IMG/VR virus record: IMGVR_UViG_3300043427_002327
Coordinates: 186,001 to 250,000 of that record
Strand: one strand, 5' to 3'
From: a virus
DNA length: 64,000 nt
Below the pieces are notes generated by a model. It searched no databases. It saw only the letters and a list, made by a program, of their open reading frames with translations, and was not told where the DNA came from. The position numbers and the translations under genes were made by a program. Positions 1-64,000 of the stretch are shown piece by piece. Each line of letters opens with the position of its first letter. The stretch's first letter is position 1.

Positions 1-150
1 AATATCATGAGAAGATTGTATCGCATTATGAGTTTGATACCAGGTCATCAATTCTTCATAAAGTGTTGGAGGTTTGTTTTCTTCAAAGTATTCATCCATT
101 ACACGGAGAATATCTTTCAATCTCTTGTCGTTTTCTTCTTCAGAAATCAT
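1..150 (-). CDS. hypothetical protein, 3' end outside window
   Basis: An open frame starts with ATG at 150 and reads 50 codons without a stop to the window edge, so the C-terminus is missing. The visible part is acidic and helical-looking, beginning MISEEENDKRLKDIL. The start lies inside the last codons of the upstream gene (11-nt overlap), as is usual in this cluster. I do not recognise a family. Confidence 0.6.
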   Translation of the reverse strand, partial: MISEEENDKRLKDILRVMDEYFEENKPPTLYEELMTWYQTHNAIQSSHDI

Positions 151-334
151 TATTTACTTTCCCCTGTAACATCTCATTAACTTTGGTGCATTCTTCTGGA
201 GACAAATTGTATTTTCCATTTTCACTCCAAAACTCATTACTTCCATCATAAGAGTACATACCGTAAATGCAATGAACAAGATAAGAAATTTGATTTTTAT
301 TTAGTGTAAGAGTAAAAGTTTCTTCTTCAGTCAT
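140..334 (-). CDS. small hypothetical protein (64 aa)
   Basis: A 64-residue acidic protein beginning MTEEETFTLTLNKNQ. The ATG overlaps the TGA of the upstream 51-aa gene (ATGA), which indicates translational coupling. A short strand followed by a helix looks likely, but no motif is recognisable. Confidence 0.6.
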   Translation of the reverse strand: MTEEETFTLTLNKNQISYLVHCIYGMYSYDGSNEFWSENGKYNLSPEECTKVNEMLQGKVNNDF

Positions 335-486
335 TTTTGTTCCTCCAGTTTTTCAATACGAGTTAGAATTTCTTTGAGTAATCCAATAAGACAATCATAG
401 TCAATACTTTCAATATTATTCCCATCTTCCATATCAATATAATTAGAATAACAAAGTTCCTGCTTCAGATTTCGGTCGTCACTCAT
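331..486 (-). CDS. small acidic hypothetical protein (51 aa)
   Basis: Reading from ATG at 486 to TGA at 331-333 gives 51 residues starting MSDDRNLKQE and ending in a heptad-like segment (LLKEILTRIEKLEEQ) that could form a short coiled coil. It fills an otherwise empty slot and joins both neighbours by short overlaps, which supports it as a real gene. Function unknown. Confidence 0.6.
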   Translation of the reverse strand: MSDDRNLKQELCYSNYIDMEDGNNIESIDYDCLIGLLKEILTRIEKLEEQK

Positions 487-688
487 TTTTCAAAATCTCC
501 ATAATAACATTTACACAATCAGGACAAGGAACCAATCGTCCTCCATTCATCACACTATAAGTTGCGTGGTCAATATCTTGGAATGGAATATCAAAATTAT
601 GTAGTTTTTCTCCACACCAAGATGTTTTAAGTTTATCTGCGTGAGTGTGTTGAATGCACTTGATGTATTCTGGTCGGTTTTTACTCAT
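479..688 (-). CDS. small His/Cys-containing hypothetical protein
   Basis: The protein from ATG at 688 (MSKNRPEYIKCIQHTH) has 69 residues. It carries a TSWCGEKL segment, a conserved-looking MNGGRLVPCPDC segment and several His, which could form a small metal site. An in-frame start 15 nt upstream (MMVVK) is less likely because 688 overlaps the upstream gene's stop in the usual way. Function unknown. Confidence 0.6.
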   Translation of the reverse strand: MSKNRPEYIKCIQHTHADKLKTSWCGEKLHNFDIPFQDIDHATYSVMNGGRLVPCPDCVNVIMEILKNE

Positions 689-866
689 TTTTACCACCAT
701 CAAAGTAATTAGTTGCGTTTAGTGTTTCCATTCTTACAATTTCCTCAAATGCTTCTCCAAGAGTATCAGCATATCCAGAGAATAGGTCAATGTGTTCAGG
801 ACCAGTTTGTAAGTTCCACTGAAACCTACCAGTTCCAGTGCAATCTTGTTCTATTTGGATTTTCAT
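681..866 (-). CDS. small hypothetical protein (61 aa)
   Basis: A 61-residue acidic protein beginning MKIQIEQDCTGTGRFQW. The pattern of N-terminal strands followed by a helix (LGEAFEEIVRME) resembles small phage proteins with a ferredoxin-like or DUF layout, but I cannot name a family. It overlaps both neighbours by a few bases. Confidence 0.55.
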   Translation of the reverse strand: MKIQIEQDCTGTGRFQWNLQTGPEHIDLFSGYADTLGEAFEEIVRMETLNATNYFDGGKNE

Positions 867-1126
867 CTATCGCACCACTCTCGTAAATCTATAATGTCCC
901 ACCAATCACAATTCCTATCACCATAAGTCCCACCCTTTACAACATAAGTTTCGTGAGTGGATTTGATTTCTCCTTTGTTTTTACCTTTGGTGTAATAGGT
1001 GTGATGTTGTTTGAATTCTATTTGTTCCTTTGCTTCTTCATAAGTTTCAAAACAGTCAATCCAATCACCAGTGCCTGATGAGGGATAGTAAGCATCTCCC
1101 GCAATAAGCAAAAATGGTTTTCTCAT
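863..1126 (-). CDS. conserved-looking small phage protein (87 aa)
   Basis: I place the start at 1126 (MRKPFLLIAGDAYYPSSGTG). It has a GGGAG ribosome-binding site about 8 nt upstream and forms an ATGA overlap with the preceding stop; a start at 1141 would add five residues with no good site. The protein is rich in aromatic residues and ends with NCDWWDIIDLREWCDR. The type is familiar from cyanophage small-gene clusters but its role is unknown. Confidence 0.65.
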   Translation of the reverse strand: MRKPFLLIAGDAYYPSSGTGDWIDCFETYEEAKEQIEFKQHHTYYTKGKNKGEIKSTHETYVVKGGTYGDRNCDWWDIIDLREWCDR

Positions 1127-1650
1127 CGTGATTTCTCCCATTCACTATATGCAGCAATTAGTTCTTCTGCAAGTTTATCATCTTCAACAAAAGTCAATAC
1201 AGTCCTTTGAATTCTATACCAAAACCTACCAATCAGTGCATAATCTTTACCATCATAAACAAATTTATCCCCCGCAATACAACTAACATAAGTCAGTTTG
1301 GGTTTATGGAATTTTTCGTATTTCTTTAAAATTGCAATTTGTCGTTCGGTTTTATTGCCGAAAGTTTGATTGAATGCATCGTAAAATTCCGCAGCAATTT
1401 CCTCATAGTTTGGTTCAGTCATTTTGGGTTCTTCTGTGGTTTGAATGGACACAACTGTAGGTTGAATGGATACAATATCATATTTGCTTAATTTATCAAT
1501 TAAAATCTCACCACGTCTGGTATAAAAATTATTTTCAAAAATGTAGGGGTAATCTTTAGCATAAGGAGAACGAAATAGTGTTCCAGTTGCAGTAAAACCA
1601 TTTCTAAATCTTACTGTAACTTTACGATTTACAAATTGGTCAAGGTTCAT
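1123..1650 (-). CDS. hypothetical protein with SH3/Sm-like N-terminal strand region (175 aa)
   Basis: The N-terminal 65 residues (MNLDQFVNRKVTVRFRNG, then FTATGTLF and EILIDKLSKYDIVSIQ) look like a small beta-barrel of the Sm/SH3 kind. A Thr-rich linker follows, then a second part with aromatic and charged residues. An internal Met around residue 76 could make a shorter product. No catalytic motif is visible, so a nucleic-acid or protein adaptor role is only inference. Confidence 0.55.
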   Translation of the reverse strand: MNLDQFVNRKVTVRFRNGFTATGTLFRSPYAKDYPYIFENNFYTRRGEILIDKLSKYDIVSIQPTVVSIQTTEEPKMTEPNYEEIAAEFYDAFNQTFGNKTERQIAILKKYEKFHKPKLTYVSCIAGDKFVYDGKDYALIGRFWYRIQRTVLTFVEDDKLAEELIAAYSEWEKSR

Positions 1651-1660
1651 TTTAGTGTCC

Positions 1661-1948
1661 TCAACAATAACTAAAGTGGAATTTTTGTTGAAATGTGAAG
1701 AATGAGGTTTCTTTTTCTTTCATCATTTTCCTAATCTTATAAGGAACATAATCACCATATTTTTCAAGAAATACTTTTTCAGGGAACTCATCAATACCAC
1801 CATAGTAATGTGGAGTTCCTAAAAAGGACTTAAAGTTCTCAAGAATTTCACCTTTGTCCCAATGAGAACTGACCATTATAAAAATGGTTCTACCTTCTCC
1901 AGTCCCAAAATAATCAACAACATAACAAGTGAAATGGTCTTCAGTCAT
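1661..1948 (-). CDS. small hypothetical protein (95 aa)
   Basis: This 95-residue protein begins MTEDHFTCYVVDYFGTGEG and has alternating strands and helices. Its ATG overlaps the end of the upstream gene by 8 nt. No family recognised. Confidence 0.55.
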   Translation of the reverse strand: MTEDHFTCYVVDYFGTGEGRTIFIMVSSHWDKGEILENFKSFLGTPHYYGGIDEFPEKVFLEKYGDYVPYKIRKMMKEKETSFFTFQQKFHFSYC

Positions 1949-2390
1949 TCACTCTCTCCATTGTTGCTAATTTTTCGGTCCCCCATCGCATAGGTGCATC
2001 ATAATTAACACCTAACATTTTATTCCAATTTCTTGGAGAATTTTCACTCTCAACCACACCTTCTTCCACTGCTCGTTCCCATGAAAGTTTATGTTCAATC
2101 ACTTTATAAAGGTCATAAAGAATTCCATTACTTTCTGGAAGGTCTGGATGACCGATACCCAGTGAAGATGCACTACCGTCAATGTTATCAATCATATGTT
2201 GAGAAAGAATTGAACCAATCAATCTCATATCGTTATGAAATTGTTCATAGTCAATTGGTTTCTTAAGGGGAAGATTATCTTCAATTTCTCTAACCTGACC
2301 TAACTGAATTCTTTGTAAGAGGTTGCAGGCATCCATCAGTGCTTTTGCTTGTTTTTCAGTGATGGTGAGTGTGTATTTTTTAGTCATCAT
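1941..2390 (-). CDS. hypothetical protein (149 aa)
   Basis: This 149-residue protein begins MMTKKYTLTITEKQAKALMD, an N-terminal strand-helix motif that recurs in several small phage proteins. Residues 30-80 look helical and the last third contains LGVNYDAPMRWG. The start overlaps the stop of the upstream lipoprotein-like gene. Function unknown. Confidence 0.6.
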   Translation of the reverse strand: MMTKKYTLTITEKQAKALMDACNLLQRIQLGQVREIEDNLPLKKPIDYEQFHNDMRLIGSILSQHMIDNIDGSASSLGIGHPDLPESNGILYDLYKVIEHKLSWERAVEEGVVESENSPRNWNKMLGVNYDAPMRWGTEKLATMERVND

Positions 2391-2641
2391 TTAGGAAAGA
2401 AACGAATAGTGTAACCCTTCAAAGGTGCAGAACAAACGACACCTCTCACTGGAGTTCCATTAGGACTTGTTGCAGTGAAGTTGAGACGATACATATCGTC
2501 TTGACTACAAGCAAAAGGATTAAATCCAGTAATTTCTACATTGGTGTATCCTTGTTCCTCAAGAATTGTGGTTGATGTTGCATTTCCATTGCAAGATGCA
2601 AGAAGAAAACAAAGAGCAATAATAGCAATTAGTTGTTTCAT
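2387..2641 (-). CDS. small predicted lipoprotein (84 aa)
   Basis: The N-terminus is a classic lipoprotein signal: Lys near the start, a hydrophobic stretch (LIAIIALCFLL) and an LASC lipobox, which predicts lipidation at Cys16 or nearby. The mature part is about 68 residues with two more Cys that could form a disulphide. Small phage lipoproteins often act in superinfection exclusion or lysis timing, but nothing here shows which. It sits in an operon-like run of unknown small genes. Confidence 0.65.
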   Translation of the reverse strand: MKQLIAIIALCFLLASCNGNATSTTILEEQGYTNVEITGFNPFACSQDDMYRLNFTATSPNGTPVRGVVCSAPLKGYTIRFFPK

Positions 2642-2895
2642 TGGGAATAATAATCAAGAAGTGAAAGAAGTTGTTCTGTGCCTTTATCAGTGGTAATAAG
2701 ATTTGCAGGAACCTTACCATCCAGATGTTTATTTGGTGTTTGCATCCAGTGGTGCATTAAAACTTCGTCGTGTCCCATTAGATTAGAAAGTTGAGACCAA
2801 ATGAGAAGAAACTTTAAGTCATCATACCACTGAATGAGACCTAATATTTCACCTGCCTTTCCTGCAGATTTTTGTAGAAGGTGTTTGTCGGTCAT
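2638..2895 (-). CDS. DUF2384 (MbcA/ParS/Xre antitoxin C-terminal) domain protein
   Basis: The C-terminal half carries the family signature: a Trp, then TPN, a leucine two residues later, GK.P..LI, T..G and a terminal Leu-rich helix (WMQTPNKHLDGKVPANLI). The first half (KAGEILGLIQWYDDL) fits the helical region before it. Proteins of this fold act as antitoxins toward RES-type toxins and include the Pseudomonas ParS-type proteins. No RES-domain partner is visible next to it, so here it may neutralise a host toxin or act as a regulator; that role is inferred. Confidence 0.65.
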   Translation of the reverse strand: MTDKHLLQKSAGKAGEILGLIQWYDDLKFLLIWSQLSNLMGHDEVLMHHWMQTPNKHLDGKVPANLITTDKGTEQLLSLLDYYSQ

Positions 2896-3119
2896 TTCCT
2901 ATCCCCCCATAGTTGTTCAAAATACCTACCATTTCTACCACAATACATCTCATATTCTCTAGCATCTTTACACAACTTACCTTTTTTGTCTCCAGTCACC
3001 ATATCACCAGTTATGATTGGGTTGTAACATTTATCAAGTGAGTTGCTCCCAAAAAGATGTCCTAACCAACTTTTCTCATAATAGAGACAATCTTTACATA
3101 GTTTGCGTTGTTCAGTCAT
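2892..3119 (-). CDS. Cys-rich, probable zinc-binding small protein
   Basis: The protein has a C..C pair (LCKDCLYYEK), a further Cys in DKCYNP, then CKDAREY and a C-terminal YCGRNGRYFEQ, a layout seen in small zinc-finger-like phage proteins. I place the start at 3119 (MTEQRKLCKDC). The predicted -10 box (TATGAT) sits at 3141-3146, so longer readings starting at 3140 or 3167 would begin at or upstream of the transcription start. Partner unknown. Confidence 0.65.
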   Translation of the reverse strand: MTEQRKLCKDCLYYEKSWLGHLFGSNSLDKCYNPIITGDMVTGDKKGKLCKDAREYEMYCGRNGRYFEQLWGDRK

Positions 3120-3140
3120 AAGTTTTCTTTGATTACTCAT

Positions 3141-3198
3141 ATCATAACACAAAATCCACCACCCCACAAGAGGTAGTGTGACGGTTTCTCAAGTGTCC
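3141..3198 (-). promoter_or_regulatory. composite promoter: dyad operator plus -10 box
   Basis: On the minus strand an operator-like GGACACTT..AAACCGTCA element (3179-3198) is followed after 32 nt by TATGAT (3146-3141). The gap contains a CACTACC/GGTGGTG near-inverted repeat. It drives the Cys-rich gene starting at 3119. It is one of ten copies with nearly the same spacing. Confidence 0.6.
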
Positions 3199-3647
3199 TG
3201 TAGTTTAATGTATTTAAAATCTTGGTCATTAGTGCTCCAATGAATTTCTTTAATTGTAGGACAATTGGTAATGATGTAGTTGTAGCAAATTCTACAACAG
3301 AAACTATTTCTCAAATCATTACCACCGTGACCTCCCACCCTACAAATCACAAGTTTATTCCCAGGTTTTTGTGCTTTCAGGATACAATTGATTTCACAAT
3401 GAAGATATGTCTTGAGACGCAAACTCTTGTCCTTATACTTATTTGCCGCCATTACTGCAGCATAAAACTGTTGAGTATGCGTGTTCTCATAAGAATTAAT
3501 GCCCGAAGAAATCAATTTATTTCTTTTATCCAACAAAATTGCACCCATCTTTTTAGGTGCATTAGATGCTTTTGCAACTGCAATGACTTGATTGAGAATA
3601 GAATTCTTCAAATACGAAGGTTGTGCAATCAACGAGGCATCAATCAT
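3189..3647 (-). CDS. cytidine/deoxycytidylate deaminase-like protein
   Basis: The protein shows the zinc-deaminase layout: an HCEINCIL motif (H.E) near residue 85 and a later FCCRIC cluster (C..C) about 30 residues downstream. Together these would supply zinc ligands and the catalytic Glu. T4-like phages carry dCMP deaminases, which feed dUMP to thymidylate synthesis. This protein is short (152 aa), and the usual Pro before the first Cys is absent, so substrate is uncertain. The start is set at the ATG at 3647, downstream of a TACAAT -10 box. Confidence 0.6.
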   Translation of the reverse strand: MIDASLIAQPSYLKNSILNQVIAVAKASNAPKKMGAILLDKRNKLISSGINSYENTHTQQFYAAVMAANKYKDKSLRLKTYLHCEINCILKAQKPGNKLVICRVGGHGGNDLRNSFCCRICYNYIITNCPTIKEIHWSTNDQDFKYIKLQDT

Positions 3648-3671
3648 TATCAAGGAGTTATCAGTGGTATT

Positions 3672-3729
3672 ATTGTATCACAGGTTCCTTGGATACCTCA
3701 AGGTCATTGTGACGGTTTGGAGAGTGTCC
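3672..3729 (-). promoter_or_regulatory. composite promoter: dyad operator plus -10 box
   Basis: The operator-like element at 3710-3729 is followed, on the minus strand, by a 32-nt gap with a CCTTG...CAAGG hairpin and then TACAAT (3677-3672). It sits directly upstream of the deaminase-like gene. The operator overlaps the last codons of the upstream gene. Confidence 0.6.
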
Positions 3730-3964
3730 GGTAGTAATAAAACATTGCTTTAATTCTTAAAAGTATATTCTCATCACTTGCGGGGTTTTCCCTGATATGT
3801 TGAATGAAAGTTCTTGCGGTTACACTCTTTAGATTTTTAAATGAATAATCTAAAATAATATTCAGTTCTTCTGTTGTAGAAAACATAGAATAACTTTTTT
3901 GATATACATAAGACAACTCACTAAAAGATGGATTTGGATTATTAAAGATTTCGTGTAAGTTCAT
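3704..3964 (-). CDS. small LRV-like paralog (86 aa)
   Basis: This is one of three tandem paralogs. They share an N-terminal M(N/D)L.EI, a central S.EELN.ILDY-like helix and a C-terminal (N)PASDE..LL.IKA signature. The last motif resembles leucine-rich-repeat-variant (LRV) units, which are alpha-helical. Its C-terminus (RTLSKPSQ) is encoded by the operator sequence of the next promoter. Function unknown. Confidence 0.6.
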   Translation of the reverse strand: MNLHEIFNNPNPSFSELSYVYQKSYSMFSTTEELNIILDYSFKNLKSVTARTFIQHIRENPASDENILLRIKAMFYYYRTLSKPSQ

Positions 3965-4199
3965 TCACTTTAGTAAGTGCTTTGATTTTTAAAAGTAACT
4001 CCTCATCACTTGCGGGATTTCTTTTGAGGTTTTCTAACAATCCTTCTGTACTAATTAAACCTACTCTTTCATTGGAACCGCAAAAATTTAAAATAAGGTT
4101 TAATTCCTCTAGTGAAGACCCATAACGACTTCTATCTCCAATGAATATTGCTTCTTTAATTGATATGTATTCTTTAAGTAAGATTTCTTTTAAATCCAT
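3942..4199 (-). CDS. small LRV-like paralog (85 aa)
   Basis: The second of three tandem paralogs begins MDLKEILLKEYISIKEA and has SSLEELNLILNFCG and NPASDEELLLKIKAL. It overlaps the downstream copy by 23 nt. The copies are diverged at protein level, so the duplication is not recent. Function unknown. Confidence 0.6.
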   Translation of the reverse strand: MDLKEILLKEYISIKEAIFIGDRSRYGSSLEELNLILNFCGSNERVGLISTEGLLENLKRNPASDEELLLKIKALTKVNELTRNL

Positions 4200-4444
4200 C
4201 CTTCAATATCTCCTCTAATAAGTGATTTAATTTTCAAAAATAATTCTTCATCACATGCAGGATTTTCTTTTATGTTTTGGACAAGTAATGCTCCAAAGTA
4301 ACTCCATAATTTATCCGTAAAACAATAATCCACAAGAATATTAAGTTCTTCCAACGAAGACATTACGGAACTACTTTTGTCTAAAATATAAAGAAGTTCA
4401 TTTTCACTTGGATAAGGAATAGATATAATTTCTTGTAAATTCAT
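4190..4444 (-). CDS. small LRV-like paralog (84 aa)
   Basis: The third tandem paralog begins MNLQEIISIPYPSENEL and has SSLEELNILVDYCF and NPACDEELFLKIKSL. It overlaps the upstream larger LRV-like protein by 41 nt. Same helical signature as its neighbours; function unknown. Confidence 0.6.
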   Translation of the reverse strand: MNLQEIISIPYPSENELLYILDKSSSVMSSLEELNILVDYCFTDKLWSYFGALLVQNIKENPACDEELFLKIKSLIRGDIEGWI

Positions 4445-4856
4445 ATGCTTTAATCAATAAGGCAAGGTCTTCGGTGCAGTTAGGATGTTGGAGAATTCTA
4501 TTCTTAATAAGTAGTCTATCAACATTCCAATACACATCACTAATTTTAAATATAATATTTTCCAAGACTTTTACATTAGTGTTTCTATTGTTTGCAATCA
4601 AATAATACAAATGTGGGTCTGTATTAAGTTCATAAATTTCCTCTATGATTTTAGAAGATGCATTAGGATGCCTTGCAATAGAACTACGAATGTAAGATAA
4701 GTGATTTAATCTACTGAAGATTACTTCCAATTCTTTCGTTGATGAATTGGGATTGTGCGTAATGTCTAATGGACTTTTTAAGGAATAAGTAAAACCATAA
4801 TCATAATACCACAAGAACCAATAACACTGTTTAAGAAACTTGAGTATCTTATTCAT
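4404..4856 (-). CDS. LRV-repeat-like protein (150 aa)
   Basis: I place the start at 4856 (MNKILKFLKQCYWFL), which has a GGAGA ribosome-binding site and an ATGA overlap with the upstream stop. It contains at least four diverged repeats of the form (N/H)(P/R)N.....LE.I, for example NPNSSTKELEVI, HPNASSKIIEEI and HPNCTEDLALLIKA. That is the leucine-rich-repeat-variant pattern of short paired helices used for protein or nucleic-acid contacts. Target unknown. Confidence 0.6.
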   Translation of the reverse strand: MNKILKFLKQCYWFLWYYDYGFTYSLKSPLDITHNPNSSTKELEVIFSRLNHLSYIRSSIARHPNASSKIIEEIYELNTDPHLYYLIANNRNTNVKVLENIIFKISDVYWNVDRLLIKNRILQHPNCTEDLALLIKAYEFTRNYIYSLSK

Positions 4857-5002
4857 AAGGTCTCCACAAAATCCATTGCTTTTGTTCTTAAATAAACAGT
4901 TTCTTCTAAATCCGGATAACAATAAGAGAAATGTATTGCACGATTTCTATCATAGAAATTTTTAGAATATGCAAGTTTCAAAATCAATTCTTTAATAGTC
5001 AT
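4853..5002 (-). CDS. very small LRV-like protein (49 aa)
   Basis: Reading from ATG at 5002 to TGA at 4853-4855 gives 49 residues. It ends in DLEETVYLRTKAMDFVETL, matching the terminal helix of its neighbours (STEEI.L.AKAM.F.E.L). It is too short for many gene callers, but its overlaps with both neighbours and the shared motif support it. Confidence 0.6.
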   Translation of the reverse strand: MTIKELILKLAYSKNFYDRNRAIHFSYCYPDLEETVYLRTKAMDFVETL

Positions 5003-5210
5003 CTTCTATTACTAATTGAGACCTATATGAATAACTATCTACCCACCTCTTTGCCTTTACTGTTAATATGATTTCTTCTGTTGAATGTGGGTGGTTTTCT
5101 GCAATTTTCCTATTCAAATAAGAACTGGAGGTAGCAAGTTGCATCAACCATTTTCTTGTGCGTTCAAGTTTAACATAAGGAATTAAACTCTTAAACAAAT
5201 AGTAGGTCAT
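4992..5210 (-). CDS. small LRV-like protein (72 aa)
   Basis: A 72-residue basic protein with one clear repeat end (NHPHSTEEIILTVKAKRWVD). The N-terminal part (MTYYLFKSLIPYVKLERTRK) is helical. It is part of the same array of short paralogs; function unknown. Confidence 0.6.
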   Translation of the reverse strand: MTYYLFKSLIPYVKLERTRKWLMQLATSSSYLNRKIAENHPHSTEEIILTVKAKRWVDSYSYRSQLVIEDDY

Positions 5211-5368
5211 AAACTCTCCAAGAAGTTCATTGCTTTTGCTAGTAAAATGATTTCTTCTGTTGATGCATAATGATGTAGTGCATAATGTCTAAAATATGAG
5301 TTTTTAGATAAAGCACAATTTATTAAATCACTTTTTAACTTTATCCAATACAAGATTTCATTTTCCAT
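5207..5368 (-). CDS. very small LRV-like protein (53 aa)
   Basis: Reading from ATG at 5368 to TGA at 5207-5209 gives 53 residues with SYFRHYALHHYASTEEI followed by LLAKAMNFLESL. It is a close relative of the next gene (shared YA.HHY.STEEI and AKAM.F.E.L) and overlaps both neighbours. Function unknown. Confidence 0.6.
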   Translation of the reverse strand: MENEILYWIKLKSDLINCALSKNSYFRHYALHHYASTEEIILLAKAMNFLESL

Positions 5369-5520
5369 TATCTCACCAGACCTTCAATAAAATCCATTGC
5401 TTTTGCAGTGAGAACGATTTCTTCTGTTGATTTATAATGATGCTGTGCATAATACCTATAAAAATAGTGCTCACTTACAGCAAAACGAAGTAATAATATT
5501 AATTCTTCTGTATCTTCCAT
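5368..5520 (-). CDS. very small LRV-like protein (50 aa)
   Basis: Reading from ATG at 5520 to TAA at 5368-5370 gives 50 residues with YRYYAQHHYKSTEEI and LTAKAMDFIEGL. The similarity to the neighbouring 53-aa protein indicates tandem duplication. Its ATG overlaps the last base of the PcfJ-like gene's stop. Confidence 0.6.
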   Translation of the reverse strand: MEDTEELILLLRFAVSEHYFYRYYAQHHYKSTEEIVLTAKAMDFIEGLVR

Positions 5521-6380
5521 CACCCAACAACAGAAGAAATCAGTTCCTCTACCTCTTTGCGTTCTTCAACTGGAATTGAAGAGTTACCAATTCCCACGCA
5601 CTGTTTCACCTGAACCTGACCTTTCTTGAGTGCATTGTAGTCCAACTCAAAGGTATAGGTTGGTTTGTTCTCCTTCTCAATCAGGAAGATTGCACTGCGT
5701 TCTCCAAGGATTTTATCCTCATAAGATGCAACACAATTCCGCACTCTCTTACCCCAGAGTGTGAGTTCCAGAGTATCGTTAGGTTCATAGATTTTATAAG
5801 AGTTCTTCTCAATCGGTAGAGGAATGAACTCTTTCTTATGTTCCTTATTGGTTGTGGTAGAGACAATATAAAGATGAGACATATGGTCGTGGAACTCTTC
5901 CAACCTCCAACGACGAGGACGAGTGATGGTTTCTTTACGAGAAACCAGTTGAACCATCTGTTTGAAAGTATCTGCAATTATATTGTCTGTCTTCTGGAGA
6001 CCTTCCTTATCATAATAAGTTTGAACCATATGCAGGAAAGTCGTAGAGGTCATCTGGTCTTTCATCCAGTCCCTTACTTCTGGTTTTACACAGTTGTAGA
6101 GTTCATAAATTTCCAGGATTTTTTCGTAGGTCTGGAAATAATCTACTGGAACATCATTCCACACTTGATTTACAAATGCAATGTTATTGATATAATTGAC
6201 TGAAGTATAGAACGGCACAAGTTCATTGATTTTCTTGGAACCAAAATACTTCTTGAATGAAGGAGTGTTGAAAAAGTCCTGAATTTTATCAGTAATAGGT
6301 TCTTTTACATAAGTAAGAATTGCATCCAGATTGGTGTTAAAATCAACAGAAAGTTCAACAGGGGATTTAGGTGCGGTCAT
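5520..6380 (-). CDS. PcfJ-like protein (286 aa)
   Basis: The C-terminal third has the features of PcfJ-like proteins: a LWGKRVRNCVASYEDKI segment, then SAIFLIE, a strand pair (PTYTFELDY) and a Gln/Cys motif (QVKQCVGIGNS). The family is named after a gene of the enterococcal conjugative plasmid pCF10 and occurs on plasmids and phages; its biochemical role is not established. The N-terminal 190 residues are helical and unassigned. The gene has its own composite promoter and ends within the LRV-like array. Confidence 0.6.
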   Translation of the reverse strand: MTAPKSPVELSVDFNTNLDAILTYVKEPITDKIQDFFNTPSFKKYFGSKKINELVPFYTSVNYINNIAFVNQVWNDVPVDYFQTYEKILEIYELYNCVKPEVRDWMKDQMTSTTFLHMVQTYYDKEGLQKTDNIIADTFKQMVQLVSRKETITRPRRWRLEEFHDHMSHLYIVSTTTNKEHKKEFIPLPIEKNSYKIYEPNDTLELTLWGKRVRNCVASYEDKILGERSAIFLIEKENKPTYTFELDYNALKKGQVQVKQCVGIGNSSIPVEERKEVEELISSVVG

Positions 6381-6402
6381 AATAGTTGAATTACTTGGTA
6401 GT

Positions 6403-6460
6403 AGTTTAACAGAAAATCAGTGAGAAAGGGAAGGGTCTTGTGACGGTTTGGAAAGTGTCT
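6403..6460 (-). promoter_or_regulatory. composite promoter: dyad operator plus -10 box
   Basis: The operator-like element (6441-6460, GACACTTTCCAAACCGTCA on the minus strand) is followed after 32 nt by TAAACT (6408-6403), about 16 nt before a likely +1-to-ATG leader for the PcfJ-like gene. This copy shows no clear hairpin in the gap. Confidence 0.55.
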
Positions 6461-6471
6461 TATCGTCTAAA

Positions 6472-6858
6472 TCAACTGGGTTCTTCAAATGGATTCTTTA
6501 AGTAATCAAATGATGATTTTTTAGATAATTGCAAGCAATTCAAAAAATAAAAAGTATTTGGTAATAAGTTAGTAACACCATAATCATTTCTTGAAATAAA
6601 GGTCTCTGCTTTACGCAAGAGATGCAAATAATCTTTCTGTTCTTCTGTTGCGACAGTTTTTGCAATAATAAAATTAATTAGATTAGAATAACTGCAATCA
6701 TAATAATAAAAATTAAACTCATCTTCATCTCTGTAAGAATTTTTTGGTGAGTAATTAAATTTACCCAAATTATCAATGACCCACTGTATGTCTTTTGGGT
6801 CTTGGGTTTTATGCACTAATTTGAAGATGTTTTCAATTTTATGATTGGGATACAACAT
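6472..6858 (-). CDS. hypothetical helical protein (128 aa)
   Basis: A 128-residue protein beginning MLYPNHKIENIFKLVHK. A TEEQKDYLHLLRKAETF segment resembles the terminal helix of the LRV-like genes nearby, so it may be a distant member. It overlaps the upstream gene by 20 nt and has no strong ribosome-binding site. Function unknown. Confidence 0.55.
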   Translation of the reverse strand: MLYPNHKIENIFKLVHKTQDPKDIQWVIDNLGKFNYSPKNSYRDEDEFNFYYYDCSYSNLINFIIAKTVATEEQKDYLHLLRKAETFISRNDYGVTNLLPNTFYFLNCLQLSKKSSFDYLKNPFEEPS

Positions 6859-7141
6859 TGCAAAAATGATAAGATTTAAGAATTAGATGCATTTTGTCTT
6901 TAGTTTTGACTGATAGTTTCTCATATTGGTGGAGAGGTATAGAGTAAATAATACCCCTAATTAAATCCTTTTGAATGTATTGAAATATAAGATATGAAAA
7001 ACTAATGGAATAAAAGTCATTCTCATCTTCTTCAAATTCATCAATATGCTCCATAATTTCTTCTACTGCTTCTTTTAGACGAAATGTAGGGCATTGATTA
7101 AGAAGTTGAAACACCTCTTTGATTGTGGTGGGTTCAGTCAT
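6839..7141 (-). CDS. hypothetical helical protein (100 aa)
   Basis: A 100-residue acidic protein beginning MTEPTTIKEVFQLLNQC, probably all alpha. Its start overlaps the end of the LRV protein upstream by 8 nt, so they are likely co-translated. No motif recognised. Confidence 0.55.
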   Translation of the reverse strand: MTEPTTIKEVFQLLNQCPTFRLKEAVEEIMEHIDEFEEDENDFYSISFSYLIFQYIQKDLIRGIIYSIPLHQYEKLSVKTKDKMHLILKSYHFCNVVSQS

Positions 7142-7526
7142 TGCGAGTGTCTCCTATCCAGGAGTTAAATGATTTGGTTGTTCTATTCATCCATTTCATT
7201 GCTTTAATTGTCACCAAATCATCTTCCTTTGTATTTGGGTTTTTCCACACTTTAGACCTTACCATTGAAGTGTTGTCTGTGGATAACCGTTGAAGAATTC
7301 CTGAAGGACAATTAGGATTTTCTGCAACTACAGCACGAACAAAACAATCATTATCAAATGAGATTAAATTTAATGTCGTTTGAGACACATTTAGATGTTC
7401 TGCAATGTTTGCAAGAACAATCCAATCCTTAAATGCCCAATAGATTAGGTGAAGGTCTTCTGCAGATGTAGTTGGGTCTTCAGTGAGTTCCTTAAGTTCT
7501 TTAATTGTAAGTTCTTCAGGGTTCAT
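7134..7526 (-). CDS. LRV-repeat protein (130 aa)
   Basis: This is the clearest LRV protein of the array. Its repeats read FVRAVVAENPNCPSGIL..LS.D and MVRSKVWKNPNTKEDDL, the known pattern (VR..VA.NP.TP...L..L..D). The start at 7526 follows a TAGAAT -10 box with an extended TG. LRV proteins are alpha solenoids that usually bind partners rather than catalyse; the partner here is unknown. Confidence 0.7.
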   Translation of the reverse strand: MNPEELTIKELKELTEDPTTSAEDLHLIYWAFKDWIVLANIAEHLNVSQTTLNLISFDNDCFVRAVVAENPNCPSGILQRLSTDNTSMVRSKVWKNPNTKEDDLVTIKAMKWMNRTTKSFNSWIGDTRND

Positions 7527-7547
7527 TGCAAGTTCTTCAGTTGCATC

Positions 7548-7604
7548 ATTCTACCACAGAAACTTCATCAGTTGGGAAACTCAAAGTCAGTTGCGAAAGT
7601 GTCC
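7548..7604 (-). promoter_or_regulatory. composite promoter: dyad operator plus extended -10 box
   Basis: On the minus strand GGACACTTTCGCAACTGACT (7604-7585) is followed after 31 nt by TGGTAGAAT, an extended -10 (TAGAAT at 7553-7548). The operator lies inside the 3' end of the upstream gene. It drives the LRV gene starting at 7526. Confidence 0.6.
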
Positions 7605-7831
7605 TTTACCCAGTTGTGATTGAGGATTTCAATACAGAAACAGATTTTCCAACAAGAAATCATAATGTCTATGATACTATTAAGACCAAGATAAAGAATT
7701 AAAGAAGGTCCTGTTGGGTAATCATTCCAACTGAAAGAGAGTTGAAGTAATGACCTTTCTTTGAACTGAATAATTGCGAGGCAGTATTCAGTGCCGAAAT
7801 CCTCACGAATAAAAAAATCCAAGATTTTCAT
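7568..7831 (-). CDS. hypothetical protein (87 aa)
   Basis: An 87-residue protein beginning MKILDFFIREDFGTEYC with a hydrophobic stretch around residues 45-70 (LILYLGLNSIIDIMI) that could be a membrane segment or a buried helix. Its 3' end carries the operator of the next promoter. Function unknown. Confidence 0.5.
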   Translation of the reverse strand: MKILDFFIREDFGTEYCLAIIQFKERSLLQLSFSWNDYPTGPSLILYLGLNSIIDIMISCWKICFCIEILNHNWVKDTFATDFEFPN

Positions 7832-8025
7832 GAAGTTAGTTCCTCTGCTAATTGGAGTAAGTCATTTTGGTCTAAGACAATAATACCGTTCTGAGCATTA
7901 TAAAATTTAACTTTAGAAGGAAGCAACTTAAGAATTTCAGCAACTAATTGTTCTTCTGTTTCTGCTCCATTGTTTCTTGCTTCCCATATGGAGTTCATAA
8001 AATCTTTTGTTCTTTCAGTCATCAT
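7828..8025 (-). CDS. small hypothetical protein (65 aa)
   Basis: A 65-residue acidic protein beginning MMTERTKDFMNSIWEARNN. Its ATG overlaps the deformylase stop (ATGA). Function unknown. Confidence 0.55.
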   Translation of the reverse strand: MMTERTKDFMNSIWEARNNGAETEEQLVAEILKLLPSKVKFYNAQNGIIVLDQNDLLQLAEELTS

Positions 8026-8462
8026 TCACTCACATATTTTTTAAATGTAATCCCGTCCAAATGATCAATTTCGTGTAATATGCATCTAGCAATTATTCCG
8101 GTATGAGTTTCAAGAATGGGATGACCAGACAAATTTCTATACTTCACCGTAACTTGCTTTGCCCTCGGAATCTCATAAAACTGCCCAGCAAATGAAAGAC
8201 AACCTTCTTCTTCTGTTACTTTTTCTTCACTCTCAAAGATAATTTCTGGATTAATCATTACCTTTGGGGTTTCATTTACTAAAACAATAATAATTCGTCT
8301 CAGGATTCCAACCTGATTTCCTGCTAATCCTACACCATTATTCTGTAGCATTACTTCAATCATACTTGCAGCAATGTTACGAACTGTATCATCTATTTTG
8401 GCAATACGTTTCGATTTTTGGCGAAGAGGTTTTTCACCATCCTGCAGTATAGTTAATGTCAT
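8022..8462 (-). CDS. def: peptide deformylase
   Basis: All three deformylase motifs are present: GVGLAGNQVG near residue 43, EGCLSF with the metal-binding Cys near residue 88, and HEIDHLDG with two His ligands and the catalytic Glu near residue 130. The enzyme removes the formyl group from nascent N-termini using Fe/Zn. At 146 aa it lacks the C-terminal helix of bacterial enzymes, as is typical for cyanophage deformylases, which are thought to favour host photosystem proteins such as D1. It overlaps its neighbours by 4 nt on each side. Confidence 0.93.
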   Translation of the reverse strand: MTLTILQDGEKPLRQKSKRIAKIDDTVRNIAASMIEVMLQNNGVGLAGNQVGILRRIIIVLVNETPKVMINPEIIFESEEKVTEEEGCLSFAGQFYEIPRAKQVTVKYRNLSGHPILETHTGIIARCILHEIDHLDGITFKKYVSE

Positions 8463-8734
8463 GTGTTAAAATTCCTTTTGAATTCTTCTAGTTTTTCTGG
8501 TTCATTGATGACAGTCATTAGTCCGTACTGAGCGATGAAGGAATCTAGTGCCGGATCTTGAATGGTTTCTTCCAAGTACAAACCACTTACCTTGTCGTAG
8601 AATTTCTCAACGTCTTCGGAAACGTAAGAACCCACATCACTGTCAAGTCCTGATCTTGCGTAAGAGTAGAGAGCGTCGCTGAGAATTTCTAATTCTTGCT
8701 CAGAGAGTTGGAAAGTTACTTTATACTGGGACAT
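8459..8734 (-). CDS. hypothetical protein (91 aa)
   Basis: A 91-residue acidic helical protein beginning MSQYKVTFQLSEQELEILSD. A CTAAATA late-type promoter lies about 20 nt upstream. It is coupled to deformylase by a 4-nt overlap. Function unknown. Confidence 0.6.
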   Translation of the reverse strand: MSQYKVTFQLSEQELEILSDALYSYARSGLDSDVGSYVSEDVEKFYDKVSGLYLEETIQDPALDSFIAQYGLMTVINEPEKLEEFKRNFNT

Positions 8735-8739
8735 TTTGG

Positions 8740-8940
8740 TTAACTTTTTTCTTTATTTAGATAAAAATCCTTTAAAGTGTTTGTGTCAATCGTCAAATGG
8801 TTAGTATTTGAATCATATTCAACTCCACTACCTTTTTCAGTGGAAAGTTGAGAAAGTCCAGCGAAAAGTATATATTGATGCACTTTCCAACCAAGAGCAA
8901 ATCCAATAGCAAAAGCAATAATAAGAAATAGTTGAATCAT
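8740..8940 (-). CDS. small single-pass membrane protein (66 aa)
   Basis: Residues 1-18 (MIQLFLIIAFAIGFALGW) form an N-terminal hydrophobic helix, probably an uncleaved anchor, followed by a soluble polar tail. Its ATG overlaps the stop of the zinc-ribbon frame upstream. Function unknown. Confidence 0.6.
   Translation of the reverse strand: MIQLFLIIAFAIGFALGWKVHQYILFAGLSQLSTEKGSGVEYDSNTNHLTIDTNTLKDFYLNKEKS
8754..8760 (-). promoter_or_regulatory. CTAAATA late-type promoter
   Basis: The minus strand reads TCTAAATAAAG about 20 nt upstream of the gene starting at 8734. The same heptamer precedes several structural genes in this window. A single short match in AT-rich DNA could be chance. Confidence 0.4.
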
Positions 8941-9170
8941 TCTTCTTTACGTTTAGGTTTGTCGCAATTGTTGCAGTAATAACTGAATCCGTGTTTGAAA
9001 TTTTTCACTTTCTGGAAGTTATCCAGACTGAGTGATTTAGTTTCCTTACACTTGGAGCAAGTTCGTTCAGCGGGGGCAAATGATGACTTCTTTTGCTCCT
9101 TGCTCTTTGACGAGCGATTCCCAATAAAAAGCATCTTCAATTTTAAGAAATGTAGCAGTTTCTTTAGCAT
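8937..9170 (-). CDS. zinc-ribbon protein or frameshift extension
   Basis: The C-terminal 42 residues form a clear zinc ribbon: CSKCKETKSLSLDNF, then G.SYYCNNCDKPKR (C..C ... C..C). The frame upstream of the ribbon overlaps another convincing gene (9067-9213) by about 100 nt, and no good start with a ribosome-binding site lies between that gene's stop and the ribbon. So the ribbon is either made from a start at 9170 or 9134 or, more attractively, by a +1 shift from the upstream gene (see findings). Confidence 0.5.
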   Translation of the reverse strand: MLKKLLHFLKLKMLFIGNRSSKSKEQKKSSFAPAERTCSKCKETKSLSLDNFQKVKNFKHGFSYYCNNCDKPKRKEE

Positions 9171-9213
9171 AACCTTTCTTTTTAGGTTTAAGGTAAGTGA
9201 CTTCGTACTTCAT
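9067..9213 (-). CDS. conserved-looking small protein (48 aa)
   Basis: Reading from ATG at 9213 to TGA at 9067-9069 gives 48 residues starting MKYEVTYLKPKKKGYAKETA and ending AKEVIICPR. The strand-helix-strand composition and the later KIEDAFYWESLVKEQGAKEV look like a true protein and resemble a short protein common in cyanophages. The CCCCC run just before the stop could allow a +1 slip into the zinc-ribbon frame. Confidence 0.6.
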   Translation of the reverse strand: MKYEVTYLKPKKKGYAKETATFLKIEDAFYWESLVKEQGAKEVIICPR

Positions 9214-9395
9214 TTTTCGCTTTGTTTAAAAAGTTCAATTTTACTATAATCTTTCTGGTAGACAAGTATGCACACATTTCTGCGCTTTTCTTCCGAAAAT
9301 AATCTAACACAAATGGTAACATAATTACTACCAACAAATGTAATAGGTCCGATATAGTTTTCATATCGGACCATTACTCCTTCAGCAAACATCAT
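9210..9395 (-). CDS. small beta-rich hypothetical protein (61 aa)
   Basis: A 61-residue protein with alternating hydrophobic strands (VRYENYIGPITFVGSNYV, CILVYQ), suggesting a small SH3-like barrel. The start may be 9395 (MMFAEG) or 9374 (MVRYENY, with AAGGAG just upstream). It overlaps both neighbours. Function unknown. Confidence 0.6.
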   Translation of the reverse strand: MMFAEGVMVRYENYIGPITFVGSNYVTICVRLFSEEKRRNVCILVYQKDYSKIELFKQSEK

Positions 9396-10080
9396 GGAAC
9401 TTCTTGAGAACTTTATTATTTACATCATAAAGCCCAAGAGCACCTCCATTAGAACCACACTCCGGATCAAGGACGATAGAATTTTCACTGATAGCAGTGA
9501 CATGGTAGTGACCAGAAACCATAACATAATCATGATTTCGGTTGTTATTCCACCACTCAACTCTACCCTTGGTTTCCCTATCAATCGGACCGTAGAGCAT
9601 AATAGACTTTGCTGCCTTACTTAGATCATCCTCATAAAGAAGACAATGATCTTCGTACTCCGGAACATTAACGCGACTTGAAAAATAAGCGTGAGAAACA
9701 CGGTATTCTTTTTGATTCTTATCCCGGAACACAACACCATACGGCATGGCGCACAGAAAATCATAAACTTCTTGAAGACTAATTCCGGCATTTTGGAAGT
9801 CATCAAGAGTCTTTTGAAGATCTTCACCAACGAAGACCTTATTTCCTTTGATGTACCGAATCAGTTTGTTTTGATGATTGGATTGGATGCAGATTGCAGA
9901 ATTGTTTTCAACCTGCTCTCGCACCTGAAGGTAAACTGATGCAGAATCCGAATGGTCTACCCGAGAGTCAAACAAATCCCCAAGAAATATCGGAGTCAAA
10001 TTATGATTGATGCAGTATTCAATTGCTTGTTGTAGCAAATGTGCTTGAGAATGCACATCACTGATAAAGGCGAAATTCAT
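9382..10080 (-). CDS. calcineurin-like metallophosphoesterase
   Basis: Motifs of the PPP/ApaH-type family are visible: a D.H in FISDVHSQ, GDLFDSR, SNHQNK in place of the usual GNHE, and SGHYHV near the C-terminus. They coordinate two metals for phosphoester hydrolysis. The start is placed at 10080 (MNFAFISDVHS) because the TATAAT box at 10105-10110 predicts transcription starting at about 10098, exactly at the alternative upstream ATG. It follows the RNA ligase and kinase genes, so a role in RNA end processing or nucleotide clean-up is possible but inferred. Confidence 0.8.
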   Translation of the reverse strand: MNFAFISDVHSQAHLLQQAIEYCINHNLTPIFLGDLFDSRVDHSDSASVYLQVREQVENNSAICIQSNHQNKLIRYIKGNKVFVGEDLQKTLDDFQNAGISLQEVYDFLCAMPYGVVFRDKNQKEYRVSHAYFSSRVNVPEYEDHCLLYEDDLSKAAKSIMLYGPIDRETKGRVEWWNNNRNHDYVMVSGHYHVTAISENSIVLDPECGSNGGALGLYDVNNKVLKKFHDVC

Positions 10081-10104
10081 GGAGAGGTTCCGTGTCATGC
10101 ATTA

Positions 10105-10161
10105 ATTATACCAGTATGGAGGGGTTCTGGGAACTCCCGATGGTCGGTTTCTAAAGTGTCC
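10105..10161 (-). promoter_or_regulatory. composite promoter: dyad operator plus extended -10 TATAAT
   Basis: On the minus strand GGACACTTTAGAAACCGACC (10161-10142) is followed after 31 nt by TGGTATAAT, a perfect extended -10 box (10110-10105). The gap holds a GGGA...TCCC element. A weak -35 (TTCCCA) sits 17 nt upstream of the -10. It reads into the phosphoesterase gene. Confidence 0.7.
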
Positions 10162-10171
10162 CTATATCAAT

Positions 10172-10645
10172 TCAGTTACCACGCTCAATGGTCTCAAAGT
10201 CTTCCGAGTTGTTCGGAACCTCAAATGAATGATACATTGAGGTCAGAACACTTTCGGGAATAACTTTACCTGGACGATGCTTGTTACGTTCGAGTGCTTC
10301 TTTGAGAGGAATCACGAAGTAAACAGCACGTTTACGATACATATCGGCAGGTACTTTGGAAGTTTTATTCTTCCGGGACTTCCGAGTTAGATTAGTCTGA
10401 TCAATGATGATGTCTTTTCCATCACGAATCGCCAACTTCAGTTGCAAATCCATATGACTCGTTGCCTTTGAGATAGTGCTCTTAAAGACATCATCATAGG
10501 TTTTATTCTGTTCTTCCGCAACCCTTTGGATATAATTGTCAGTGGAGATTACCACTGCATTTTCCCAATAGGGCATTGCAAGTAGAGTTTTAACATAGGT
10601 GGATTTTCCAGAAGTAGGAATACCACACAGCATAATCAATTCCAT
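10172..10645 (-). CDS. polynucleotide 5'-kinase (P-loop, Pnk kinase-domain type)
   Basis: The start at 10645 (MELIMLCGIPTSGKST) has a GGGGG site upstream and overlaps the ligase stop; an upstream Met lies inside the ligase. A GIPTSGKST P-loop, a STDNYI acidic motif and a DQTNLT segment match the kinase domain of T4 Pnk, which phosphorylates RNA or DNA 5' ends. At 157 aa it lacks the 3'-phosphatase half of T4 Pnk. It is encoded 10 nt into the ligase gene, so the two probably act together in RNA repair. Confidence 0.85.
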   Translation of the reverse strand: MELIMLCGIPTSGKSTYVKTLLAMPYWENAVVISTDNYIQRVAEEQNKTYDDVFKSTISKATSHMDLQLKLAIRDGKDIIIDQTNLTRKSRKNKTSKVPADMYRKRAVYFVIPLKEALERNKHRPGKVIPESVLTSMYHSFEVPNNSEDFETIERGN

Positions 10646-11847
10646 TTGAGATTCCCCCACATCCAACGGTTTTCGTTTACTTTGGTTTGAGTATTGATAG
10701 AAGTTTTAATCTTTTCCACCAGCAAATTTTTGATGGGAACTCCATTACGAAGAGAGAACATAAAACTTTGGTGAGTTTTGGGAATATGGGAGTTTACAAG
10801 GATTGCAAACTCTTTTTGGCTCTGACCCCTTTCAAACTGCTTGTACAGATCATAAATGTCAGTTCCAACATCCTCCAAAGATGCCCAGAACGCAGTCTGG
10901 AACTTCTTGAGACGATCTACATCTTCTTCCGTAAGAAGAGGAATAAGATCATCTACATCATCATTAACAATGGTAGCAATTACATTTTTTTCCTGATTAA
11001 TCGCTTCCTTGGACTTATGGCGAAGAACATATTGATTCGCCTTAATTTTTACCATGTGACCATTTTCAAAGCGCAGAACGATTCCTTCAGAATCCTCCCA
11101 TTCGCGGATCTGATCCACAAACAAATGGATATTCTGAATTGCCAAACCATCTACTGCCTTAACAACAGGAATGTTCCAAGCAGTCGCATAACTAACCATA
11201 GTCTTATAGTTGACATAAGACCCATTGTAATTATAACGAATAGCCGTAAGAATCAGTTGATCTTCAGGATAATCCAGAACAATTCGGTTTTTGCGAGAGC
11301 ACCATTCAAAAATAGGAGTGGTTCCTTTTTGAATACACTTCATAATAAAAGTATGGTATGGTTTATGTCGTTCATTAGTAGGAATCCACTTATCAGAAAT
11401 AAACTTTTCTGCCTGCTCTGAAATTTCGGTTACACCCGCTTTCGTGCCAAGAAGAAAACCATCACCATAAGGAATCGGACGAATCATAGACCCATCCAAT
11501 TTCTCAAGAACCACATGAGGTTCATAGAGATTAATCTTATTAGTTTGAGTTTCCAGTTTTTCACCTACGTTGAAAAACTTGTGATACGGACGAGAAATGA
11601 GTTTTCCATTAGCATCAAAAATCAGACCACGGCACTCGCGTCGGATAGCATACTGTAGAGTACGCTCAGCACGCATTTTCGCAGAACCACCAGAACACTT
11701 TACCTCAGGAAAAGTATCCTCCAGATTTACTGCATAATTAATTACAGTGTACCAACCTTTATTAATAACAAGAAATTCTTCTCTATCTTTGATGTGAGGA
11801 AGAACATCATCAATGGTTTCAATTTGTGGGAAAGAGTAATTAAACAT
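10636..11847 (-). CDS. rnlA: T4 RNA ligase 1-type ATP-dependent RNA ligase
   Basis: The 403-aa protein has the nucleotidyltransferase motifs: EKLDGSM (motif I, Lys forms the AMP adduct), RECRGLIFD upstream, FEW (motif III), SEGIVLRF (motif IV) and VKIKANQYV (motif V). Rnl1 ligases repair tRNA anticodon-loop breaks made by host nucleases, working with Pnk. The start at 11847 (MFNYSFPQIETI) lies 15 nt below the predicted +1 from the TATGAT box; a longer reading to 11880 would begin at a TTG within the promoter. Confidence 0.9.
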   Translation of the reverse strand: MFNYSFPQIETIDDVLPHIKDREEFLVINKGWYTVINYAVNLEDTFPEVKCSGGSAKMRAERTLQYAIRRECRGLIFDANGKLISRPYHKFFNVGEKLETQTNKINLYEPHVVLEKLDGSMIRPIPYGDGFLLGTKAGVTEISEQAEKFISDKWIPTNERHKPYHTFIMKCIQKGTTPIFEWCSRKNRIVLDYPEDQLILTAIRYNYNGSYVNYKTMVSYATAWNIPVVKAVDGLAIQNIHLFVDQIREWEDSEGIVLRFENGHMVKIKANQYVLRHKSKEAINQEKNVIATIVNDDVDDLIPLLTEEDVDRLKKFQTAFWASLEDVGTDIYDLYKQFERGQSQKEFAILVNSHIPKTHQSFMFSLRNGVPIKNLLVEKIKTSINTQTKVNENRWMWGNLKWN

Positions 11848-11868
11848 AATCAAATCTCGTACATAACT

Positions 11869-11926
11869 ATCATACAACAAAAAAAGGGGGCGTGGATGCC
11901 CCCTTGTGCCAGTTCAGGGATTGGGT
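11869..11926 (-). promoter_or_regulatory. composite promoter overlapping a terminator
   Basis: A TATGAT box (11874-11869) lies 32 nt downstream of a weaker operator copy (11926-11907), whose best half reads TGCCAGTT on the plus strand. The gap holds the strong terminator of the upstream gene. It drives rnlA and pnk. Confidence 0.5.
11879..11903 (-). terminator. Rho-independent terminator after the basic protein gene
   Basis: The minus strand reads GGGGGC, a 6-nt loop, GCCCCC, then seven T. This is a strong GC stem with a T run. It ends transcription of the basic protein gene (11914-12279) and insulates rnlA. Confidence 0.85.
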
Positions 11927-12279
11927 TTTCTTGTCATAAGTTTTTTCGCAACATTGACTGTAGATTTGCCCAATTTATATGTTCCCTTTATTGCCTTTTT
12001 AGCATTTTTTGCATTTGCAGATATTTTCTGTCTAGTAAGTTGACTTTGTTGCGCTCTTCTAGCATTCAGTTTTTCAGTTCTTTGCTTTTGTTCAGAACTT
12101 CTTTTTTGTGCTGCTTGTTTTGCCGAAAGAGTTTTTTGTTTATTTTTAGTGACAAATTGTTTAGTTATCTGTTTTCTATTAGAAGATTCCTTACGAGCAT
12201 TTGCTACCCTTTCAAGTCTTTTTTGTCTTTGTTCATCACTGAGACTTGCTTCTTCACAAAATTGCTTAAAGGATTTCAT
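11914..12279 (-). CDS. highly basic protein, candidate internal head protein
   Basis: The 121-aa protein is rich in Lys, Arg, Gln and Ala with no predicted fold. It begins MKSFKQFCEEA, close to the T4 capsid-targeting sequence of internal proteins (for example MKTYQEFIAEA), which the prohead protease cleaves after the Glu. A CATAAATA late-type promoter lies 25 nt upstream and a strong terminator lies downstream, so it is an isolated late unit inside an early cluster. Packaging into the head with the DNA is inferred from these features. Confidence 0.6.
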   Translation of the reverse strand: MKSFKQFCEEASLSDEQRQKRLERVANARKESSNRKQITKQFVTKNKQKTLSAKQAAQKRSSEQKQRTEKLNARRAQQSQLTRQKISANAKNAKKAIKGTYKLGKSTVNVAKKLMTRKPNP

Positions 12280-12302
12280 AAACGGAAAAGATATTTTTCT
12301 AA

Positions 12303-12310
12303 TATTTATG
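12303..12310 (-). promoter_or_regulatory. CATAAATA late-type promoter
   Basis: The minus strand reads TTTCATAAATATTAG about 25 nt upstream of the basic protein start at 12279. It matches the T4-like late consensus TATAAATA except for the first base. It makes the basic gene a monocistronic late unit. Confidence 0.55.
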
Positions 12311-12506
12311 AAATATCTTCATGAAAGGGCATAAAAATGTAGTTATCAGGATCTGGTTCTTCCCCATCAACTACAAACTCTTCAAATATAGAATGAGCGT
12401 CTTCAAAATGCTCATTTTCAACTAAAAATTTCATTCTGGAACAATAAAATTCTTCTATATGATAGATGTTCCATTCCTTTGGAGAAAGATCCATTAACAT
12501 CCTCAT
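12306..12506 (-). CDS. small acidic hypothetical protein (66 aa)
   Basis: A 66-residue acidic protein beginning MRMLMDLSPKEWNIYHIEEF. The start overlaps the upstream stop as ATGA, but a start at 12497 (MDLSPKEW) is also possible. Function unknown. Confidence 0.6.
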   Translation of the reverse strand: MRMLMDLSPKEWNIYHIEEFYCSRMKFLVENEHFEDAHSIFEEFVVDGEEPDPDNYIFMPFHEDIS

Positions 12507-12640
12507 ACGTCATAAATTTTGTTGTGTGTTTCTTTGAGAAGTTTAATTTCTTCTTCCAGTTCTTCAATAGTAACAAGTAACTGCTGCAAAGTTTCTTTTG
12601 CAATTTTAAGATCACTAAAATTTTCCAAATTAAGTTCCAT
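12503..12640 (-). CDS. short coiled-coil protein (45 aa)
   Basis: Reading from ATG at 12640 to TGA at 12503-12505 gives 45 residues. The segment LQQLLVTIEELEEEIKLLKE has clear heptads. The start and stop overlap both neighbours (TGATG and ATGA), which supports it over the longer out-of-phase frame in the same place. Function unknown. Confidence 0.65.
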   Translation of the reverse strand: MELNLENFSDLKIAKETLQQLLVTIEELEEEIKLLKETHNKIYDV

Positions 12641-12870
12641 CAGGGTACGAAAGCCTCCACTACACCAGATTCTTCATCTTCCAATAGAGCAAATCTAGGT
12701 GCTCTTTGAATATTCTCACGCAGTTTAGTGTAATATTCCGGCCATGACTCATTATCCCACTGGACAATAATATCAAAGCATTCATCTTCACTTTCAGCGA
12801 TGACGTTCAAAAGACCGCCATCGGATGTTGTAACGAAATAATCCACTACAAAAAAATATTTTTGAGTCAT
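12640..12870 (-). CDS. small hypothetical protein (76 aa)
   Basis: A 76-residue acidic protein beginning MTQKYFFVVDYFVTTSDGG with strands and one helix. It is coupled to the coiled-coil gene by a TGATG overlap. Function unknown. Confidence 0.6.
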   Translation of the reverse strand: MTQKYFFVVDYFVTTSDGGLLNVIAESEDECFDIIVQWDNESWPEYYTKLRENIQRAPRFALLEDEESGVVEAFVP

Positions 12871-12896
12871 TGTTGTTTCTGAACTACTCCTTGAGT

Positions 12897-13022
12897 TTAG
12901 GACGGATCTTTGGATTTGTCAATAGGAGCAGAGTTCTTGCCGCTCCCGGCGCGAATTAAATTTCCAACAAACACTGCGATAGGAATGCTAAGAATAAACC
13001 ACCAGATAAAAAATGTGATCAT
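12897..13022 (-). CDS. tiny membrane protein (41 aa)
   Basis: Reading from ATG at 13022 to TAA at 12897-12899 gives 41 residues. Residues 2-21 are very hydrophobic (ITFFIWWFILSIPIAVFVGN), so this is a single-pass membrane protein with a polar C-terminal tail. It shares one base with the upstream stop. Function unknown; holin-like activity cannot be claimed from size alone. Confidence 0.6.
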   Translation of the reverse strand: MITFFIWWFILSIPIAVFVGNLIRAGSGKNSAPIDKSKDPS

Positions 13023-13195
13023 TAATAGTCTCCGCAGTTAAATGAGTCTGCAATTTCTGCAACTCTATTGTATTCTGTTAACAATTTAGTTATATGCACA
13101 TGAATAGTCTTCAATTCATCGTCAGTTTTACCGACGATTGCTTCGTGAATCCGTTCAAATGCAGCAGCAGTTTGTAAGGTAAGTTTCTTTTCCAT
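13022..13195 (-). CDS. small helical hypothetical protein (57 aa)
   Basis: Reading from ATG at 13195 to TAA at 13022-13024 gives 57 residues, beginning MEKKLTLQTAAAFERIHEAI and probably two helices. It fills a slot with no other candidate and abuts the tiny membrane protein. Function unknown. Confidence 0.6.
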   Translation of the reverse strand: MEKKLTLQTAAAFERIHEAIVGKTDDELKTIHVHITKLLTEYNRVAEIADSFNCGDY

Positions 13196-13211
13196 AAATT
13201 TGAATTGATAA

Positions 13212-13712
13212 TTATTTTTGACGGACTTGTTCTACTTGAGATTGTTTTCCGTCTAGATTATATTCTTTATTCAGTTCAGAATTCCAAATAGTTCCATGAA
13301 TAAATCCGGCACCACCAAGAAGAATCGCAGATGCCATAATAATTGCACCCTTTTTCACCTCATCTTCCGTTGGATCTTCATTATCCGCAAAATCTGAAAC
13401 AGTGACACCAGTAAATTTTTGTGCCAACCAAGTTCCACCAGATCCATAAATCAACATAAGAACCCAAGGAGTAAAATAAAGGAAAAGAGCTGCTACGCCA
13501 AGAAGTCCTACAAACCAAGTTCCACCCCCAGAGGGCATAGAAATACCATCTCCACTACCAGATCCACGAATTTGACGAAGATTGCGAATGTTCATTGGGG
13601 AATAAATGTGTTGAATATTCCCTTTTGCTTCACCAACTGAACCTCCTTCCACAGTAACAGTAAAATAATTACCAGGATTGTTCAGAAGAATTTCTGCTTG
13701 CCAGGTTGCCAT
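13212..13712 (-). CDS. membrane protein with two hydrophobic segments (166 aa)
   Basis: The start at 13712 (MATWQAEILLNNPGNYFTV) follows a TATGAT box at 13740-13745; the upstream extension would lie in promoter DNA. An N-terminal soluble beta-rich region of about 55 residues leads to a Gly-rich linker and two hydrophobic segments (WFVGLLGVAALFLYFTPWVL and AIIMASAILLGGAGFI). The type is familiar from cyanophages, with no known function. Confidence 0.65.
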   Translation of the reverse strand: MATWQAEILLNNPGNYFTVTVEGGSVGEAKGNIQHIYSPMNIRNLRQIRGSGSGDGISMPSGGGTWFVGLLGVAALFLYFTPWVLMLIYGSGGTWLAQKFTGVTVSDFADNEDPTEDEVKKGAIIMASAILLGGAGFIHGTIWNSELNKEYNLDGKQSQVEQVRQK

Positions 13713-13739
13713 GATCAATTTATGTTGAATTACCAATAT

Positions 13740-13796
13740 ATCATACAGCAAAATGGGCGCATGTGGTGACTTTTTGTGCCAGTTTTTGAACTGGAT
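13740..13796 (-). promoter_or_regulatory. composite promoter: palindromic operator plus -10 box
   Basis: The operator position (13777-13796) holds a perfect CCAGTT-N4-AACTGG inverted repeat, followed after 31 nt by TATGAT (13745-13740). This copy diverges in sequence but keeps dyad symmetry and spacing. It may also form the terminator of the upstream 54-aa gene. Confidence 0.6.
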
Positions 13797-13960
13797 CAAC
13801 CACCCCTTTGCTGAAGAGAACGAACCATGAGATCCGAAAACCTTTCCATTTTAGTATAATGAACGGACGCTGGATCGTCATTAATAGCATTTTTAAGTGC
13901 AACTAATTCTTCCCACTCTTCTTTTGATAGATTTCCTGTCTTTGTTTTCGTTAAGGTCAT
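13796..13960 (-). CDS. small hypothetical protein (54 aa)
   Basis: Reading from ATG at 13960 to TGA at 13796-13798 gives 54 residues beginning MTLTKTKTGNLSKEEWEELV. It is helical and charged. The 92 bases upstream hold no gene; they contain an AATTGTC...GACAATT inverted repeat and possible promoter sequence, but no clear copy of the composite promoter. Confidence 0.6.
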   Translation of the reverse strand: MTLTKTKTGNLSKEEWEELVALKNAINDDPASVHYTKMERFSDLMVRSLQQRGG

Positions 13961-14052
13961 AAGTTACTTACAATTAAATTGTCTCACTAATATGTAGTTA
14001 ATTGTGTGGTTTTGCTGACAATTGATTAAAATATCTTCACAAAAATCAAGTG

Positions 14053-14271
14053 TCACTGAAGAAAAGTTCCAAACATACCAGAATCCCCAAACTTACGAGA
14101 TTCAAGTTTATCCATAAGATCTTCAGTTTTTTGAATCATATCTACAGCAAAAAGAAGTTCTGAAATTTGTTTGCAAACTGCAGTTTTTTCATTGACCGCA
14201 GCACTCTTGAGAGCATTGCGAAGATGACTTTGCGCTTCAAGAAGTTCTTCTTTTACTTTATCGGATAGCAT
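14053..14271 (-). CDS. small helical hypothetical protein (72 aa)
   Basis: The start at 14271 (MLSDKVKEELLEAQSHLRN) has a strong GGAGGA ribosome-binding site; a longer reading has none. The protein is nearly all helical with an SDK...EAQ pattern suggesting a helix bundle. Function unknown. Confidence 0.65.
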   Translation of the reverse strand: MLSDKVKEELLEAQSHLRNALKSAAVNEKTAVCKQISELLFAVDMIQKTEDLMDKLESRKFGDSGMFGTFLQ

Positions 14272-14282
14272 TAGTTTTCCTC

Positions 14283-14468
14283 CTAACTTTGGATTAGTTC
14301 TTGGTATTTTTCTTCGGGTAGCAAACAGAGTACACAAGAAGCAATCTCATAAATGTCTTCTTCTTCAAGACCATCTAGTGTCATTAGAGGTCCATCACCG
14401 AAAGAAATTGAAAATGAATATCCATCGGTGGGATTATACCCACCGCATGTTTGAATTCTACTTGCCAT
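14283..14468 (-). CDS. small hypothetical protein (61 aa)
   Basis: A 61-residue acidic protein beginning MASRIQTCGGYNPTDGYSF, with strands then a helix containing two Cys (ASCVLCLL). It overlaps the AbrB-like gene by 11 nt. Function unknown. Confidence 0.6.
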   Translation of the reverse strand: MASRIQTCGGYNPTDGYSFSISFGDGPLMTLDGLEEEDIYEIASCVLCLLPEEKYQELIQS

Positions 14469-15057
14469 TTACTTTTTTAAGTATAAAGGTGCCATCATTA
14501 TTATCAATCCAATCCACAGTATCACCCTCTTTTAGGTTTGCTTCTTTCAGCAATTCATCAGGAAACTGGATGAAATACTCACCATTTGTGCTGTCAACTT
14601 CTACTGGAATGACCCAACTTTTTTTATCAGTATTAATCATATCGGTAAGATCATTTCCTGCCGGATCAATCAAATCATTATTTTCTACCCAAAAATTGTA
14701 GTGATCAGGTTCAAATTGATTATCAGGAAAATTAGTGATTCTATCTAGAGTCAAATAGTCATTTGCCAGGTATTCTAGATCACTATGTCCCCAAGGAGGC
14801 ATAAAGTCATCCTTGTTTTGATTTCCTAATTCAACTACAGTTTTATTCCAAGCATCTTTAAATTTTTCATCAAATTCATCCAAATAATATTTAAGAAATT
14901 CATCAGCAGCATACATCAATTTTTCTGCCTTTTCTCTGTTTCCAGATCCTAGGGCATCAATTGCAGAATCTAGAATATCCCGAGCGGTACTCACTTTACA
15001 GACAGTGAGTTCCAGTTCGTTCATTACTTCCCAAACTTTTTCATAATTAAGAGTCAT
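14458..15057 (-). CDS. protein with C-terminal AbrB/SpoVT-like domain (199 aa)
   Basis: The start at 15057 (MTLNYEKVWEVMNEL) has a GGAGA site upstream. The first 130 residues are helical and acidic. The last 45 (YFIQFPDELLKEANLKEGD, then VDWIDNNDGTFILKKV) match the swapped-hairpin AbrB fold used by transition-state regulators and antitoxins. Phage versions may bind DNA; this one could be a regulator of the promoters nearby, but no target is shown. Confidence 0.6.
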   Translation of the reverse strand: MTLNYEKVWEVMNELELTVCKVSTARDILDSAIDALGSGNREKAEKLMYAADEFLKYYLDEFDEKFKDAWNKTVVELGNQNKDDFMPPWGHSDLEYLANDYLTLDRITNFPDNQFEPDHYNFWVENNDLIDPAGNDLTDMINTDKKSWVIPVEVDSTNGEYFIQFPDELLKEANLKEGDTVDWIDNNDGTFILKKVNGK

Positions 15058-15244
15058 GCTTTTCTCCATAAAGAATGTCAATACGATTGTCTACTGCTTC
15101 AATAGAAGACTGAAGAGTTTTGATAGATTGGGAAATTTCTTCCAATCTTGTTTGCATCATAAAAAATTCGATCCGATTTTCAATATAAGTAGGATCTTTT
15201 ATTTCCCGCGAAGAAGAAAATAAATTTTTAAAAAACTTCATCAT
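15047..15244 (-). CDS. small coiled-coil-like protein (65 aa)
   Basis: A 65-residue protein with a basic N-terminus (MMKFFKNLFSSSREIKD) and a heptad-rich C-terminal half (LEEISQSIKTLQSSIEAVDN). It overlaps both neighbours. Function unknown. Confidence 0.6.
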   Translation of the reverse strand: MMKFFKNLFSSSREIKDPTYIENRIEFFMMQTRLEEISQSIKTLQSSIEAVDNRIDILYGEKHDS

Positions 15245-15533
15245 TTGGAACAGAAATTTGTCTAAAAGGAATGTTTAGAGTGTCCGCATAAGATGCTGGA
15301 CAACCCTCAGTAGATCCATGAGCAGGAACCCAAGATCTCAAAAGTTTAGCGGCGCATTTTCCGCGATAAGAAAACGCTTCCGATCGTTTATTGAAGTATT
15401 CTTGGGATTTGAACGGAAAATTTTCTGCTTCTAGGAGAAGAGAGTATTCCGTTTGATTTACATATTTGAGGTATCTTTCCCGATTTTCGTCGGTAGGATT
15501 TTCAACGAGTGTTTTGATAATTTCCTCAATCAT
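15228..15533 (-). CDS. hypothetical protein (101 aa)
   Basis: A 101-residue protein beginning MIEEIIKTLVENPTDENRE. A basic region with two Cys (RGKCAAKLLRSW... GCPASY) follows. It has its own composite promoter with TATTAT about 21 nt upstream. Function unknown. Confidence 0.6.
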   Translation of the reverse strand: MIEEIIKTLVENPTDENRERYLKYVNQTEYSLLLEAENFPFKSQEYFNKRSEAFSYRGKCAAKLLRSWVPAHGSTEGCPASYADTLNIPFRQISVPNDEVF

Positions 15534-15553
15534 GGTTTTTTGTTAACAGATCA

Positions 15554-15610
15554 ATAATAGCAGAAACCCTCCGACCATTCAGCAGAGGGTGGACAGTTTT
15601 TGTATTGTCA
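15554..15610 (-). promoter_or_regulatory. composite promoter: operator, hairpin, extended -10
   Basis: On the minus strand TGACAATACAAAAACTGTCC (15610-15591) is followed by an ACCCTC...GAGGGT hairpin with TT after it, then an extended TGCTATTAT box (TATTAT at 15559-15554). The operator-to-box gap is 31 nt. The hairpin probably also terminates the upstream gene. Confidence 0.65.
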
Positions 15611-15615
15611 CACAA

Positions 15616-15909
15616 TTAACTTTTTTCATCCTTCTTTTGTGTTGGAAAGAGTTTATAAGAACCTTTTTTTAAGTTATATCTTTTGATATAGGATTCGCAA
15701 TGTTCTTTACACATAAAAAAACATCTCTTAAAATCTTTACCATCCATGTGTTCCAAAGTTATTGGAAAGGACTCATGAAATGTATCAGATGGAATAATTG
15801 CATTTCCTGGAGATTTAGGTGTTGGGATCTGCGATTTCTTTTTAATATTTGAAGAATTTTTTCTTTTTGTTCCTGTAGGTTTTTTCCCTGTTGGTTTCTT
15901 ATTAGTCAT
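15616..15909 (-). CDS. basic hypothetical protein (97 aa)
   Basis: The N-terminal 35 residues are Lys/Pro/Thr-rich and probably disordered (MTNKKPTGKKPTGTKRK). The C-terminal half has CFFMCKEHCESYIKR, a Cys cluster that might bind metal. Function unknown. Confidence 0.6.
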   Translation of the reverse strand: MTNKKPTGKKPTGTKRKNSSNIKKKSQIPTPKSPGNAIIPSDTFHESFPITLEHMDGKDFKRCFFMCKEHCESYIKRYNLKKGSYKLFPTQKKDEKS

Positions 15910-16091
15910 TCTTTGAAATTTAATTTATAATATTTGTTATATCTCAAATAAGAAGACACTGAGGGTTTAAATCCTAACGAATAACAACTTTCACAATATA
16001 AATTAAAATTATACCAAGGTGTTGTGTTGTCTAGTGTCGGGAACTTGTTTTGTTTCGTGTAACTTTTTAAGTGCTTCCAAAACTTCAGCAT
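15906..16091 (-). CDS. hypothetical frame with Cys-containing C-terminus (61 aa), doubtful start
   Basis: The frame contains CESCYSLGF, but its start at 16091 lies inside the next gene by 83 nt and no good start exists downstream. A TATAAT at about 16010-16015 in the overlap could be a promoter or coincidence. It may be a real overlapping gene, a frameshift tail of the upstream gene, or chance. Confidence 0.35.
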   Translation of the reverse strand: MLKFWKHLKSYTKQNKFPTLDNTTPWYNFNLYCESCYSLGFKPSVSSYLRYNKYYKLNFKE

Positions 16092-16146
16092 TTTCTTCCC
16101 AAGTCCATTCGTTATCGTTCTTATCTTTGTAATTTTTTTTAGTCAT
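16009..16146 (-). CDS. small charged protein (45 aa)
   Basis: Reading from ATG at 16146 to TAA at 16009-16011 gives 45 residues beginning MTKKNYKDKNDNEWTWEEN. The composition looks like a genuine helical protein. The ATG overlaps the end of the upstream gene by 4 nt. Function unknown. Confidence 0.55.
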   Translation of the reverse strand: MTKKNYKDKNDNEWTWEENAEVLEALKKLHETKQVPDTRQHNTLV

Positions 16147-16370
16147 AGTTTACCACCTACAGTAGATTCATAAGTTTTAATAACTTCAACAAAACCTTCT
16201 TGTTTCATTTTGAGATATGATCTAGTAGCATTAATACATTCATCTTCAGTAAGAGAAGTTATAATACATTTACCTTCTAAATCGTAAGATCTCCAAGTAC
16301 CCCATCTTTGCTGAGAAACCGTAAAGCACTCATCATAGATGTTTTTCGTTTCCAATTCTTGCGTCATCAA
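16143..16370 (-). CDS. small hypothetical protein (75 aa)
   Basis: A 75-residue protein beginning MMTQELETKNIYDECFTVSQ, with a strand region (RWGTWRSYDLEGKCIITSL) followed by a helix. It resembles small conserved proteins of T4-like cyanophages by eye. It overlaps the membrane protein gene by 38 nt. Function unknown. Confidence 0.6.
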   Translation of the reverse strand: MMTQELETKNIYDECFTVSQQRWGTWRSYDLEGKCIITSLTEDECINATRSYLKMKQEGFVEVIKTYESTVGGKL

Positions 16371-16593
16371 ATTCCTTTTGAAGTTCTGTTGCTATCTTAG
16401 CATACTCCCATCTTTTAATCAAATTGGTAATTGGATTTCTGGGATGAAATTTTACCATCCAAAAAAACCGCTCAATATTTAATCTGGTCATTTTAAGGAC
16501 TAAGGTTAAATATTCTGAAACATTTGGATCTACTATCATCATAAACCCAACCACACCAAAAATAATTAAAAGTGTTGCTTGTATGGGAGTCAT
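16333..16593 (-). CDS. single-pass membrane protein (86 aa)
   Basis: Residues 3-21 (PIQATLLIIFGVVGFMMIV) form a membrane segment and the remaining 65 residues are basic and helical. Orientation and role are unknown. It precedes a soluble helical protein in an unbroken operon-like run. Confidence 0.6.
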   Translation of the reverse strand: MTPIQATLLIIFGVVGFMMIVDPNVSEYLTLVLKMTRLNIERFFWMVKFHPRNPITNLIKRWEYAKIATELQKEFDDARIGNEKHL

Positions 16594-16594
16594 T

Positions 16595-16984
16595 TTATTC
16601 TTCCAGGATTTTAGTATTTAGATCATCCAGTTCAACATCTTCAACAAGATTTTTTATTCTATCCATAAAAGATTCATCTAAAGGAATGACTTTTTCTTTC
16701 CCGGTTTTTATGTCGTGAGACATTTGTAGAAGACTATCTAAGAAGTATTTTGGGCAAATATCATCTTCTAAACTATCCCAAAAATACAGAATACACTGTT
16801 CTAAAGGATCATCTGTTTTTAGTAGAGCGTAATTCTCATAGTTATTTCCCATGAGATCCCCCCAATTCTTAAAAGAGTACCAGCAATTGTGCCATCCTTG
16901 TATGATACAAGAATACCAAATATATTCTAACCAACTTAATTTTACTTTATCGGTATTTGTTCCTAAGATGGGTTTTGAGAACAT
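16595..16984 (-). CDS. hypothetical protein (129 aa)
   Basis: The ATG at 16984 shares bases with the upstream TAA (TAATG) and has GAGGT 8 nt away, so I keep this start. An internal Met at residue 45 (MGNNYENYALLK) has an even stronger GGGGGG site and could give a second, shorter product. The N-terminal part is rich in Trp and Cys; the C-terminal part is acidic and helical. Function unknown. Confidence 0.6.
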   Translation of the reverse strand: MFSKPILGTNTDKVKLSWLEYIWYSCIIQGWHNCWYSFKNWGDLMGNNYENYALLKTDDPLEQCILYFWDSLEDDICPKYFLDSLLQMSHDIKTGKEKVIPLDESFMDRIKNLVEDVELDDLNTKILEE

Positions 16985-17154
16985 TATTTTTTTACCTCAG
17001 ATTGAATACGAACTGGACAAGATGGAACCACTTCTCCAAGTTCTTTCATTATAGACACTTTTTGTTCTCTTGTCAATCCCACCACAGATTGAATTCTATC
17101 TCCAATTCCAATAACATCATTACAATTTAATAGTGTTATCAGAAAAATATTCAT
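16984..17154 (-). CDS. small hypothetical protein (56 aa)
   Basis: Reading from ATG at 17154 to TAA at 16984-16986 gives 56 residues beginning MNIFLITLLNCNDVIGIGDR, with a later LTREQKVSIMKELGEVVPSC. The composition is protein-like and both ends are coupled to neighbours. Function unknown. Confidence 0.6.
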   Translation of the reverse strand: MNIFLITLLNCNDVIGIGDRIQSVVGLTREQKVSIMKELGEVVPSCPVRIQSEVKK

Positions 17155-17477
17155 TAGTCTCTACGCCTCCACTCTCCATTATCATTATTATCCCTACGAA
17201 ACCAGTCTGCAATTTCATCTGGACTATTGAACCCAGTTTTGTGATTGCTGGGATCAGGATCTCCCAAATCAAGTGCGTTGAGAAACCCATCTGTACTATT
17301 TTGATCCATTTCTGGATTCATAGATTTTCTTCGCGCCTGACGAATCATTGTAGCAGCACTAGCATTTACTTTTGCAAGTTTTTCTGCCCAAATCATTTCG
17401 TCTAAACTTACTTCTTCATGGGATACAATTTTTTCACAAATAGACTGAAGTTTTAGACGATAATTAGTGCTCAGCAT
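17154..17477 (-). CDS. hypothetical helical protein (107 aa)
   Basis: A 107-residue protein beginning MLSTNYRLKLQSICEKIVS. The AAGGAG site is strong and a CTAAATA promoter lies 22 nt upstream. The C-terminal part (NSPDEIADWFRRDNNDNG) is polar. This looks like a conserved cyanophage protein without known function. Confidence 0.65.
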   Translation of the reverse strand: MLSTNYRLKLQSICEKIVSHEEVSLDEMIWAEKLAKVNASAATMIRQARRKSMNPEMDQNSTDGFLNALDLGDPDPSNHKTGFNSPDEIADWFRRDNNDNGEWRRRD

Positions 17478-17498
17478 GAATTCTCTCCTTAGTAGTAG

Positions 17499-17505
17499 TA
17501 TTTAG
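17499..17505 (-). promoter_or_regulatory. CTAAATA late-type promoter
   Basis: The minus strand reads TTCTAAATACTAC about 22 nt upstream of the gene starting at 17477, in the 30-nt gap after the phosphoesterase gene. Same heptamer as before structural genes. Confidence 0.45.
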
Positions 17506-17507
17506 AA

Positions 17508-18308
17508 TTAAATTTCAATCCCAAAATCAGCATTGAAATTAAGATTAAGTCCATGATTGTTGTATCCATTGTAATAACCCCTAGGATTGCAAATGATTCT
17601 ACATTCCCCAATAGTGTAGTCAAAACTCTCATGAGTATGACCATGACTCCAATATTTAATCTGAGGATGATCTAAAATGAGATCGTCAAGATCACTGACA
17701 TAGGCACCGTTTGCAATTCCACTATTTCGGTATTTTTCATGAACAGACTGATAGGAAGGTGCATGGTGAGTGAGAACCCAGATTTTATCATTTTTAAATT
17801 CTTCTAGTTTCTCTAGAAGATATTGCTTGGATTTTTTATGAAATCCTAGAGTATCATCAGGATTCATCTTACGAAACTTTGGAGTAATACGAATGATTTT
17901 ATAGTCATTCATACACTGAGAAGCTTCCATCATTTCCAGAGCATTCTCATTCCGAAAATCAGTCCAAAAAGTTGAACCAATAAAAATCCAGTCTTTAATT
18001 TTCACATAATCATTCTCAAGAAGGTGAACACCAACTGGCATCTGTTCTCTAAGAACATTCCAAGATCCTTCATAATTGTATCCGTATGCTTCATGATTGC
18101 CTGCAATATACAGGACATGCTCAAAGTTGTCGGAACACTTCTTTAGAAAGTCATCGTAGACCTTATGGAGTTTTCCATTGGTTTTAAAGTGGCGAGCACA
18201 AAGAATGTCACCACCAAGAATCAGAACGTCACCTTCACCTAGGTCTGGGACTCCATGACCATATTCACACATTTCCAGGTGAAGATCACTAACAACTTTA
18301 ACTTTCAT
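17508..18308 (-). CDS. calcineurin-like phosphoesterase (266 aa)
   Basis: All Metallophos motifs are clear: SDLHLE at the N-terminus, GGDI, AGNHEAYG, THHAPS and HGHTHES. These bind two metals and hydrolyse phosphodiesters or monoesters. The layout is like YkuE/Icc-type single-domain enzymes. It is a different subfamily from the phosphatase at 9.4-10.1 kb. Substrate unknown. Confidence 0.88.
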   Translation of the reverse strand: MKVKVVSDLHLEMCEYGHGVPDLGEGDVLILGGDILCARHFKTNGKLHKVYDDFLKKCSDNFEHVLYIAGNHEAYGYNYEGSWNVLREQMPVGVHLLENDYVKIKDWIFIGSTFWTDFRNENALEMMEASQCMNDYKIIRITPKFRKMNPDDTLGFHKKSKQYLLEKLEEFKNDKIWVLTHHAPSYQSVHEKYRNSGIANGAYVSDLDDLILDHPQIKYWSHGHTHESFDYTIGECRIICNPRGYYNGYNNHGLNLNFNADFGIEI

Positions 18309-18538
18309 TTCTCAACCTTCCAGTGTTCATTTCCTTCTTTTTGAATCCAAAAAAAGTATTTGCGATTTATGGACGCCAAGAAAAACATAGTTTCAGTTTC
18401 TTGTTCCACTTCGCAAGCATGAAAAGAATTCATTATATTTGCAAATCTATTCTTTGCTTTTGAACTTAGTGGAATCACATTAACAATCTTTCTTTTCACT
18501 TTACCAAGTTTCAGTGGTGTACTAGTGCAGTTTAGCAT
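18305..18538 (-). CDS. small hypothetical protein (77 aa)
   Basis: The start at 18538 (MLNCTSTPLKLGKVKRKIV) has a GGGGAT site and avoids the long overlap of an upstream Met. A basic strand region is followed by a helix and two strands (MFFLASINRKYFFWIQ). The ATG of the phosphoesterase overlaps its stop. Function unknown. Confidence 0.6.
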   Translation of the reverse strand: MLNCTSTPLKLGKVKRKIVNVIPLSSKAKNRFANIMNSFHACEVEQETETMFFLASINRKYFFWIQKEGNEHWKVEK

Positions 18539-18551
18539 GATCTCATCCCCA

Positions 18552-18734
18552 TCAGAGGAACTGAGTGACACCTTGCCCACTGTCCTCCCTGTGTGATTTG
18601 ATGAACGCATTTGCTTCATGAACAGTTCTAACATCCCCGATTTGCTGACCTCTATGGATAATCACAAGTCTCTTTCCCCAAGGAACTGCCATGTATCCAT
18701 CTGGAGTTTCAAACCCATCACTTTTTCTGGGCAT
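18552..18734 (-). CDS. small basic hypothetical protein (60 aa)
   Basis: A 60-residue protein beginning MPRKSDGFETPDGYMAVPWG with a later QIGDVRTVHEANAFIKSH. The strand-loop-helix pattern looks compact. It overlaps the upstream gene by 17 nt. Function unknown. Confidence 0.6.
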   Translation of the reverse strand: MPRKSDGFETPDGYMAVPWGKRLVIIHRGQQIGDVRTVHEANAFIKSHREDSGQGVTQFL

Positions 18735-19302
18735 AATATTCTAAATCTTCATTATATCTTTGTATAATCATGAGGCAAATGTTATCAAAATTTATAATAT
18801 TTTTTTCCAACTGCTCCAAAGAAGAATCAAAATTATTTGTCATTGATTCTATTAAATCAAAAGAAGGAATGCATGATGACAATAACGCCAGTGCAGATAT
18901 GATATAAGCAGCAGTATGATGACCAGGAGAAATATCTGGCATTTTAATAATCTGCTCAAAAGGATTTACTGGAGCGTCTTCATATAGTGGATGATTTTCC
19001 GAATACCAATAGATTGCCGCCAAACCACAAAGATACACACAGTCTTTGATTAAAAAATCTTTAGATTGAACATCCATTTTATCCAAATCTTCTTTACTAG
19101 GCATCATTCCATTTTTCAGTGCCGAAGATACTTCTTCTGGAACATCGCCAAATTCTTGATCTTCATCCATAACCCTAAAAAGATCATGCCGATTTGCCAA
19201 ACATTCCAAATATCTTAAAGCAAACTCTGTAGTTTGTTCGGTCTGCTCTTTTACTTCACTGATTCGTGTCTGTAGTGCTTTGATGTTAAATTTATCTTCC
19301 AT
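18718..19302 (-). CDS. hypothetical helical protein (194 aa)
   Basis: This acidic, mostly helical protein starts MEDKFNIKALQTRISEVKEQ. Residues 100-150 contain a hydrophobic region (KDCVYLCGLAAIYWYS and AAYIISALALLSSC) that could be buried or membrane-associated. It is encoded directly after the next gene with a 1-nt overlap, so the two may work together. Function unknown. Confidence 0.55.
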   Translation of the reverse strand: MEDKFNIKALQTRISEVKEQTEQTTEFALRYLECLANRHDLFRVMDEDQEFGDVPEEVSSALKNGMMPSKEDLDKMDVQSKDFLIKDCVYLCGLAAIYWYSENHPLYEDAPVNPFEQIIKMPDISPGHHTAAYIISALALLSSCIPSFDLIESMTNNFDSSLEQLEKNIINFDNICLMIIQRYNEDLEYYAQKK

Positions 19303-19871
19303 TATTCTACCAAAAATTGTTTTTCATAGTCCAAAATTTCTTGAGGAGTTTCAATATAATTACTCACATAATCTGTTGGAGTATTATACCAGTTTCTTCC
19401 GTAATTTCTTCTGAGCAATCTAATGTCAAGATGCTGATACTTTTTATCAGTGGGCACATATATCTTAAAATCGCCCGCCTTATTGGACGTTAATAAAGAA
19501 AGTCTTCGGTTTTCATCCGAAGTAATGTCTATGGTGGTACACGCTATGAGAAAAATCTCTTTGAACTTATCGTAGTCTGTCAGGTATATATCTGGATTAT
19601 CCATGATCATCCTAGCAATAAACTGAGGAGAGTAGCAGTGGTCTTTACAGATCGTCCATTTTGGGTTGCTTCTCTTCTCCAGTAAAGCGTTTTCTGTGAT
19701 GTACCCCGAGGGCATTGAGAGAGCGTGTACTAGGTCGTAGTACGGTCTCGTAACCCCTCGGAGCACATCCTTATCATTCGGTTTGGACTGCCATAGATCT
19801 AAACATGCTCGTAAGCAGTGAAAAGCAATTAAACAATAAATATCAATTCTGTATTGAGTTGTTAGTTTCAT
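19302..19871 (-). CDS. hypothetical protein (189 aa)
   Basis: The protein begins MKLTTQYRIDIYCLIAFHCL and has Trp/Tyr-rich regions (WYNTPTDYVSNYIETPQEIL at the C-terminus). Codon use in the first half (for example the CTCG and GAGC-rich stretch at 19.68-19.80 kb) is more GC-rich than its neighbours, a possible sign of separate origin. No family recognised. Confidence 0.55.
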   Translation of the reverse strand: MKLTTQYRIDIYCLIAFHCLRACLDLWQSKPNDKDVLRGVTRPYYDLVHALSMPSGYITENALLEKRSNPKWTICKDHCYSPQFIARMIMDNPDIYLTDYDKFKEIFLIACTTIDITSDENRRLSLLTSNKAGDFKIYVPTDKKYQHLDIRLLRRNYGRNWYNTPTDYVSNYIETPQEILDYEKQFLVE

Positions 19872-19895
19872 TCAATAAAATAAAATAATTTGCAA

Positions 19896-19912
19896 CCTAA
19901 TTTTATATTAGG
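19896..19912 (-). terminator. small hairpin at the end of the endonuclease gene
   Basis: CCTAAT, a 5-nt loop and ATTAGG form a perfect 6-bp stem over the stop codon, followed on the minus strand by an AT-rich tract (ATTATTTTATTTTATT). It could end the homing-endonuclease transcript, although the stem is AT-rich and weak. Confidence 0.4.
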
Positions 19913-20468
19913 ATCTACCAAGTCTCCACCCATCCCCAGGACACTCTACACTCATAGTTGTTTTTTGTCCATCTGTCCACCACACTTTTCCTTTTGTTGG
20001 ACTAGATTTTCCTTTTCTAGTTCTACTCATCTTTTGTCTAGCTTCAAAACTATGATTTTTTCCCGACCAATAATCACATTTTTTTCTATATTCGTCATTC
20101 ATTTTTTTACCTTTATTCCAAACATCATAACTTAAAGGTTTATTTTTTCTGGATTCTGAAAGTTTTCTTTTAGTTTCCAATGATCTTTTTCTGCCCAAAT
20201 GATTTGGTGGATGATCGCCACCATTAGTCATATTAATAAGAATTCCTGTGCCCAAATCTTTTCTTCCAAATAAAGAAATCATGTATATTTCATGATTAAA
20301 AGCATGTATTTCATCCTTAAAATATTTTAAAATAATTATATTTTTGGGATTATTTGGTCGTATATCCAAAGATCCTCTTTTATGTGATTGATATGCTCTA
20401 TTTTTAGATCCTTTTCCAATATAATAAGGAGTTTTATCTTCTCGCAGATATGCGTAGGTATAATACAT
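19908..20468 (-). CDS. GIY-YIG homing endonuclease (freestanding, Seg-like)
   Basis: The N-terminus has the catalytic module, YTYAYLREDKTPYYIGKGSK, with a GIY-YIG-type Tyr pair and a downstream Arg and Glu (FNHEIYMI). It is followed by two NUMOD3-like DNA-binding repeats (NHLGRKRSLETKRKLSE and SFEARQKMSRTRKGK) and a terminal WWTDG...PGDGW..GR motif seen in phage homing nucleases. It cuts DNA to promote its own spread. It sits between the DECH helicase and an unknown gene and is preceded by a regulatory hairpin. Confidence 0.9.
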   Translation of the reverse strand: MYYTYAYLREDKTPYYIGKGSKNRAYQSHKRGSLDIRPNNPKNIIILKYFKDEIHAFNHEIYMISLFGRKDLGTGILINMTNGGDHPPNHLGRKRSLETKRKLSESRKNKPLSYDVWNKGKKMNDEYRKKCDYWSGKNHSFEARQKMSRTRKGKSSPTKGKVWWTDGQKTTMSVECPGDGWRLGRS

Positions 20469-20470
20469 TT

Positions 20471-20531
20471 ATGTCTGGGGATAACTGCTGATATTTATAT
20501 GGGACTTACACAATTATATCTCCCCAGACAT
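20471..20531 (-). promoter_or_regulatory. hairpin with a late promoter in its loop, upstream of the endonuclease start
   Basis: Perfect 11-bp arms (ATGTCTGGGGA at 20471-20481 and TCCCCAGACAT at 20521-20531) enclose a 39-nt loop holding TATAAATA on the minus strand. The downstream arm covers the bases just before the endonuclease ATG. A read-through transcript would fold the arms and could hide the start; a late transcript starting in the loop would lack the first arm. The sequence logic matches T4 intron endonuclease control. Confidence 0.7.
20492..20499 (-). promoter_or_regulatory. TATAAATA late promoter for the homing endonuclease
   Basis: A perfect T4-type late consensus on the minus strand lies 24 nt upstream of the ATG, inside the loop of the hairpin described above. 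It would place the late +1 at about 20485. Confidence 0.65.
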
Positions 20532-20559
20532 TAATTGATGCCCACATCAATAATTTAGA

Positions 20560-21789
20560 TCATTTAATTACATCAGCAACAATATTTCCCCTAACGAACA
20601 CCTCATCAACAACATTTTCAACTCTTTTAGCAGTTGCAACACCTACTTTATTATTGTAAACTGGAATAACTATTTTACCAAAAGGTTTTAGATAATTATC
20701 AAAATCACCAGGAATAAGTTCGCCAGATTTGATACGAAGAGTATCTACAGGGTGAACTCTGATACAACGACCAATACTTTGAACAGTTGAAACAAAATTT
20801 TGCTGCCGCAAAAAAATGCATGATTGAATACCAGGAACGCTGATTCCCTCAGTCAAAATCCCAATATGAAGAACAACAAATTTTCTATTAGGATCAGAAC
20901 CATAATTATTCAGGGTTTCTAAAAATTCTCTACGCGAAACTTTACGATTATTAATGTGAGCTCCCCAACGGCTAGTAATATGCATAACATCATAACCATT
21001 CTCTCGCATTTCTTCCAGGAAGGAAGTCATGGCAAACATTGCCATCATAACCCTGGTACTGGGAGCGACAATCAGAACTTTATCCATTTGTTCTTCATTG
21101 AAGATAGTATCACAGAGAGTATAGAAGTCTCGCTCAGCAGCATTGTTCTTGTCACGATAAGATCCAATTTCCATAACAGAAGTCTTCGGAGGAAGAATGC
21201 TACCGTTCTTGAGAAGTTCTGGTGCGCTAACATTATGAATCTTGCTACCAAACACTTCAGCATCGTTGTTTCCGGGTTTGGAAGCAACCTGACTGAACTT
21301 AGGAGTTGCAGTCATAGAATAGAAGTGATTGGACATCGCACTGAGATCCTTGACAGAATCAAAGAACCGACGATTAACAGCATTGTGACACTCATCAAGA
21401 TACACAGTATCAATCTCAATCTCTGCCTTGACGATTTTATCAAGAGAGTGGTAAGTAGTGAAGATAAGTTTGTTACCTTCTGTAGTCTCATGCCAATAGG
21501 CAAGTTCTAGAAAATCTTTGATGCGAGTGTGCTTGGTTTCACCACTATGTACATGAGCAACGTGAACACCACTAATGAGCGTCTCAAACTCATGAGACAG
21601 TTGTTGACAAAGAAGAATCTTCGGTGCAACAACTACAATGGTTTTGTTCTGACCTTGCTCAAAGCGATACTTCGCATCAGCAATCATCATGATGGTCTTA
21701 CCCGCACTCGTAGGAGCGACTGTAAGCATCATGGAATGCTCACGCATCAGAGAAAAAACTTCTTCTTGTTGGGGACGGAGTTCAATCAT
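20560..21789 (-). CDS. SF2 DNA/RNA helicase (DECH box), UvsW/ResIII-like
   Basis: Motifs are in order: APTSAGKT (Walker A), VYLDECHN (Walker B, DECH), SMTATPK (motif III), LTEGISVPG (motif V) and QSIGRCIRV (motif VI). They define an ATP-driven SF2 helicase like UvsW or type III restriction helicases. In T4, UvsW remodels recombination and replication intermediates. At 409 aa it is shorter than T4 UvsW and lacks an obvious N-terminal extension. It has its own composite promoter. Confidence 0.88.
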   Translation of the reverse strand: MIELRPQQEEVFSLMREHSMMLTVAPTSAGKTIMMIADAKYRFEQGQNKTIVVVAPKILLCQQLSHEFETLISGVHVAHVHSGETKHTRIKDFLELAYWHETTEGNKLIFTTYHSLDKIVKAEIEIDTVYLDECHNAVNRRFFDSVKDLSAMSNHFYSMTATPKFSQVASKPGNNDAEVFGSKIHNVSAPELLKNGSILPPKTSVMEIGSYRDKNNAAERDFYTLCDTIFNEEQMDKVLIVAPSTRVMMAMFAMTSFLEEMRENGYDVMHITSRWGAHINNRKVSRREFLETLNNYGSDPNRKFVVLHIGILTEGISVPGIQSCIFLRQQNFVSTVQSIGRCIRVHPVDTLRIKSGELIPGDFDNYLKPFGKIVIPVYNNKVGVATAKRVENVVDEVFVRGNIVADVIK

Positions 21790-21812
21790 GGCGAATGGTT
21801 TTCTATGAGGTT

Positions 21813-21869
21813 ATTGTACAGCAAAAAAAGCCTCTACAAGAACCAGAGTGGACAGTCTTTAAAGTGTCC
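21813..21869 (-). promoter_or_regulatory. composite promoter with near-perfect palindromic operator
   Basis: This is the best-formed operator: GGACACTTTAAAGACTGTCC (21869-21850), followed after 31 nt by TACAAT (21818-21813). The gap has a short CTCT...AGAG stem and a T7 run that could end the upstream transcript. It drives the helicase gene. Confidence 0.7.
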
Positions 21870-21929
21870 TGATTCTTATAGAAGCTTATAACTTGTCTTG
21901 AAGCGGCACAAACCTATCCTAGGTATGTT

Positions 21930-22361
21930 TTAGATTCTTGTCAAGCCCTTGTGTTTTAGGTAATCTTGGTATAGGATTGACTCAAAATAATGTGCCTCAA
22001 TCTCATGAGGTTGTTCCCAATAATCCAAATCATCAACACACTCCCCATCAAAATATCTTTTGGATGATCGGTATTTCATCTCCCCTTTCACCCATTGATA
22101 CATATGCCAGAGTTCATGGCAAAGAACCTTAATGTAATCTTTTTTACTTAGGTAAGTGTTTATTTCAATTAAAAAACTTCTTGGTCTATAGGTTTCTCCG
22201 GATATGTCACAATATCCGATTACTTTTTCTTTATTGAGACCACGATGGAGAACTTCAATCTCTAACTTATATCTTGGGAGGTATTCGGACACGAACCAAC
22301 AAACAACATCTTTACATAGACGCTTTGAGTATCCGTATCCAGTTGTTTCAAGGATGATCAT
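21930..22361 (-). CDS. SprT-like zinc metallopeptidase (143 aa)
   Basis: The HELWH motif at about residue 82 (VLCHELWHMYQWVKG) gives the HExxH zinc site, and a later conserved E with AHYFE (about residue 125) fits the third ligand position of the SprT family. In eukaryotes Spartan cleaves DNA-protein crosslinks; the bacterial role is not known. It sits upstream of the helicase with its own composite promoter. Confidence 0.7.
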   Translation of the reverse strand: MIILETTGYGYSKRLCKDVVCWFVSEYLPRYKLEIEVLHRGLNKEKVIGYCDISGETYRPRSFLIEINTYLSKKDYIKVLCHELWHMYQWVKGEMKYRSSKRYFDGECVDDLDYWEQPHEIEAHYFESILYQDYLKHKGLTRI

Positions 22362-22393
22362 TGGAGGTCATATGGGCACTAGGATGCCTTCAT

Positions 22394-22451
22394 AGCATAA
22401 GGCACCTCACAGGCGCTCCTGGAGGTGCCTCAGACGGTTTCTGATCCGTCC
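22394..22451 (-). promoter_or_regulatory. composite promoter: operator, strong hairpin, -10 TATGCT
   Basis: The operator copy (22432-22451) carries the shared GACGGTTT half-site and itself has a GACGG...CCGTC stem. It is followed by the hairpin at 22400-22430 and then TATGCT (22399-22394), with a 32-nt gap. It drives the SprT-like gene. Confidence 0.6.
22400..22430 (-). terminator. strong two-part hairpin after the GT17/2OG gene
   Basis: A perfect 9-bp stem (AGGCACCTC and GAGGTGCCT) encloses an inner CAGG/CCTG stem. The RNA following is not T-rich, so it is either a weak intrinsic terminator for the large gene upstream or a structural part of the composite promoter. Confidence 0.6.
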
Positions 22452-22452
22452 T

Positions 22453-23934
22453 TCAGTCGGTGTCAAAGAAAAACATTTGCCATAGTCGTCCATTGTCCAT
22501 AACTGTCCCAAAGTATTGAGAAGCACTATGAATACAACTTGCATCAAAGATAACCAGACGATTATAAACATTTCCTAGAACATCAACAGGTTCAAATGGG
22601 GTTCCATCTAAATGACACCCTCCAGGAACATCAATCCACGCATCATTCCATCCTTCCTCATAATAAGTTCTTGCTTTTGTTTTCTTGTTAGCGTATAATG
22701 TGGTTCCACACTGATATGGTGCATTCGGTGTGAGGTACAACATACCACCCCACTTTTGATCGTCGCAATGATAAACTAAAGGTTCACCAGACCACGCAAC
22801 TTGAAATCTCCCATTCATCCCATGTTCTTCCCACTTTGTTATTTTTCTTCCCATGATTTCTTCAAATTTTTCTTTGAGTCCAGGAAATAAAAATTGTTGA
22901 TGAGTTCTTCTTCCAATGAATCCCCTACCCAAACCACCTTCAAGATAGTCTTGTTTTAATGCAAACTCTCTTACTTCATCTGGGTTCTCATAAAAGTTAT
23001 CTATAATCCAAGAAGTTGATTTGGAGTTAATATTAATATTAAATAGATTTTCTTGTTTAGGAAGCAAGAAATTTCTTACATTTGGCAAATTGAAGATAAT
23101 TTGTGGTAACAGATTAACTGGATAATTTTTTTGACTTAGTTTACTAGTTTGTTCTACTTCAATAATATCTTTCATAGATTCTGAACTTAAAGTATTAAGG
23201 TTGGAAAGATTATCGGATAAAACAGTAGTTTTTGCTTTATATTTTCTTAAAGTTTCATCTCCCATCCAAGTAAAATGCCACCCACAGTCTTCAATTATTT
23301 TTCCATTTTCAGTAATCCAAACCGGATCCAATGGACTACCATATTGTCCCCTGAATTTTGTCGGAGATCCTCCATTTGATAATTGTCTTTTAGTACACAA
23401 AAGAAGAGATTGACTCCAATCTGCCGGCACATCTCCCTCATAAAGTCTTTTATTCGCTTGACCTTCTAAAAGAACTAAAGGAACTTTAATGATATTGTTT
23501 GGAATATTTCTACAACATGTTGAAAAATATAGAATAAATTCTGGATTGATTATTTCATCACAATCACTTACGATAAAAACATCATCATCATCGTATTCAT
23601 CTATTACAGACATTAGAGCATCTCTTTGTAATCTTTCTCTAGTCCAATTTTTAACTTGAGTTGATTTTGCTTCTAATGAATAGACATAATCAGATTCATC
23701 TGGAATTAAATCTTCACTATCCGGCACAATAGTTTCAATAACCTGAATTTTATCCTTTGGTAAATTAAGATCTTCTATTAGTTTTTTACAAATAAAATCT
23801 TTATCATCTCCATTATGTGTTTTATTTGATTCAGAGATAATAAACTTATCCACATGATCTTTTAGTAGATTAATTCTAAGTTCTAATAATTCTTTTTCAA
23901 TGAAAAAAGTAAAATAATCAATAATCTTTTTCAT
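22453..23934 (-). CDS. GT17-like glycosyltransferase fused to a 2OG-Fe(II) oxygenase
   Basis: Residues 1-290 resemble GT17 (beta-1,4-N-acetylglucosaminyltransferase family): DYFTFFIEKELLELRIN, FIISESNKTHNG, and a VSDCDEI acidic motif near residue 122. Residues 300-493 look like a 2OG-Fe(II) hydroxylase with a YHCDDQ iron motif (H.D), a distal His in CIHSASQ and a NGRLW Arg. The combination could transfer a sugar and hydroxylate a sugar or a protein. It sits at the end of the glycan cassette. Substrate unknown. Confidence 0.75.
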   Translation of the reverse strand: MKKIIDYFTFFIEKELLELRINLLKDHVDKFIISESNKTHNGDDKDFICKKLIEDLNLPKDKIQVIETIVPDSEDLIPDESDYVYSLEAKSTQVKNWTRERLQRDALMSVIDEYDDDDVFIVSDCDEIINPEFILYFSTCCRNIPNNIIKVPLVLLEGQANKRLYEGDVPADWSQSLLLCTKRQLSNGGSPTKFRGQYGSPLDPVWITENGKIIEDCGWHFTWMGDETLRKYKAKTTVLSDNLSNLNTLSSESMKDIIEVEQTSKLSQKNYPVNLLPQIIFNLPNVRNFLLPKQENLFNININSKSTSWIIDNFYENPDEVREFALKQDYLEGGLGRGFIGRRTHQQFLFPGLKEKFEEIMGRKITKWEEHGMNGRFQVAWSGEPLVYHCDDQKWGGMLYLTPNAPYQCGTTLYANKKTKARTYYEEGWNDAWIDVPGGCHLDGTPFEPVDVLGNVYNRLVIFDASCIHSASQYFGTVMDNGRLWQMFFFDTD

Positions 23935-24537
23935 TTAATACCACTCTGTAAATTTAATTCTATTTTCCGAAAATACTTTTTTGTAATTTTCTATTTTATT
24001 TCTATAAACAACTAAATCATCAAAAAAATGTGGATGAAATTCAATGTAAATTTCATTAATGTATTTAATTGTGCCAGATGATATTAATTTATCTATAATA
24101 TCAAATTCGCTTCCTTCAACATCTAATTTTACAACAATAAAATCATTAATACTAGAAAATGTTTCTATAATATTTGAAAAATCTAATACCCTTACTATCT
24201 CTGTTTCTGAATTATATTTAATTGGATTCTCTTGTAATTTTTGTGGGGGATTTAATAATATATTAGAAGACTGCCCAGTAAATGTACCAACTTCAGTTCC
24301 ATCCCAAATAGTAGATTCGGATAGGTTTAAATTTACATAATCATTTTTATTAGATACACCAGCATTAAAATGAATAATATTCAATCCATCATCTAATAAT
24401 TTTAAATAATTTTCTTTTGAACTAATATATGTTTTTGGATTTGGTTCAAAACAATAACATTCCCAACTAGAATCTATACCATAGATTTTAGATATTTCGT
24501 TGAACCCCTGAAACAAGTGTGTTCCGCAGTCAAAGAA
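23935..24537 (-). CDS. second FkbM-like methyltransferase domain, probably reached by frameshift
   Basis: The frame shows FkbM motif I (FFDCGTHLFQGF) directly after an A12 run, then CFEPNP and VVKLDVEGSEFDII. Apart from a possible TTG there is no Met in the whole 200 residues, no ribosome-binding site, and an in-frame TAA sits just before the A12. So it is probably translated only by a -1 shift from the gene upstream. FkbM domains O-methylate sugars using SAM. Confidence 0.75.
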   Translation of the reverse strand, partial: FFDCGTHLFQGFNEISKIYGIDSSWECYCFEPNPKTYISSKENYLKLLDDGLNIIHFNAGVSNKNDYVNLNLSESTIWDGTEVGTFTGQSSNILLNPPQKLQENPIKYNSETEIVRVLDFSNIIETFSSINDFIVVKLDVEGSEFDIIDKLISSGTIKYINEIYIEFHPHFFDDLVVYRNKIENYKKVFSENRIKFTEWY

Positions 24538-25844
24538 TTTTTTTTTTTTAAATTTTTATTAGTACTCTGAATTTCATTATTAATATAAACCATAAATTCA
24601 CAATTATAAGTGTCAATAAAAGTATCATCAAATATTTTATCAGTTATGTCTAGTGATTTTCCCCAAGAAATATTTTGTCTGGTGCAAGACATTACCTTGT
24701 AATCGTTGAACTTAGTTAAATATGTATCTCTGAATTTTTTGAATTTTTCTCTGAAATTATAACCTTTGAGGTGAATTTCTATTGATATAAATTTAACATT
24801 ATTGAATATAAAATCTATATTTTCTTCGGTAAAAATATTATATTCACCACCTTCACAGTCAACTTTCATATAATCAATATGATTAATTGAATATGTTGAT
24901 ATAAGTTCTTTAAAAGTAATGGGAATAAAACTCTTATCATTCCCAAAAACATTAATTTCATCAGTATTATTACTTACTATTCCATTATTAATATAAGTTA
25001 TTGATGTATTAAAGTTATTGAATAATTTTTCGGAACAGTTTTTAACCAATGTTTTTAGTAAATTTTTAGATGGTTCAACACAATATACTTTTTTTGGTTT
25101 TTGATCTAAAATTGATATAGTATATGCACCAACACTTGCACCAATATCCAAAACAATATCATTTTCTTTTACATCTTTCCAAAATCTATAAACATTTTCA
25201 TGTATCACTTCTCTTTCTATTGTAACAATGTCTTCTTCCGTTAGGTCTGCCCAATCAAAGTTGTTTGGATAATTAAATGTTTGACCGATTGAATTTTTTC
25301 CTAATCTAATTAAGTTTTGATTTATACTATTTTTGTGTAATTCATCAAAATTATCCCAGTAATTTTTTGTAAGAAGATCAAATAGATTTCTACTTTCATC
25401 ACCTTTACCCCACCACCAAGCTGCAACTGCTTTTTGGAATAACAATAAATGTTTTCCACTATACTCAGGAATGTTAATACTTTCTATTTCATTATTATGA
25501 CATTGTAGACCAAGATTTGCATAGGTATAACAACTTTGCCATTCTTGGTTCTTTTCATACAATAGAGATAAGAAATAATATGCCTCTGGTCTTTGTGGCA
25601 ATAAGTTTAAGGCATTTTCTAATGTTACTTTTTCAGTATTATCTCTTGAACCTTGTAATTTATAACAAAACGCTGATTTTAGTAAACATTCATAAGCAAG
25701 TAAATCATTTTTAGATCTTTCCGCAGTTCTTAGATAATAAGTGTGTGCGGGTGCATACTGACCTTGTTTTTCATACCATTTCGCGAGATTATAATTATTT
25801 TCTGGATTTTCGGTATCTAGTGAAAATTTAATAAGCTCATTCAT
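24474..25844 (-). CDS. TPR-FkbM methyltransferase
   Basis: Residues 1-200 are helical TPR-like repeats (LAKWYEKQGQYAPAHTYYL). An FkbM domain follows with motif I VLDIGASVGAYTISIL, CVEPS and YMKVDCEGGEYNIF. FkbM enzymes methylate hydroxyls on sugars or polyketides. The start is the ATG at 25844 (MNELIKFSL), which overlaps the upstream stop. The last codons run into the A12 tract at 24538-24549, after which this frame adds only 21 residues while the -1 frame opens a second FkbM domain. Confidence 0.8.
   Translation of the reverse strand: MNELIKFSLDTENPENNYNLAKWYEKQGQYAPAHTYYLRTAERSKNDLLAYECLLKSAFCYKLQGSRDNTEKVTLENALNLLPQRPEAYYFLSLLYEKNQEWQSCYTYANLGLQCHNNEIESINIPEYSGKHLLLFQKAVAAWWWGKGDESRNLFDLLTKNYWDNFDELHKNSINQNLIRLGKNSIGQTFNYPNNFDWADLTEEDIVTIEREVIHENVYRFWKDVKENDIVLDIGASVGAYTISILDQKPKKVYCVEPSKNLLKTLVKNCSEKLFNNFNTSITYINNGIVSNNTDEINVFGNDKSFIPITFKELISTYSINHIDYMKVDCEGGEYNIFTEENIDFIFNNVKFISIEIHLKGYNFREKFKKFRDTYLTKFNDYKVMSCTRQNISWGKSLDITDKIFDDTFIDTYNCEFMVYINNEIQSTNKNLKKKNSLTAEHTCFRGSTKYLKSMV
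24538..24549 (-). promoter_or_regulatory. A12 tract: putative frameshift or slippage site
   Basis: Twelve consecutive A on the coding strand follow TTT. In zero frame they encode Leu-Lys-Lys-Lys-Asn; a -1 shift or one extra A in the mRNA moves into the second methyltransferase frame. Poly-A runs are known slippage sites for both polymerase and ribosome. Confidence 0.65.
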
Positions 25845-26814
25845 TAATAAAGTCCTCAACTACTGATTTTGAAATTCTGAGTATATACGCTGCGTTGTCT
25901 TGCGTTCCAAATGTAATTAGAAAATCATCATTATATTCGGCCATGCCACAAGAAAATTCAATTTTAAAATTTAAAAATGAAAATAACTTTGATACTTTTT
26001 GAAGTTTAAAATTCTTATCCCATATAACAAACCGATGACGATAAGTTGCATCTTTTCTACCTTGTTCTGAATTATAAAGTTCTGTTTCATGGAGAAGAGA
26101 AAGATATCCATTTTGATATGGAATAACTTGTGAACCACCTCTTAAATCATTTTTTAATTCTGTAGTGTAAGGACTTGTTTCAATTATTGTGGAATCTTTT
26201 CCTGTAATATCAAATTTCAATAATGCAGTTGGATTAGTCCATTTTAAAAGATGAAAAGGTTTATCTTCAATTGGAGTACAATTTTTCATACAATATTCAT
26301 CATCTGGTGGAGGACCTGGAATTCTATATCTAGAAACTTCTTTAACTTCAGAACCATTGAACCTCAATTCAGAAAGTTCCATTCTTCCAGTTCCAATAGT
26401 GTCTACATCTCTGCGTACACCTATAGCGTAAATCTTACCGTTCCATTGAATCAAACGAACATCTTCCAACCCAACAAATTCCCATTGTGGTTGATAAGTA
26501 TCAAAATTTGATGTATCTATTTTTGAGTAATGGAGTATATTTAAATCTTCATCTAATTCTGCAATATGATTTGCAGTTCTGAGGTGCATATCATTCTCTG
26601 GGTGTATGTAGGATAATGGTCCCCACATATGTTCAAATTTATTTAATTCCGAATGATATAATGTGTAATTTACATTTCTGATATTGACTAATATTCTTCC
26701 ATCAACTACTAAAACTGATGGATTTGTGAGAGAAGGTCCACAGAGATCTTCGGGATTTATGAGAAGTGGTTTAATAATGCCACCATTATCTAATGCAAGT
26801 TTTACAAAATTCAT
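25837..26814 (-). CDS. beta-propeller glycoside hydrolase/phosphorylase-like protein (GH130/GH43 type)
   Basis: The protein has the repeated strand pattern of a five-bladed propeller: NPSVLVVDGRILVNIRN, FVGLEDVRLIQWNGKIYAI, NPTALLKFD, GGSQVIPYQNGYLSLLHE and FSCGMAEYNDDFLITFG. Enzymes of this layout act on glycosides or phosphorolyse mannosides. The ED in GLEDVRL and the SCGM..Y region fit substrate-binding loops. It lies in the glycan cassette. I cannot name the family with certainty. Confidence 0.6.
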   Translation of the reverse strand: MNFVKLALDNGGIIKPLLINPEDLCGPSLTNPSVLVVDGRILVNIRNVNYTLYHSELNKFEHMWGPLSYIHPENDMHLRTANHIAELDEDLNILHYSKIDTSNFDTYQPQWEFVGLEDVRLIQWNGKIYAIGVRRDVDTIGTGRMELSELRFNGSEVKEVSRYRIPGPPPDDEYCMKNCTPIEDKPFHLLKWTNPTALLKFDITGKDSTIIETSPYTTELKNDLRGGSQVIPYQNGYLSLLHETELYNSEQGRKDATYRHRFVIWDKNFKLQKVSKLFSFLNFKIEFSCGMAEYNDDFLITFGTQDNAAYILRISKSVVEDFINE

Positions 26815-26838
26815 AATACTATAACGAGTTCTTGAATG

Positions 26839-26846
26839 TATTTATT
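26839..26846 (-). promoter_or_regulatory. AATAAATA late-like promoter
   Basis: The minus strand reads GAATAAATAC about 27 nt upstream of the beta-propeller gene (start 26814). It differs from TATAAATA in the first base. Weak evidence. Confidence 0.35.
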
Positions 26847-27192
26847 CTGGTTTAATGGGCCAAATAATTTCTCTAGGAAATTTTGATTGTTGAGGAATAT
26901 CTAAAAGTAATTGTCTATATTCAGTCCAATTGTCTTTTTCTTCTTGAGTAAAAGAATTCCAACGAATAACATTTATTGTATCAATGTAAATTGAAAGATA
27001 CTTATTTCTTCGGATTCTTTGTTTTTGGCACCATTCCTCATAGGTCATCCATCCATTTTCATTCCAAAACCATCCAATTTCTCCGTCGTTTTGTGGAGTA
27101 GAAATAAGTTCTTCTGTATCAGTCCAAGATTGGTCGTATAGAATATCTACACATTCTCTTGTATTCTTATTAATGACACATATTTTATTCAT
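26842..27192 (-). CDS. tail-fibre assembly chaperone-like protein (116 aa)
   Basis: The C-terminal half reads RIRRNKYLSIYIDTINVIR, a Trp and a YRQLLLDIP...FP.EI.WP pattern. That is typical of small phage tail-fibre assembly proteins (XkdW or Phage_tail_APC type). It follows the collagen-like fibre gene directly, the usual place for such chaperones. It probably helps that fibre fold or trimerise. Confidence 0.7.
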   Translation of the reverse strand: MNKICVINKNTRECVDILYDQSWTDTEELISTPQNDGEIGWFWNENGWMTYEEWCQKQRIRRNKYLSIYIDTINVIRWNSFTQEEKDNWTEYRQLLLDIPQQSKFPREIIWPIKPE

Positions 27193-27204
27193 TTATTTTA
27201 CTCC

Positions 27205-28581
27205 TTATAGTTTTAAATATTCTACTATTAAAATTGTACCCGCAGCTCCGGTTCCACCAACAACACCTGTAAGTAAATTTATATTTACTGCACCAGAACC
27301 TCCTGCACCGGGTTGTGTTGCGTTTATTCCAGCATTTGAACCTGCAGTAAATCTTACTGGTCCGTTTGCTCCGCCGCCCCAATATGATGCACCACCGTTC
27401 CCCGCAGTAACCGTATTGTTACCCACACCCAAACCGGGCAAACCATCGAGTCCAGTATGAAGAATGTCACCTCCAGTAGGAATTCCACCATTTCCACCAT
27501 TAAATGCCGATGTGTTGGCTGCATAAGCACTTCCAGTTCCAAATCCACCTTCTCCACCAGTTCCGACTAAAACAATGGAATCAATTCCAGTACAGGTAAA
27601 AATTGAGTTAGATCCATTTCCACCATTTCCGCCAAGAACAGTACCTGCAGCACCTCCACCTCCAACAGTATAGGTGGCGGTTGTCCCCAATTGTGCGGCA
27701 GTTAACCATTTAATTGATGTTCCTCCTCCTCCTCCGCCTCCAGAGCAACTACCAGATGAACCATCGGAGTCGGATCCTCCTCCTCCACCACCTCCACCAG
27801 TGACGAATACTTGAGCAATTATTGTTTTTGGATCTCTAGTAAAAGTTCCTGAACCTACTGAATTATATCTGGTTATTTTTACTGATGATATTCCTACGCT
27901 TCCATCTACTTCCACACTCCCATCCACTTTTACATTTCCAGCAACATGGAGTTTTGAATTTAATTGTGGATTCAATGTTCCTATACTAATAGAACCATCT
28001 AGAAATAAATTACTTGTACTCGGATTAAAACTGAATGGGGGTGATGTTGTTCTTATACTTGGCGTCTGATTTCCAGTTCCTGCAACAAACACTGGATAAA
28101 ATGTCGAATTGGTAGTAGTATCAAATGCTGAAATGACATTAGATGGTCCATTTAATCCTTGAATTCCTTGAGATCCTGTAGTTCCTTGAATTGATATTCC
28201 CTGAGTTCCTTGAATACCAAAATTACCTTGAATACCTTGAATTCCTTGAGATCCTGTAGTTCCTTGAATTGATATTCCCTGAGTTCCTTGAATACCAAAA
28301 TTACCTTGAATACCTTGAATTCCTTGAGATCCTGTAGTTCCTTGACGACCTTGAATACCTTGAGTTCCTTGAGATCCTGTAGATCCTTGAGTACCTTGAA
28401 TACCTTGAGTTCCTTGAGATCCTGTAGATCCTTGAGTACCTTGAATACCTTGAGTTCCTTGAGATCCTGTAGTTCCTTGACGACCTTGAATACCCTGAGT
28501 TCCTTGAGATCCTGTAGATCCTTGAATTCCCTGAGTGCCCCTAAAACTTGAATCTAAAAATGCGGAAAGATTTACTGGCAT
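27205..28581 (-). CDS. collagen-like fibre protein with Gly-rich tip (458 aa)
   Basis: Residues 15-140 are Gly-X-Y repeats rich in Thr, Gln, Ser and Ile (GTQGIQGTTGSQ), which should form a collagen-like triple helix. After a 'GTLNPQLNSKLHVAGN' type module comes a C-terminal region with long Gly runs (VTGGGGGGGG and GGNGGNGS), as in phage adhesin tips of the gp38 or poly-Gly type. It is probably a trimeric adhesin. The adjacent chaperone gene supports this. Confidence 0.85.
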   Translation of the reverse strand: MPVNLSAFLDSSFRGTQGIQGSTGSQGTQGIQGRQGTTGSQGTQGIQGTQGSTGSQGTQGIQGTQGSTGSQGTQGIQGRQGTTGSQGIQGIQGNFGIQGTQGISIQGTTGSQGIQGIQGNFGIQGTQGISIQGTTGSQGIQGLNGPSNVISAFDTTTNSTFYPVFVAGTGNQTPSIRTTSPPFSFNPSTSNLFLDGSISIGTLNPQLNSKLHVAGNVKVDGSVEVDGSVGISSVKITRYNSVGSGTFTRDPKTIIAQVFVTGGGGGGGGSDSDGSSGSCSGGGGGGGTSIKWLTAAQLGTTATYTVGGGGAAGTVLGGNGGNGSNSIFTCTGIDSIVLVGTGGEGGFGTGSAYAANTSAFNGGNGGIPTGGDILHTGLDGLPGLGVGNNTVTAGNGGASYWGGGANGPVRFTAGSNAGINATQPGAGGSGAVNINLLTGVVGGTGAAGTILIVEYLKL

Positions 28582-28659
28582 ATTAAAATATTTTTAACTG
28601 TTTATTTTTTATATTATATCCCTGAACCACAAGATTTTTATGTATTATATGCGTTAAAA

Positions 28660-28667
28660 TATTTATG
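28660..28667 (-). promoter_or_regulatory. CATAAATA late-like promoter
   Basis: The minus strand reads ACATAAATATTTTAAC about 80 nt upstream of the collagen-like gene (start 28581), in the 81-nt intergenic gap that otherwise holds only AT-rich DNA. The distance is longer than usual. Confidence 0.4.
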
Positions 28668-29022
28668 TGTATATTTTTATTTCTTTATAAAGAGAATTAT
28701 GTGTCTCGTTAATTTCTCTTTTTATTCTTGCTCTTTCATCATTAGTAATATAAACACCTCTCGCAAGTTCTATAAATTTCTCATCAAACACTTGAGATTT
28801 TTCCATCACTCTTAATTCATCTTCAATTTTCCAGAGTTTACGATTGATTGTAAGTAATTTTGAAACATAAGATGCATCATAAACCTTATGTTCTTGTGCA
28901 ATTTGAATAAGTTCTTGAAGTTCCTTCTTTACATATTCATTAGAAGTGTGTTGTGACTTAATGGAAAGTATAGAAATTTTATCTAAAAGTTCACCGACTG
29001 ATACTGGAATTTCAATTCTCAT
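28663..29022 (-). CDS. DUF6165-like protein (119 aa)
   Basis: The protein starts MRIEIPVSVGELLDKISILS, matching a small family often found near glycosyltransferases (IPVSVGELLDKI.IL.IK). The rest is helical. The family's function is not known; location in the glycan cassette suggests an accessory role in saccharide synthesis. Confidence 0.65.
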   Translation of the reverse strand: MRIEIPVSVGELLDKISILSIKSQHTSNEYVKKELQELIQIAQEHKVYDASYVSKLLTINRKLWKIEDELRVMEKSQVFDEKFIELARGVYITNDERARIKREINETHNSLYKEIKIYT

Positions 29023-30568
29023 TTGTAGTATTATAAAGATTTAAAATTGCATCAGTTCTTTCTTTGAGATTTATTGTTTCTTGTGAAAATCCAGATGCAA
29101 ATATAATGATATTTGGATTTTGTGTGAGTTTTCCAATGTTTAATAGATGAGTAAATGCCTTACCCATTAAATGACCACCAAGGTTCATTGCTTCACTTAA
29201 TGCGTGAAATGCATAATTAGATGCTCTTGAAATATCTTGAAGTTGTATGAGACAAATACTCGTCATAATAAACACATCAACTCTTGTCGGGTCAAAATAA
29301 GGTTTAGACATATTCAAATATTCTTGACCCAATTCAACTGCTTTTTGAATGTTTTGAACTTGATAATAATGTTTAAATATAAACCAGAGATAATAAATGT
29401 TTTGATACTGTTCATACTCTCTTTCACAAATTGAAAGATAGAATAATTCCTTATCTATTGTATTATGAATATTTTTTGTAATCTTAATTGTGGTATCTAC
29501 TGCAACTTCATTTAGATAATCTTTTGTTGGAATAAACATTGGAGTTTCATGAACTGAATTCACCCAGGTATAATTCTTGGTTCGGTGAAAGCGAATATGT
29601 GAAGTTTGACCCAAGGTTGGTTCATTGTCTCCTTCTTTATCATATCGTTCGTGTCTAAATGCAGTGAATTCATTTGAGATTACTTCAAGACCTTCTGGAA
29701 AGAAATCATCTAAATCTTCATTAAAATCCAATGAAAATGCCCAGTCAGTTTTTACATAAGATAATGCTTGATTTCTTGCGATTGAGAAATCAAACTCTTC
29801 TCTGGTTTGTGAGTGTTGATGAACTTCAATTCCCGCTTCTTGCAGTAGTTCTACTGTTTTATCAGTACTTCCGGTATCAACTACAACAGTGTGAGTGAAT
29901 TTCTTTGAGTTCTCAATGAACTTTTGAATATTCTTTTCTTCGTTTTTGCAAATTGCATATAATGTAATTTCCATTTTATCTCCTTGTTTTTGATGTAACC
30001 AAACTTTACTTAATGTACAATCTCCACGATTAAGAAGAACTACAGATTTACCTGTAAAATATTCATTAACTGCTTGAATAACTCCATTCCAACTAATTAC
30101 ATAATCATCGCCGGTAATAAAACCTCCCGGTTTGACCTTTGGATACCATGCAATAATGTCTGCAAGAACATTTTCATAATCGTGAGATGCATCAATATGA
30201 ACAAAATCAAGACTATTATCTTCAAACTGTTTTGCTGCCTCAATACTTGTGGTTTGTAATGGTATTACATAATTACTTACACCACATTGTTCAAGATTAT
30301 ATTTAAATGCATCAAATAAAGTAAAATTCTGTGTCTTTAATCTATTTAATGCTTCTTTATGAGCATCTTCATCACTACCTTCCCAAGTATCTACTGCATA
30401 AAACTTGATGTTTTTATTTGAGTTCTTAATCTGTTCTCCCATATAACAAGTTGATTGCCCCATCCAAGAACCCACTTCTACGAAAGTTGAGTTATCTGGG
30501 CAGTATTTGATTGCTAAATCATAAAGATTAGTATAAGAAAAATAACCCTCAATGTCTTTCCAATTCAT
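29012..30568 (-). CDS. methyltransferase fused to GT2 glycosyltransferase (518 aa)
   Basis: The start at 30568 (MNWKDIEGYFSYTNLYDLA) has an upstream overlap. Residues 25-190 form a SAM-methyltransferase with TFVEVGSWMGQST (motif I), YAVDTWEG and FVHIDASHDY. From about residue 195 a GT2-like domain starts (EITLYAICKNEEKNI, VVVDTGSTDKTVELL, SLDFNEDLDD in the DxD position). TPR-like helices end the protein. It probably methylates and transfers sugars onto one substrate. Confidence 0.75.
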   Translation of the reverse strand: MNWKDIEGYFSYTNLYDLAIKYCPDNSTFVEVGSWMGQSTCYMGEQIKNSNKNIKFYAVDTWEGSDEDAHKEALNRLKTQNFTLFDAFKYNLEQCGVSNYVIPLQTTSIEAAKQFEDNSLDFVHIDASHDYENVLADIIAWYPKVKPGGFITGDDYVISWNGVIQAVNEYFTGKSVVLLNRGDCTLSKVWLHQKQGDKMEITLYAICKNEEKNIQKFIENSKKFTHTVVVDTGSTDKTVELLQEAGIEVHQHSQTREEFDFSIARNQALSYVKTDWAFSLDFNEDLDDFFPEGLEVISNEFTAFRHERYDKEGDNEPTLGQTSHIRFHRTKNYTWVNSVHETPMFIPTKDYLNEVAVDTTIKITKNIHNTIDKELFYLSICEREYEQYQNIYYLWFIFKHYYQVQNIQKAVELGQEYLNMSKPYFDPTRVDVFIMTSICLIQLQDISRASNYAFHALSEAMNLGGHLMGKAFTHLLNIGKLTQNPNIIIFASGFSQETINLKERTDAILNLYNTTNEN

Positions 30569-31263
30569 AAGTATTTTTTCCAATCAATACAAGGTGATAA
30601 GAGGTCTGCTTCGCAATGTGTAGAATAACCAGGAATGGAAGATATTAATACTCTTCCATTTTGTGATAGTTCTATAAATTTTGAATGGTCTGTTGATGGT
30701 TCTACATCTGTTGAATGTTTGATATGAGTATCAAAATCATTCATTAAAGTTGAATATTCAACCGCAAAAGTATTTGTAGTTGAAGGGGTCGCCATCCAAT
30801 GAGATGAGTTGGTATGAAGAACCTTGGTTCTAAAATCTCTGTAGAACTCCATGTATTTATCTCTATGGTCATATAGGGTTACATAATCTGCATAAAGTTC
30901 AAAACCCTCTAAAAGAATTTTATCCCAACCTGGACGATGAATATAGTCATCTTCTAAAAAGTAAATGATTTCTCCTTTACGATGAACAGTATTTTTAACA
31001 AGATTTAGAGTTTCAATAAAACTCTTTGCTTCTCCACCAGAGTTAATAATATGAACTTTTTCTTCTTGGGATAAAAAGGTGTCTTCAATCTTACCGTAAT
31101 ATTCATCATACACAATAGTGTAATTGGTGGTTTCTGGATTTAAAGTGTTCTTAAAATTTTGAAAAACCTTTTCTTTACTCCACCACTTTGGTCTTTGTTT
31201 TCCGGGAGTTTCTTGTATTTTAGACTGATAACAGTGTCTTAAATAAACATTAATTTTTTTCAT
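30565..31263 (-). CDS. glycosyltransferase-like protein (232 aa)
   Basis: The start at 31263 (MKKINVYLRHCYQS) is favoured over an upstream Met inside the previous gene. An acidic EDDY motif sits in IIYFLEDDYIHRPGW near residue 105, suiting metal and nucleotide-sugar binding in the GT-A fold. No CAZy family can be named. It overlaps the next gene by 4 nt. Confidence 0.6.
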   Translation of the reverse strand: MKKINVYLRHCYQSKIQETPGKQRPKWWSKEKVFQNFKNTLNPETTNYTIVYDEYYGKIEDTFLSQEEKVHIINSGGEAKSFIETLNLVKNTVHRKGEIIYFLEDDYIHRPGWDKILLEGFELYADYVTLYDHRDKYMEFYRDFRTKVLHTNSSHWMATPSTTNTFAVEYSTLMNDFDTHIKHSTDVEPSTDHSKFIELSQNGRVLISSIPGYSTHCEADLLSPCIDWKKYL

Positions 31264-32053
31264 TGAGTTTCTCCAAATCATATTCATTCCACCAGGATTT
31301 CCAATCAATAAAGAAATCTTTATCCCAATCTGTTTGCATATGTAATGCTAACGATGGAATTGGATTAAAACAGTAGTATCCTCTTTCATAATAAATTCGG
31401 TCAATACTTTCCATTTCCATTACTGGTGAGACTTCACTGGTTCCCATCTTGTAGAATAAATCCCAGTTCTTTTCTATTATACTCACATGGGTCATTAAAG
31501 TAAATGCAGGATGAATATTTGTTCTCCAGTATCTGTCTTTGCCGACAACGATGTTACAAGGTACTGCAGTGTTTTGTGGGTCGTGATATTCTGCAGGTTT
31601 GTTAAAAGGAAAGATACTTGCAGGAGCACCTAAATTACAACTGAATTGATTGATTGCGTGTATCATCAGTTCAATTGAATTCTTTTGATGAAGAAAATCA
31701 TCTTGAACAAAATAAACCCAATCTCTTCCAAATGATTTTCCATACTCATAACATCTCAAAATAGAAGGCATAATACCATAAGTTTCAAGATGTGTTAGGT
31801 TAATCTTGAATTTTGCAATATTGATTAATTTTTGAAGAATATCTAAGAATTCTTGAGATGAATGGTCATCAAAAATTTGCAGTTGTATTTCATAATCAGG
31901 ATATTTTTCTTGAGCAAAATTCAAACTATCAATTAAAGAAAATACACAATGAGATGATACTTCTATCTTTGGTGCATTGCAGTATCTTGTTTGACTATCA
32001 TCCCGATTTCCTTTTGAGTGAGTTTGCAAAACAACTAACAAATGAGTTTTCAT
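31250..32053 (-). CDS. GT2-like glycosyltransferase (267 aa)
   Basis: The N-terminus LLVVLQTHSKGNRDD and a VYFVQDDFLHQKNS acidic motif at about residue 125 suggest a GT-A enzyme. The remaining part has several Trp and His (HMQTDWDKDFF). It overlaps the sulfotransferase gene by 4 nt, consistent with a shared pathway. Donor and acceptor unknown. Confidence 0.6.
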   Translation of the reverse strand: MKTHLLVVLQTHSKGNRDDSQTRYCNAPKIEVSSHCVFSLIDSLNFAQEKYPDYEIQLQIFDDHSSQEFLDILQKLINIAKFKINLTHLETYGIMPSILRCYEYGKSFGRDWVYFVQDDFLHQKNSIELMIHAINQFSCNLGAPASIFPFNKPAEYHDPQNTAVPCNIVVGKDRYWRTNIHPAFTLMTHVSIIEKNWDLFYKMGTSEVSPVMEMESIDRIYYERGYYCFNPIPSLALHMQTDWDKDFFIDWKSWWNEYDLEKLNEKN

Positions 32054-32832
32054 ATATCAAATTTGGAATATAGTTTCATATTTTCTTCTCCTATAATTTC
32101 TATAGGGTCTTGTGAGATTTTAGAAAGATTTGGACGAATAGTGTGAAGGTCTTTCAGTCCCCATGCCTCATCTTTTTCTTCTCCACAAGCATTTTCAATA
32201 TTGTGAAAAGTATTTGTGTGAGATGTAACTTCTAAAAACTCATAGATTTTATTGAGTTCTTGTTGTGGATTGTTTAGTAGTTGATTGTATTCTACCAGAT
32301 GAACCCACTCCGGATATTTATTCAGTCCATAAATCATACTCTCATAAGAAGGAGAAACATAATATCTCCAAATGTATTCTGCACGATTGTTATTTGTAAT
32401 GGAAAGATTATCTTTTTTTAAGTGATTATCAATAAAGTTATCTTGATGTCCTGTTCTTTCTATGAGGGAGATATAGGAAGTAAGAACTTCTGGAATGGGA
32501 CGATAAGTTGCGACAATCTTGGGTTTGTTTGATAAGAACATTTGTACTGTATCAAGGTTCTTGCCCCAAAATCTATGTTTGTCTAATATGATTGATTTTG
32601 GAATATGATTATAGAAATTTGCAAGAACTGACTTATAGACATTATAAGAGATTGATTTGCGGTCAAAGGTGAATTGTTGGTCTATACGATTAAAAGATTT
32701 CTCAATATCAGTCACTACATCTCCTAATGGTGATGTAGGAGATACATAAATTTCTGGATGTTGATTGAGAATTGAACCTAATAATGTTGAACCACTTCTT
32801 GGAAGTCCTCCAAGAAAATATAAAGTTTTCAT
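32050..32832 (-). CDS. sulfotransferase (260 aa)
   Basis: The start at 32832 (MKTLYFLGGLPRSGST) puts the PAPS 5'-phosphosulfate loop (GLPRSGSTLL) at the N-terminus, the standard position. A 3'-phosphate-binding region around VATYRPIPEVLTSYISL follows. Such enzymes move sulfate from PAPS to sugar or protein hydroxyls. Within the glycan cassette it could sulfate a phage-made saccharide. Confidence 0.85.
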   Translation of the reverse strand: MKTLYFLGGLPRSGSTLLGSILNQHPEIYVSPTSPLGDVVTDIEKSFNRIDQQFTFDRKSISYNVYKSVLANFYNHIPKSIILDKHRFWGKNLDTVQMFLSNKPKIVATYRPIPEVLTSYISLIERTGHQDNFIDNHLKKDNLSITNNNRAEYIWRYYVSPSYESMIYGLNKYPEWVHLVEYNQLLNNPQQELNKIYEFLEVTSHTNTFHNIENACGEEKDEAWGLKDLHTIRPNLSKISQDPIEIIGEENMKLYSKFDI

Positions 32833-32840
32833 AGTTGTTT

Positions 32841-34031
32841 TTATAATGTTGGGTCGTTGTATGTGAGTGCTACCGTATGAGTAGCTCCACCATTCACTTG
32901 TTTCCAATTAGTTCCACCGGCAAATGTAGTGATTGGAGTACTTCTGTTTCCTGTAGTTGCTCCATTTCCAAGTCGTCCACTATCTCCACTACCCCAAATC
33001 CAAAGGGTTCCATCGGTCTTGATTGCTACTATGTGATCACTTCCAGCATTCACCTGTTTCCAGGTGGTTCCTCCAGCAAATGTGGTGACTGGAGTACTTA
33101 TATTTCCAGTAGTTACTCCATTTCCAAGTTCTCCAGTACTTCCAAAACCCCAAGTCCATAGAGTTCCATCAGTCTTGATTGCTGCTGTGTTTGCTCTACT
33201 AACACTCACTTGTTTCCAATTGGTTCCGCCAGCAAATGTGGTGACTGGAGTACTTCTGTCTGTGGTTGAGGCATTCCCAAGATTTCCATATTGATTTCTA
33301 CCCCAAGTCCATAGAGTTCCATCGGTTTTGATTGCTGCTGTGTGAGGGGCGGCGGTGCCGCTGACAGCACTTACTTGTTTCCAATTCTTGCCACCGGCAA
33401 ATGTGGTGACTGGAGTGCTTCTATTTGTAGTTTGTGCATTTCCAAGTGATCCATTACCATTAAACCCCCAAGTCCAAAGGGTTCCATCGGTTTTGATTGC
33501 TGATATGTAATCACCACCAGCACTCACTTGTTTCCAGTTAGTTCCACCAGCAAATGTGGTGACTGGAGTGCTTCTATCTGTAGTATTTGCATTTCCAAGT
33601 TGTCCATTAGTTCCATATCCCCAAGTCCAAAGAGTTCCATCAGTTTTGATTGCTGCCGTATTCCTACCACCAACACTCACTTGTTTCCAATTGGTTCCTC
33701 CAGCAAATGTGGTGATTGGAGTACTAAAGGTTCCAGTAGTTGCTCCATTTCCAAGTTGTCCGTATCTCCCATAACCCCAAGTCCAAAGAGTTCCATCGGT
33801 TTTGATTGCTGCTACGATAGAATTTCCGCAACTTACTTGTTTCCAATTAGTTCCACCAGCAAATGTAGTAACTGGAGTGCTTCTATTTGTAGTTTGTGCA
33901 TTTCCAAGTCTTCCATTACTTCCAAAACCCCACACCCATAAGTTTCCATCACGAAATAAATCCGCAGGAATAAAGACATCATCAAAAGAATAATCAACTC
34001 CGTCTTGTCTAAAGTTGTAAAATGTGGGCAT
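32841..34031 (-). CDS. RCC1-like propeller fibre protein, 7 blades (396 aa)
   Basis: A 30-residue head (MPTFYNFRQDGVDYSFDDVF) is followed by seven copies of an RCC1-type blade containing TDGTLWTWG, LGN, STPVTTFAGGTNWKQVS and TAAIK. Seven blades make one closed beta-propeller, as in human RCC1. The repeats are nearly identical, unlike cellular RCC1. It is probably a virion adhesin that binds a surface ligand. Confidence 0.85.
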   Translation of the reverse strand: MPTFYNFRQDGVDYSFDDVFIPADLFRDGNLWVWGFGSNGRLGNAQTTNRSTPVTTFAGGTNWKQVSCGNSIVAAIKTDGTLWTWGYGRYGQLGNGATTGTFSTPITTFAGGTNWKQVSVGGRNTAAIKTDGTLWTWGYGTNGQLGNANTTDRSTPVTTFAGGTNWKQVSAGGDYISAIKTDGTLWTWGFNGNGSLGNAQTTNRSTPVTTFAGGKNWKQVSAVSGTAAPHTAAIKTDGTLWTWGRNQYGNLGNASTTDRSTPVTTFAGGTNWKQVSVSRANTAAIKTDGTLWTWGFGSTGELGNGVTTGNISTPVTTFAGGTTWKQVNAGSDHIVAIKTDGTLWIWGSGDSGRLGNGATTGNRSTPITTFAGGTNWKQVNGGATHTVALTYNDPTL

Positions 34032-34047
34032 TTTGGAAATCCTTAAG

Positions 34048-34401
34048 TTACTCTACAAATATTACTGAAGTATTCATCTTATCACCCCAATTTTGAAGAT
34101 ACTTTTTAACATCAGGGTTCATCTTCATATTATTTATTGCAAGTGCCTTTAAGTATTGTCCGTTCTCATTATTTTCCACAGAAACCAGTACATCACACTT
34201 ATCAGGTCTCATTTCTTCAGGAAGTAGATGTTGAGACCATGCACACTGATAATTTCTACAAACCTCTGGTCGTGCCTTATGAACTCCACAACCTCCCTCT
34301 TCAAGAAACTTACATGACTTTCCGCATCCAAAGTTCCAACCAAATGCATCACCAACCAACCAAGAACAACACGCAGTGCATTCTCCACATTCACGAAACA
34401 T
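34048..34401 (-). CDS. YkgJ-type Cys-cluster protein (117 aa)
   Basis: A dense Cys set (CGECTACC, CGKSCKFL, GCGVH, CRNYQCAW) matches the YkgJ family (Zn/Fe-chelating; C..C..CC). The function is not known, but the family often clusters with glycosyltransferase genes. Here it starts 10 nt inside the next gene. Confidence 0.75.
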   Translation of the reverse strand: MFRECGECTACCSWLVGDAFGWNFGCGKSCKFLEEGGCGVHKARPEVCRNYQCAWSQHLLPEEMRPDKCDVLVSVENNENGQYLKALAINNMKMNPDVKKYLQNWGDKMNTSVIFVE

Positions 34402-35044
34402 AATTCACCTCTCTATAAAAGTATGTATAAGGTTCGTGGTCTTCTGGTTGATATAATGACTTGAATTTACCTTCACCACTACCAATCCAAAATTCACGGT
34501 CTAATCTAAAATCACTTTTCAAAAACTCATCATTTAATCTATTTACATAAGATGCATTTGCCCACCAAAAGTTTCCAACAAAGTGTTGAGTTCCTGCTTT
34601 CTCCCAAGATTGTCTCCCATCACTCCAAGTAGTCGGTCCTAAAATCTTAAGATTACTTCCCACTGCATCATAATTCTCCAAATACTTCACACACTCCTTC
34701 CATCTATCAATGACGAAATACTCCATCATCAATCTCCAACTCTCTGCATTCATACTTTCTTTTGATACTCCTTTTGTATGAAAGTAAAGAACTCTATAAT
34801 CTGGATTTTCTTTACAAAAATCTCTTAAGGAAATTAGAGTATCTGTTTCTTCCTTATGATTTTGATTATAGGTCACAATGGTTTTTTCTGGAATATTAAA
34901 GAGTTCCTTATTTCCATTTACTCCAAAGTGTATATGAAATGCCTCTTGTATTAATCCTGAAGTATATAATCTATGAACCTGTTGTTGGTAAATAAATGCA
35001 CCCAAATTACATTGAAAAATATGGTAAAAGATTGCAAGTTTCAT
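34391..35044 (-). CDS. glycosyltransferase-like protein (217 aa)
   Basis: The protein has a YFHTKGVSKESM motif near residue 93, then WRLMMEYFVIDRW and a HFVGNFWWANASYV motif, a pattern seen in uncharacterised sugar transferases of phages and cyanobacteria. There is no classical DxD. Assigned mainly from context and this motif pair. Confidence 0.5.
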   Translation of the reverse strand: MKLAIFYHIFQCNLGAFIYQQQVHRLYTSGLIQEAFHIHFGVNGNKELFNIPEKTIVTYNQNHKEETDTLISLRDFCKENPDYRVLYFHTKGVSKESMNAESWRLMMEYFVIDRWKECVKYLENYDAVGSNLKILGPTTWSDGRQSWEKAGTQHFVGNFWWANASYVNRLNDEFLKSDFRLDREFWIGSGEGKFKSLYQPEDHEPYTYFYREVNYVS

Positions 35045-35820
35045 ATTTTGTAACTGTCTCCCTCCATTCCTTTAATTGTAGTCAATCCAAGATTAGGAAT
35101 ACTAATCACATTTTTTTGATTTAAGAACCGATATAAAGAGTGTTCTACATCAGTACCTGCAGTGTATTGCATCATCTTTTCAAGATAAGTAAAAGTTTTT
35201 TCAAGAGAACTTACAATCTCATTAAAGAGTATTCGGTCAAAAGACCAAAGACCAGTCACCATCATTCCTTTTGCACCATAAAGATATGCATAGACATTCT
35301 CAAGTTCTTTTTCATCATAATTTTCTGCCTCTTGAGAAAGGTAATCATATTTTTTAATTACATATCGTTCTTCAAGAAACTTTGATTTATAATCATTAAT
35401 ATCAAAGTATTCATTTAATAAGTATCTTCCAGTAAGTTTAAAAACTCTTTGACTATCTGGAAAAAGATTATGAGTTTTTATGTAATATAAAGTATTCAAT
35501 AGTCCTCTGGTTTCTAATAAAGATTTACCATAAGTAATCAGTTCTGGTCTTTTTTCAAGATTGGAATAGATTTGTTGAAGAACTGGTTCATTTGAAAAAT
35601 CTAAAAACAAGTCACATTTATTTCTTAAAATATTCTTATATTCTTCCGCAAGTGTTTGATGAGAACATTCAAATAAAATAATATAAGAAGTTGGTACTTT
35701 TTCTCTTACACATTCAATTGTTTTAAGTGTCTGTTCAAATCGTTGTTCTTCTGTAAATGCACTAAAGTTATTTTCCTGAAAATGTTTGAGTGCAGAACCA
35801 ATTAGGAATAAAAATTTCAT
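35041..35820 (-). CDS. putative glycosyltransferase-like protein (259 aa)
   Basis: A VFKLTGRYLLNEYF motif near residue 145 (KLTGRY) occurs in several GT-A type and capsular-transferase-like proteins. The rest has no identifiable catalytic motif. It is coupled to both neighbours by 4-nt overlaps. Confidence 0.45.
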   Translation of the reverse strand: MKFLFLIGSALKHFQENNFSAFTEEQRFEQTLKTIECVREKVPTSYIILFECSHQTLAEEYKNILRNKCDLFLDFSNEPVLQQIYSNLEKRPELITYGKSLLETRGLLNTLYYIKTHNLFPDSQRVFKLTGRYLLNEYFDINDYKSKFLEERYVIKKYDYLSQEAENYDEKELENVYAYLYGAKGMMVTGLWSFDRILFNEIVSSLEKTFTYLEKMMQYTAGTDVEHSLYRFLNQKNVISIPNLGLTTIKGMEGDSYKI

Positions 35821-36275
35821 AGGTAATCTGTATTAAAACTAATAATTATTCTTTCTTCTGTTTCTTCTTCAGTATAATGAATTAAATCACTTGAGAAAAT
35901 AACCAAAAGACCTGGATAGGGTGCAATAGATTTATTTGGAAATATCAATGGTGTCTTTCCTGAAATATAAAATGCACCACTGATGATACTTTCTTCGTGT
36001 TTATGTGCCTTGAGTTTATTTCCTGGTTGTGATATATTGAACCAACTGTTGATAATCTTAAGTGATGGAATGTGATATTTATTGCAATATGTATGAATAT
36101 ATTTTTCTATGATGACTTTTAATCCATTTAACTCTGGATACATTAAAATCGGCATTCCATAATTATAAGTAGAAACTCCATTTGTTACAAGACCGTGAGT
36201 ACTGGTTTTGATTTGTAGAAGTTTATTTTTAATAGAATTTAGATTGAGAAAAGAAAGATTATATTCCTCTATCAT
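35817..36275 (-). CDS. putative 2OG-Fe(II) oxygenase (152 aa)
   Basis: The second half fits the small 2OG oxygenase family: SWFNISQPGNKLKAHKHEES (iron His/Glu), SGAFYIS, and GLLVIFSSDLIHYTEEE...RIIISFN with the distal His and Arg. These hydroxylate proline or other residues. In this locus a fibre protein or a sugar could be the target; that is inferred. Confidence 0.7.
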   Translation of the reverse strand: MIEEYNLSFLNLNSIKNKLLQIKTSTHGLVTNGVSTYNYGMPILMYPELNGLKVIIEKYIHTYCNKYHIPSLKIINSWFNISQPGNKLKAHKHEESIISGAFYISGKTPLIFPNKSIAPYPGLLVIFSSDLIHYTEEETEERIIISFNTDYL

Positions 36276-37599
36276 TCAAAAACTCCTTTAGTTGTTTGAG
36301 GGGTTCATTCCAGTTTCTGGGTTTCTTTTGTTTAAAAAGATGAACATTATTTCCATACCACCAAGATTTATTTGTAGAACTTGTCCAAACATAGTATTCC
36401 ATAATGGGAACAAAGACACAAACTTCTTTACCTTGTGATGCTGCGATGTGTGCAATGGAAGTACAGGAAGTAATCACCAAGTCCATTTGAGATACCAGTG
36501 AGAATGTATCTGTAAAATCACGATTTTGAATATCAAAGGTTTTGATATCATAACCTTCTGGTGGTGTTTGGTCTGGTAGTTGAAGTGAATATAGGGATGC
36601 TGAGGTTTTTGAAAGAACATCAAATAATGGTTCGGGTTCAATGGAACGAAAATGTGCCTGTTCAAATCCAGAACCAGAATTCCAGAACACTCCAATCTTA
36701 TATTTTTGGTCTTCTTTTAGGTATGAATATTGTTGTTCTTTTTCTGGAAGTGGTTGAAGATAGGGTTCTTGACCTAAATCTTGAACTGTGAGATTGAGAT
36801 AATAAGGTAATGCAAGAGCATAAACCCAAACTGAATTTTCTGGAAAAGTGATTTTATCATAGACACAAACTGAAGTAAACCCGTTATAATTGAAGAGTTT
36901 CACCATTTCTTTTCTGGTAGAAGTCCAGATTGGTTTCATTCCAAGTTCTTTTAGGTGTTTCATAAACCGAATGTGAATAATCTCGTCTCCTGCACCACAT
37001 TGACTGTCTATGATGATTGTTTGACCTGGTGTTACGGTTCCGTCCCACTTTTTGAAAGGTGGGAGTTTCTTATTCTTATATGCTTCTACTTCTCCTGCTT
37101 TGAGAAAGTGTTGAAGACCTATATGTAAGTCATCTTTACGAAAATAATGTCCTGAAAGATTATGATATGCTTTTCGTTCTATTTCAGGTGAAAGTGATTT
37201 TTGAAGTAATTGAAACAAAAGTTTCTCTGACTTTTCTTTTTGATTAAGTGCAGAATAAGAAAATGTTTCTTCTAAAAGAAGTTCAATATCTTGTGAGTTT
37301 TTTGATTTAATCTTTGAGATTTGAGTGAGTGCCTTATCTGGGTAATTGTTTTGATTGTATGCGTTGATGAGGTTTTTTGTGGTGATATAATTTTCTTCTT
37401 TGGTTTTTGTGAGTTTTAATGCTTTTTCGCCATAGGTAATTGCATTGGAGAAGTCTTTGATTTCAAAGAATATCTTTGCAACATCATTGTATTGTTCAAA
37501 TGTTTCTGCTCTTTTTCCAAATGCAAGGAGAACTTGTGTTGTAAGTTCCTTTTCTTCAAAGGAATGCAGGGTTTTTGTGACCAACTCAAGGGGGTTCAT
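36259..37599 (-). CDS. TPR protein with GT9-like glycosyltransferase domain (446 aa)
   Basis: Residues 1-170 are TPR helices. The C-terminal part resembles GT9/heptosyltransferase-type proteins: IIDSQCGAGDEIIHIRFMK, YKIGVFWNSGSGFEQAHF and VITSCTSIAHIAASQGKEV. TPR-GT9 fusions occur in bacterial glycan clusters. It overlaps the oxygenase gene by 17 nt. Confidence 0.7.
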   Translation of the reverse strand: MNPLELVTKTLHSFEEKELTTQVLLAFGKRAETFEQYNDVAKIFFEIKDFSNAITYGEKALKLTKTKEENYITTKNLINAYNQNNYPDKALTQISKIKSKNSQDIELLLEETFSYSALNQKEKSEKLLFQLLQKSLSPEIERKAYHNLSGHYFRKDDLHIGLQHFLKAGEVEAYKNKKLPPFKKWDGTVTPGQTIIIDSQCGAGDEIIHIRFMKHLKELGMKPIWTSTRKEMVKLFNYNGFTSVCVYDKITFPENSVWVYALALPYYLNLTVQDLGQEPYLQPLPEKEQQYSYLKEDQKYKIGVFWNSGSGFEQAHFRSIEPEPLFDVLSKTSASLYSLQLPDQTPPEGYDIKTFDIQNRDFTDTFSLVSQMDLVITSCTSIAHIAASQGKEVCVFVPIMEYYVWTSSTNKSWWYGNNVHLFKQKKPRNWNEPLKQLKEFLNDRGI

Positions 37600-37623
37600 T
37601 GTGTGATTATAGTGTATCTTGAG

Positions 37624-37630
37624 TATTTAG
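37624..37630 (-). promoter_or_regulatory. CTAAATA late-type promoter
   Basis: The minus strand reads TTCTAAATACTC 25 nt upstream of the TPR/GT9-like gene and overlaps the RCC1 gene's stop. A TATAAT also lies 10 nt closer to the start, so the promoter type is uncertain. Confidence 0.4.
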
Positions 37631-40005
37631 AATGATACAAAATCTACTGATTGGATTGCTGTTGTGTGAGCATTTCCAGCACTCACTTGTTTCCAATTAT
37701 TCCCTCCAGCAAATGTAGTGACTGGAGTGATTCTACTTATATTATTTGCATTTCCAAGTCTACCATTAGTTCCCTCACCCCAAGTCCAAAGGGTTCCATC
37801 GGTTTTGATTGCTGCTGTGTGAAAACCTCCAGCACTCACTTGTTTCCAATTCGTTCCTCCAGAAAATGTGGTGACTGGAGTACTTATGTTTGTAGTTTGT
37901 GCATTTCCAAGATTTCCATTATTTCCAAAACCCCAAGTCCAAAGAGTTCCATCGGTTTTGACTACTGATGTATGTTGATTTCCTGCACTCACTTGTTTCC
38001 AATTCGTTCCTCCAGCGAATGTTGTGACTGGAGTGCTTCTATTTGTAATATCATTAGTTCCAAGTCTTCCGTTATTTCCATAACCCCAAGTCCAAAGGGT
38101 TCCATCGGTTTTGATTGCTGCTGTATGTTCATTTCCAGCACTCACTTGTTTCCAATTAGTTCCTCCCGCAAATGTTTCATTTGGAACCCAATCAATACTA
38201 TCAAGTCCTGATCCAAGTTGACCGTTAAGATTTATACCGAACAAATAAAGCTCTTTATTTACACCATCATCATATAAAGAAATTGTATGATCTCTACCAC
38301 AACTTACTTGTTTCCAATTCGTTCCTCCAGCGAATGTTGTGACTGGAGTGCTTCTATTTGTAATATCATTAGTTCCAAGTCTTCCGTTATTTCCATAACC
38401 CCAAGTCCAAAGGGTTCCATCGGTTTTGATTGCTGCTGTGTGAAAACCTCCAGCACTCACTTGTTTCCAATTCGTTCCTCCGGCAAATGTTGTGACTGGA
38501 GTGCTTCTATTTGTAGTTTGTGCATTTCCAAGTTGTCCAAAACCTCCATAACCCCAAGTCCAAAGGGTTCCATCGGTTTTGATTGCTGCGGTAAAACTAC
38601 CTCCAGCACTCACTTGTTTCCAATTCGTTCCTCCAGCGAATGTTGTGACTGGAGTGCTTCTATTTGTAGTTTGTGCATTTCCAAGTTGTCCAAATGGACT
38701 ACTAAAAAGACTATTTGACCCCCAAGTCCAAAGAGTTCCATCGGTTTTGATTGCTGCCGTATGAGTGGAAAAATTACTCGCCGATATTGCTGTTCCACAA
38801 CTTACTTGTTTCCAATTGGTTCCTCCAGCAAAGGTGGTAACTGGAGTACTAAAGGTTCCTGTAGTTGCTCCATTTCCAAGTCTTCCATTACTACCAAGAC
38901 CCCAAGTCCAAAGAGTACCATCTGTTTTAATTGCTGCTGTGTAATTAACTCCAGCACTCACTTGTTTCCAATTGGTTCCTCCAGAAAATGTGGTGACTGG
39001 AGTGCTTCTATTTGTAGTTTGTGCATTTCCAAGTTGTCCAAAACCTCCATAACCCCAAGTCCAAAGGGTTCCATCGGTTTTGACTACTGCTGTATAATAA
39101 CCTCCAGCACTTACTTGTTTCCAGTTAGTTCCTCCAGCAAAGGTGGTAACTGGAGTACTAAAGGTTCCTGTAGTTGCTCCATTTCCAAGTCTTCCGTTAT
39201 TTCCATAACCCCAAGTCCAAAGAGTTCCATCGGTTTTGATTGCTGCTGTGTGAAAACCTCCAGCACTTATTGTATATAAATCTTCTGGTTCTGATGAAGG
39301 TACATCTTTCCAATTTATTCCTCCAGCGAATGTAGTTACAGGAGTAACTTTATTGGTTCCTATAGCAAATCTTCCAAGCCTTCCATTACCTCCATAACCC
39401 CAAGTCCAAAGGGTTCCATCGGTTTTGATTGCCGTTACATGAATAGTTCCTAAACTCACTTGTTTCCAATTCGTTCCTCCAGCAAATGTTGTGACTGGAG
39501 TGCTTCTATTTGTAATATCATTAGCTCCAAGTTTTCCATTATCACCATAACCCCAAGTCCAAAGAGTACCATCTGTTTTAATTGCTGCTGTGTAATTAAC
39601 TCCAGCACTCACTTGTTTCCAATTGGTTCCTCCAGAAAATGTGGTGACTGGAGTACTTGTATCAGTAATAGTTGCATTTCCAAGTCGTCCACCACTTCCA
39701 CTACCCCAAACCCAAAGGGTTCCATCGGTTTTGATTGCTGCTGTGTGAAAACCTCCAGCACTCACTTGTTTCCAATTCGTTCCTCCAGCAAATGTGGTAA
39801 CTGGAGTAATTCTATCTGTAATTGCTGAATTTCCAAGATTTCCATTATTTCCAAAACCCCAACACCAAAGTTCTGGAGGAATACCAATCTGTTGTCCAAT
39901 AGAAGGATAAACACTCAACAAATAATCCTTACGAACTAACTTACTTCCCAAATCAACTCCATTACTATCTTTAAAATTGGTAGTGATATTTTGATTAGAA
40001 CTCAT
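37627..40005 (-). CDS. RCC1-like propeller fibre protein, 14 blades (792 aa)
   Basis: A 50-residue head (MSSNQNITTNFKDSNGVDLG) precedes 14 RCC1-type blades. Most are near-identical (TDGTLWTWGYG.NG.LGN); one is degenerate (ELYLFGINLNGQLGSG). Fourteen blades suggest two seven-bladed propellers in tandem. The DNA repeats would favour recombination and blade number change. It follows a DUF4376-like chaperone gene. Confidence 0.85.
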   Translation of the reverse strand: MSSNQNITTNFKDSNGVDLGSKLVRKDYLLSVYPSIGQQIGIPPELWCWGFGNNGNLGNSAITDRITPVTTFAGGTNWKQVSAGGFHTAAIKTDGTLWVWGSGSGGRLGNATITDTSTPVTTFSGGTNWKQVSAGVNYTAAIKTDGTLWTWGYGDNGKLGANDITNRSTPVTTFAGGTNWKQVSLGTIHVTAIKTDGTLWTWGYGGNGRLGRFAIGTNKVTPVTTFAGGINWKDVPSSEPEDLYTISAGGFHTAAIKTDGTLWTWGYGNNGRLGNGATTGTFSTPVTTFAGGTNWKQVSAGGYYTAVVKTDGTLWTWGYGGFGQLGNAQTTNRSTPVTTFSGGTNWKQVSAGVNYTAAIKTDGTLWTWGLGSNGRLGNGATTGTFSTPVTTFAGGTNWKQVSCGTAISASNFSTHTAAIKTDGTLWTWGSNSLFSSPFGQLGNAQTTNRSTPVTTFAGGTNWKQVSAGGSFTAAIKTDGTLWTWGYGGFGQLGNAQTTNRSTPVTTFAGGTNWKQVSAGGFHTAAIKTDGTLWTWGYGNNGRLGTNDITNRSTPVTTFAGGTNWKQVSCGRDHTISLYDDGVNKELYLFGINLNGQLGSGLDSIDWVPNETFAGGTNWKQVSAGNEHTAAIKTDGTLWTWGYGNNGRLGTNDITNRSTPVTTFAGGTNWKQVSAGNQHTSVVKTDGTLWTWGFGNNGNLGNAQTTNISTPVTTFSGGTNWKQVSAGGFHTAAIKTDGTLWTWGEGTNGRLGNANNISRITPVTTFAGGNNWKQVSAGNAHTTAIQSVDFVSF

Positions 40006-40679
40006 TCCAGTCCTCCTAAGAAATCAAAAGGTCTTTCTGGTTGTTCACGAACCACTACATTATAAACATCATCAATGGTCGCACACGCATCAATTTCCTG
40101 AAGTTTTGAGAGTTCCCAGTCAAATGCCTCTTGAACTTTTAAGTCAACCTGATGAATAATATATTGAAGTTCTTCAGTGGTAATCTCCAACCAAGTGTTT
40201 TTAAACTTAAAGTTATGAGGACCAGGAGATGCAGAAAGTTTTGCTGCTAATAAAATTCTTTCTTCTCTTGAGGTTGATACTTCTACTTCAGTTTCATTTA
40301 CTGTGAGTGTAATTGTAGTATTTTCTTTTTCTCTTCTATAAGGTGCAACTTCTTGTTTGCGACGTTCTTTGACTTCTTCAAGGGTTTTATCAGTAACTGG
40401 ATAAGTCAATAAAACCTTAATAGGAACATTGTTCTCTTCAACAATTGACCAAGTAAAATTACCAATATTTTGATACTTGGGGTCGTGTGATGGAATATCT
40501 TTTTCTATTTGTAAAAGATGTGTAAGACCATCACTAAAATGAATTGGAATTTCTGTGTAACTTGAAGGATTGAGAGTTTCTTCTACTTCAAGGTCTTCTA
40601 ATTCAGCATTCATCATTCGGACATTGTAACCAATCGGTCCTAAAATCAATGAGTTGTTATGAATAAGTGCGAGTTCCAT
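40002..40679 (-). CDS. DUF4376-like tail-fibre assembly protein (225 aa)
   Basis: The C-terminal 110 residues match the DUF4376 layout: TLEEVKERRKQEVA, a strand-rich middle, RILLAAKLSASPG and WLEITTEELQYIIHQVD, ending in a helix. Such proteins accompany phage tail fibres as assembly factors. It lies between two RCC1 fibre genes, with a CATAAATA close to its start. Confidence 0.65.
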   Translation of the reverse strand: MELALIHNNSLILGPIGYNVRMMNAELEDLEVEETLNPSSYTEIPIHFSDGLTHLLQIEKDIPSHDPKYQNIGNFTWSIVEENNVPIKVLLTYPVTDKTLEEVKERRKQEVAPYRREKENTTITLTVNETEVEVSTSREERILLAAKLSASPGPHNFKFKNTWLEITTEELQYIIHQVDLKVQEAFDWELSKLQEIDACATIDDVYNVVVREQPERPFDFLGGLE

Positions 40680-40692
40680 TGGTCTTTATGAG

Positions 40693-40700
40693 TATTTATG
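40693..40700 (-). promoter_or_regulatory. CATAAATA late-like promoter
   Basis: The minus strand reads CTCATAAATACTCATAAAG immediately before the DUF4376-like gene (14 nt). The leader would be very short, so it may not be the functional site. Confidence 0.35.
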
Positions 40701-41877
40701 AGAGTGGAAGGTCTGCTGGGATACCTGCGGTGACTGCTGCTGTGTTAGAAATCTGTTTCCAGTTAGTTCCACCAGCAAATGTAGTGACTGGAGTACTTCT
40801 ATCAGTATTATTTGCATTTCCGAGTTTTCCACTAACTCCAGAGCCCCAAATCCACAAGGTTCCATCAGTCTTAATTGCTGTTATGTAATTAACTCCACAA
40901 CTAACTTGTTTCCAATTAGTCCCCCCAGCAAATGTAGTGACTGGAGTACTTCTATCAGTATTATTTGCATTTCCAAGTTGTCCAGAAGTCCCAGTACCCC
41001 AAGTCCACAAGGTTCCATCAGTCTTAATTGCTGTTGTGTGATAAAATCCACAACTTACTTGTTTCCAATTAGTCCCCCCAGCAAATGTAGTGACTGGAGT
41101 ACTTCTATCAGTATTATTTGCATTTCCAAGTTGTCCAGCATACCCATAACCCCAAGTCCAAAGAGTTCCATCGGTTTTGACTGCTGCTGTATGACTATAT
41201 CCACAACTCACTTGTTTCCAGTTCGTCCCTCCGGCAAATGTGGTGACCGGAGTACTCGTGTTTCCAGTAACTATCCCGTTTCCAAGTTCTCCAAAAGACT
41301 CACTACCCCAAAGCCAAAGAGTTCCATCGGTTTTGATTGCTGCTGTACAATAACCTACAGAACTCACTTGTTTCCAGTTCGTCCCCCCGGCAAAAGTGGT
41401 AATGGGGGTGCTTCTATTTGTAGCATTTGCATTTCCAAGTTGTCCAGAATACCCACGACCCCAGGTCCAAAGAGTTCCATCTGTTTTAATTGCTGTTGTG
41501 TGATAACTTCCAAATCCCGAACTCACTTGTTTCCAGTTGGTTCCTCCTGCAAATGTGGTAACCGGGGTACTTCTTACTGTATAACCTGCATTTCCAAGTT
41601 GTCCACTATCTCCACTACCCCAAGTCCAAAGCGTACCATCAGTTTTAATTGCTGTTGTGTGAACACTTCCAGCACTCACTTGTTTCCAATTAGTCCCCCC
41701 AGCAAATGTAGTGAGGGGGGTACTAAAGTTTCCAGTAGTTGCTCCATTTCCAAGTCTTCCATTATCACCATAACCCCAAGTCCAAAGTTCATCACCAATA
41801 TATTGGTCAATTAACCAATATTCACTCACATAATAATTCTCAATGTCTCCTTCTGGGGATAAGAACTGATTAGGCAT
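40696..41877 (-). CDS. RCC1-like propeller fibre protein, 7 blades (393 aa)
   Basis: A 35-residue head (MPNQFLSPEGDIENYYVSEY) is followed by seven blades such as DELWTWGYGDNGRLGN and TDGTLWLWGSESFGELGN. It has the same fold as the 396-aa protein but a different head, so heads and propellers are shuffled modules. The head overlaps the collagen fibre stop by 8 nt. Confidence 0.85.
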   Translation of the reverse strand: MPNQFLSPEGDIENYYVSEYWLIDQYIGDELWTWGYGDNGRLGNGATTGNFSTPLTTFAGGTNWKQVSAGSVHTTAIKTDGTLWTWGSGDSGQLGNAGYTVRSTPVTTFAGGTNWKQVSSGFGSYHTTAIKTDGTLWTWGRGYSGQLGNANATNRSTPITTFAGGTNWKQVSSVGYCTAAIKTDGTLWLWGSESFGELGNGIVTGNTSTPVTTFAGGTNWKQVSCGYSHTAAVKTDGTLWTWGYGYAGQLGNANNTDRSTPVTTFAGGTNWKQVSCGFYHTTAIKTDGTLWTWGTGTSGQLGNANNTDRSTPVTTFAGGTNWKQVSCGVNYITAIKTDGTLWIWGSGVSGKLGNANNTDRSTPVTTFAGGTNWKQISNTAAVTAGIPADLPLS

Positions 41878-44800
41878 TTATCTTATCCTCCAATTCTTCA
41901 ATGCGAATTTGTTGTTCCTTAATTGCTTCAATTAATACTGCAACAATGTTTCCGTAAGAAACTGTTTTCAATCCTTTTGCATTTGTAGTTACAACTTCAG
42001 GTAATACCTTTTCAATTTCTTGTGCAATCACACCGATAGATGATTTATTATGTCCATCAATCCAATCATAATAAACACCATCAATTCGTTTTACCAATTC
42101 CACTGCATTCTCAATGGGTCTTATATTTTCTTTCTGGGTTTGGTCAGATAGTGATGTGAATACAGTTGCATAAAGAGTTCCAGTGCTTGGTTGGAATTCT
42201 AATTTATTGTCTGATGCATATGTTGCGGTAGGTGTTCCGGTTGCAACATCCGAGAATGTTGGGAAGAAAATGTTTGAAGATGCAGTTTCGTTAGTGATGC
42301 TACCACTTCCACCGGAGGTTCCTTGAATACCTTGAATTGAAGTTCCTTGAGTACCTTGAATACCTGTGGTTCCTTGAATACCTTGTGTTCCTTGAGATCC
42401 TGTGGTTCCTTGGCGACCCTGTATACCTTGAGTACCTTGAGATCCTGTGATACCTTGTGTTCCTTGAGATCCTGAACCTGTAATTCCTTGAGTACCTTGA
42501 ATACCTTGGATACCTTGTGATCCTGTGATACCTTGTGTTCCTTGAGATCCTGAACCTGTAATTCCTTGGCGACCTTGAATACCTTGTGATCCCGTGGTTC
42601 CCTGGATACCTTGTGTTCCTTGTGATCCCGTGGTTCCCTGGATACCTTGTGTTCCTTGAGATCCTGTAGTTCCTTGAATACCTTGTGTTCCTTGAGATCC
42701 TGTGGTTCCTTGGATACCTTGTGTTCCTTGAGATCCTGTGGTTCCTTGGCGACCCTGTATACCTTGAGTACCTTGAGATCCTGTGGTTCCTTGGATACCT
42801 TGAGTTCCTTGAGAACCAGTAGTTCCTTGAATACCTTGAGTTCCTTGAGATCCTGTGGTTCCTTGGAGACCCTGTATACCTTGAGTTCCTCCAGATGACC
42901 AACTTACTCCAATTCCAGTAGAAATTAATATCGAACCTGCAGTACCTACCTGATTATTACTATCATAAAGACCATTGCGAATTCTAATATTTCCAACTAT
43001 ATCTAATTTTTGTGATGGATTGGTAGTTCCCAAACCAATGTTCCCATCAAAAGGTGCAAGTTGTATAGTTCCATTTGCATCCACATCAATACTTGGAATA
43101 CCGGAAACATCGTTAACACTAAAGATAGAACCACTTGTAAGATTATTTGTAATGCTGAATAATTGTCCAGCAGACGCTTCAAATGATAGTGTCCCAGAAT
43201 TGAGAGTATCATAATGAATAATATCAATAATAGTTCCAATACCAACTGTACCAATACCAGATGATGGTCCACTATAAGTTAAACTTGTACTTCCAGTTGG
43301 GTTATTAGATGCATCTTTATAAACAATTTGATTTGCAGAACCAGCAACAGGACCTGTTATTCCTTGAATACCTTGAGTTCCTTGAGATCCTGTGGTTCCC
43401 TGAATACCTTGAGTTCCTTGAGATCCTGTGGTTCCCTGAATACCTTGAGTACCTTGAGATCCTGTGGTTCCTTGAGATCCTGTGGTTCCCTGAATACCTT
43501 GAGTACCTTGAGAACCAGTGGTTCCTTGAATACCTTGAGTTCCTTGAGATCCTGTGGTTCCTTGACGACCTTGAATACCTTGAGAACCAGTGGTTCCTTG
43601 AATACCTTGAGTTCCTTGAGATCCTGTGGTTCCCTGAATACCTTGAGTACCTTGAGATCCTGTGGTTCCCTGGATACCTTGAGTTCCTTGAGATCCTGTG
43701 GTTCCTTGAATTCCTTGAGTACCTTGAGATCCTGTGGTTCCTTGAGATCCTGTGGTTCCCTGAATACCTTGTGTTCCCTGGATACCTTGTGTTCCTTGAG
43801 AACCTGTGGTTCCCTGAGAACCTGTGGTTCCTTGAATTCCTTGAGTACCTTGAGATCCTGTGGTTCCTTGAGATCCTGTGGTTCCCTGGATACCTTGTGT
43901 TCCTTGAGAACCAGTTGTTCCTTGACGACCTTGAATACCTTGAGATCCTGTGGTTCCTTGAATTCCTTGTGTTCCCTGGATACCTTGTGTTCCTTGAGAT
44001 CCTGTGGTTCCCTGAGAACCTGTGGTTCCTTGAATTCCTTGAGTACCTTGAGATCCTGTGGTTCCCTGGATACCTTGTGTTCCTTGAGATCCTGTGGTTC
44101 CCTGGATACCTTGTGTTCCTTGAGATCCTGTGGTTCCTTGACGACCTTGAATACCTTGAGAACCTGTGGTTCCTTGAATACCTTGAGTTCCTTGAGATCC
44201 TGTGGTTCCCTGAATACCTTGAGTACCTTGAGATCCTGTGGTTCCTTGGATACCCTGAACACCTTGCAGTGCAGCACTTTGAATAGTATCTTTCTTTAAC
44301 TGACCATCAGTTACATCATAGAATAAAATAAAATCATTACTTGCTGCGGCAGTTTGAGTTCTATCATTAATTAATCCAGGATTTGCACTTCTAATATTGG
44401 AAATTGTTACTCCAGTACCTAAAGTAGTAGAAGATAAAACCTCAGTACCCCCAATTTCATATACTTTTCCAACTTCAAGATTAACATTATCACTAAATTT
44501 TAATGCGGAATTAGTGTTATCCCAGGTAATTGTTTTTCTTATATTTGTAGAACCAATACCAATTCCTGCACCATCAAGGAGTATATTTGTTCCAATAGTA
44601 GATGCAACTCCAATTTGATAATCTGCAAGTTCAATAGTTGTAGAATTTACTTGTGTAGTTGTTCCGTCAACATACAAATCACCTTTAATTCTTACAAGTC
44701 CAGTATTATCTCCTATTGTAGTTGGGTCAATAATAAGTTCAGTTGGACCATTAATTTGATTTACATACAGTGATGTTCCATCAAAAGTTAAATTTGGAGA

Positions 44801-45865
44801 ACCAGTTGGATTATTTGAACCATCTTTATATACTACTTGATTTGCAGAACCAGCAACAGGACCTGTTGTTCCTTGAATTCCTTGAGTACCTTGAGATCCT
44901 GTGGTTCCTTGAATTCCTTGAGTACCTTGAGATCCTGTGGTTCCTTGAGATCCTGTGGTTCCTTGGATTCCTTGAGTTCCTTGAGATCCTGTGGTTCCCT
45001 GGATACCTTGAGTTCCTTGAGATCCTGTGGTTCCTTGACGACCTTGAATACCTTGAGATCCTGTGGTTCCTTGACGACCTTGAATACCTTGAGATCCTGT
45101 GGTTCCTTGAATACCTTGTGTTCCTTGAGATCCTGTGGTTCCCTGAGAACCTGTGGTTCCCTGAATACCTTGAGTTCCTTGAGAACCTGTGGTTCCCTGA
45201 ATACCTTGAGTTCCTTGAGATCCTGTGGTTCCCTGGATACCTTGAGTTCCTTGAGATCCTGTGGTTCCCTGGATACCTTGAGTACCTTGAGTACCTTGAG
45301 TACCTTGAGATCCTGTAGTTCCTTGAGATCCTGTGGTTCCTTGAATACCTTGTGTTCCTTGAGATCCTGTGGTTCCTTGAGAACCTGTGGTTCCCTGAAT
45401 ACCTTGAGTTCCTTGAGATCCTGTGGTTCCTTGAATACCTTGAGTACCTTGAGTACCTTGAGAACCTGTGGTTCCTTGACGACCTTGAATACCTTGAGAA
45501 CCTGTGGTTCCCTGGATACCTTGAGTACCTTGAGTACCTTGAGATCCTGTAGTTCCTTGGATTCCTTGAGTACCTTGTGATCCTGTGGTTCCTTGAACTC
45601 CTTGCAATGCAGCAGTTGATATTGATTCCCACTTAATACCAGAACCAGTGGATAATAGAACTGATGTTGCAGCACCCACTTGATCAAAACTATCATAAAT
45701 TCCACCACGAATTCTTACATCTCCCGCAACATCTAATTCTTGTGTTGCATTCGTGGTTCCAATACCAACCTTACCAGTAACCTCAAGTACTATTTGATTT
45801 TCAGTATAAGAAGTAATACCGATTCTGAGATTTCTTTGACGATTACTAATATATCCTTTAGGCAT
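41870..45865 (-). CDS. giant collagen-like fibre with C-terminal S74 chaperone (1331 aa)
   Basis: Three Gly-X-Y blocks (about 44,870-45,600, 43,360-44,270 and 42,310-42,895 on the DNA) are separated by beta-rich modules that repeat, for example GPVAGSANQVVYKD after blocks 1 and 2 and 'VGIGTTNATQELDVAGD'. The last 95 residues (SDQTQKENIRPIENAV, then IGVIAQEIEKVLPEVV and VLIEAIKEQQIRIEELE) match the peptidase S74 intramolecular chaperone, which directs trimer folding and self-cleaves. It is an obvious tail fibre. Confidence 0.9.
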   Translation of the reverse strand: MPKGYISNRQRNLRIGITSYTENQIVLEVTGKVGIGTTNATQELDVAGDVRIRGGIYDSFDQVGAATSVLLSTGSGIKWESISTAALQGVQGTTGSQGTQGIQGTTGSQGTQGTQGIQGTTGSQGIQGRQGTTGSQGTQGTQGIQGTTGSQGTQGIQGTTGSQGTTGSQGTQGIQGTTGSQGTTGSQGTQGTQGTQGIQGTTGSQGTQGIQGTTGSQGTQGIQGTTGSQGTQGIQGTTGSQGTTGSQGTQGIQGTTGSQGIQGRQGTTGSQGIQGRQGTTGSQGTQGIQGTTGSQGTQGIQGTTGSQGTTGSQGTQGIQGTTGSQGTQGIQGTTGPVAGSANQVVYKDGSNNPTGSPNLTFDGTSLYVNQINGPTELIIDPTTIGDNTGLVRIKGDLYVDGTTTQVNSTTIELADYQIGVASTIGTNILLDGAGIGIGSTNIRKTITWDNTNSALKFSDNVNLEVGKVYEIGGTEVLSSTTLGTGVTISNIRSANPGLINDRTQTAAASNDFILFYDVTDGQLKKDTIQSAALQGVQGIQGTTGSQGTQGIQGTTGSQGTQGIQGTTGSQGIQGRQGTTGSQGTQGIQGTTGSQGTQGIQGTTGSQGTQGIQGTTGSQGTTGSQGTQGIQGTQGIQGTTGSQGIQGRQGTTGSQGTQGIQGTTGSQGTTGSQGTQGIQGTTGSQGTTGSQGTQGIQGTQGIQGTTGSQGTTGSQGTQGIQGTTGSQGTQGIQGTTGSQGTQGIQGTTGSQGTQGIQGTTGSQGIQGRQGTTGSQGTQGIQGTTGSQGTQGIQGTTGSQGTTGSQGTQGIQGTTGSQGTQGIQGTTGSQGTQGIQGITGPVAGSANQIVYKDASNNPTGSTSLTYSGPSSGIGTVGIGTIIDIIHYDTLNSGTLSFEASAGQLFSITNNLTSGSIFSVNDVSGIPSIDVDANGTIQLAPFDGNIGLGTTNPSQKLDIVGNIRIRNGLYDSNNQVGTAGSILISTGIGVSWSSGGTQGIQGLQGTTGSQGTQGIQGTTGSQGTQGIQGTTGSQGTQGIQGRQGTTGSQGTQGIQGTTGSQGTQGIQGTTGSQGTQGIQGTTGSQGTQGIQGTTGSQGIQGRQGITGSGSQGTQGITGSQGIQGIQGTQGITGSGSQGTQGITGSQGTQGIQGRQGTTGSQGTQGIQGTTGIQGTQGTSIQGIQGTSGGSGSITNETASSNIFFPTFSDVATGTPTATYASDNKLEFQPSTGTLYATVFTSLSDQTQKENIRPIENAVELVKRIDGVYYDWIDGHNKSSIGVIAQEIEKVLPEVVTTNAKGLKTVSYGNIVAVLIEAIKEQQIRIEELEDKINA
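42310..45600 (-). repeat. collagen Gly-X-Y coding repeats (three blocks)
   Basis: Nine- to twelve-base units encoding Gly-Thr-Gln, Gly-Ile-Gln and Gly-Ser-Gln triplets recur almost exactly across the three blocks, with near-identical 36-nt phrases. Such DNA can change length by slippage or recombination. The second, shorter set is in the fibre at 28.15-28.54 kb. Confidence 0.8.
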
Positions 45866-45874
45866 TGTTCTTAA

Positions 45875-46204
45875 TTAGTTGAGGGTTTCTAAAATACTTG
45901 CGATAAATTTCAAGTTGGTCCCATTACTACCCGATAGAACTAATCTATCACCACTTTCTAATACTAACTTTCCCGGAAGAAGATTTGCAGTATCATTACC
46001 AGAAATTGGAAATTGTTTCAATATTTCCGTATCAGTAGAACTTCTACGATGCGTAAAAGATATATCTTGAGAAGTTGACCCAATATTCGTGACTTGCGCA
46101 AGAAGAACTACTCCAGTATAACCAACTGGTGCAGTATAAATTGAAGTTGTTGCGACACCAACAACTGCAGTGACTGTTTTAAAAACATTAAGTGCTAACG
46201 CCAT
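45875..46204 (-). CDS. small virion-type beta protein (109 aa)
   Basis: The protein begins MALALNVFKTVTAVVGVATT and contains SIYTAPVGYTGVVLLAQVTN, a strand-rich pattern found in cyanophage structural proteins with a jelly-roll look. A GGAGGAG ribosome-binding site is strong. It lies between two fibre genes and is probably part of the virion. Confidence 0.6.
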   Translation of the reverse strand: MALALNVFKTVTAVVGVATTSIYTAPVGYTGVVLLAQVTNIGSTSQDISFTHRRSSTDTEILKQFPISGNDTANLLPGKLVLESGDRLVLSGSNGTNLKFIASILETLN

Positions 46205-46208
46205 CTTA

Positions 46209-48566
46209 TTAATCTCCTCCTAATGCAAGAATGAATGGGGTTACTGTTGAGAACAAACTCTTTGAATAAAATGTTCCACTAATGGTTCCAGTTTGTTGAT
46301 TGATTACAACACCATCACCAATTCGGAAGTTACCAGATTGGTCTGTGGTTGTAAAAACAACAATACCTCCATTATTTGTGACTGTTTCATTTTCCTGAAT
46401 TGGAACACCACCAGCAGCAGGAAGTGCAGTTGCAATATTTGTTCCAGAACCAATATATTCAAGTGAATGTCCTGATGCTAATACACGACTTTGTTTAAAG
46501 AAAGGAACCTCCATTCCCGCAGTGACTGCATAAGGAACATTATCAGTAAAGGTAATCGTACAAATACCTGCAGAAACTGGAGTACATTTTTCAATGATAT
46601 AATAAGTTGGGATCATATTTACACTTCCAGTTGCAGTATTAATTCCTACATCTGGTGTGTTGAATGTAACTCTTGGAGTTGTTGTATATCCTCTTCCGTT
46701 TGAAATCATTTCAACAGAAACTACAGAACCGTTTTTAACCTCTGCAACTGCAGTTGCTGGAATTCCCCAAGGTGTTTCTGGGTCTTCTATAGTAAGTTCT
46801 GCAGTTCCCGTATATCCAGTTCCACCAGAACCAACCGTAACTCCACCAATACTATAATAAAGTTTATCAAAATAAACTACCTGACCATCAAAAGGTCTGA
46901 TGATATTAATTTTTGCGGTTCCGCCTGAATCATAAGTATGGGAAAGTGTAGATACTCCCACATAAACACTGAATGTTGTACTTGCAGCAGATACTGTGGG
47001 AAGTGCATTTCCGCCATTAATATTTCCAGCATCCAAACGAGTTGTAATAATTCCTACAAGATTATCAATAAAGGATTGAACATCCGCACAAGAATTTACA
47101 CTTGTATTTGAACCAGTTGCAGGGTCGGGTGCAATTGTTAAGTCCTTATTGGTTAGATTATTTGTAATTGCAAGTTTCATCAAATCTCTTGCAGATGTAA
47201 ACCCTACAATTGTTTGTGGAACTTCCCCATCTACACCATTTGTAAGTATAGTTCCATCTATCTTAAAATATGCTTTGGTTGCTTCTAAAGTATTTCTTGA
47301 TGTGAAATCTCGTACATCAAGAGATACTGCATCCACAATAAATCCTAAGTCTCTTTTACATTTATCGGGACTTGGATTTGAGAACGAAGGATATGCAATT
47401 CCAATGGCATCATATGCATCATCAATGATTTCTTGACGATTTGCTTGAATAAGATTATAAGAATCTACATATCTTCCGGGCGCAACAGTGACCGTTTCAA
47501 ATATATACCCTTTATTCCCGGATGGGTAAGTTACAATTCCTGGACCAGAAGAACAAGTAAATGCAAGTCCTGCAAGTGAAATTCCCATTCCCACTGAAAA
47601 ATTATGTGCAGAATTCGTAGTTGCAGTAAGAATTCCAGTTACATTATCATATTTTGCAGAAGTGATATTTAAAGTTGGAGTATTTAAATCAACAACAAAT
47701 TCAAATGCATTTGGTTCTTCGGTACTTGTAATAATTCCAGTGTATTTTCTTGGTCCAACTCCATCAGCAACCAATCCAAAATTACCAAATGAAGAGTTTG
47801 AGTTTGTTAAATCACACGCAGCACCACTACCGCAGAAGATTGCAGTATCATTACAGATTGTAAAAATTGAAACTAACTGTGCGTATCCTTCATTGGTAAT
47901 GGAAACTCCAATACCACCTTGATTGTATTGAGTATAACTATCAACAACCATTGACTTTAATGGTCCAATTGCCTTGGAACCATCAATTTTCATTCCAATA
48001 CTATTTGGAATAAAATTGGTGCAGTTCTGCACATAAGGTGATTGATTGAAGTATCCAATTTGATTTGGATTAAATGCAAAAATTGCCTTACCTGAATTTA
48101 AAGTTCCAGTGTAAGACATCTCCGCAATATAGTTTCCATTTGAAACATAAAACAAGTCCTGATTTGCATTTAATGGTTGAACAGATACCTCTCTTAAACT
48201 ATCTCCAACAATTGAAACTTGTTCTGGAATAACTAATGGATTGTTTTCTAAATAAGATCCAGCACTAACTTTAATAACTGTTCCTGTTGTTGCTGCTGTG
48301 AGTGCTGCTCCGATTGTTGCCTTTGCGTCTCCAAGTTTTTTTCCGGTGTTGTTGTTGCTTCCGTCTTTTGTGACATATAGGATATTAGTAACTGTTGCTC
48401 CGGCACCAATTCTTATAATATCGGTGCCTATTCCTACTCTTTCTCTGCGGGCAAAGAGTTCTGCGTCGTATGTATTAAGACCAAGTTCCCCTAACGGTAA
48501 TTGTTCTATTGATGGTATCTTGCCGGGAACCGCCGACCTTTTAATTCTTATATTTGGATTACTCAT
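46209..48566 (-). CDS. large fibre/structural protein with beta-helix-like region (785 aa)
   Basis: The N-terminus (IRIKRSAVPGKIPSIEQLP, then LGELGLNTYD) resembles the Mtd-type fibre attachment domain. A pectate-lyase-like pattern follows (GSYLENNPLVIPEQVSIVG, SGKAIFAFNP). The C-terminal part has a repeated beta pattern ending in FFKQSRVLASGHSLEY, which recurs in the last gene of the window (SIIRASGHTFEYMGFG). TATAAATA lies 53 nt upstream. Confidence 0.7.
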   Translation of the reverse strand: MSNPNIRIKRSAVPGKIPSIEQLPLGELGLNTYDAELFARRERVGIGTDIIRIGAGATVTNILYVTKDGSNNNTGKKLGDAKATIGAALTAATTGTVIKVSAGSYLENNPLVIPEQVSIVGDSLREVSVQPLNANQDLFYVSNGNYIAEMSYTGTLNSGKAIFAFNPNQIGYFNQSPYVQNCTNFIPNSIGMKIDGSKAIGPLKSMVVDSYTQYNQGGIGVSITNEGYAQLVSIFTICNDTAIFCGSGAACDLTNSNSSFGNFGLVADGVGPRKYTGIITSTEEPNAFEFVVDLNTPTLNITSAKYDNVTGILTATTNSAHNFSVGMGISLAGLAFTCSSGPGIVTYPSGNKGYIFETVTVAPGRYVDSYNLIQANRQEIIDDAYDAIGIAYPSFSNPSPDKCKRDLGFIVDAVSLDVRDFTSRNTLEATKAYFKIDGTILTNGVDGEVPQTIVGFTSARDLMKLAITNNLTNKDLTIAPDPATGSNTSVNSCADVQSFIDNLVGIITTRLDAGNINGGNALPTVSAASTTFSVYVGVSTLSHTYDSGGTAKINIIRPFDGQVVYFDKLYYSIGGVTVGSGGTGYTGTAELTIEDPETPWGIPATAVAEVKNGSVVSVEMISNGRGYTTTPRVTFNTPDVGINTATGSVNMIPTYYIIEKCTPVSAGICTITFTDNVPYAVTAGMEVPFFKQSRVLASGHSLEYIGSGTNIATALPAAGGVPIQENETVTNNGGIVVFTTTDQSGNFRIGDGVVINQQTGTISGTFYSKSLFSTVTPFILALGGD

Positions 48567-48618
48567 TTAATTAAGAATGGTATTTACCGCAGAACTCCTT
48601 ATATAAGAAGTTATTAGT

Positions 48619-48626
48619 TATTTATA
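48619..48626 (-). promoter_or_regulatory. TATAAATA late promoter
   Basis: A perfect T4 late consensus (CTATAAATAAC) lies 53 nt upstream of the 785-aa gene, in a 92-nt gap that has no other gene. Confidence 0.7.
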
Positions 48627-48658
48627 GTTTTTTATAATCCAAAATGAGATTGAATTTA

Positions 48659-51508
48659 TTATGCCTGTGCCTCAGACCAAGAAATTCTTGCATTGATAGT
48701 AGTTGCAGCAGCACCTACATTTCTTGCTGCCACAATAATTAAATCTGGACCATCTGGATATATATTGCTAACAGTAGTTGGTGCAGTTAATGTTGTTCCT
48801 CCTCCCAATATACCATTACCCAAATCTCTAACTAGATTCAATTCTCTGACAATAATACCATTGTTAACAAAAAAGGAATACACAGTTTCGCCACCTGTAA
48901 TAGTTGTTCCCGCTGCATGAACACATATTTGGGAAAGAGATGATCCACCGGCTGCTGCATATGTTCCTGCAGAAACACGTCCATTTAGTATTAAACTGAT
49001 TAGAAAATTTCCACCAGAAAGAATTCCAACCTCACGAAGAGTTAATTGCATTCGGTTAATGAGTTCCCTCGCACCAAGAGTTCCAGTAAGTCCAGAATCA
49101 ACACTAGGAGCAAGACGAAGAGAAAGAAGTGCATTAGTAGCCCCAGCATTCACAGATAATGCAGTAACCATACCTGAAGTAAATACAAAAGATCTATCAT
49201 CATCATATCTACCATCCATAATAATTGATGAACCCCAGTGACCAACATTTAATGCAGTTTGTGGGGAATGCAATTCTACTGAAATTGGAGCAGTTGCGGA
49301 AAAAGTAAATGTTCCTCCGCCAGCAGTTGAAGTTCCTCCACCTCCAGTTAATCCACCAGGACCAGTTAAAGATGTTACTGCTCTAGTTAGTCCAGTAAAT
49401 GATGTGGTGGTTTTTCCAGTATAATTTACATATTCAACAACAGCACCAGTATTTCCAGCAGCACGAATACACAAAGTTCCAGAAGATGGAAATTCACTTG
49501 TACTAGCAACGTTCACTGTAGTTGCAGCATTTGCTAAAGTTGATGTTATATAGGTAATTGGTGGAATTGTATTACATTCATATCTTGCTGGCAAATTACC
49601 AGATCTCATATATGCTTCAGTTCTATAGTTCGCATTAGGAATTCTATGCGCATGAATCACTTCACCTCTTTGATTTTTAAAACCGTAACGAATTGCACCA
49701 GCACCATACCAGGAATAATCAATATAAATCATCTGCATCTTAGTAAGATCGAGATTGAATCCCGAAGGACCAGTTCCATCACACTTATCAATATTCCATT
49801 CAGATTGTGGTACTCTTTGTTGTGTTCTTTTTGTAACAATAACTGCACCACTAGAAATTGTAGTTCCTCTATATTCTGGAGAAACAATCATTTGAGTATC
49901 ACTTGTAATAGAAAGAACAAGATATGACATTCCACGAATGGTAACATAATCACCGGGTTTCAATTGAGATGAGAAGAAAGTCTGAAAGTTTCCACTCGCA
50001 TTTCCTGTAATCACAGGAGAACCATTTGTAACAGAAACTCCTCCAGAGATTTGATCTGTGCTCGATCTTCTTACTGCATATAAAGTTTGTCCATCATATT
50101 CATAGAAAAATCCATTTTGTTCATCAAACATTCCAATTCTAATTCTAGATCCATACCAATTTCCTGGTGAAATAGTAATCGGAAATCCAGTTGCCGGAGA
50201 AGATGAAGGAGTACTCAATGCAGTATATGTGAATGTCAAATCTGTTGGTACAGTTGCAACTGTAAAAGTGCCATTATATGCAGTCTGATCTGCACCAGAA
50301 ACAATTACAGTTGCACCTGGACCCAAATTATGTGGGAATTTTGTTCTTACGGTTACTGTAGTTCCAGATGATGTAACTGCGTCAACTTGCAATGCTGCCT
50401 TTAAATTAGTTCCAGTACTAAACTGAATACCTTTACCGGATTGATAACGAAAATATCTTCTTGTCTGTCTTATTAATTGATTTCCATGATATGGGCTTCC
50501 TGCTGAGAAATTAACACCACCATCAAAAGGTCTATGAATGGATGAAGTATAAGGTCTTGCATAGAGATTTTGTGACCCTCCATTTGCAGTAATTGTACCA
50601 GTTGGTGCTATGTCAACATCAAAAGTAAATGTATTTGATGTTGGAACTGTCTTTACAAAAAATGCTCCATTTGGAGGATTGCCAGCTGCGGTTGTGTTTC
50701 TTACAAAAATACCATCACCCACCGTTAATCCATGAGCATTTGTTGTAGTGCAAGTAACTGTAGTTCCACTATTAGTAAATGCAGCACCTGCAGTAGCACT
50801 TACTGTAATTTGAGATCCAGTAAAGAAACTTCCACCAAATACATAAGTTTTTGATGCATCAAAGATCTGTCCATTAAATACGTTTGCTCGTGCGACATAA
50901 GTAAATGATGACGCTGAACTTGTTTCGGTTAACTGCCATCCATTTGCAATTGGATCTTCTGTATCCTGGACAAAAATAGGTACACCAACACCAGGGTTTG
51001 TTGTTGAGGTTACAGTAACAGTTCTAGTACCATTTCCTGTTATATTAGTAACATTATAGGGTAAAACTGGATCATAAAATACTGATGGCCTATTGTTAAG
51101 TAGTGTAGTAGTTTCCCATTTTGTTTGTTGAGTACCATATTCAAAGTCAGTATCAATTAATGCCTGTGGCGTAGACACACGCATCTTACCAACGGGATCC
51201 ATCAGTTCTTCAGATGGTTCTATTTTCTGTGCAGGATCATCTACAATAATCTGTAGTTTATCACCTGAACTCATTCCTGTGGTACTGTAATTTAATACTA
51301 CCGTTGTTGTATCTGTAGTTCCATTTATTGTATATGAGGTTGCTCTTAAATTTGAATCTGCAAAATTATAAATTACTACATTCGTTGTTACATTTGTAAT
51401 TAATATTAATCTTTCTCTAGGTATTGCTCTAGGTAAGACAACATTACCTATACCACTTTCTCCAGGTGTAAATGTATATCCACTTTCCAATATTACTTTT
51501 CTTGCCAT
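48659..51508 (-). CDS. large virion structural protein (949 aa)
   Basis: A long beta-rich protein beginning MARKVILESGYTFTPGESGI. It contains repeated modules such as 'TTNAHGLTVGDGIFVRNTTA' and 'PHNLGPGATVIVSGADQTAY', Ig-like in composition. This is a typical conserved cyanophage structural protein. A perfect late promoter precedes it. Confidence 0.75.
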   Translation of the reverse strand: MARKVILESGYTFTPGESGIGNVVLPRAIPRERLILITNVTTNVVIYNFADSNLRATSYTINGTTDTTTVVLNYSTTGMSSGDKLQIIVDDPAQKIEPSEELMDPVGKMRVSTPQALIDTDFEYGTQQTKWETTTLLNNRPSVFYDPVLPYNVTNITGNGTRTVTVTSTTNPGVGVPIFVQDTEDPIANGWQLTETSSASSFTYVARANVFNGQIFDASKTYVFGGSFFTGSQITVSATAGAAFTNSGTTVTCTTTNAHGLTVGDGIFVRNTTAAGNPPNGAFFVKTVPTSNTFTFDVDIAPTGTITANGGSQNLYARPYTSSIHRPFDGGVNFSAGSPYHGNQLIRQTRRYFRYQSGKGIQFSTGTNLKAALQVDAVTSSGTTVTVRTKFPHNLGPGATVIVSGADQTAYNGTFTVATVPTDLTFTYTALSTPSSSPATGFPITISPGNWYGSRIRIGMFDEQNGFFYEYDGQTLYAVRRSSTDQISGGVSVTNGSPVITGNASGNFQTFFSSQLKPGDYVTIRGMSYLVLSITSDTQMIVSPEYRGTTISSGAVIVTKRTQQRVPQSEWNIDKCDGTGPSGFNLDLTKMQMIYIDYSWYGAGAIRYGFKNQRGEVIHAHRIPNANYRTEAYMRSGNLPARYECNTIPPITYITSTLANAATTVNVASTSEFPSSGTLCIRAAGNTGAVVEYVNYTGKTTTSFTGLTRAVTSLTGPGGLTGGGGTSTAGGGTFTFSATAPISVELHSPQTALNVGHWGSSIIMDGRYDDDRSFVFTSGMVTALSVNAGATNALLSLRLAPSVDSGLTGTLGARELINRMQLTLREVGILSGGNFLISLILNGRVSAGTYAAAGGSSLSQICVHAAGTTITGGETVYSFFVNNGIIVRELNLVRDLGNGILGGGTTLTAPTTVSNIYPDGPDLIIVAARNVGAAATTINARISWSEAQA

Positions 51509-51537
51509 AATTTTGGTAATTTTTTATTAGTTATTAA

Positions 51538-51545
51538 TATTTATA
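51538..51545 (-). promoter_or_regulatory. TATAAATA late promoter
   Basis: A perfect late consensus (TTATAAATATTAA) lies 30 nt upstream of the 949-aa gene and overlaps the 3' end of the LamG gene. Confidence 0.65.
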
Positions 51546-52299
51546 AATTAAATCTACCTTTACTTGAGTTGTAATTTATAATTATTTCTTCAGTAGTAAG
51601 TGATCTATTATAAATCGATAAAAAAGCAAGAGACATAGGCATTTCATAACCAAAAAACCTTTGCCAAGATGCAATTCTTCCACTTCCATTATTAAAATTT
51701 CTATTTGAACTATTTTCTGTACCCTGTTGTTGAGATAAAGTTTGTTCTACTGTATTAATATACATTTTATTATTTGTATAAGAAACATCACTTCTCATTT
51801 CAAAAACATAATGTTTCCAATTATTCACAAGACCTAAAGAAGATACAGTTCCTGAAGATATTCCATAGAGATCATTATTTGATGTATTAAATCCAAATGA
51901 TCCATTTCCTCCCCAAATAGTATAAGAACCAAATCCAAACAAGGTATTATTTGTATAATTTGATCCAATATTTGCCCAAATTTCAATCGTAGTAGTAGTG
52001 TTTAAATTTGATACAGTAATATCTAAATAATTTCCTATTCCATTAAAAGTTATGATTCCTCCATTTGAGGAACTATATGATGGTAAAGATGTTGATGGTG
52101 AATTTGGAATAATATAATCGGCAACTTCTAAATCATAAACTTTATAAAAAGTATCCTTTACGGATAGTTCAGTATTTGTTTGATTGATTGGATTTGTAAC
52201 AGTTGTTCCAGAACCAGAATACGATTTTGTATTCCCAATATCTATTACTAATCCAAAATTACTTGATCCTGAATTTTTTGGTCCAGCATAAGCACCCAC
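51541..52299 (-). CDS. LamG-like fibre protein (252 aa)
   Basis: The protein has the LamG/concanavalin-type layout with N-terminal 'NFGLVIDIGNTKSYSGSGTT' and C-terminal 'SIYNRSLTTEEIIINYNSSK', shared with two neighbours. LamG domains bind glycans or proteins. It is diverged from the other two copies. Probably a tail adhesin. Confidence 0.7.
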   Translation of the reverse strand: MGAYAGPKNSGSSNFGLVIDIGNTKSYSGSGTTVTNPINQTNTELSVKDTFYKVYDLEVADYIIPNSPSTSLPSYSSSNGGIITFNGIGNYLDITVSNLNTTTTIEIWANIGSNYTNNTLFGFGSYTIWGGNGSFGFNTSNNDLYGISSGTVSSLGLVNNWKHYVFEMRSDVSYTNNKMYINTVEQTLSQQQGTENSSNRNFNNGSGRIASWQRFFGYEMPMSLAFLSIYNRSLTTEEIIINYNSSKGRFNL

Positions 52300-52300
52300 C

Positions 52301-52555
52301 TTACTCTTCCTCCATCGGTGAAGACCATTCGGAAGTACTCAAAATACTCAACATTTCTTCATAAGTATAATAACCAACAATAGATGTGAGTGCTTGTACT
52401 GATGGTGGTGGAGTTTCTCCGTCCCATTTTACAAAAGTCAAATCACCCGATGTAGAAACTCTTACAGTCTCTGCAGAAGTTTCCAGGACTTCTTCAAAGT
52501 TGATTTGGTTGAGTTCTGATGTTGCAAAGATTGCGAACTGTCTGTTTTCGTACAT
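52301..52555 (-). CDS. small hypothetical protein (84 aa)
   Basis: An 84-residue acidic protein beginning MYENRQFAIFATSELNQINF with VKWDGETPPPSVQAL. It separates two LamG genes and is probably virion-associated. Function unknown. Confidence 0.6.
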   Translation of the reverse strand: MYENRQFAIFATSELNQINFEEVLETSAETVRVSTSGDLTFVKWDGETPPPSVQALTSIVGYYTYEEMLSILSTSEWSSPMEEE

Positions 52556-52567
52556 AGTTTTTTTAGT

Positions 52568-52575
52568 TATTTATT
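52568..52575 (-). promoter_or_regulatory. AATAAATA late-like site
   Basis: The minus strand reads CTAATAAATAAC about 15 nt upstream of the 84-aa gene. One base from the consensus and very close to the ATG, so weak. Confidence 0.3.
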
Positions 52576-53359
52576 AGAAGTATCTGGATTTAGTTGCATT
52601 AAAGTTTTGTTGGATTTCTGATGCTGTGAGGACACGGTTATATATAGAATAGGATGCAATATTGAGATTTGTTTTCGCAAGCTCTCCTGAAATTACATCT
52701 AGATTTGTGCTAATTCTAGAGGTATTTTGAAAATTTATTGGATAAAGACTATCTGACCAATTTTGAGATCCAATTGAGATACCATTAACATAAACGGTGA
52801 TAGTGTGGGTTATTCCAGAAAATTCATGAACCATGTCTGCTCTATACCATTGTTCCGGTTCTAGAGTTGCTTCCGCATTTTCAAAAGAAATAGATCCATA
52901 CCCCTGCGTTACTCCTGGTGTTCCATTTAAATTTCTAACTCCGCATCTAAGAGTAGCCCTTGTCCAAAATCCGTCTACACCATCTAAGTACGCCAAATTG
53001 ATTCCATATGATGGATTATATGAACCTTTCTGTAAAAGTCCGCATATTCGCGGACCCCTAGGAGGGAAAGGTAAGTTGTATCTAAATGTGACCGAAAAGG
53101 TGAAAGAAGAACTATTTCCTATGTTGTTAACAGGTGTTAAGTTGGTTGTGAACTGTATTGAGTCATCAGCATTATCCAATACAATATTTTCCGGACCAGA
53201 ACTACTATAGGTTGGACCATTTACAAGAGACGCATTAATGTTATTACCACTCAAATCAGTCCAAGTGGTTCCACTACCAGGATAAGATTTTGGATTTGCT
53301 GCGTCAAGACACAAAACCAATCCATCAGTAACCACCCGACTATTGTATGCTACTCCCAT
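52574..53359 (-). CDS. LamG-like fibre protein (261 aa)
   Basis: The head MGVAYNSRVVTDGLVLCLDA is followed by ANPKSYPGSGTTWTDLSGN, a typical entry to LamG domains, and the C-terminus has SYSIYNRVLTASEIQQNFN. It shares the entry and exit phrases almost exactly with the next gene. Likely a virion adhesin. Confidence 0.75.
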   Translation of the reverse strand: MGVAYNSRVVTDGLVLCLDAANPKSYPGSGTTWTDLSGNNINASLVNGPTYSSSGPENIVLDNADDSIQFTTNLTPVNNIGNSSSFTFSVTFRYNLPFPPRGPRICGLLQKGSYNPSYGINLAYLDGVDGFWTRATLRCGVRNLNGTPGVTQGYGSISFENAEATLEPEQWYRADMVHEFSGITHTITVYVNGISIGSQNWSDSLYPINFQNTSRISTNLDVISGELAKTNLNIASYSIYNRVLTASEIQQNFNATKSRYF

Positions 53360-53385
53360 ATTCTCTCAGTGCCTCTTCGTTTTTG

Positions 53386-53392
53386 TATTTAG
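53386..53392 (-). promoter_or_regulatory. CTAAATA late-type promoter
   Basis: The minus strand reads CCTAAATAC 27 nt upstream of the 261-aa LamG gene. Same heptamer and distance as before other structural genes. Confidence 0.45.
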
Positions 53393-53393
53393 G

Positions 53394-54116
53394 TTATTGG
53401 TAACGGGACTTGAGTGCATTGTAGTTTTGTTGGATTTCTGATGCGGTGAGTGCTCTGTTGTATATGGATACTTGTGCGATGTTTCCTTTAAGTAATCTAT
53501 CAGTATTTGATATCTCCCCCCTACCAATTATCCATCTTGCACTTGTTCCACTTACGGGAGTTCTAAAGTTTCCAGTAAAAGAAACTTGATTACTCAAAGT
53601 ACCATTAATATAAATTGATGCAGTTGAACCATTATAAGTTCCAACTAAATTGTAATAAGTGGATTCTAAGGTAGTTGTAATACCGGAGACAAATGTTACA
53701 ATACCAGATGTATTAACTAATTCAAAATGAGGAAAACTATCAGAAAAACCATTTATACATAATCTAATTGGTTCATTATTATTAACATTAATTTGGTCTT
53801 CCCACATTACAAGATTTTGAAAAGATATTCCAATACCAGTCGTTCTCCCCCAACAAGAAACTGTTACCTGTGAAGTTCCTGCAAAATATAATCCATTGGT
53901 TGATGGTACAGTTACATAGTCATTAGTTGCATCAAAACTCAAAGAACCTAAATTACCACTACTATAAGTAGGTCCATTCACAAGAGTTCCATTGTTCCCA
54001 CGACCACTCAAATCAGTCCAAGTGGTTCCACTACCAGGATAAGACTTTGGATTTGCTGCGTCTAAACAAAGGACTAAATTTTGAAGCACTATCTGCGGAC
54101 TGTGAGACAAAGACAT
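53394..54116 (-). CDS. LamG-like fibre protein (240 aa)
   Basis: The N-terminal phrase NLVLCLDAANPKSYPGSGTT and the exit SIYNRALTASEIQQNYNALK match the 261-aa neighbour almost word for word, while the middles differ. That suggests duplication with swapping of the ligand-binding part. Probable virion adhesin. Confidence 0.75.
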   Translation of the reverse strand: MSLSHSPQIVLQNLVLCLDAANPKSYPGSGTTWTDLSGRGNNGTLVNGPTYSSGNLGSLSFDATNDYVTVPSTNGLYFAGTSQVTVSCWGRTTGIGISFQNLVMWEDQINVNNNEPIRLCINGFSDSFPHFELVNTSGIVTFVSGITTTLESTYYNLVGTYNGSTASIYINGTLSNQVSFTGNFRTPVSGTSARWIIGRGEISNTDRLLKGNIAQVSIYNRALTASEIQQNYNALKSRYQ

Positions 54117-54325
54117 TATTCAAACTCTCCTTCTACCTTTGTGCCTCTTTTGGGTTTTTTGAGTTTTTCAATTTCTTCATTAAGTTCTATTACTTTCTTA
54201 TTCAATGCCTCAATAAGTTGATTTGAATTCATTAGTCGTGCTTCTAATGCAATCGTTTGTGCAGTTAAATCACTTACTCTTTGTTGATATACTGTAAGAA
54301 GATTTTTAATTTCTTGTTCGTTCAT
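54116..54325 (-). CDS. coiled-coil protein (69 aa)
   Basis: A 69-residue protein beginning MNEQEIKNLLTVYQQRVSDL with continuous heptads through EALNKKVIELNEEIEKL and a basic tail (KKPKRGTK). It could link or trimerise fibres. A CTAAATA site and a strong terminator lie just upstream. Confidence 0.65.
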   Translation of the reverse strand: MNEQEIKNLLTVYQQRVSDLTAQTIALEARLMNSNQLIEALNKKVIELNEEIEKLKKPKRGTKVEGEFE

Positions 54326-54345
54326 TTCAATTCATTCTACTGTCT

Positions 54346-54352
54346 TATTTAG
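54346..54352 (-). promoter_or_regulatory. CTAAATA late-type promoter
   Basis: The minus strand reads TTCTAAATAAGAC 22 nt upstream of the coiled-coil gene, directly after a terminator. The terminator makes an independent promoter necessary here, which raises confidence in this heptamer. Confidence 0.6.
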
Positions 54353-54354
54353 AA

Positions 54355-54384
54355 TAAAAAAGGAGTGAGATAAATCTCACTCCT
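54355..54384 (-). terminator. Rho-independent terminator
   Basis: A perfect 10-bp stem (AGGAGTGAGA and TCTCACTCCT) with a 4-nt loop is followed on the minus strand by a run of T (TTTTTATT). It ends the 547-aa fibre gene transcript. Confidence 0.88.
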
Positions 54385-54409
54385 ATTGAATAAGATTAAA
54401 AATTAATTA

Positions 54410-56053
54410 TCAGACAAAAAACCCACCATCAATAACAACATTAGAAAGTGCAAGTTCATTGTTTACACAAGAGATAACTGTATCAGTACCACCTGTGCAA
54501 GTATTATTAATTTCTAAACCACCAGCAAGAACTGTTGCATAAGCAGATGCAGTGAGAACACCGTTAGACTCACTAACTTCACTTGCGAAAGTAATTCTTG
54601 AAGTACTTTCATCCCAGTAAACCGCTGCTTTCTTAGCTGCAGTATCATAATAATGGAATACTACACCGATATCAACTGTAGTATCAGTTGAAGGAGCAAT
54701 AAGGTTGCCACTGCCATCGTCAACAAGACCAACTTCAATTAGGGAGTCCTTAACAAGAAGAGTCTCTGTTTCAATAGTGGTTGTAGAACCATTAACAGTG
54801 AGGTTTCCTGCAATGGTAACACTACTTGCAAATGAAACATTACCGGTTGTATCGGCAATAGTGATAGCAGCAGCACCATTAGAAGCCTTAACTGCACCAG
54901 TCTCAACAGTTGAAACATCAAGAGTATTTGATGATGGATTATAAGAAATTCCAGCATCTACACGAATTGTTTCACTTTGAGTTGAAGAACTATTTGTAAC
55001 AAATGGAATATAGAAAGATGCATCAGTTGATGTTGCAGTAGTATCAACTTGAGTTGAACGAGTTGCAGTTGAAATAGTACCAGTTAGAGTACCGAGGAAT
55101 GTAGCATTAGCGTTAACAGTAAGAGTATCTCCACTGTCACTACCAAGAGTTACATTACCATTCGCAGTAACGGCACCAGTAAATGTGGAAACACCAGTTA
55201 CGCCAAGATCATTATTTAGAGTTGTTTGACCGGTTACATCTAATCCAGCATTAGCGTCAAGAAGACCACCGATAGTGCTGATTCCAGCGACATTGAGAGT
55301 ATCAAAGTCGTTAGGATCTAATGAAAGTAAATCTTCAAAAGTTGCCTTGGTTGTTGCATCAAGTGTTGCAATTCCAGAAAGTGCAACTAAACCACCTTCA
55401 GTGGAAAGAACTTTAGTAGATCCAACATAAAGTGAACCTACAGTAGAAATACCAGAGGTTGTTGAATTATTATAAGCAAGTTCAGTGAAAGTACCTGCAG
55501 CAGCAGAAGATGCACCGATTACAGTACCATCAATGTTACCACCGTTGATATCGGTACTTGTAATAGTACCTACACCAGTTACATTGATGTTATCAAAAGT
55601 TGAACCACCGGTTACATCAATACCACCATTTGCATCAATAAGACCACTGAAAGTTGAAATTCCACTAAAAGTTGAATTGCTAATGGTAACATTATCAAAT
55701 GAAGCGCCAGAAGTTACTGATGCCCATTCAAGAACACCAGAGTTACCTAATTTGAGGAAGTGACCTGTTGTACCGCCACCCTGAGGTAGAGTATAAGTTA
55801 CAGGAGTAGTTACTGTTGCTGGAGCGCGAAGTGAAACGCTATTAGTACCATCTTTATCTACAAGATTTAACTTGAGAGATTCGTCAGTACCATTTTCTTT
55901 GGTCCAATAACGGTGTGATCCGAAAAACTTGTTTCCGCCTACACCACCTACATAAAAATCGTTTTTGTCTGTTGTAAATCCTGGTTCGCCTGCACGAAGT
56001 TCAGGAAGATTTACAAACAGACCTCTTTTAAACTGAAGTGTTGGAGATGCCAT
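54410..56053 (-). CDS. tail fibre-like protein with Mtd-type N-terminus (547 aa)
   Basis: The start MASPTLQFKRGLFVNLPELR followed by AGEPGFTTDKNDFYVGG fits the major-tropism-determinant N-terminal fold used to attach fibres. Then come repeated modules of the type 'FSGLIDANGGIDVTG' and 'GISTIGGLLDANAGLDVTG'. It is a typical trimeric fibre shaft. The gene is followed by a strong terminator. Confidence 0.8.
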   Translation of the reverse strand: MASPTLQFKRGLFVNLPELRAGEPGFTTDKNDFYVGGVGGNKFFGSHRYWTKENGTDESLKLNLVDKDGTNSVSLRAPATVTTPVTYTLPQGGGTTGHFLKLGNSGVLEWASVTSGASFDNVTISNSTFSGISTFSGLIDANGGIDVTGGSTFDNINVTGVGTITSTDINGGNIDGTVIGASSAAAGTFTELAYNNSTTSGISTVGSLYVGSTKVLSTEGGLVALSGIATLDATTKATFEDLLSLDPNDFDTLNVAGISTIGGLLDANAGLDVTGQTTLNNDLGVTGVSTFTGAVTANGNVTLGSDSGDTLTVNANATFLGTLTGTISTATRSTQVDTTATSTDASFYIPFVTNSSSTQSETIRVDAGISYNPSSNTLDVSTVETGAVKASNGAAAITIADTTGNVSFASSVTIAGNLTVNGSTTTIETETLLVKDSLIEVGLVDDGSGNLIAPSTDTTVDIGVVFHYYDTAAKKAAVYWDESTSRITFASEVSESNGVLTASAYATVLAGGLEINNTCTGGTDTVISCVNNELALSNVVIDGGFFV

Positions 56054-56165
56054 ATTTGATTTGTCCTAAATTGTTAATTTGACTACTAGTAGTACAAAAT
56101 CAAATCAAAAGATAATACTATGTAAAACTAAAATTCCATTATATTTATTTATTTAAAATTAAAAA

Positions 56166-56444
56166 TTAAAAATCTCCACCATCAAAATTAACCCTATCAT
56201 CAAGATCTTCATCAAGTTTGTTAATAAAATCTTCAGGTAAAAAGTTATCTGCAACCGATTTACTTAGTATTGTATCAGGATCTGAAAATTCATATTTTTT
56301 ATCTTCATCGTTATACATTAAAACATAACCATCTTGAACGTTGGAAATATCTATATCGTCAAGAACAGTTATGGTATCTGGTATTACAATCTGAGTTTTG
56401 ACTTTTATTTGAGGCGTTCTTGAGAGTTTGATTTGAATTGCCAT
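56166..56444 (-). CDS. small virion-type protein (92 aa), paralog of the next gene's C-terminus
   Basis: The block DISNVQDGYVLMYNDEDKKY and DPDTILSKSVADN.LPEDFI matches the C-terminal third of the adjacent 192-aa protein. It appears to be a partial tandem duplicate. Probable structural protein; the 112-nt gap downstream has only an AT-rich AAATAAATA stretch that could be a promoter for the 547-aa gene. Confidence 0.6.
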   Translation of the reverse strand: MAIQIKLSRTPQIKVKTQIVIPDTITVLDDIDISNVQDGYVLMYNDEDKKYEFSDPDTILSKSVADNFLPEDFINKLDEDLDDRVNFDGGDF

Positions 56445-57022
56445 TAGAATTCTCCAGAATCTGCAAAATTTCCGGCATCTAGATCAATCTTATCATCCAA
56501 AATTTCATCAAGTTTACCAATGAAATCACTAGGAAGAGAATTATCTTCTACAGACTTACTTAAGATTGTATCTGGATCAACAAAAACATACTTTCTTCTT
56601 TCTGCATCATACATGAGAACATATCCATCTTGAATATTAGTAATATCAATGTTTCCAAGACCATCTAGATTATCACTAATTGCTGAACCTAGAGTTGCAC
56701 TCTCATTTACAATAATATTTCCTTCAATGACTTTTTTAATTTTACCATTCCTATCAATAAGAAACATATCATAATAATTTCTACCACTTGTAAGACCAGA
56801 AGTTTGGTCACTATCTAGTGATATTTTTATTCTTCCTTGTTCTCTATTAATAAAAGTAATTGTAAAAGATTTGTGTTTTGGTGATGTTGGATATTTTCTT
56901 ATTTTTGCAGAACAAGTGTAATCCGAAAGATTTAGTGGAGATCCATCATCTTCGGTAAGATTTAATTCTGTCTCAAAATCAGTTCCTTTATCTAAGATAT
57001 AATTGACGGCGTATACTGCCAT
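56444..57022 (-). CDS. virion protein with BppU-like N-terminus (192 aa)
   Basis: The first 110 residues (MAVYAVNYILDKGTDFETEL, then SDYTCSAKIRKYP and YYDMFLIDRNGKIKKVIEG) look like the BppU/receptor-binding anchor fold. The C-terminal part holds the INIT-like ISDN..DGLGNIDITNIQDGYVLMY block shared with the next gene. A perfect late promoter precedes it. Confidence 0.65.
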   Translation of the reverse strand: MAVYAVNYILDKGTDFETELNLTEDDGSPLNLSDYTCSAKIRKYPTSPKHKSFTITFINREQGRIKISLDSDQTSGLTSGRNYYDMFLIDRNGKIKKVIEGNIIVNESATLGSAISDNLDGLGNIDITNIQDGYVLMYDAERRKYVFVDPDTILSKSVEDNSLPSDFIGKLDEILDDKIDLDAGNFADSGEF

Positions 57023-57044
57023 TTGAGTATTTGTGTCTTTTAAT

Positions 57045-57052
57045 TATTTATA
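57045..57052 (-). promoter_or_regulatory. TATAAATA late promoter
   Basis: A perfect late consensus (CTATAAATAATT) lies 23 nt upstream of the 192-aa gene. Confidence 0.7.
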
Positions 57053-57058
57053 GTTTTT

Positions 57059-57952
57059 TTATAGATCTCCGGTATTTGTGGATGGGTATTCTCTTTGCAA
57101 TCCCCATATGATTCTTACTGCACCATCCGCACCATCTGCACTATCATGACCTGCAGTAATATCTCCACCACCTCCTCCGCCACCATAAAGACCACCATTA
57201 CCAGCACGAGAATTGATATTGCCGGGATCTCCATTATTACCACCACTTCCAGATCCTCCACCAGCAGCATCATTAATTCCAGCAGAACCAGTAGAACCAA
57301 ATTGTATTATTCCTACTCCACCACCTCCACCACCTGATTGACCTCCTCCGGCACCACCTCCACCTGAACCCGAATTAGTTGTTCCAGGATTTCCACTATT
57401 TGTTCCTCCAGCACCTCCATTCCCAAAATATCCACCAGCGCCTCCTCCACCACCAGCATTTCCGTTTAATAATTGTCCATCTCCACCTTTCCCACCATTT
57501 CCGCCACCAATATTTCCTCCAATTGTAGATCCTCCGCCACCAAGACCCCCAGCATCATCTACTCCAGATTTTCCACCATCTGCAAATAGTAATTTAATCA
57601 CACCTCTAGATAATGATGATTCTCCACCATCTGTTCCATTTATTGTATTTATTGTATTATCAGCAAGTCCACCAGTTCCTCCATAACCAACTACAACGGT
57701 TAATGTTTCTCCTGGAACTACATCTAAATCTTTAATCCATCGCAATCCTCCTCCACCACCACCCGAACCATCATTTACATCAGAACCTCCACCAGCACTG
57801 GATCCAGTATCTCCACCTCCACCACCACCAACACAAACTGCAGATATTCTAAAAACATTTTGAGGTACTGTAAAACTATAAGTTCCCTTTTCTGTAAATG
57901 CGGATTGTCCTATAGACACATTTGATGCAAAAAAAGATTGTATGATTGTCAT
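57059..57952 (-). CDS. Gly-rich adhesin-like protein (297 aa)
   Basis: A 30-residue head (MTIIQSFFASNVSIGQSAFT) leads to a strand (YSFTVPQNVFRISAVCVGGG) and then long Gly/Ser/Asn-rich runs (GGGGGGDTGSS, NGGLYGGGGGGGD). This matches phage adhesin tips that fold as poly-Gly helices, as also seen at the end of the 458-aa fibre. Probable receptor-binding protein. Confidence 0.75.
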   Translation of the reverse strand: MTIIQSFFASNVSIGQSAFTEKGTYSFTVPQNVFRISAVCVGGGGGGDTGSSAGGGSDVNDGSGGGGGGLRWIKDLDVVPGETLTVVVGYGGTGGLADNTINTINGTDGGESSLSRGVIKLLFADGGKSGVDDAGGLGGGGSTIGGNIGGGNGGKGGDGQLLNGNAGGGGGAGGYFGNGGAGGTNSGNPGTTNSGSGGGGAGGGQSGGGGGGVGIIQFGSTGSAGINDAAGGGSGSGGNNGDPGNINSRAGNGGLYGGGGGGGDITAGHDSADGADGAVRIIWGLQREYPSTNTGDL

Positions 57953-57954
57953 AA

Positions 57955-59646
57955 TTATACTATAACTCCAGCGATAACGAATGTGGAAATACCTGCATTA
58001 GAACTTACGCAAAGAATGTTTGCAATTCCATAAGCTAAAATTGTTCTATTTCCGGTCAATGTAGTTCCAGAAAAACGAAGAGTCACATTACTTCCTTGAG
58101 TAATTGTCTGTCCTGTAGCAGAGTCATTGTAAATTGTAATTGCATCGCCAGGATTAAATATCCCAGCAGGAACTGTAACTCCACCACTAGTAATTGAAAT
58201 ATGTTTTCCTGCATCAGATATCTGTAAAGTATATGATGTTGTTTGTGAGTTTTGTGGAATATCTCTAAGATTTCCTGAAGTATCTGAAACTATTCCAGAG
58301 AAGTTTCCGTTGTTTACATTAATAAGATTTCTAGAAGAATCAATTACCTGATTAGAACCCACATAAAAACTGTTCGCAGTTACAATACCACTAAAGTTTG
58401 CTCCAACGACATTAATAAGATTTCTGGTATTATTAATTACTTGATTTGCATCAACATAAAAACTGTTTGCAGTTACAATGCCACTAAAGTTACCACCAAC
58501 GACATTAATAAGATTTCTAGAAGAATCAATTACCTGATTAGAACCCACATAAAAACTGTTTGCAGTTACAACACCACTAGAATTTAGTGAGGTTACTGAT
58601 ATATTTCCTACAGAAAATCCTCCATTACTTCTTGCAACTATAGTATTTCCAGTAGTATCTGAACTTTCTGCATTTAATCCCAACGTAACCGATGATGATC
58701 CATTATAAGATGAACCAGTAAAATATGTTCCGAAAGTTAATGTATTTAAATCACTGCCTAATCCAACTCCAGAAATAGTAGAATTCTCAAGTTGTCCATT
58801 TGTAATTGCTGCACCAACCGCAATATCACTACTTGTAATTGAATTTGTGAGATTTAACTTACTATATGATATTGCCGCATTTGTAGAAACATCTGAATTA
58901 GTAATTCCGGAACCATCTACAGAATCAAATGATAATTTACCATAAGTAATGCCTGCACCAACTTCAATATCTTCTGATTTGATTGTACCATTGGCAATCA
59001 TTCCAGTTGTAATTACACCCACTGACTGCGGTGTAATTAATGTAGCGATTCCAGAAACTGAAGGTAAAACAAGAACTCCAGATGCAGTAGGTGAAACAGT
59101 TAATGTTACTATTCCGCTTGAAGAACCTTCAAACAAAAGTCCCGATCCTATGCCACTTATAATTGGAGATGTTAGTTGTTTATTTGTTAATGTCTGATTG
59201 TCGGTGGTTCCTACTATATCACCAGATGGTGCCGATTTACCTTCAAGAAAAGAAACATTTAAATTTCCTACTTGCGCAGTAGAATTTACTGAAAATGGTG
59301 GAAGTGAAGACTCTTCAGAAATAAATCTTGCGGATTTTACAGTTCCAGATACTTCTAATTTTTCTGAAGGAATAGAGGTTCCAATACCAACATTTCCAGT
59401 TGGACGGTAAATATCACTTCCGGATTCTTGCCAACGATCTAAAGTTGGATTAACTAATGGTGTTCCATTTAAAGTAAATGATTCTGCGTTTATATTCCCT
59501 AAAACATCTAATTTATATTGGGGATTCGTAGTACCAATTCCAACATAAGGAAGTTCTCCTGATGTAATCGCAATTTCCTGCGAAGAATTCTCCACATAGA
59601 TGAAGGAACCAAATTGCGAAAGTTCTCGGTTTCTTATGATAGACAT
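57955..59646 (-). CDS. tail fibre-like protein with repeated shaft modules (563 aa)
   Basis: The N-terminus MSIIRNRELSQFGSFIYVEN is followed by 'VGIGTTNPQYKLDVLGNINA' and several near-identical units of the form 'NFSGIVTANSFYVGSNQVID'. These form a beta-rich fibre shaft. It ends close to the Gly-rich adhesin, with which it may assemble. Confidence 0.8.
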   Translation of the reverse strand: MSIIRNRELSQFGSFIYVENSSQEIAITSGELPYVGIGTTNPQYKLDVLGNINAESFTLNGTPLVNPTLDRWQESGSDIYRPTGNVGIGTSIPSEKLEVSGTVKSARFISEESSLPPFSVNSTAQVGNLNVSFLEGKSAPSGDIVGTTDNQTLTNKQLTSPIISGIGSGLLFEGSSSGIVTLTVSPTASGVLVLPSVSGIATLITPQSVGVITTGMIANGTIKSEDIEVGAGITYGKLSFDSVDGSGITNSDVSTNAAISYSKLNLTNSITSSDIAVGAAITNGQLENSTISGVGLGSDLNTLTFGTYFTGSSYNGSSSVTLGLNAESSDTTGNTIVARSNGGFSVGNISVTSLNSSGVVTANSFYVGSNQVIDSSRNLINVVGGNFSGIVTANSFYVDANQVINNTRNLINVVGANFSGIVTANSFYVGSNQVIDSSRNLINVNNGNFSGIVSDTSGNLRDIPQNSQTTSYTLQISDAGKHISITSGGVTVPAGIFNPGDAITIYNDSATGQTITQGSNVTLRFSGTTLTGNRTILAYGIANILCVSSNAGISTFVIAGVIV

Positions 59647-59667
59647 TTAAAATCTTCCTTATGAATA

Positions 59668-59674
59668 TATTTAG
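59668..59674 (-). promoter_or_regulatory. CTAAATA late-type promoter
   Basis: The minus strand reads TTCTAAATATATTC 22 nt upstream of the 563-aa gene. Confidence 0.45.
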
Positions 59675-60294
59675 AATAATGTAAATGATGTACTACCTAT
59701 TCCAGACACGGAAATGGTAATTACATTATTGGAATAAGAAATATTAATTGGTGCCGAACTTTCTACATTAAAATATCCACCAAAATAATTTTCATCAGAA
59801 TTTATAGATATAATTTCTACAGTTTCTCCACCAAAACATGAATCATTTAAAATGATACTTTCGCCATCTGATGCGTCATATTCATTGGATGAAAGTTTAA
59901 CACCATTTATGAAAACATCCATTAAATTTGGAGTATATGGTGTTAAAAATGTAGTTTGTAATTCTGATGCAGTAAATGTAACTGAGGTTCTTTCCGTCAC
60001 ATTACTTTTCCAAGTAACACCTGTACCAGTTGAAACCAAATATTGACCAGCAGATCCTAATGAACTTCCTGCACTTAACCTCCCATCAATTCTTATGTTA
60101 TTGACTGTAGAGACGCCAGCAACAATTGAATTTCTGGTTATGTTTAAATCAGTAGCACCAATTCCCCCATTTACATCTAATCTATAAAGTGGATTGGTTG
60201 TTCCTACACCAACTCTATTATCAAAATCTCTTGCGAAGATTAAATTTTCATTGACTTCAAGACCGTTTTTTACAACAAAATTTTTATTTGCCAT
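59671..60294 (-). CDS. short fibre-type protein (207 aa)
   Basis: The protein begins MANKNFVVKNGLEVNENLIF and carries one 'VGVGTTNPLYRLDVNGGIG' module, then a domain with FINGVKLSSNEYDASDGES, a pattern seen at the ends of cyanophage fibres. Probable virion structural protein. Confidence 0.7.
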   Translation of the reverse strand: MANKNFVVKNGLEVNENLIFARDFDNRVGVGTTNPLYRLDVNGGIGATDLNITRNSIVAGVSTVNNIRIDGRLSAGSSLGSAGQYLVSTGTGVTWKSNVTERTSVTFTASELQTTFLTPYTPNLMDVFINGVKLSSNEYDASDGESIILNDSCFGGETVEIISINSDENYFGGYFNVESSAPINISYSNNVITISVSGIGSTSFTLF

Positions 60295-60323
60295 TCGGTT
60301 TCACTCTCCACCGATTTTTATAC

Positions 60324-60341
60324 TATTTATAAATCTAAATA
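60324..60341. promoter_or_regulatory. divergent late-promoter region
   Basis: The minus strand has a perfect TATAAATA (60331-60324), 30 nt before the 207-aa gene. The plus strand has TATAAATC and TCTAAATA (60328-60341), about 26-39 nt before the plus-strand gene. The two promoters overlap. Confidence 0.6.
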
Positions 60342-60366
60342 GTAAAAAGAAATATTGAAGATAAAA

Positions 60367-61008
60367 ATGACAACACAAGTATTAACTGGATATTTTGCCA
60401 GAACTGGAGATTTAAATCTTTATACTAATAATACTGGACAAAATGTGAGAGTAATATTTAATTATCTGTCCATTGAAGGTACTGGAACAAATGAGATGCG
60501 TATTGTTACTCCAGCACAAACAAACCAAACACCAGCGTTTGATGAACTTGGTAGGGCGATAACTCAACAAACATCCGTACCATCCACTTATGTGCAATTA
60601 CCAAATCTTCCCGATGTTGATAATGATTGGATTGAAGGCATTATTGGAAATAAATTAACTTCTTCTGGAATAAATTATGATTGGTATTGGAGAAGATGGT
60701 GGGGATTTAGTAGATATAGACAAGGTGGTGGAGATAATGCTTATGGTTATATATTTTTAACCTCAAGAGAAGATGTTGTTGGAACTAAGTATAAATTTTT
60801 TGGATTTGATTATAATTGGTGGAGAAAATATAGAAGATCTATGGAGATTCCTTTTCCAGTAGAAGTATTTTTAACTCCAAACCAATCTATTGTTTTTGTT
60901 TCCAGAAAGCAATTAGCCATAGATGAAAGAAATAGAGCTACAATTCCTGTGGCACCACAACAAATCACATATAATGTATTAGTGATGCCAGAAGGAGGTT
61001 GTGCTTAA
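60367..61008 (+). CDS. plus-strand virion-type protein (213 aa)
   Basis: I place the start at ATG 60367 (MTTQVLTGYFARTGDLNLYT); a longer reading would begin at TTG 60355. The protein is beta-rich with an aromatic middle (YDWYWRRWWGFSRYRQ and YNWWRKYRR). It is the only gene on the plus strand and its stop overlaps the converging gene by 4 nt. Function unknown; neighbours suggest a structural role. Confidence 0.7.
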   Translation: MTTQVLTGYFARTGDLNLYTNNTGQNVRVIFNYLSIEGTGTNEMRIVTPAQTNQTPAFDELGRAITQQTSVPSTYVQLPNLPDVDNDWIEGIIGNKLTSSGINYDWYWRRWWGFSRYRQGGGDNAYGYIFLTSREDVVGTKYKFFGFDYNWWRKYRRSMEIPFPVEVFLTPNQSIVFVSRKQLAIDERNRATIPVAPQQITYNVLVMPEGGCA

Positions 61009-64000
61009 ATAGGAAGTGCAAATCCTCGGGTATTGAATGGGGAGAAGTTTGAAGTGACTGTAACCTTATAATCAATTTTATCAGTAATGTCATTATATTC
61101 AATAGTCATTCCACAAACTACTCCCAGTTTGTTTATAATTGCTCTAGCAACTCTATCTTCCCTAAAGTATAGATTTGTATTACCTTCAGGAAGATCATCG
61201 GTTGTAGAGAGACTTAAGAAAGACTTAATTGAAGTCCAACCAAGAACACCAGGAGATACTGAATAAAGTATACTATTTGCAGCACCAACTACATTTGGAA
61301 GTGTCCAAATTAGATTTGTATTTAATGATGGTACTTGGAATCCTGCATAATTTGATCTGGATGAATTATAAATTCTTATTTGTCCAGTAACTGCAGTATT
61401 TCCAATTACATCTAATGCAATTCCGGAAAGAACAGTCAAAGTATTAATTCCAACATTACCATTTACATCAATTATAAATGGTGTAGTGTCCCCAACTGTA
61501 TTATCAATTCTTACTATATTTTCAATCGGGGCGCCAGCAGAAGAACGAATGCGAAGACCTGGCTGATCAACAACTTGCACATCAAGTTTTGCTTGCGGAA
61601 CTGCAATACCAACACCGATTGATCCATTATTAGTAATTACAAATGGCGACGCATCGTTTGCCTCGTCTTCAATTAAGACAGCATTTCCGGTTCCAGTTTG
61701 TGTTACTCTTATTGCAGAAGATTCTGTTGTCACTGCCACATTAACAGTGGAAACAAGATTAACTATATTATCAACAGTATCATAAGATGAACCAGTTACT
61801 CCAGCGAACAGTAATCCATCTTTATTATATTGAAGTTCTCCGATAGCACCGCCCACTGGTGGAATATCTGGAAGTTCATCCAATGATAACCCATCCATTG
61901 TAATAGTTGCAATTCCCGTAGTTGGATCAAACGCAGATGTGATTGTTATTCCAACACCAACAAAGTTTAACTGAGTTGCCATACCAACATAGTTGTTGGT
62001 AACATTTCTAGAAACCCCGATTCTATTTGCGCCAGTGATAGTAAGAGTCGTGATTCCTACTTCATCATTATTTTCTCCAGTAATATTAATATCACCTAAA
62101 GTCTTGAAGTCTATTAATGTGCAGATTCCAACAAAATTATTATTTGTTGAAATGCCAATTCTATTAGATGGACTTCTTTGCTGTTCACCAATAATTCCAA
62201 ACTTTTCCCAAATATTATTGGTAGTGTAAACCCAACCATAATGTTTTCCACTTTCAGGGAATGCATTAATTACAACATCTCCTGGGTTTCCAGATTCTAT
62301 GGGAGTAGAAATTCCAACAGTGGTTTTTCTGGAAACAGTGGCGTCACCTTGCAGATAAAGTGAAGATGCTTCTATACCCTTAGGAGAAGTTGATGTAATC
62401 TTGTTATTGAAAATTACTGGGCCATCAAATTGTGAAACTAATTTTCCATTTTCTCCACCTTCAACACGAATGGATCTATTGACATTTATTTCCAGAGGAG
62501 TAATAACATCAAATCCAATATTTACAATACTAGAATTTAAATCTTCTCCAGTTACTGTGGGAATAGGTGCATCAAATATTTCTTCTTGTCCGGTAGTTGA
62601 ATTTATTTTCTTATTACCAGTGTAGAAATCTCCATCACTATTCATACCAGTAAAGATACTTACCCCACCATCAATTTTTGTTGACTGTGAAAGTAATTCT
62701 TCTTGACCCGAAATTACACGATCTTGTCTTTCTGGTAATGCTGTGGAATAATTACCGGGACCAAATCCCATATATTCAAAGGTATGTCCAGATGCACGAA
62801 TAATAGAATTTCTTCTAAATTCAATCGGAAGAACTTTTATCTTCTTAACAACTGAATTATCTAAGTGTACTTGTTTTTGAGTTCCGAGAACTGCACGGAA
62901 ACATCTTACACTATTACTTACAACAGATTCTTTGATTCTGAAAATTTCATTATCAATTTGTAAGTAATCACCAATTTTTAGTCCAAGTTGAACAGCATTT
63001 TCTATTTGCAGAGGATCATCATCTGTTGCAGTTATATCAATTAATGCAGTTGAAATAGTAGTTACACCATCATAATATGTAATCAAACGAGAAGAAGTTA
63101 TTTCATTGTCTCTCGCAATGCTACCACCATAGGATGATGCACCAAAAGGATAAACCGTAATATCTCCACCTGTTACAATTGTATTATCTTTAATTCCTAG
63201 ATCAATAGTAATTGAAGTAGTTGCAGTTCCTCCTGGGCCAAATGTAGATTTAATAATAAAATCGCGGTTGAATGAACTATTTTCGGCACCAGCAATACGA
63301 ATCTTATCATTGACCTTAAGACCATGGGCAGAATTAAAGACAATAGTAGAAATGCCAGTGTTGGAATTATAAAAAGAAGTTGTAATTCCTAGAGTCTTTC
63401 CAACCAAAATTACATTTGATTTTTCTGTAGCAAAACTTCCAAGACCAACAGTGGATGGGTTTTCTACTATAGTTGAAGATTCAATTTCAATTTGTTTGGA
63501 ATTTCCGGTTGTAATTCCTACAATTTTATAAAGAGTATCATAATCTTTAGATATTCCGGAAATACTTAAACAGTCTCCAATATTTTGTTGAATATTTTCT
63601 ACACGAACAACCGCATCAAAAGAACCAAAGTTTCTTGGTACATCTTTAATTGCAAGAGTATTTCCGATACCATAAGCACTACCACCATCCATTATAACAA
63701 CATTACTAATGGTTCCTGCAGCACTTACTGTTACTCTTGCAGTTGCACTATTACCTCCTACTGATTCACTTATCAGAGGAACATTATAATATATTCCAGT
63801 GACATAAGTTGATCCTCCACCAACAATACTTAAGTTGGTGATTGATAATAATCCATGATCTTCATTTGTAAATATTGTGTGCGCCGTTCCGGTTGGATTG
63901 GATACAATATCAGTAACACCAAATCCAACATTTAAATCAACAAGTAAATCATTTAAAGTTTCTTTGGTGATTGACTTTTGTGGTTCATTAATAGTAACTC
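61005..64000 (-). CDS. very large virion structural protein, 5' end outside window
   Basis: The frame is open from 64,000 to the stop at 61,005, so the N-terminus is missing and the first Met in the window (63,692) is internal. Repeated beta modules (GISRNVTNNYVGMATQLNFV, 'VGIGTTNP'-like, RASGHTFEYMGFG) mark it as a baseplate or fibre structural protein. The last gene of this kind is typical of cyanophage virion clusters. Confidence 0.75.
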   Translation of the reverse strand, partial: VTINEPQKSITKETLNDLLVDLNVGFGVTDIVSNPTGTAHTIFTNEDHGLLSITNLSIVGGGSTYVTGIYYNVPLISESVGGNSATARVTVSAAGTISNVVIMDGGSAYGIGNTLAIKDVPRNFGSFDAVVRVENIQQNIGDCLSISGISKDYDTLYKIVGITTGNSKQIEIESSTIVENPSTVGLGSFATEKSNVILVGKTLGITTSFYNSNTGISTIVFNSAHGLKVNDKIRIAGAENSSFNRDFIIKSTFGPGGTATTSITIDLGIKDNTIVTGGDITVYPFGASSYGGSIARDNEITSSRLITYYDGVTTISTALIDITATDDDPLQIENAVQLGLKIGDYLQIDNEIFRIKESVVSNSVRCFRAVLGTQKQVHLDNSVVKKIKVLPIEFRRNSIIRASGHTFEYMGFGPGNYSTALPERQDRVISGQEELLSQSTKIDGGVSIFTGMNSDGDFYTGNKKINSTTGQEEIFDAPIPTVTGEDLNSSIVNIGFDVITPLEINVNRSIRVEGGENGKLVSQFDGPVIFNNKITSTSPKGIEASSLYLQGDATVSRKTTVGISTPIESGNPGDVVINAFPESGKHYGWVYTTNNIWEKFGIIGEQQRSPSNRIGISTNNNFVGICTLIDFKTLGDINITGENNDEVGITTLTITGANRIGVSRNVTNNYVGMATQLNFVGVGITITSAFDPTTGIATITMDGLSLDELPDIPPVGGAIGELQYNKDGLLFAGVTGSSYDTVDNIVNLVSTVNVAVTTESSAIRVTQTGTGNAVLIEDEANDASPFVITNNGSIGVGIAVPQAKLDVQVVDQPGLRIRSSAGAPIENIVRIDNTVGDTTPFIIDVNGNVGINTLTVLSGIALDVIGNTAVTGQIRIYNSSRSNYAGFQVPSLNTNLIWTLPNVVGAANSILYSVSPGVLGWTSIKSFLSLSTTDDLPEGNTNLYFREDRVARAIINKLGVVCGMTIEYNDITDKIDYKVTVTSNFSPFNTRGFALPI

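Follow-up and report, generated by a model that had tools for sequence, protein, structure and literature searches.

How T4-like cyanophages switch on the genes of their early region is the question raised by this locus. A passage of a 2010 review (PMC2984593) lists the T4 early and middle transcription proteins alt, modA, modB, motA and asiA as absent from cyanomyoviruses, and terms the control of early and middle transcription in these viruses unclear. The window analysed here, a stretch of 64,000 nt from a 258-kb virus record, contains ten dyads of 20 bp, each followed by a -10 box and a gene start. We consider it probable that these dyads define a promoter class of T4-like cyanophages, in which an operator bound by a dimer activates host RNA polymerase at a TATAAT box, and in which a hairpin in the spacer may terminate the upstream transcript. 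From the sequence patterns described below we infer that a protein binds the site, that it activates rather than represses, that the promoters act early and that termination occurs; the genes would belong to the early class judging by their position and annotation.

The dyads of the window

A sequence-only reading had reported ten such elements, and all ten were found, each on the minus strand. The dyad GGACACTTGAGAAACCGTCA (3179..3198) precedes a TATGAT box (3141-3146), a predicted +1 at 3134 and an ATG at 3119, with a hairpin present in the spacer. The dyad GGACACTCTCCAAACCGTCA (3710..3729; -10 TACAAT, 3672-3677; predicted +1, 3665; ATG, 3647) lies before a deaminase-like gene whose PF00383 match was slightly under the curated cut-off. 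No spacer hairpin was present at AGACACTTTCCAAACCGTCA (6441..6460; -10 TAAACT, 6403-6408; predicted +1, 6396; ATG, 6380), which precedes a PcfJ-like gene, at GGACACTTTCGCAACTGACT (7585..7604; -10 TAGAAT, 7548-7553; predicted +1, 7541; ATG, 7526) or at ATCCAGTTCAAAAACTGGCA (13777..13796; -10 TATGAT, 13740-13745; predicted +1, 13733; ATG, 13712). A metallophosphatase gene follows GGACACTTTAGAAACCGACC (10142..10161; -10 TATAAT, 10105-10110; predicted +1, 10098; ATG, 10098 or 10080), where one of the two in-frame ATG codons falls precisely on the predicted +1. The dyad upstream of the T4 RNA ligase 1-like gene, ACCCAATCCCTGAACTGGCA (11907..11926; -10 TATGAT, 11869-11874; predicted +1, 11862; ATG, 11847), is weak, only its right half being good, and its spacer contains a terminator-like hairpin with a T run. 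Hairpins were also present downstream of TGACAATACAAAAACTGTCC (15591..15610; -10 TATTAT, 15554-15559; predicted +1, 15547; ATG, 15533) and, strongly, of GGACGGATCAGAAACCGTCT (22432..22451; -10 TATGCT, 22394-22399; predicted +1, 22387; ATG, 22361). The dyad GGACACTTTAAAGACTGTCC (21850..21869; -10 TACAAT, 21813-21818; predicted +1, 21806; ATG, 21789) belongs to a UvsW-like DEAD/DEAH helicase gene (20560..21789, minus strand). The window dyads mostly begin with G or A.

The gap between dyad and -10 box, previously given as 30-32 nt, was 31 or 32 nt at every site, inside the 29-33 nt by which we define the class. The predicted +1 was A or G in all ten cases, and an ATG followed it at a distance of 14-26 nt. 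In the structural half, dyads with a properly placed -10 were not seen, as the earlier reading had noted. Of the ten sites, only the one at 3179 matched the consensus of that reading exactly (one match in the window, none in 100 shuffles). A stricter dyad pattern had no matches in the window, in S-CREM1 or in T4.

The scan with a position matrix that the sequence-only reading had proposed recovered most of the sites. When the matrix was trained on the ten sites themselves, nine scored at least 18.5 bits and the top non-site reached 12.8 bits, with opposite-strand matches at the same places set aside. In leave-one-out scans of the window, in which the other sites count towards the rank, eight sites ranked 4 to 10 and the site at 13777 ranked 13; the site at 11907 fell to rank 78 with 5.8 bits, which marks it as a weak dyad. 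An independent matrix, for which only 43 sites of S-SRM01 and S-CRM01 were used, gave eight of the ten sites 12.2-23.9 bits, while 7585 scored 11.3 bits (14.3 on the opposite strand) and 22432, which escapes the matrix of other phages, stayed under the cut of 10 bits. Non-sites of at least 10 bits with this matrix were 26385 (16.4 bits, no -10 in place), 18566 (12.8 and 10.8 bits on its two strands) and 12554 (10.1 bits). Strand matches of at least 12 bits numbered 14 in the window; 100 shuffled windows averaged 1.35 such matches and yielded at most 6.

Promoter geometry and distribution among cyanophages

The spacing was then compared with base-shuffled spacers at 80 strong sites drawn from this phage, S-SRM01 and S-CRM01. 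In 62 of the 80 the best TATAAT-like hexamer lay 28-34 nt downstream of the dyad, where 11.1 were expected from shuffles preserving base composition only. Among the 70 sites of these three phages with a scored -10, the distance was 31 or 32 nt in 57 and the predicted +1 was a purine in 67, while a -35 TTG at 17 nt was present at only 15 of the 80 strong sites. The module consensus is TG[CA]CA[CG]TT-N4-AACTG[GT]CACA, followed after 31-32 nt by TATAAT. The proposed operator about 50-60 nt before the start is borne out in its geometry, with a dyad centred near -54 at 31-32 nt from the TATAAT box, a purine at +1 and conservation in relatives.

Related cyanophages were scanned with a matrix trained on ∼138 kb of this phage, 49.5 kb of S-SRM01 and 100 kb of S-CRM01; dyad counts are therefore circular in these three phages, whereas the coupling to the -10 and the counts in other phages are not. 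The control was the mean of 20 column-permuted matrices, the largest single permutation giving 3 across six test cyanophages and T4. The module exceeded its control in all 10 T4-like cyanophages scanned with the matrix, the present phage among them. Dyads with a -10 numbered 20 in S-PM2 (control 0.65), 18 in P-SSM2 (0.45), 11 in P-TIM40 (0.15), 10 in S-RIM4 (0.3), 8 in P-HM2 (0.35; bases up to 180000 of 183806), 6 in Syn9 (0.3) and 4 in S-CREM1 (0.25). The same matrix scan found none in T4 (control 0.2) and none in HTVC008M (0.25). S-CREM1 has few of these sites, and in an 18-kb stretch of it the first matrix gave nothing above 11.7 bits; S-SM1, searched with the consensus pattern only, was at background (6 against 6). 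Further dyad sites occur in the present genome beyond the ten of the window.

The promoter of the UvsW-like gene keeps its dyad in many orthologs. From 83 upstream regions, 76 distinct ones were retained, one of them this phage's own. A dyad of at least 12 bits was present in 46 of the 76, compared with 0.5% of shuffles that preserve base composition only; the remainder comprised 9 regions with a weak dyad only and 21 with none. All 46 dyads end 56-68 nt 5' of the gene, with a -10 at 29-34 nt.

The nature of the site

An inverted repeat of this kind can be read as RNA, as a relic or as an operator. Several S-SRM01 dyads, compared by hand, overlap or adjoin the preceding gene's stop codon, and many dyad copies have a hairpin after the dyad, as would be expected if the dyad folded as an RNA hairpin within that gene's 3' UTR, serving stability, processing or part of a terminator. 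Against this, none of the ten dyad pairs covaried above chance across 73 sites of three phages. Positions 3 and 18 carried AT in 22 sites, AG in 20, CT in 12 and CG in 12, and the most frequent combination at positions 6 and 15 was C/C (38 of 73); of the 14 pairs tested, one just outside the dyad (-2/23) was slightly over chance (z 1.9). The half-sites change independently of each other, and this lack of covariation argues for a DNA site rather than an RNA stem, a reading that we rejected on these pair counts. The dyad moreover keeps a fixed distance from the -10 box of the gene that follows, and the 3' UTR explanation is very improbable.

Hairpins are less general than the earlier statement that most gaps hold one. 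Four of the ten spacers (3179, 11907, 15591 and 22432) fold clearly better than shuffles, while in six the hairpin is absent or weak. Across the three phages, 27 of 73 spacers reach a dG of -9 or lower, compared with 8.1% of shuffles, and 9 of 73 combine a hairpin of -6 or better with at least six T in the last 11 nt. The suggested upstream termination may hold for some sites only (the four in the window and the 27 of 73). Promoter-terminator cassettes of T4-type phages, the PeSLs, were reportedly described by Arbiol in 2010 and Comeau in 2014. The modules described here would resemble them where a compact stem-loop accompanies a putative early promoter between variable-region genes, but differ in having an extra 20-bp dyad upstream of the promoter and a hairpin in only part of the copies. 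Composite terminator-promoter cassettes of T4-type phages are mentioned in a passage of PMC4503421, and near-identical copies are common to S-PM2 and S-SRM01, as would fit plain sigma-70 cassettes in which the dyad is a trace of past recombination with no regulatory role. In many copies, however, the spacer has diverged while the half-sites persist, a pattern explained by selection and not by recombination alone. Many dyad copies also lack a hairpin, and this origin is scarcely credible.

Inverted repeats of some 20 bp are equally typical of repressors and activators. A phage repressor could use the dyad as its operator and silence these promoters once the first minutes have passed, since dyads before many genes could serve a shared shut-off, and ten sites in the window with more elsewhere in the genome would suit a global repressor. 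We consider this unlikely: the site ends ∼44 nt before the +1, beyond the usual repressor zone, the near-rigid distance to the -10 (57 of 70 at 31-32 nt) would be needless for a repressor, and the -35 TTG is absent at most sites. Near-rigid spacing together with a mostly absent -35 fits an activator. In the activator mechanism that we favour, the operator would consist of two inverted half-sites spanning 20 bp (up to 24 bp) from about -63 to -44, and the protein binding it would most likely be a dimer. This protein would contact host RNA polymerase and activate the start at a TATAAT box where a good -35 is mostly missing. About one-third of the copies also have a strong spacer hairpin, sometimes with a T run, which could end the transcript of the upstream gene.

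Candidate readers and known systems

The dyad may be read by a phage protein, either delivered together with the DNA or synthesised within the first minutes, forming a dedicated activator system of the early region with no T4 counterpart; we put this forward tentatively, as a possibility that falls short of an even chance. Promoter activity at time zero would make a phage-made activator too late, unless it were carried in the virion. Candidate searches and gene comparison found no DNA-binding protein common to all dyad-bearing phages. One candidate, a small HTH-like protein (S-PM2 93944-94144; phrog_1920/1308), matched 436 phage records at E ≤ 0.1, every one of them cyanophage-named. Its AlphaFold model has three helices (mean pLDDT 90), with weak matches to generic HTH structures (best Foldseek E 0.13; best structural alignment Z 5.8, rmsd 6.2, 58 aligned). 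A dyad with a -10 occurred in the 1.5-kb flanks of its gene at 2 of 80 loci, one of them upstream on the same strand. It was rejected as a universal reader, being undetected in the dyad-bearing P-TIM40 and P-HM2. An AbrB/MazE-like protein of the window (14458-15081; PF04014, E 3.5e-5, 24.1 bits against a cut-off of 24.7) had matches in 48 phage records and is not universal either. Comparison by blastp, which misses diverged genes, identified 27 S-PM2 ORFs that have a match in at least five of six other dyad phages and lack one in both HTVC008M and T4. No evident regulator was seen among these 27, five of which were scanned against Pfam and PHROGs and the others judged from sequence; ORFs of unknown function present in all six phages encode a 47-aa basic protein (phrog_516), a DUF3110 protein and phrog_481.

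Alternatively, a host cyanobacterial regulator might read the dyad and be borrowed by the phage. The named dyad phages have Synechococcus or Prochlorococcus as hosts, and HTVC008M, a Pelagibacter phage from the same family, has no dyad; immediate-early use would require a pre-existing protein, and the gene comparison yielded no universal phage regulator. A strict composite scan of the genome collection returned 39 loci, about 30 being estimated by chance, of which 11 were cyanobacterial (10 from other groups and 1 Cyanobium), apparently above their share as judged by impression. These 11 represent only about six different sequences, one shared by three Nostoc-type loci, another by three Laspinema/Oscillatoria loci and one identical in two Moorena loci, and by eye they are unlike these phage promoters. 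Two further loci (L270 and L283), from one 'Flavobacteriales' bin, look like misbinned cyanophage contigs because several dyads share the same small contigs. The dyad was not enriched across 101 genomes of the Cyanobium sp. CH-040 family (8 strand matches against 10 in the control, at 6 places in 4 genomes), which favours a phage protein as the reader. The dyad is not an NtcA site: none of the 14 GTA-N8-TAC matches in the window coincides with a dyad. A host regulon receives no support from the dyad's lack of enrichment and the few distinct cyanobacterial sequences, and borrowing of a host regulator seems unlikely.

Doron et al. in 2016 reportedly described a 'novel regulatory element' of early genes in Syn9 and P-TIM40 that is conserved and abundant. 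The present module likewise precedes putative early genes of T4-like cyanophages and occurs in both of these phages. Here the dyad, spacing, predicted +1 and spacer hairpin were measured in a 258-kb virus record. No publication printing the dyad motif was recognised among the papers listed by literature searches made mostly by topic and little by letters, and we do not claim that the motif is unpublished. In NtcA promoters, a dimeric activator site stands upstream of the -10 with no -35, and in T4 middle promoters the MotA box is positioned near -30. The dyad promoters would share with the former a dimeric activator site and a -35 that is mostly missing, but differ in sequence and position from NtcA sites, which lie at about -41 with the consensus GTA-N8-TAC (given in a passage of PMC3037559). 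With T4 middle promoters, described in part of PMC5780444 as a MotA box plus a -10, they would share an activator-type site, a -10 and a dispensable -35, but are set apart by position, the dyad ending near -44, and by form, the MotA box not being a dyad.

The near-fixed operator geometry in ten T4-like cyanophages, with no enrichment in the host family, makes the missing factor directly findable using dyad DNA as bait. The conserved -10 and predicted +1 can further help to predict gene starts and operons in many cyanophage contigs from metagenomes.

Architecture of the dyad promoters

The sequence-only reading had described ten elements in which a 20-bp dyad precedes a -10 box at a fixed distance, and all ten were found in the window, on the minus strand at 3179, 3710, 6441, 7585, 10142, 11907, 13777, 15591, 21850 and 22432 (left coordinates). 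Each dyad was separated by 31 or 32 nt from a downstream TATAAT-like box; a purine occupied the expected +1, and an ATG followed it 14–26 nt later. With a matrix built from these sites, nine dyads scored at least 18.5 bits, and the best independent sequence after them, across the 64 kb, reached 12.8. At site 11907 the right half alone was good; the architecture was nonetheless kept. An outside matrix, for which only S-SRM01 and S-CRM01 supplied the 43 sites, gave scores of at least 12.2 bits to eight of the ten window sites and of 11.3 to site 7585, and missed site 22432. It also placed two non-sites in the window above 12 bits, and shuffled windows gave a mean of 1.35 matches of at least 12 bits.

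When the matrix was iterated over sequence from this phage (∼138 kb), S-SRM01 (49.5 kb) and S-CRM01 (100 kb), it yielded 120 sites of at least 11.5 bits, with the consensus TG[CA]CA[CG]TT-N4-AACTG[GT]CACA. The strongest TATAAT-like hexamer was located 28–34 nt 3' of the dyad in 62 of the 80 best sites (expected, 11.1). Where a -10 box was scored (70 sites), the gap was 31 or 32 nt in 57, and the predicted +1, a position unused in site finding, was a purine in 67. A -35 TTG at 17 nt was seen in 15/80 sites and fell within the hairpin in some copies. We also observed a head-to-head pair of dyad-like sequences in another part of the same phage (L166 19936, plus strand, and 19968, minus strand; approximately G000:183936–183987), each lying inside the promoter zone of the other.

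Distribution among cyanophages and at the UvsW gene

The virus record holding the window is 258 kb long, of which the window covers bases 186001–250000. Its DNA showed slight similarity to named phages (the S-CREM1 match spanned 232 bases), and the tail-fibre gene repeats were common to S-CRM01 and phages of other hosts. The UvsW-like helicase shared 47% identity with its S-SRM01 counterpart and 46% with the one in S-SKS1, which therefore places the phage, by sequence, among the T4-like cyanophages.

Dyads with a -10 box were detected in phages that had not contributed to the matrix, namely S-PM2 (20), P-SSM2 (18), P-TIM40 (11), S-RIM4 (10), P-HM2 (8), Syn9 (6) and S-CREM1 (4), while column-permuted matrices gave a mean below 1 for each; the same scan found none in T4 and HTVC008M. 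Strand hits of the consensus pattern exceeded the control in S-SKS1 (22 against 5) and P-SSM5 (12 against 3). They did not in S-SM1 (6 and 6), Ma-LMM01 (1 and 1) and P-SSP7 (0 and 3), and RB49, KVP40 and S-TIM5 were likewise at background level. Many sites in S-PM2, Syn9 and S-SRM01 precede small genes whose function is unknown, and these sites frequently overlap the preceding gene's stop codon; others are scattered elsewhere in S-PM2, P-TIM40 and further phages, a few of them within genes. A longer related palindrome, AGTGGACANTTnnnnAANTGTCCACT, occurred in 2–4 copies per contig (L010 4419 and 5845; L015 1564, 1891 and 2322; L025 587, 6869, 7300 and 7624), each with a TTGACA-like and a CATAAT-like box downstream, at a spacing larger than in the window module. 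It possibly marks a different group of phages, one that has a regulator of its own.

Site 21850 stands before the UvsW-like helicase gene, and the element is present at the same gene in S-SRM01 and S-SKS1. Of 76 distinct regions upstream of UvsW orthologs, 46 carried a dyad of at least 12 bits, as against 0.5% of shuffles; every one of these 46 dyads ended 56–68 nt short of the gene and had a -10 box 29–34 nt downstream. Weak dyads (6.9–11.7 bits) with the -10 in place were seen in nine regions and none in 21. Among the orthologs the spacer varied and the half-sites were retained, as expected of a protein site. By eye, seven dyad-less orthologs (L526, L527, L528, L532, L548, L555 and L562) presented a CACCTC-AAAGTGTCC-like sequence, or part of it, just upstream of the start, which is perhaps another type of promoter or operator.

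DNA site, RNA stem and the search for the reader

In 73 sites, none of the pairs formed by the 20 dyad positions covaried beyond independence; positions 3 and 18 combined freely, and positions 6 and 15 were mostly C with C. A selected RNA stem was therefore rejected. Spacer hairpins were commoner than in shuffles, with a dG of -9 or lower in 27/73 (8.1% in shuffles), -6 or lower in 37/73 (30%) and a mean of -7.1 against -4.4. Only 9/73 spacers had both a hairpin with a dG of -6 or lower and six or more T among the last 11 nt. The earlier proposal that each element may include a terminator would hold for a minority of the window sites, as four of the ten spacers folded strongly. With strong hairpins in only some of the spacers, the putative terminator is thus optional within the module.

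In a host family, the Cyanobiaceae to which Cyanobium sp. CH-040 belongs, the dyad showed no enrichment across 101 genomes (six places with eight strand hits; controls, 10 strand hits), and a phage protein is therefore the likelier reader. The pattern used for this count occurred at 10 places in the 49.5 kb of S-SRM01 and five in S-PM2, with none in the controls, in S-CREM1 or in the window itself. A scan of a genome collection returned 39 loci, of which the 11 cyanobacterial ones looked, on reading, unlike the phage dyad promoters; they leave some room for a host reader. Two loci filed as 'Flavobacteriales bacterium TMED113' (L270 and L283) carry numerous dyads of the cyanophage type and appear to be cyanophage DNA placed in the wrong bin.

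The reader was not found among the phage candidates examined, which were a small HTH protein, an AbrB-like gene and the core-gene list. The first, a three-helix, HTH-like protein of 59 aa (phrog_1920/1308; L170 3439–3618, minus strand, same phage but outside the window), is strongly conserved in cyanophages and without known function; it looked a promising candidate but went undetected in P-TIM40 and P-HM2 and was rejected as a universal reader. The AbrB/MazE-like protein (window 14458–15081, minus strand) combines a C-terminal PF04014 domain (E 3.5e-5, just under the curated cut-off) with a separate N-terminal domain, phrog_7295, and was set aside as not widespread, with relatives in 48 cyanophage records. 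The core-gene list of the dyad phages contained no evident regulator. A very basic protein of 47 aa (phrog_516; S-PM2 26078–26221) was present in 7/7 dyad phages compared and absent from HTVC008M and T4 by blastp.

Mode of action and relation to known elements

In a 2010 review (PMC2984593), cyanomyoviruses are described as lacking alt, modA, modB, motA and asiA, early homologues in S-PM2 and Syn9 as preceded by sigma-70-like motifs, and early and middle control as unclear. Early, middle and late classes are reported for P-HM2, P-SSM2, P-TIM40 and Syn9 in papers published since (PMC5082946 and PMC7238727). The promoter–terminator idea for the window resembles the PeSLs (Arbiol 2010; Comeau 2014), as cited in PMC4503421.

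The proposal that the element joins an operator to a promoter is well supported. The near-rigid distance to the -10 box, the centre near -54, the absent or weak -35 and the independent half-sites fit a dimeric activator that, bound at the dyad, would touch RNA polymerase. The chief alternative is a repressor. Doron et al. in 2016 reportedly described, for Syn9 and P-TIM40, a novel early-gene regulatory element whose conservation extends to other T4-like cyanophages. As the module is present in both of these phages, it is probably that element.
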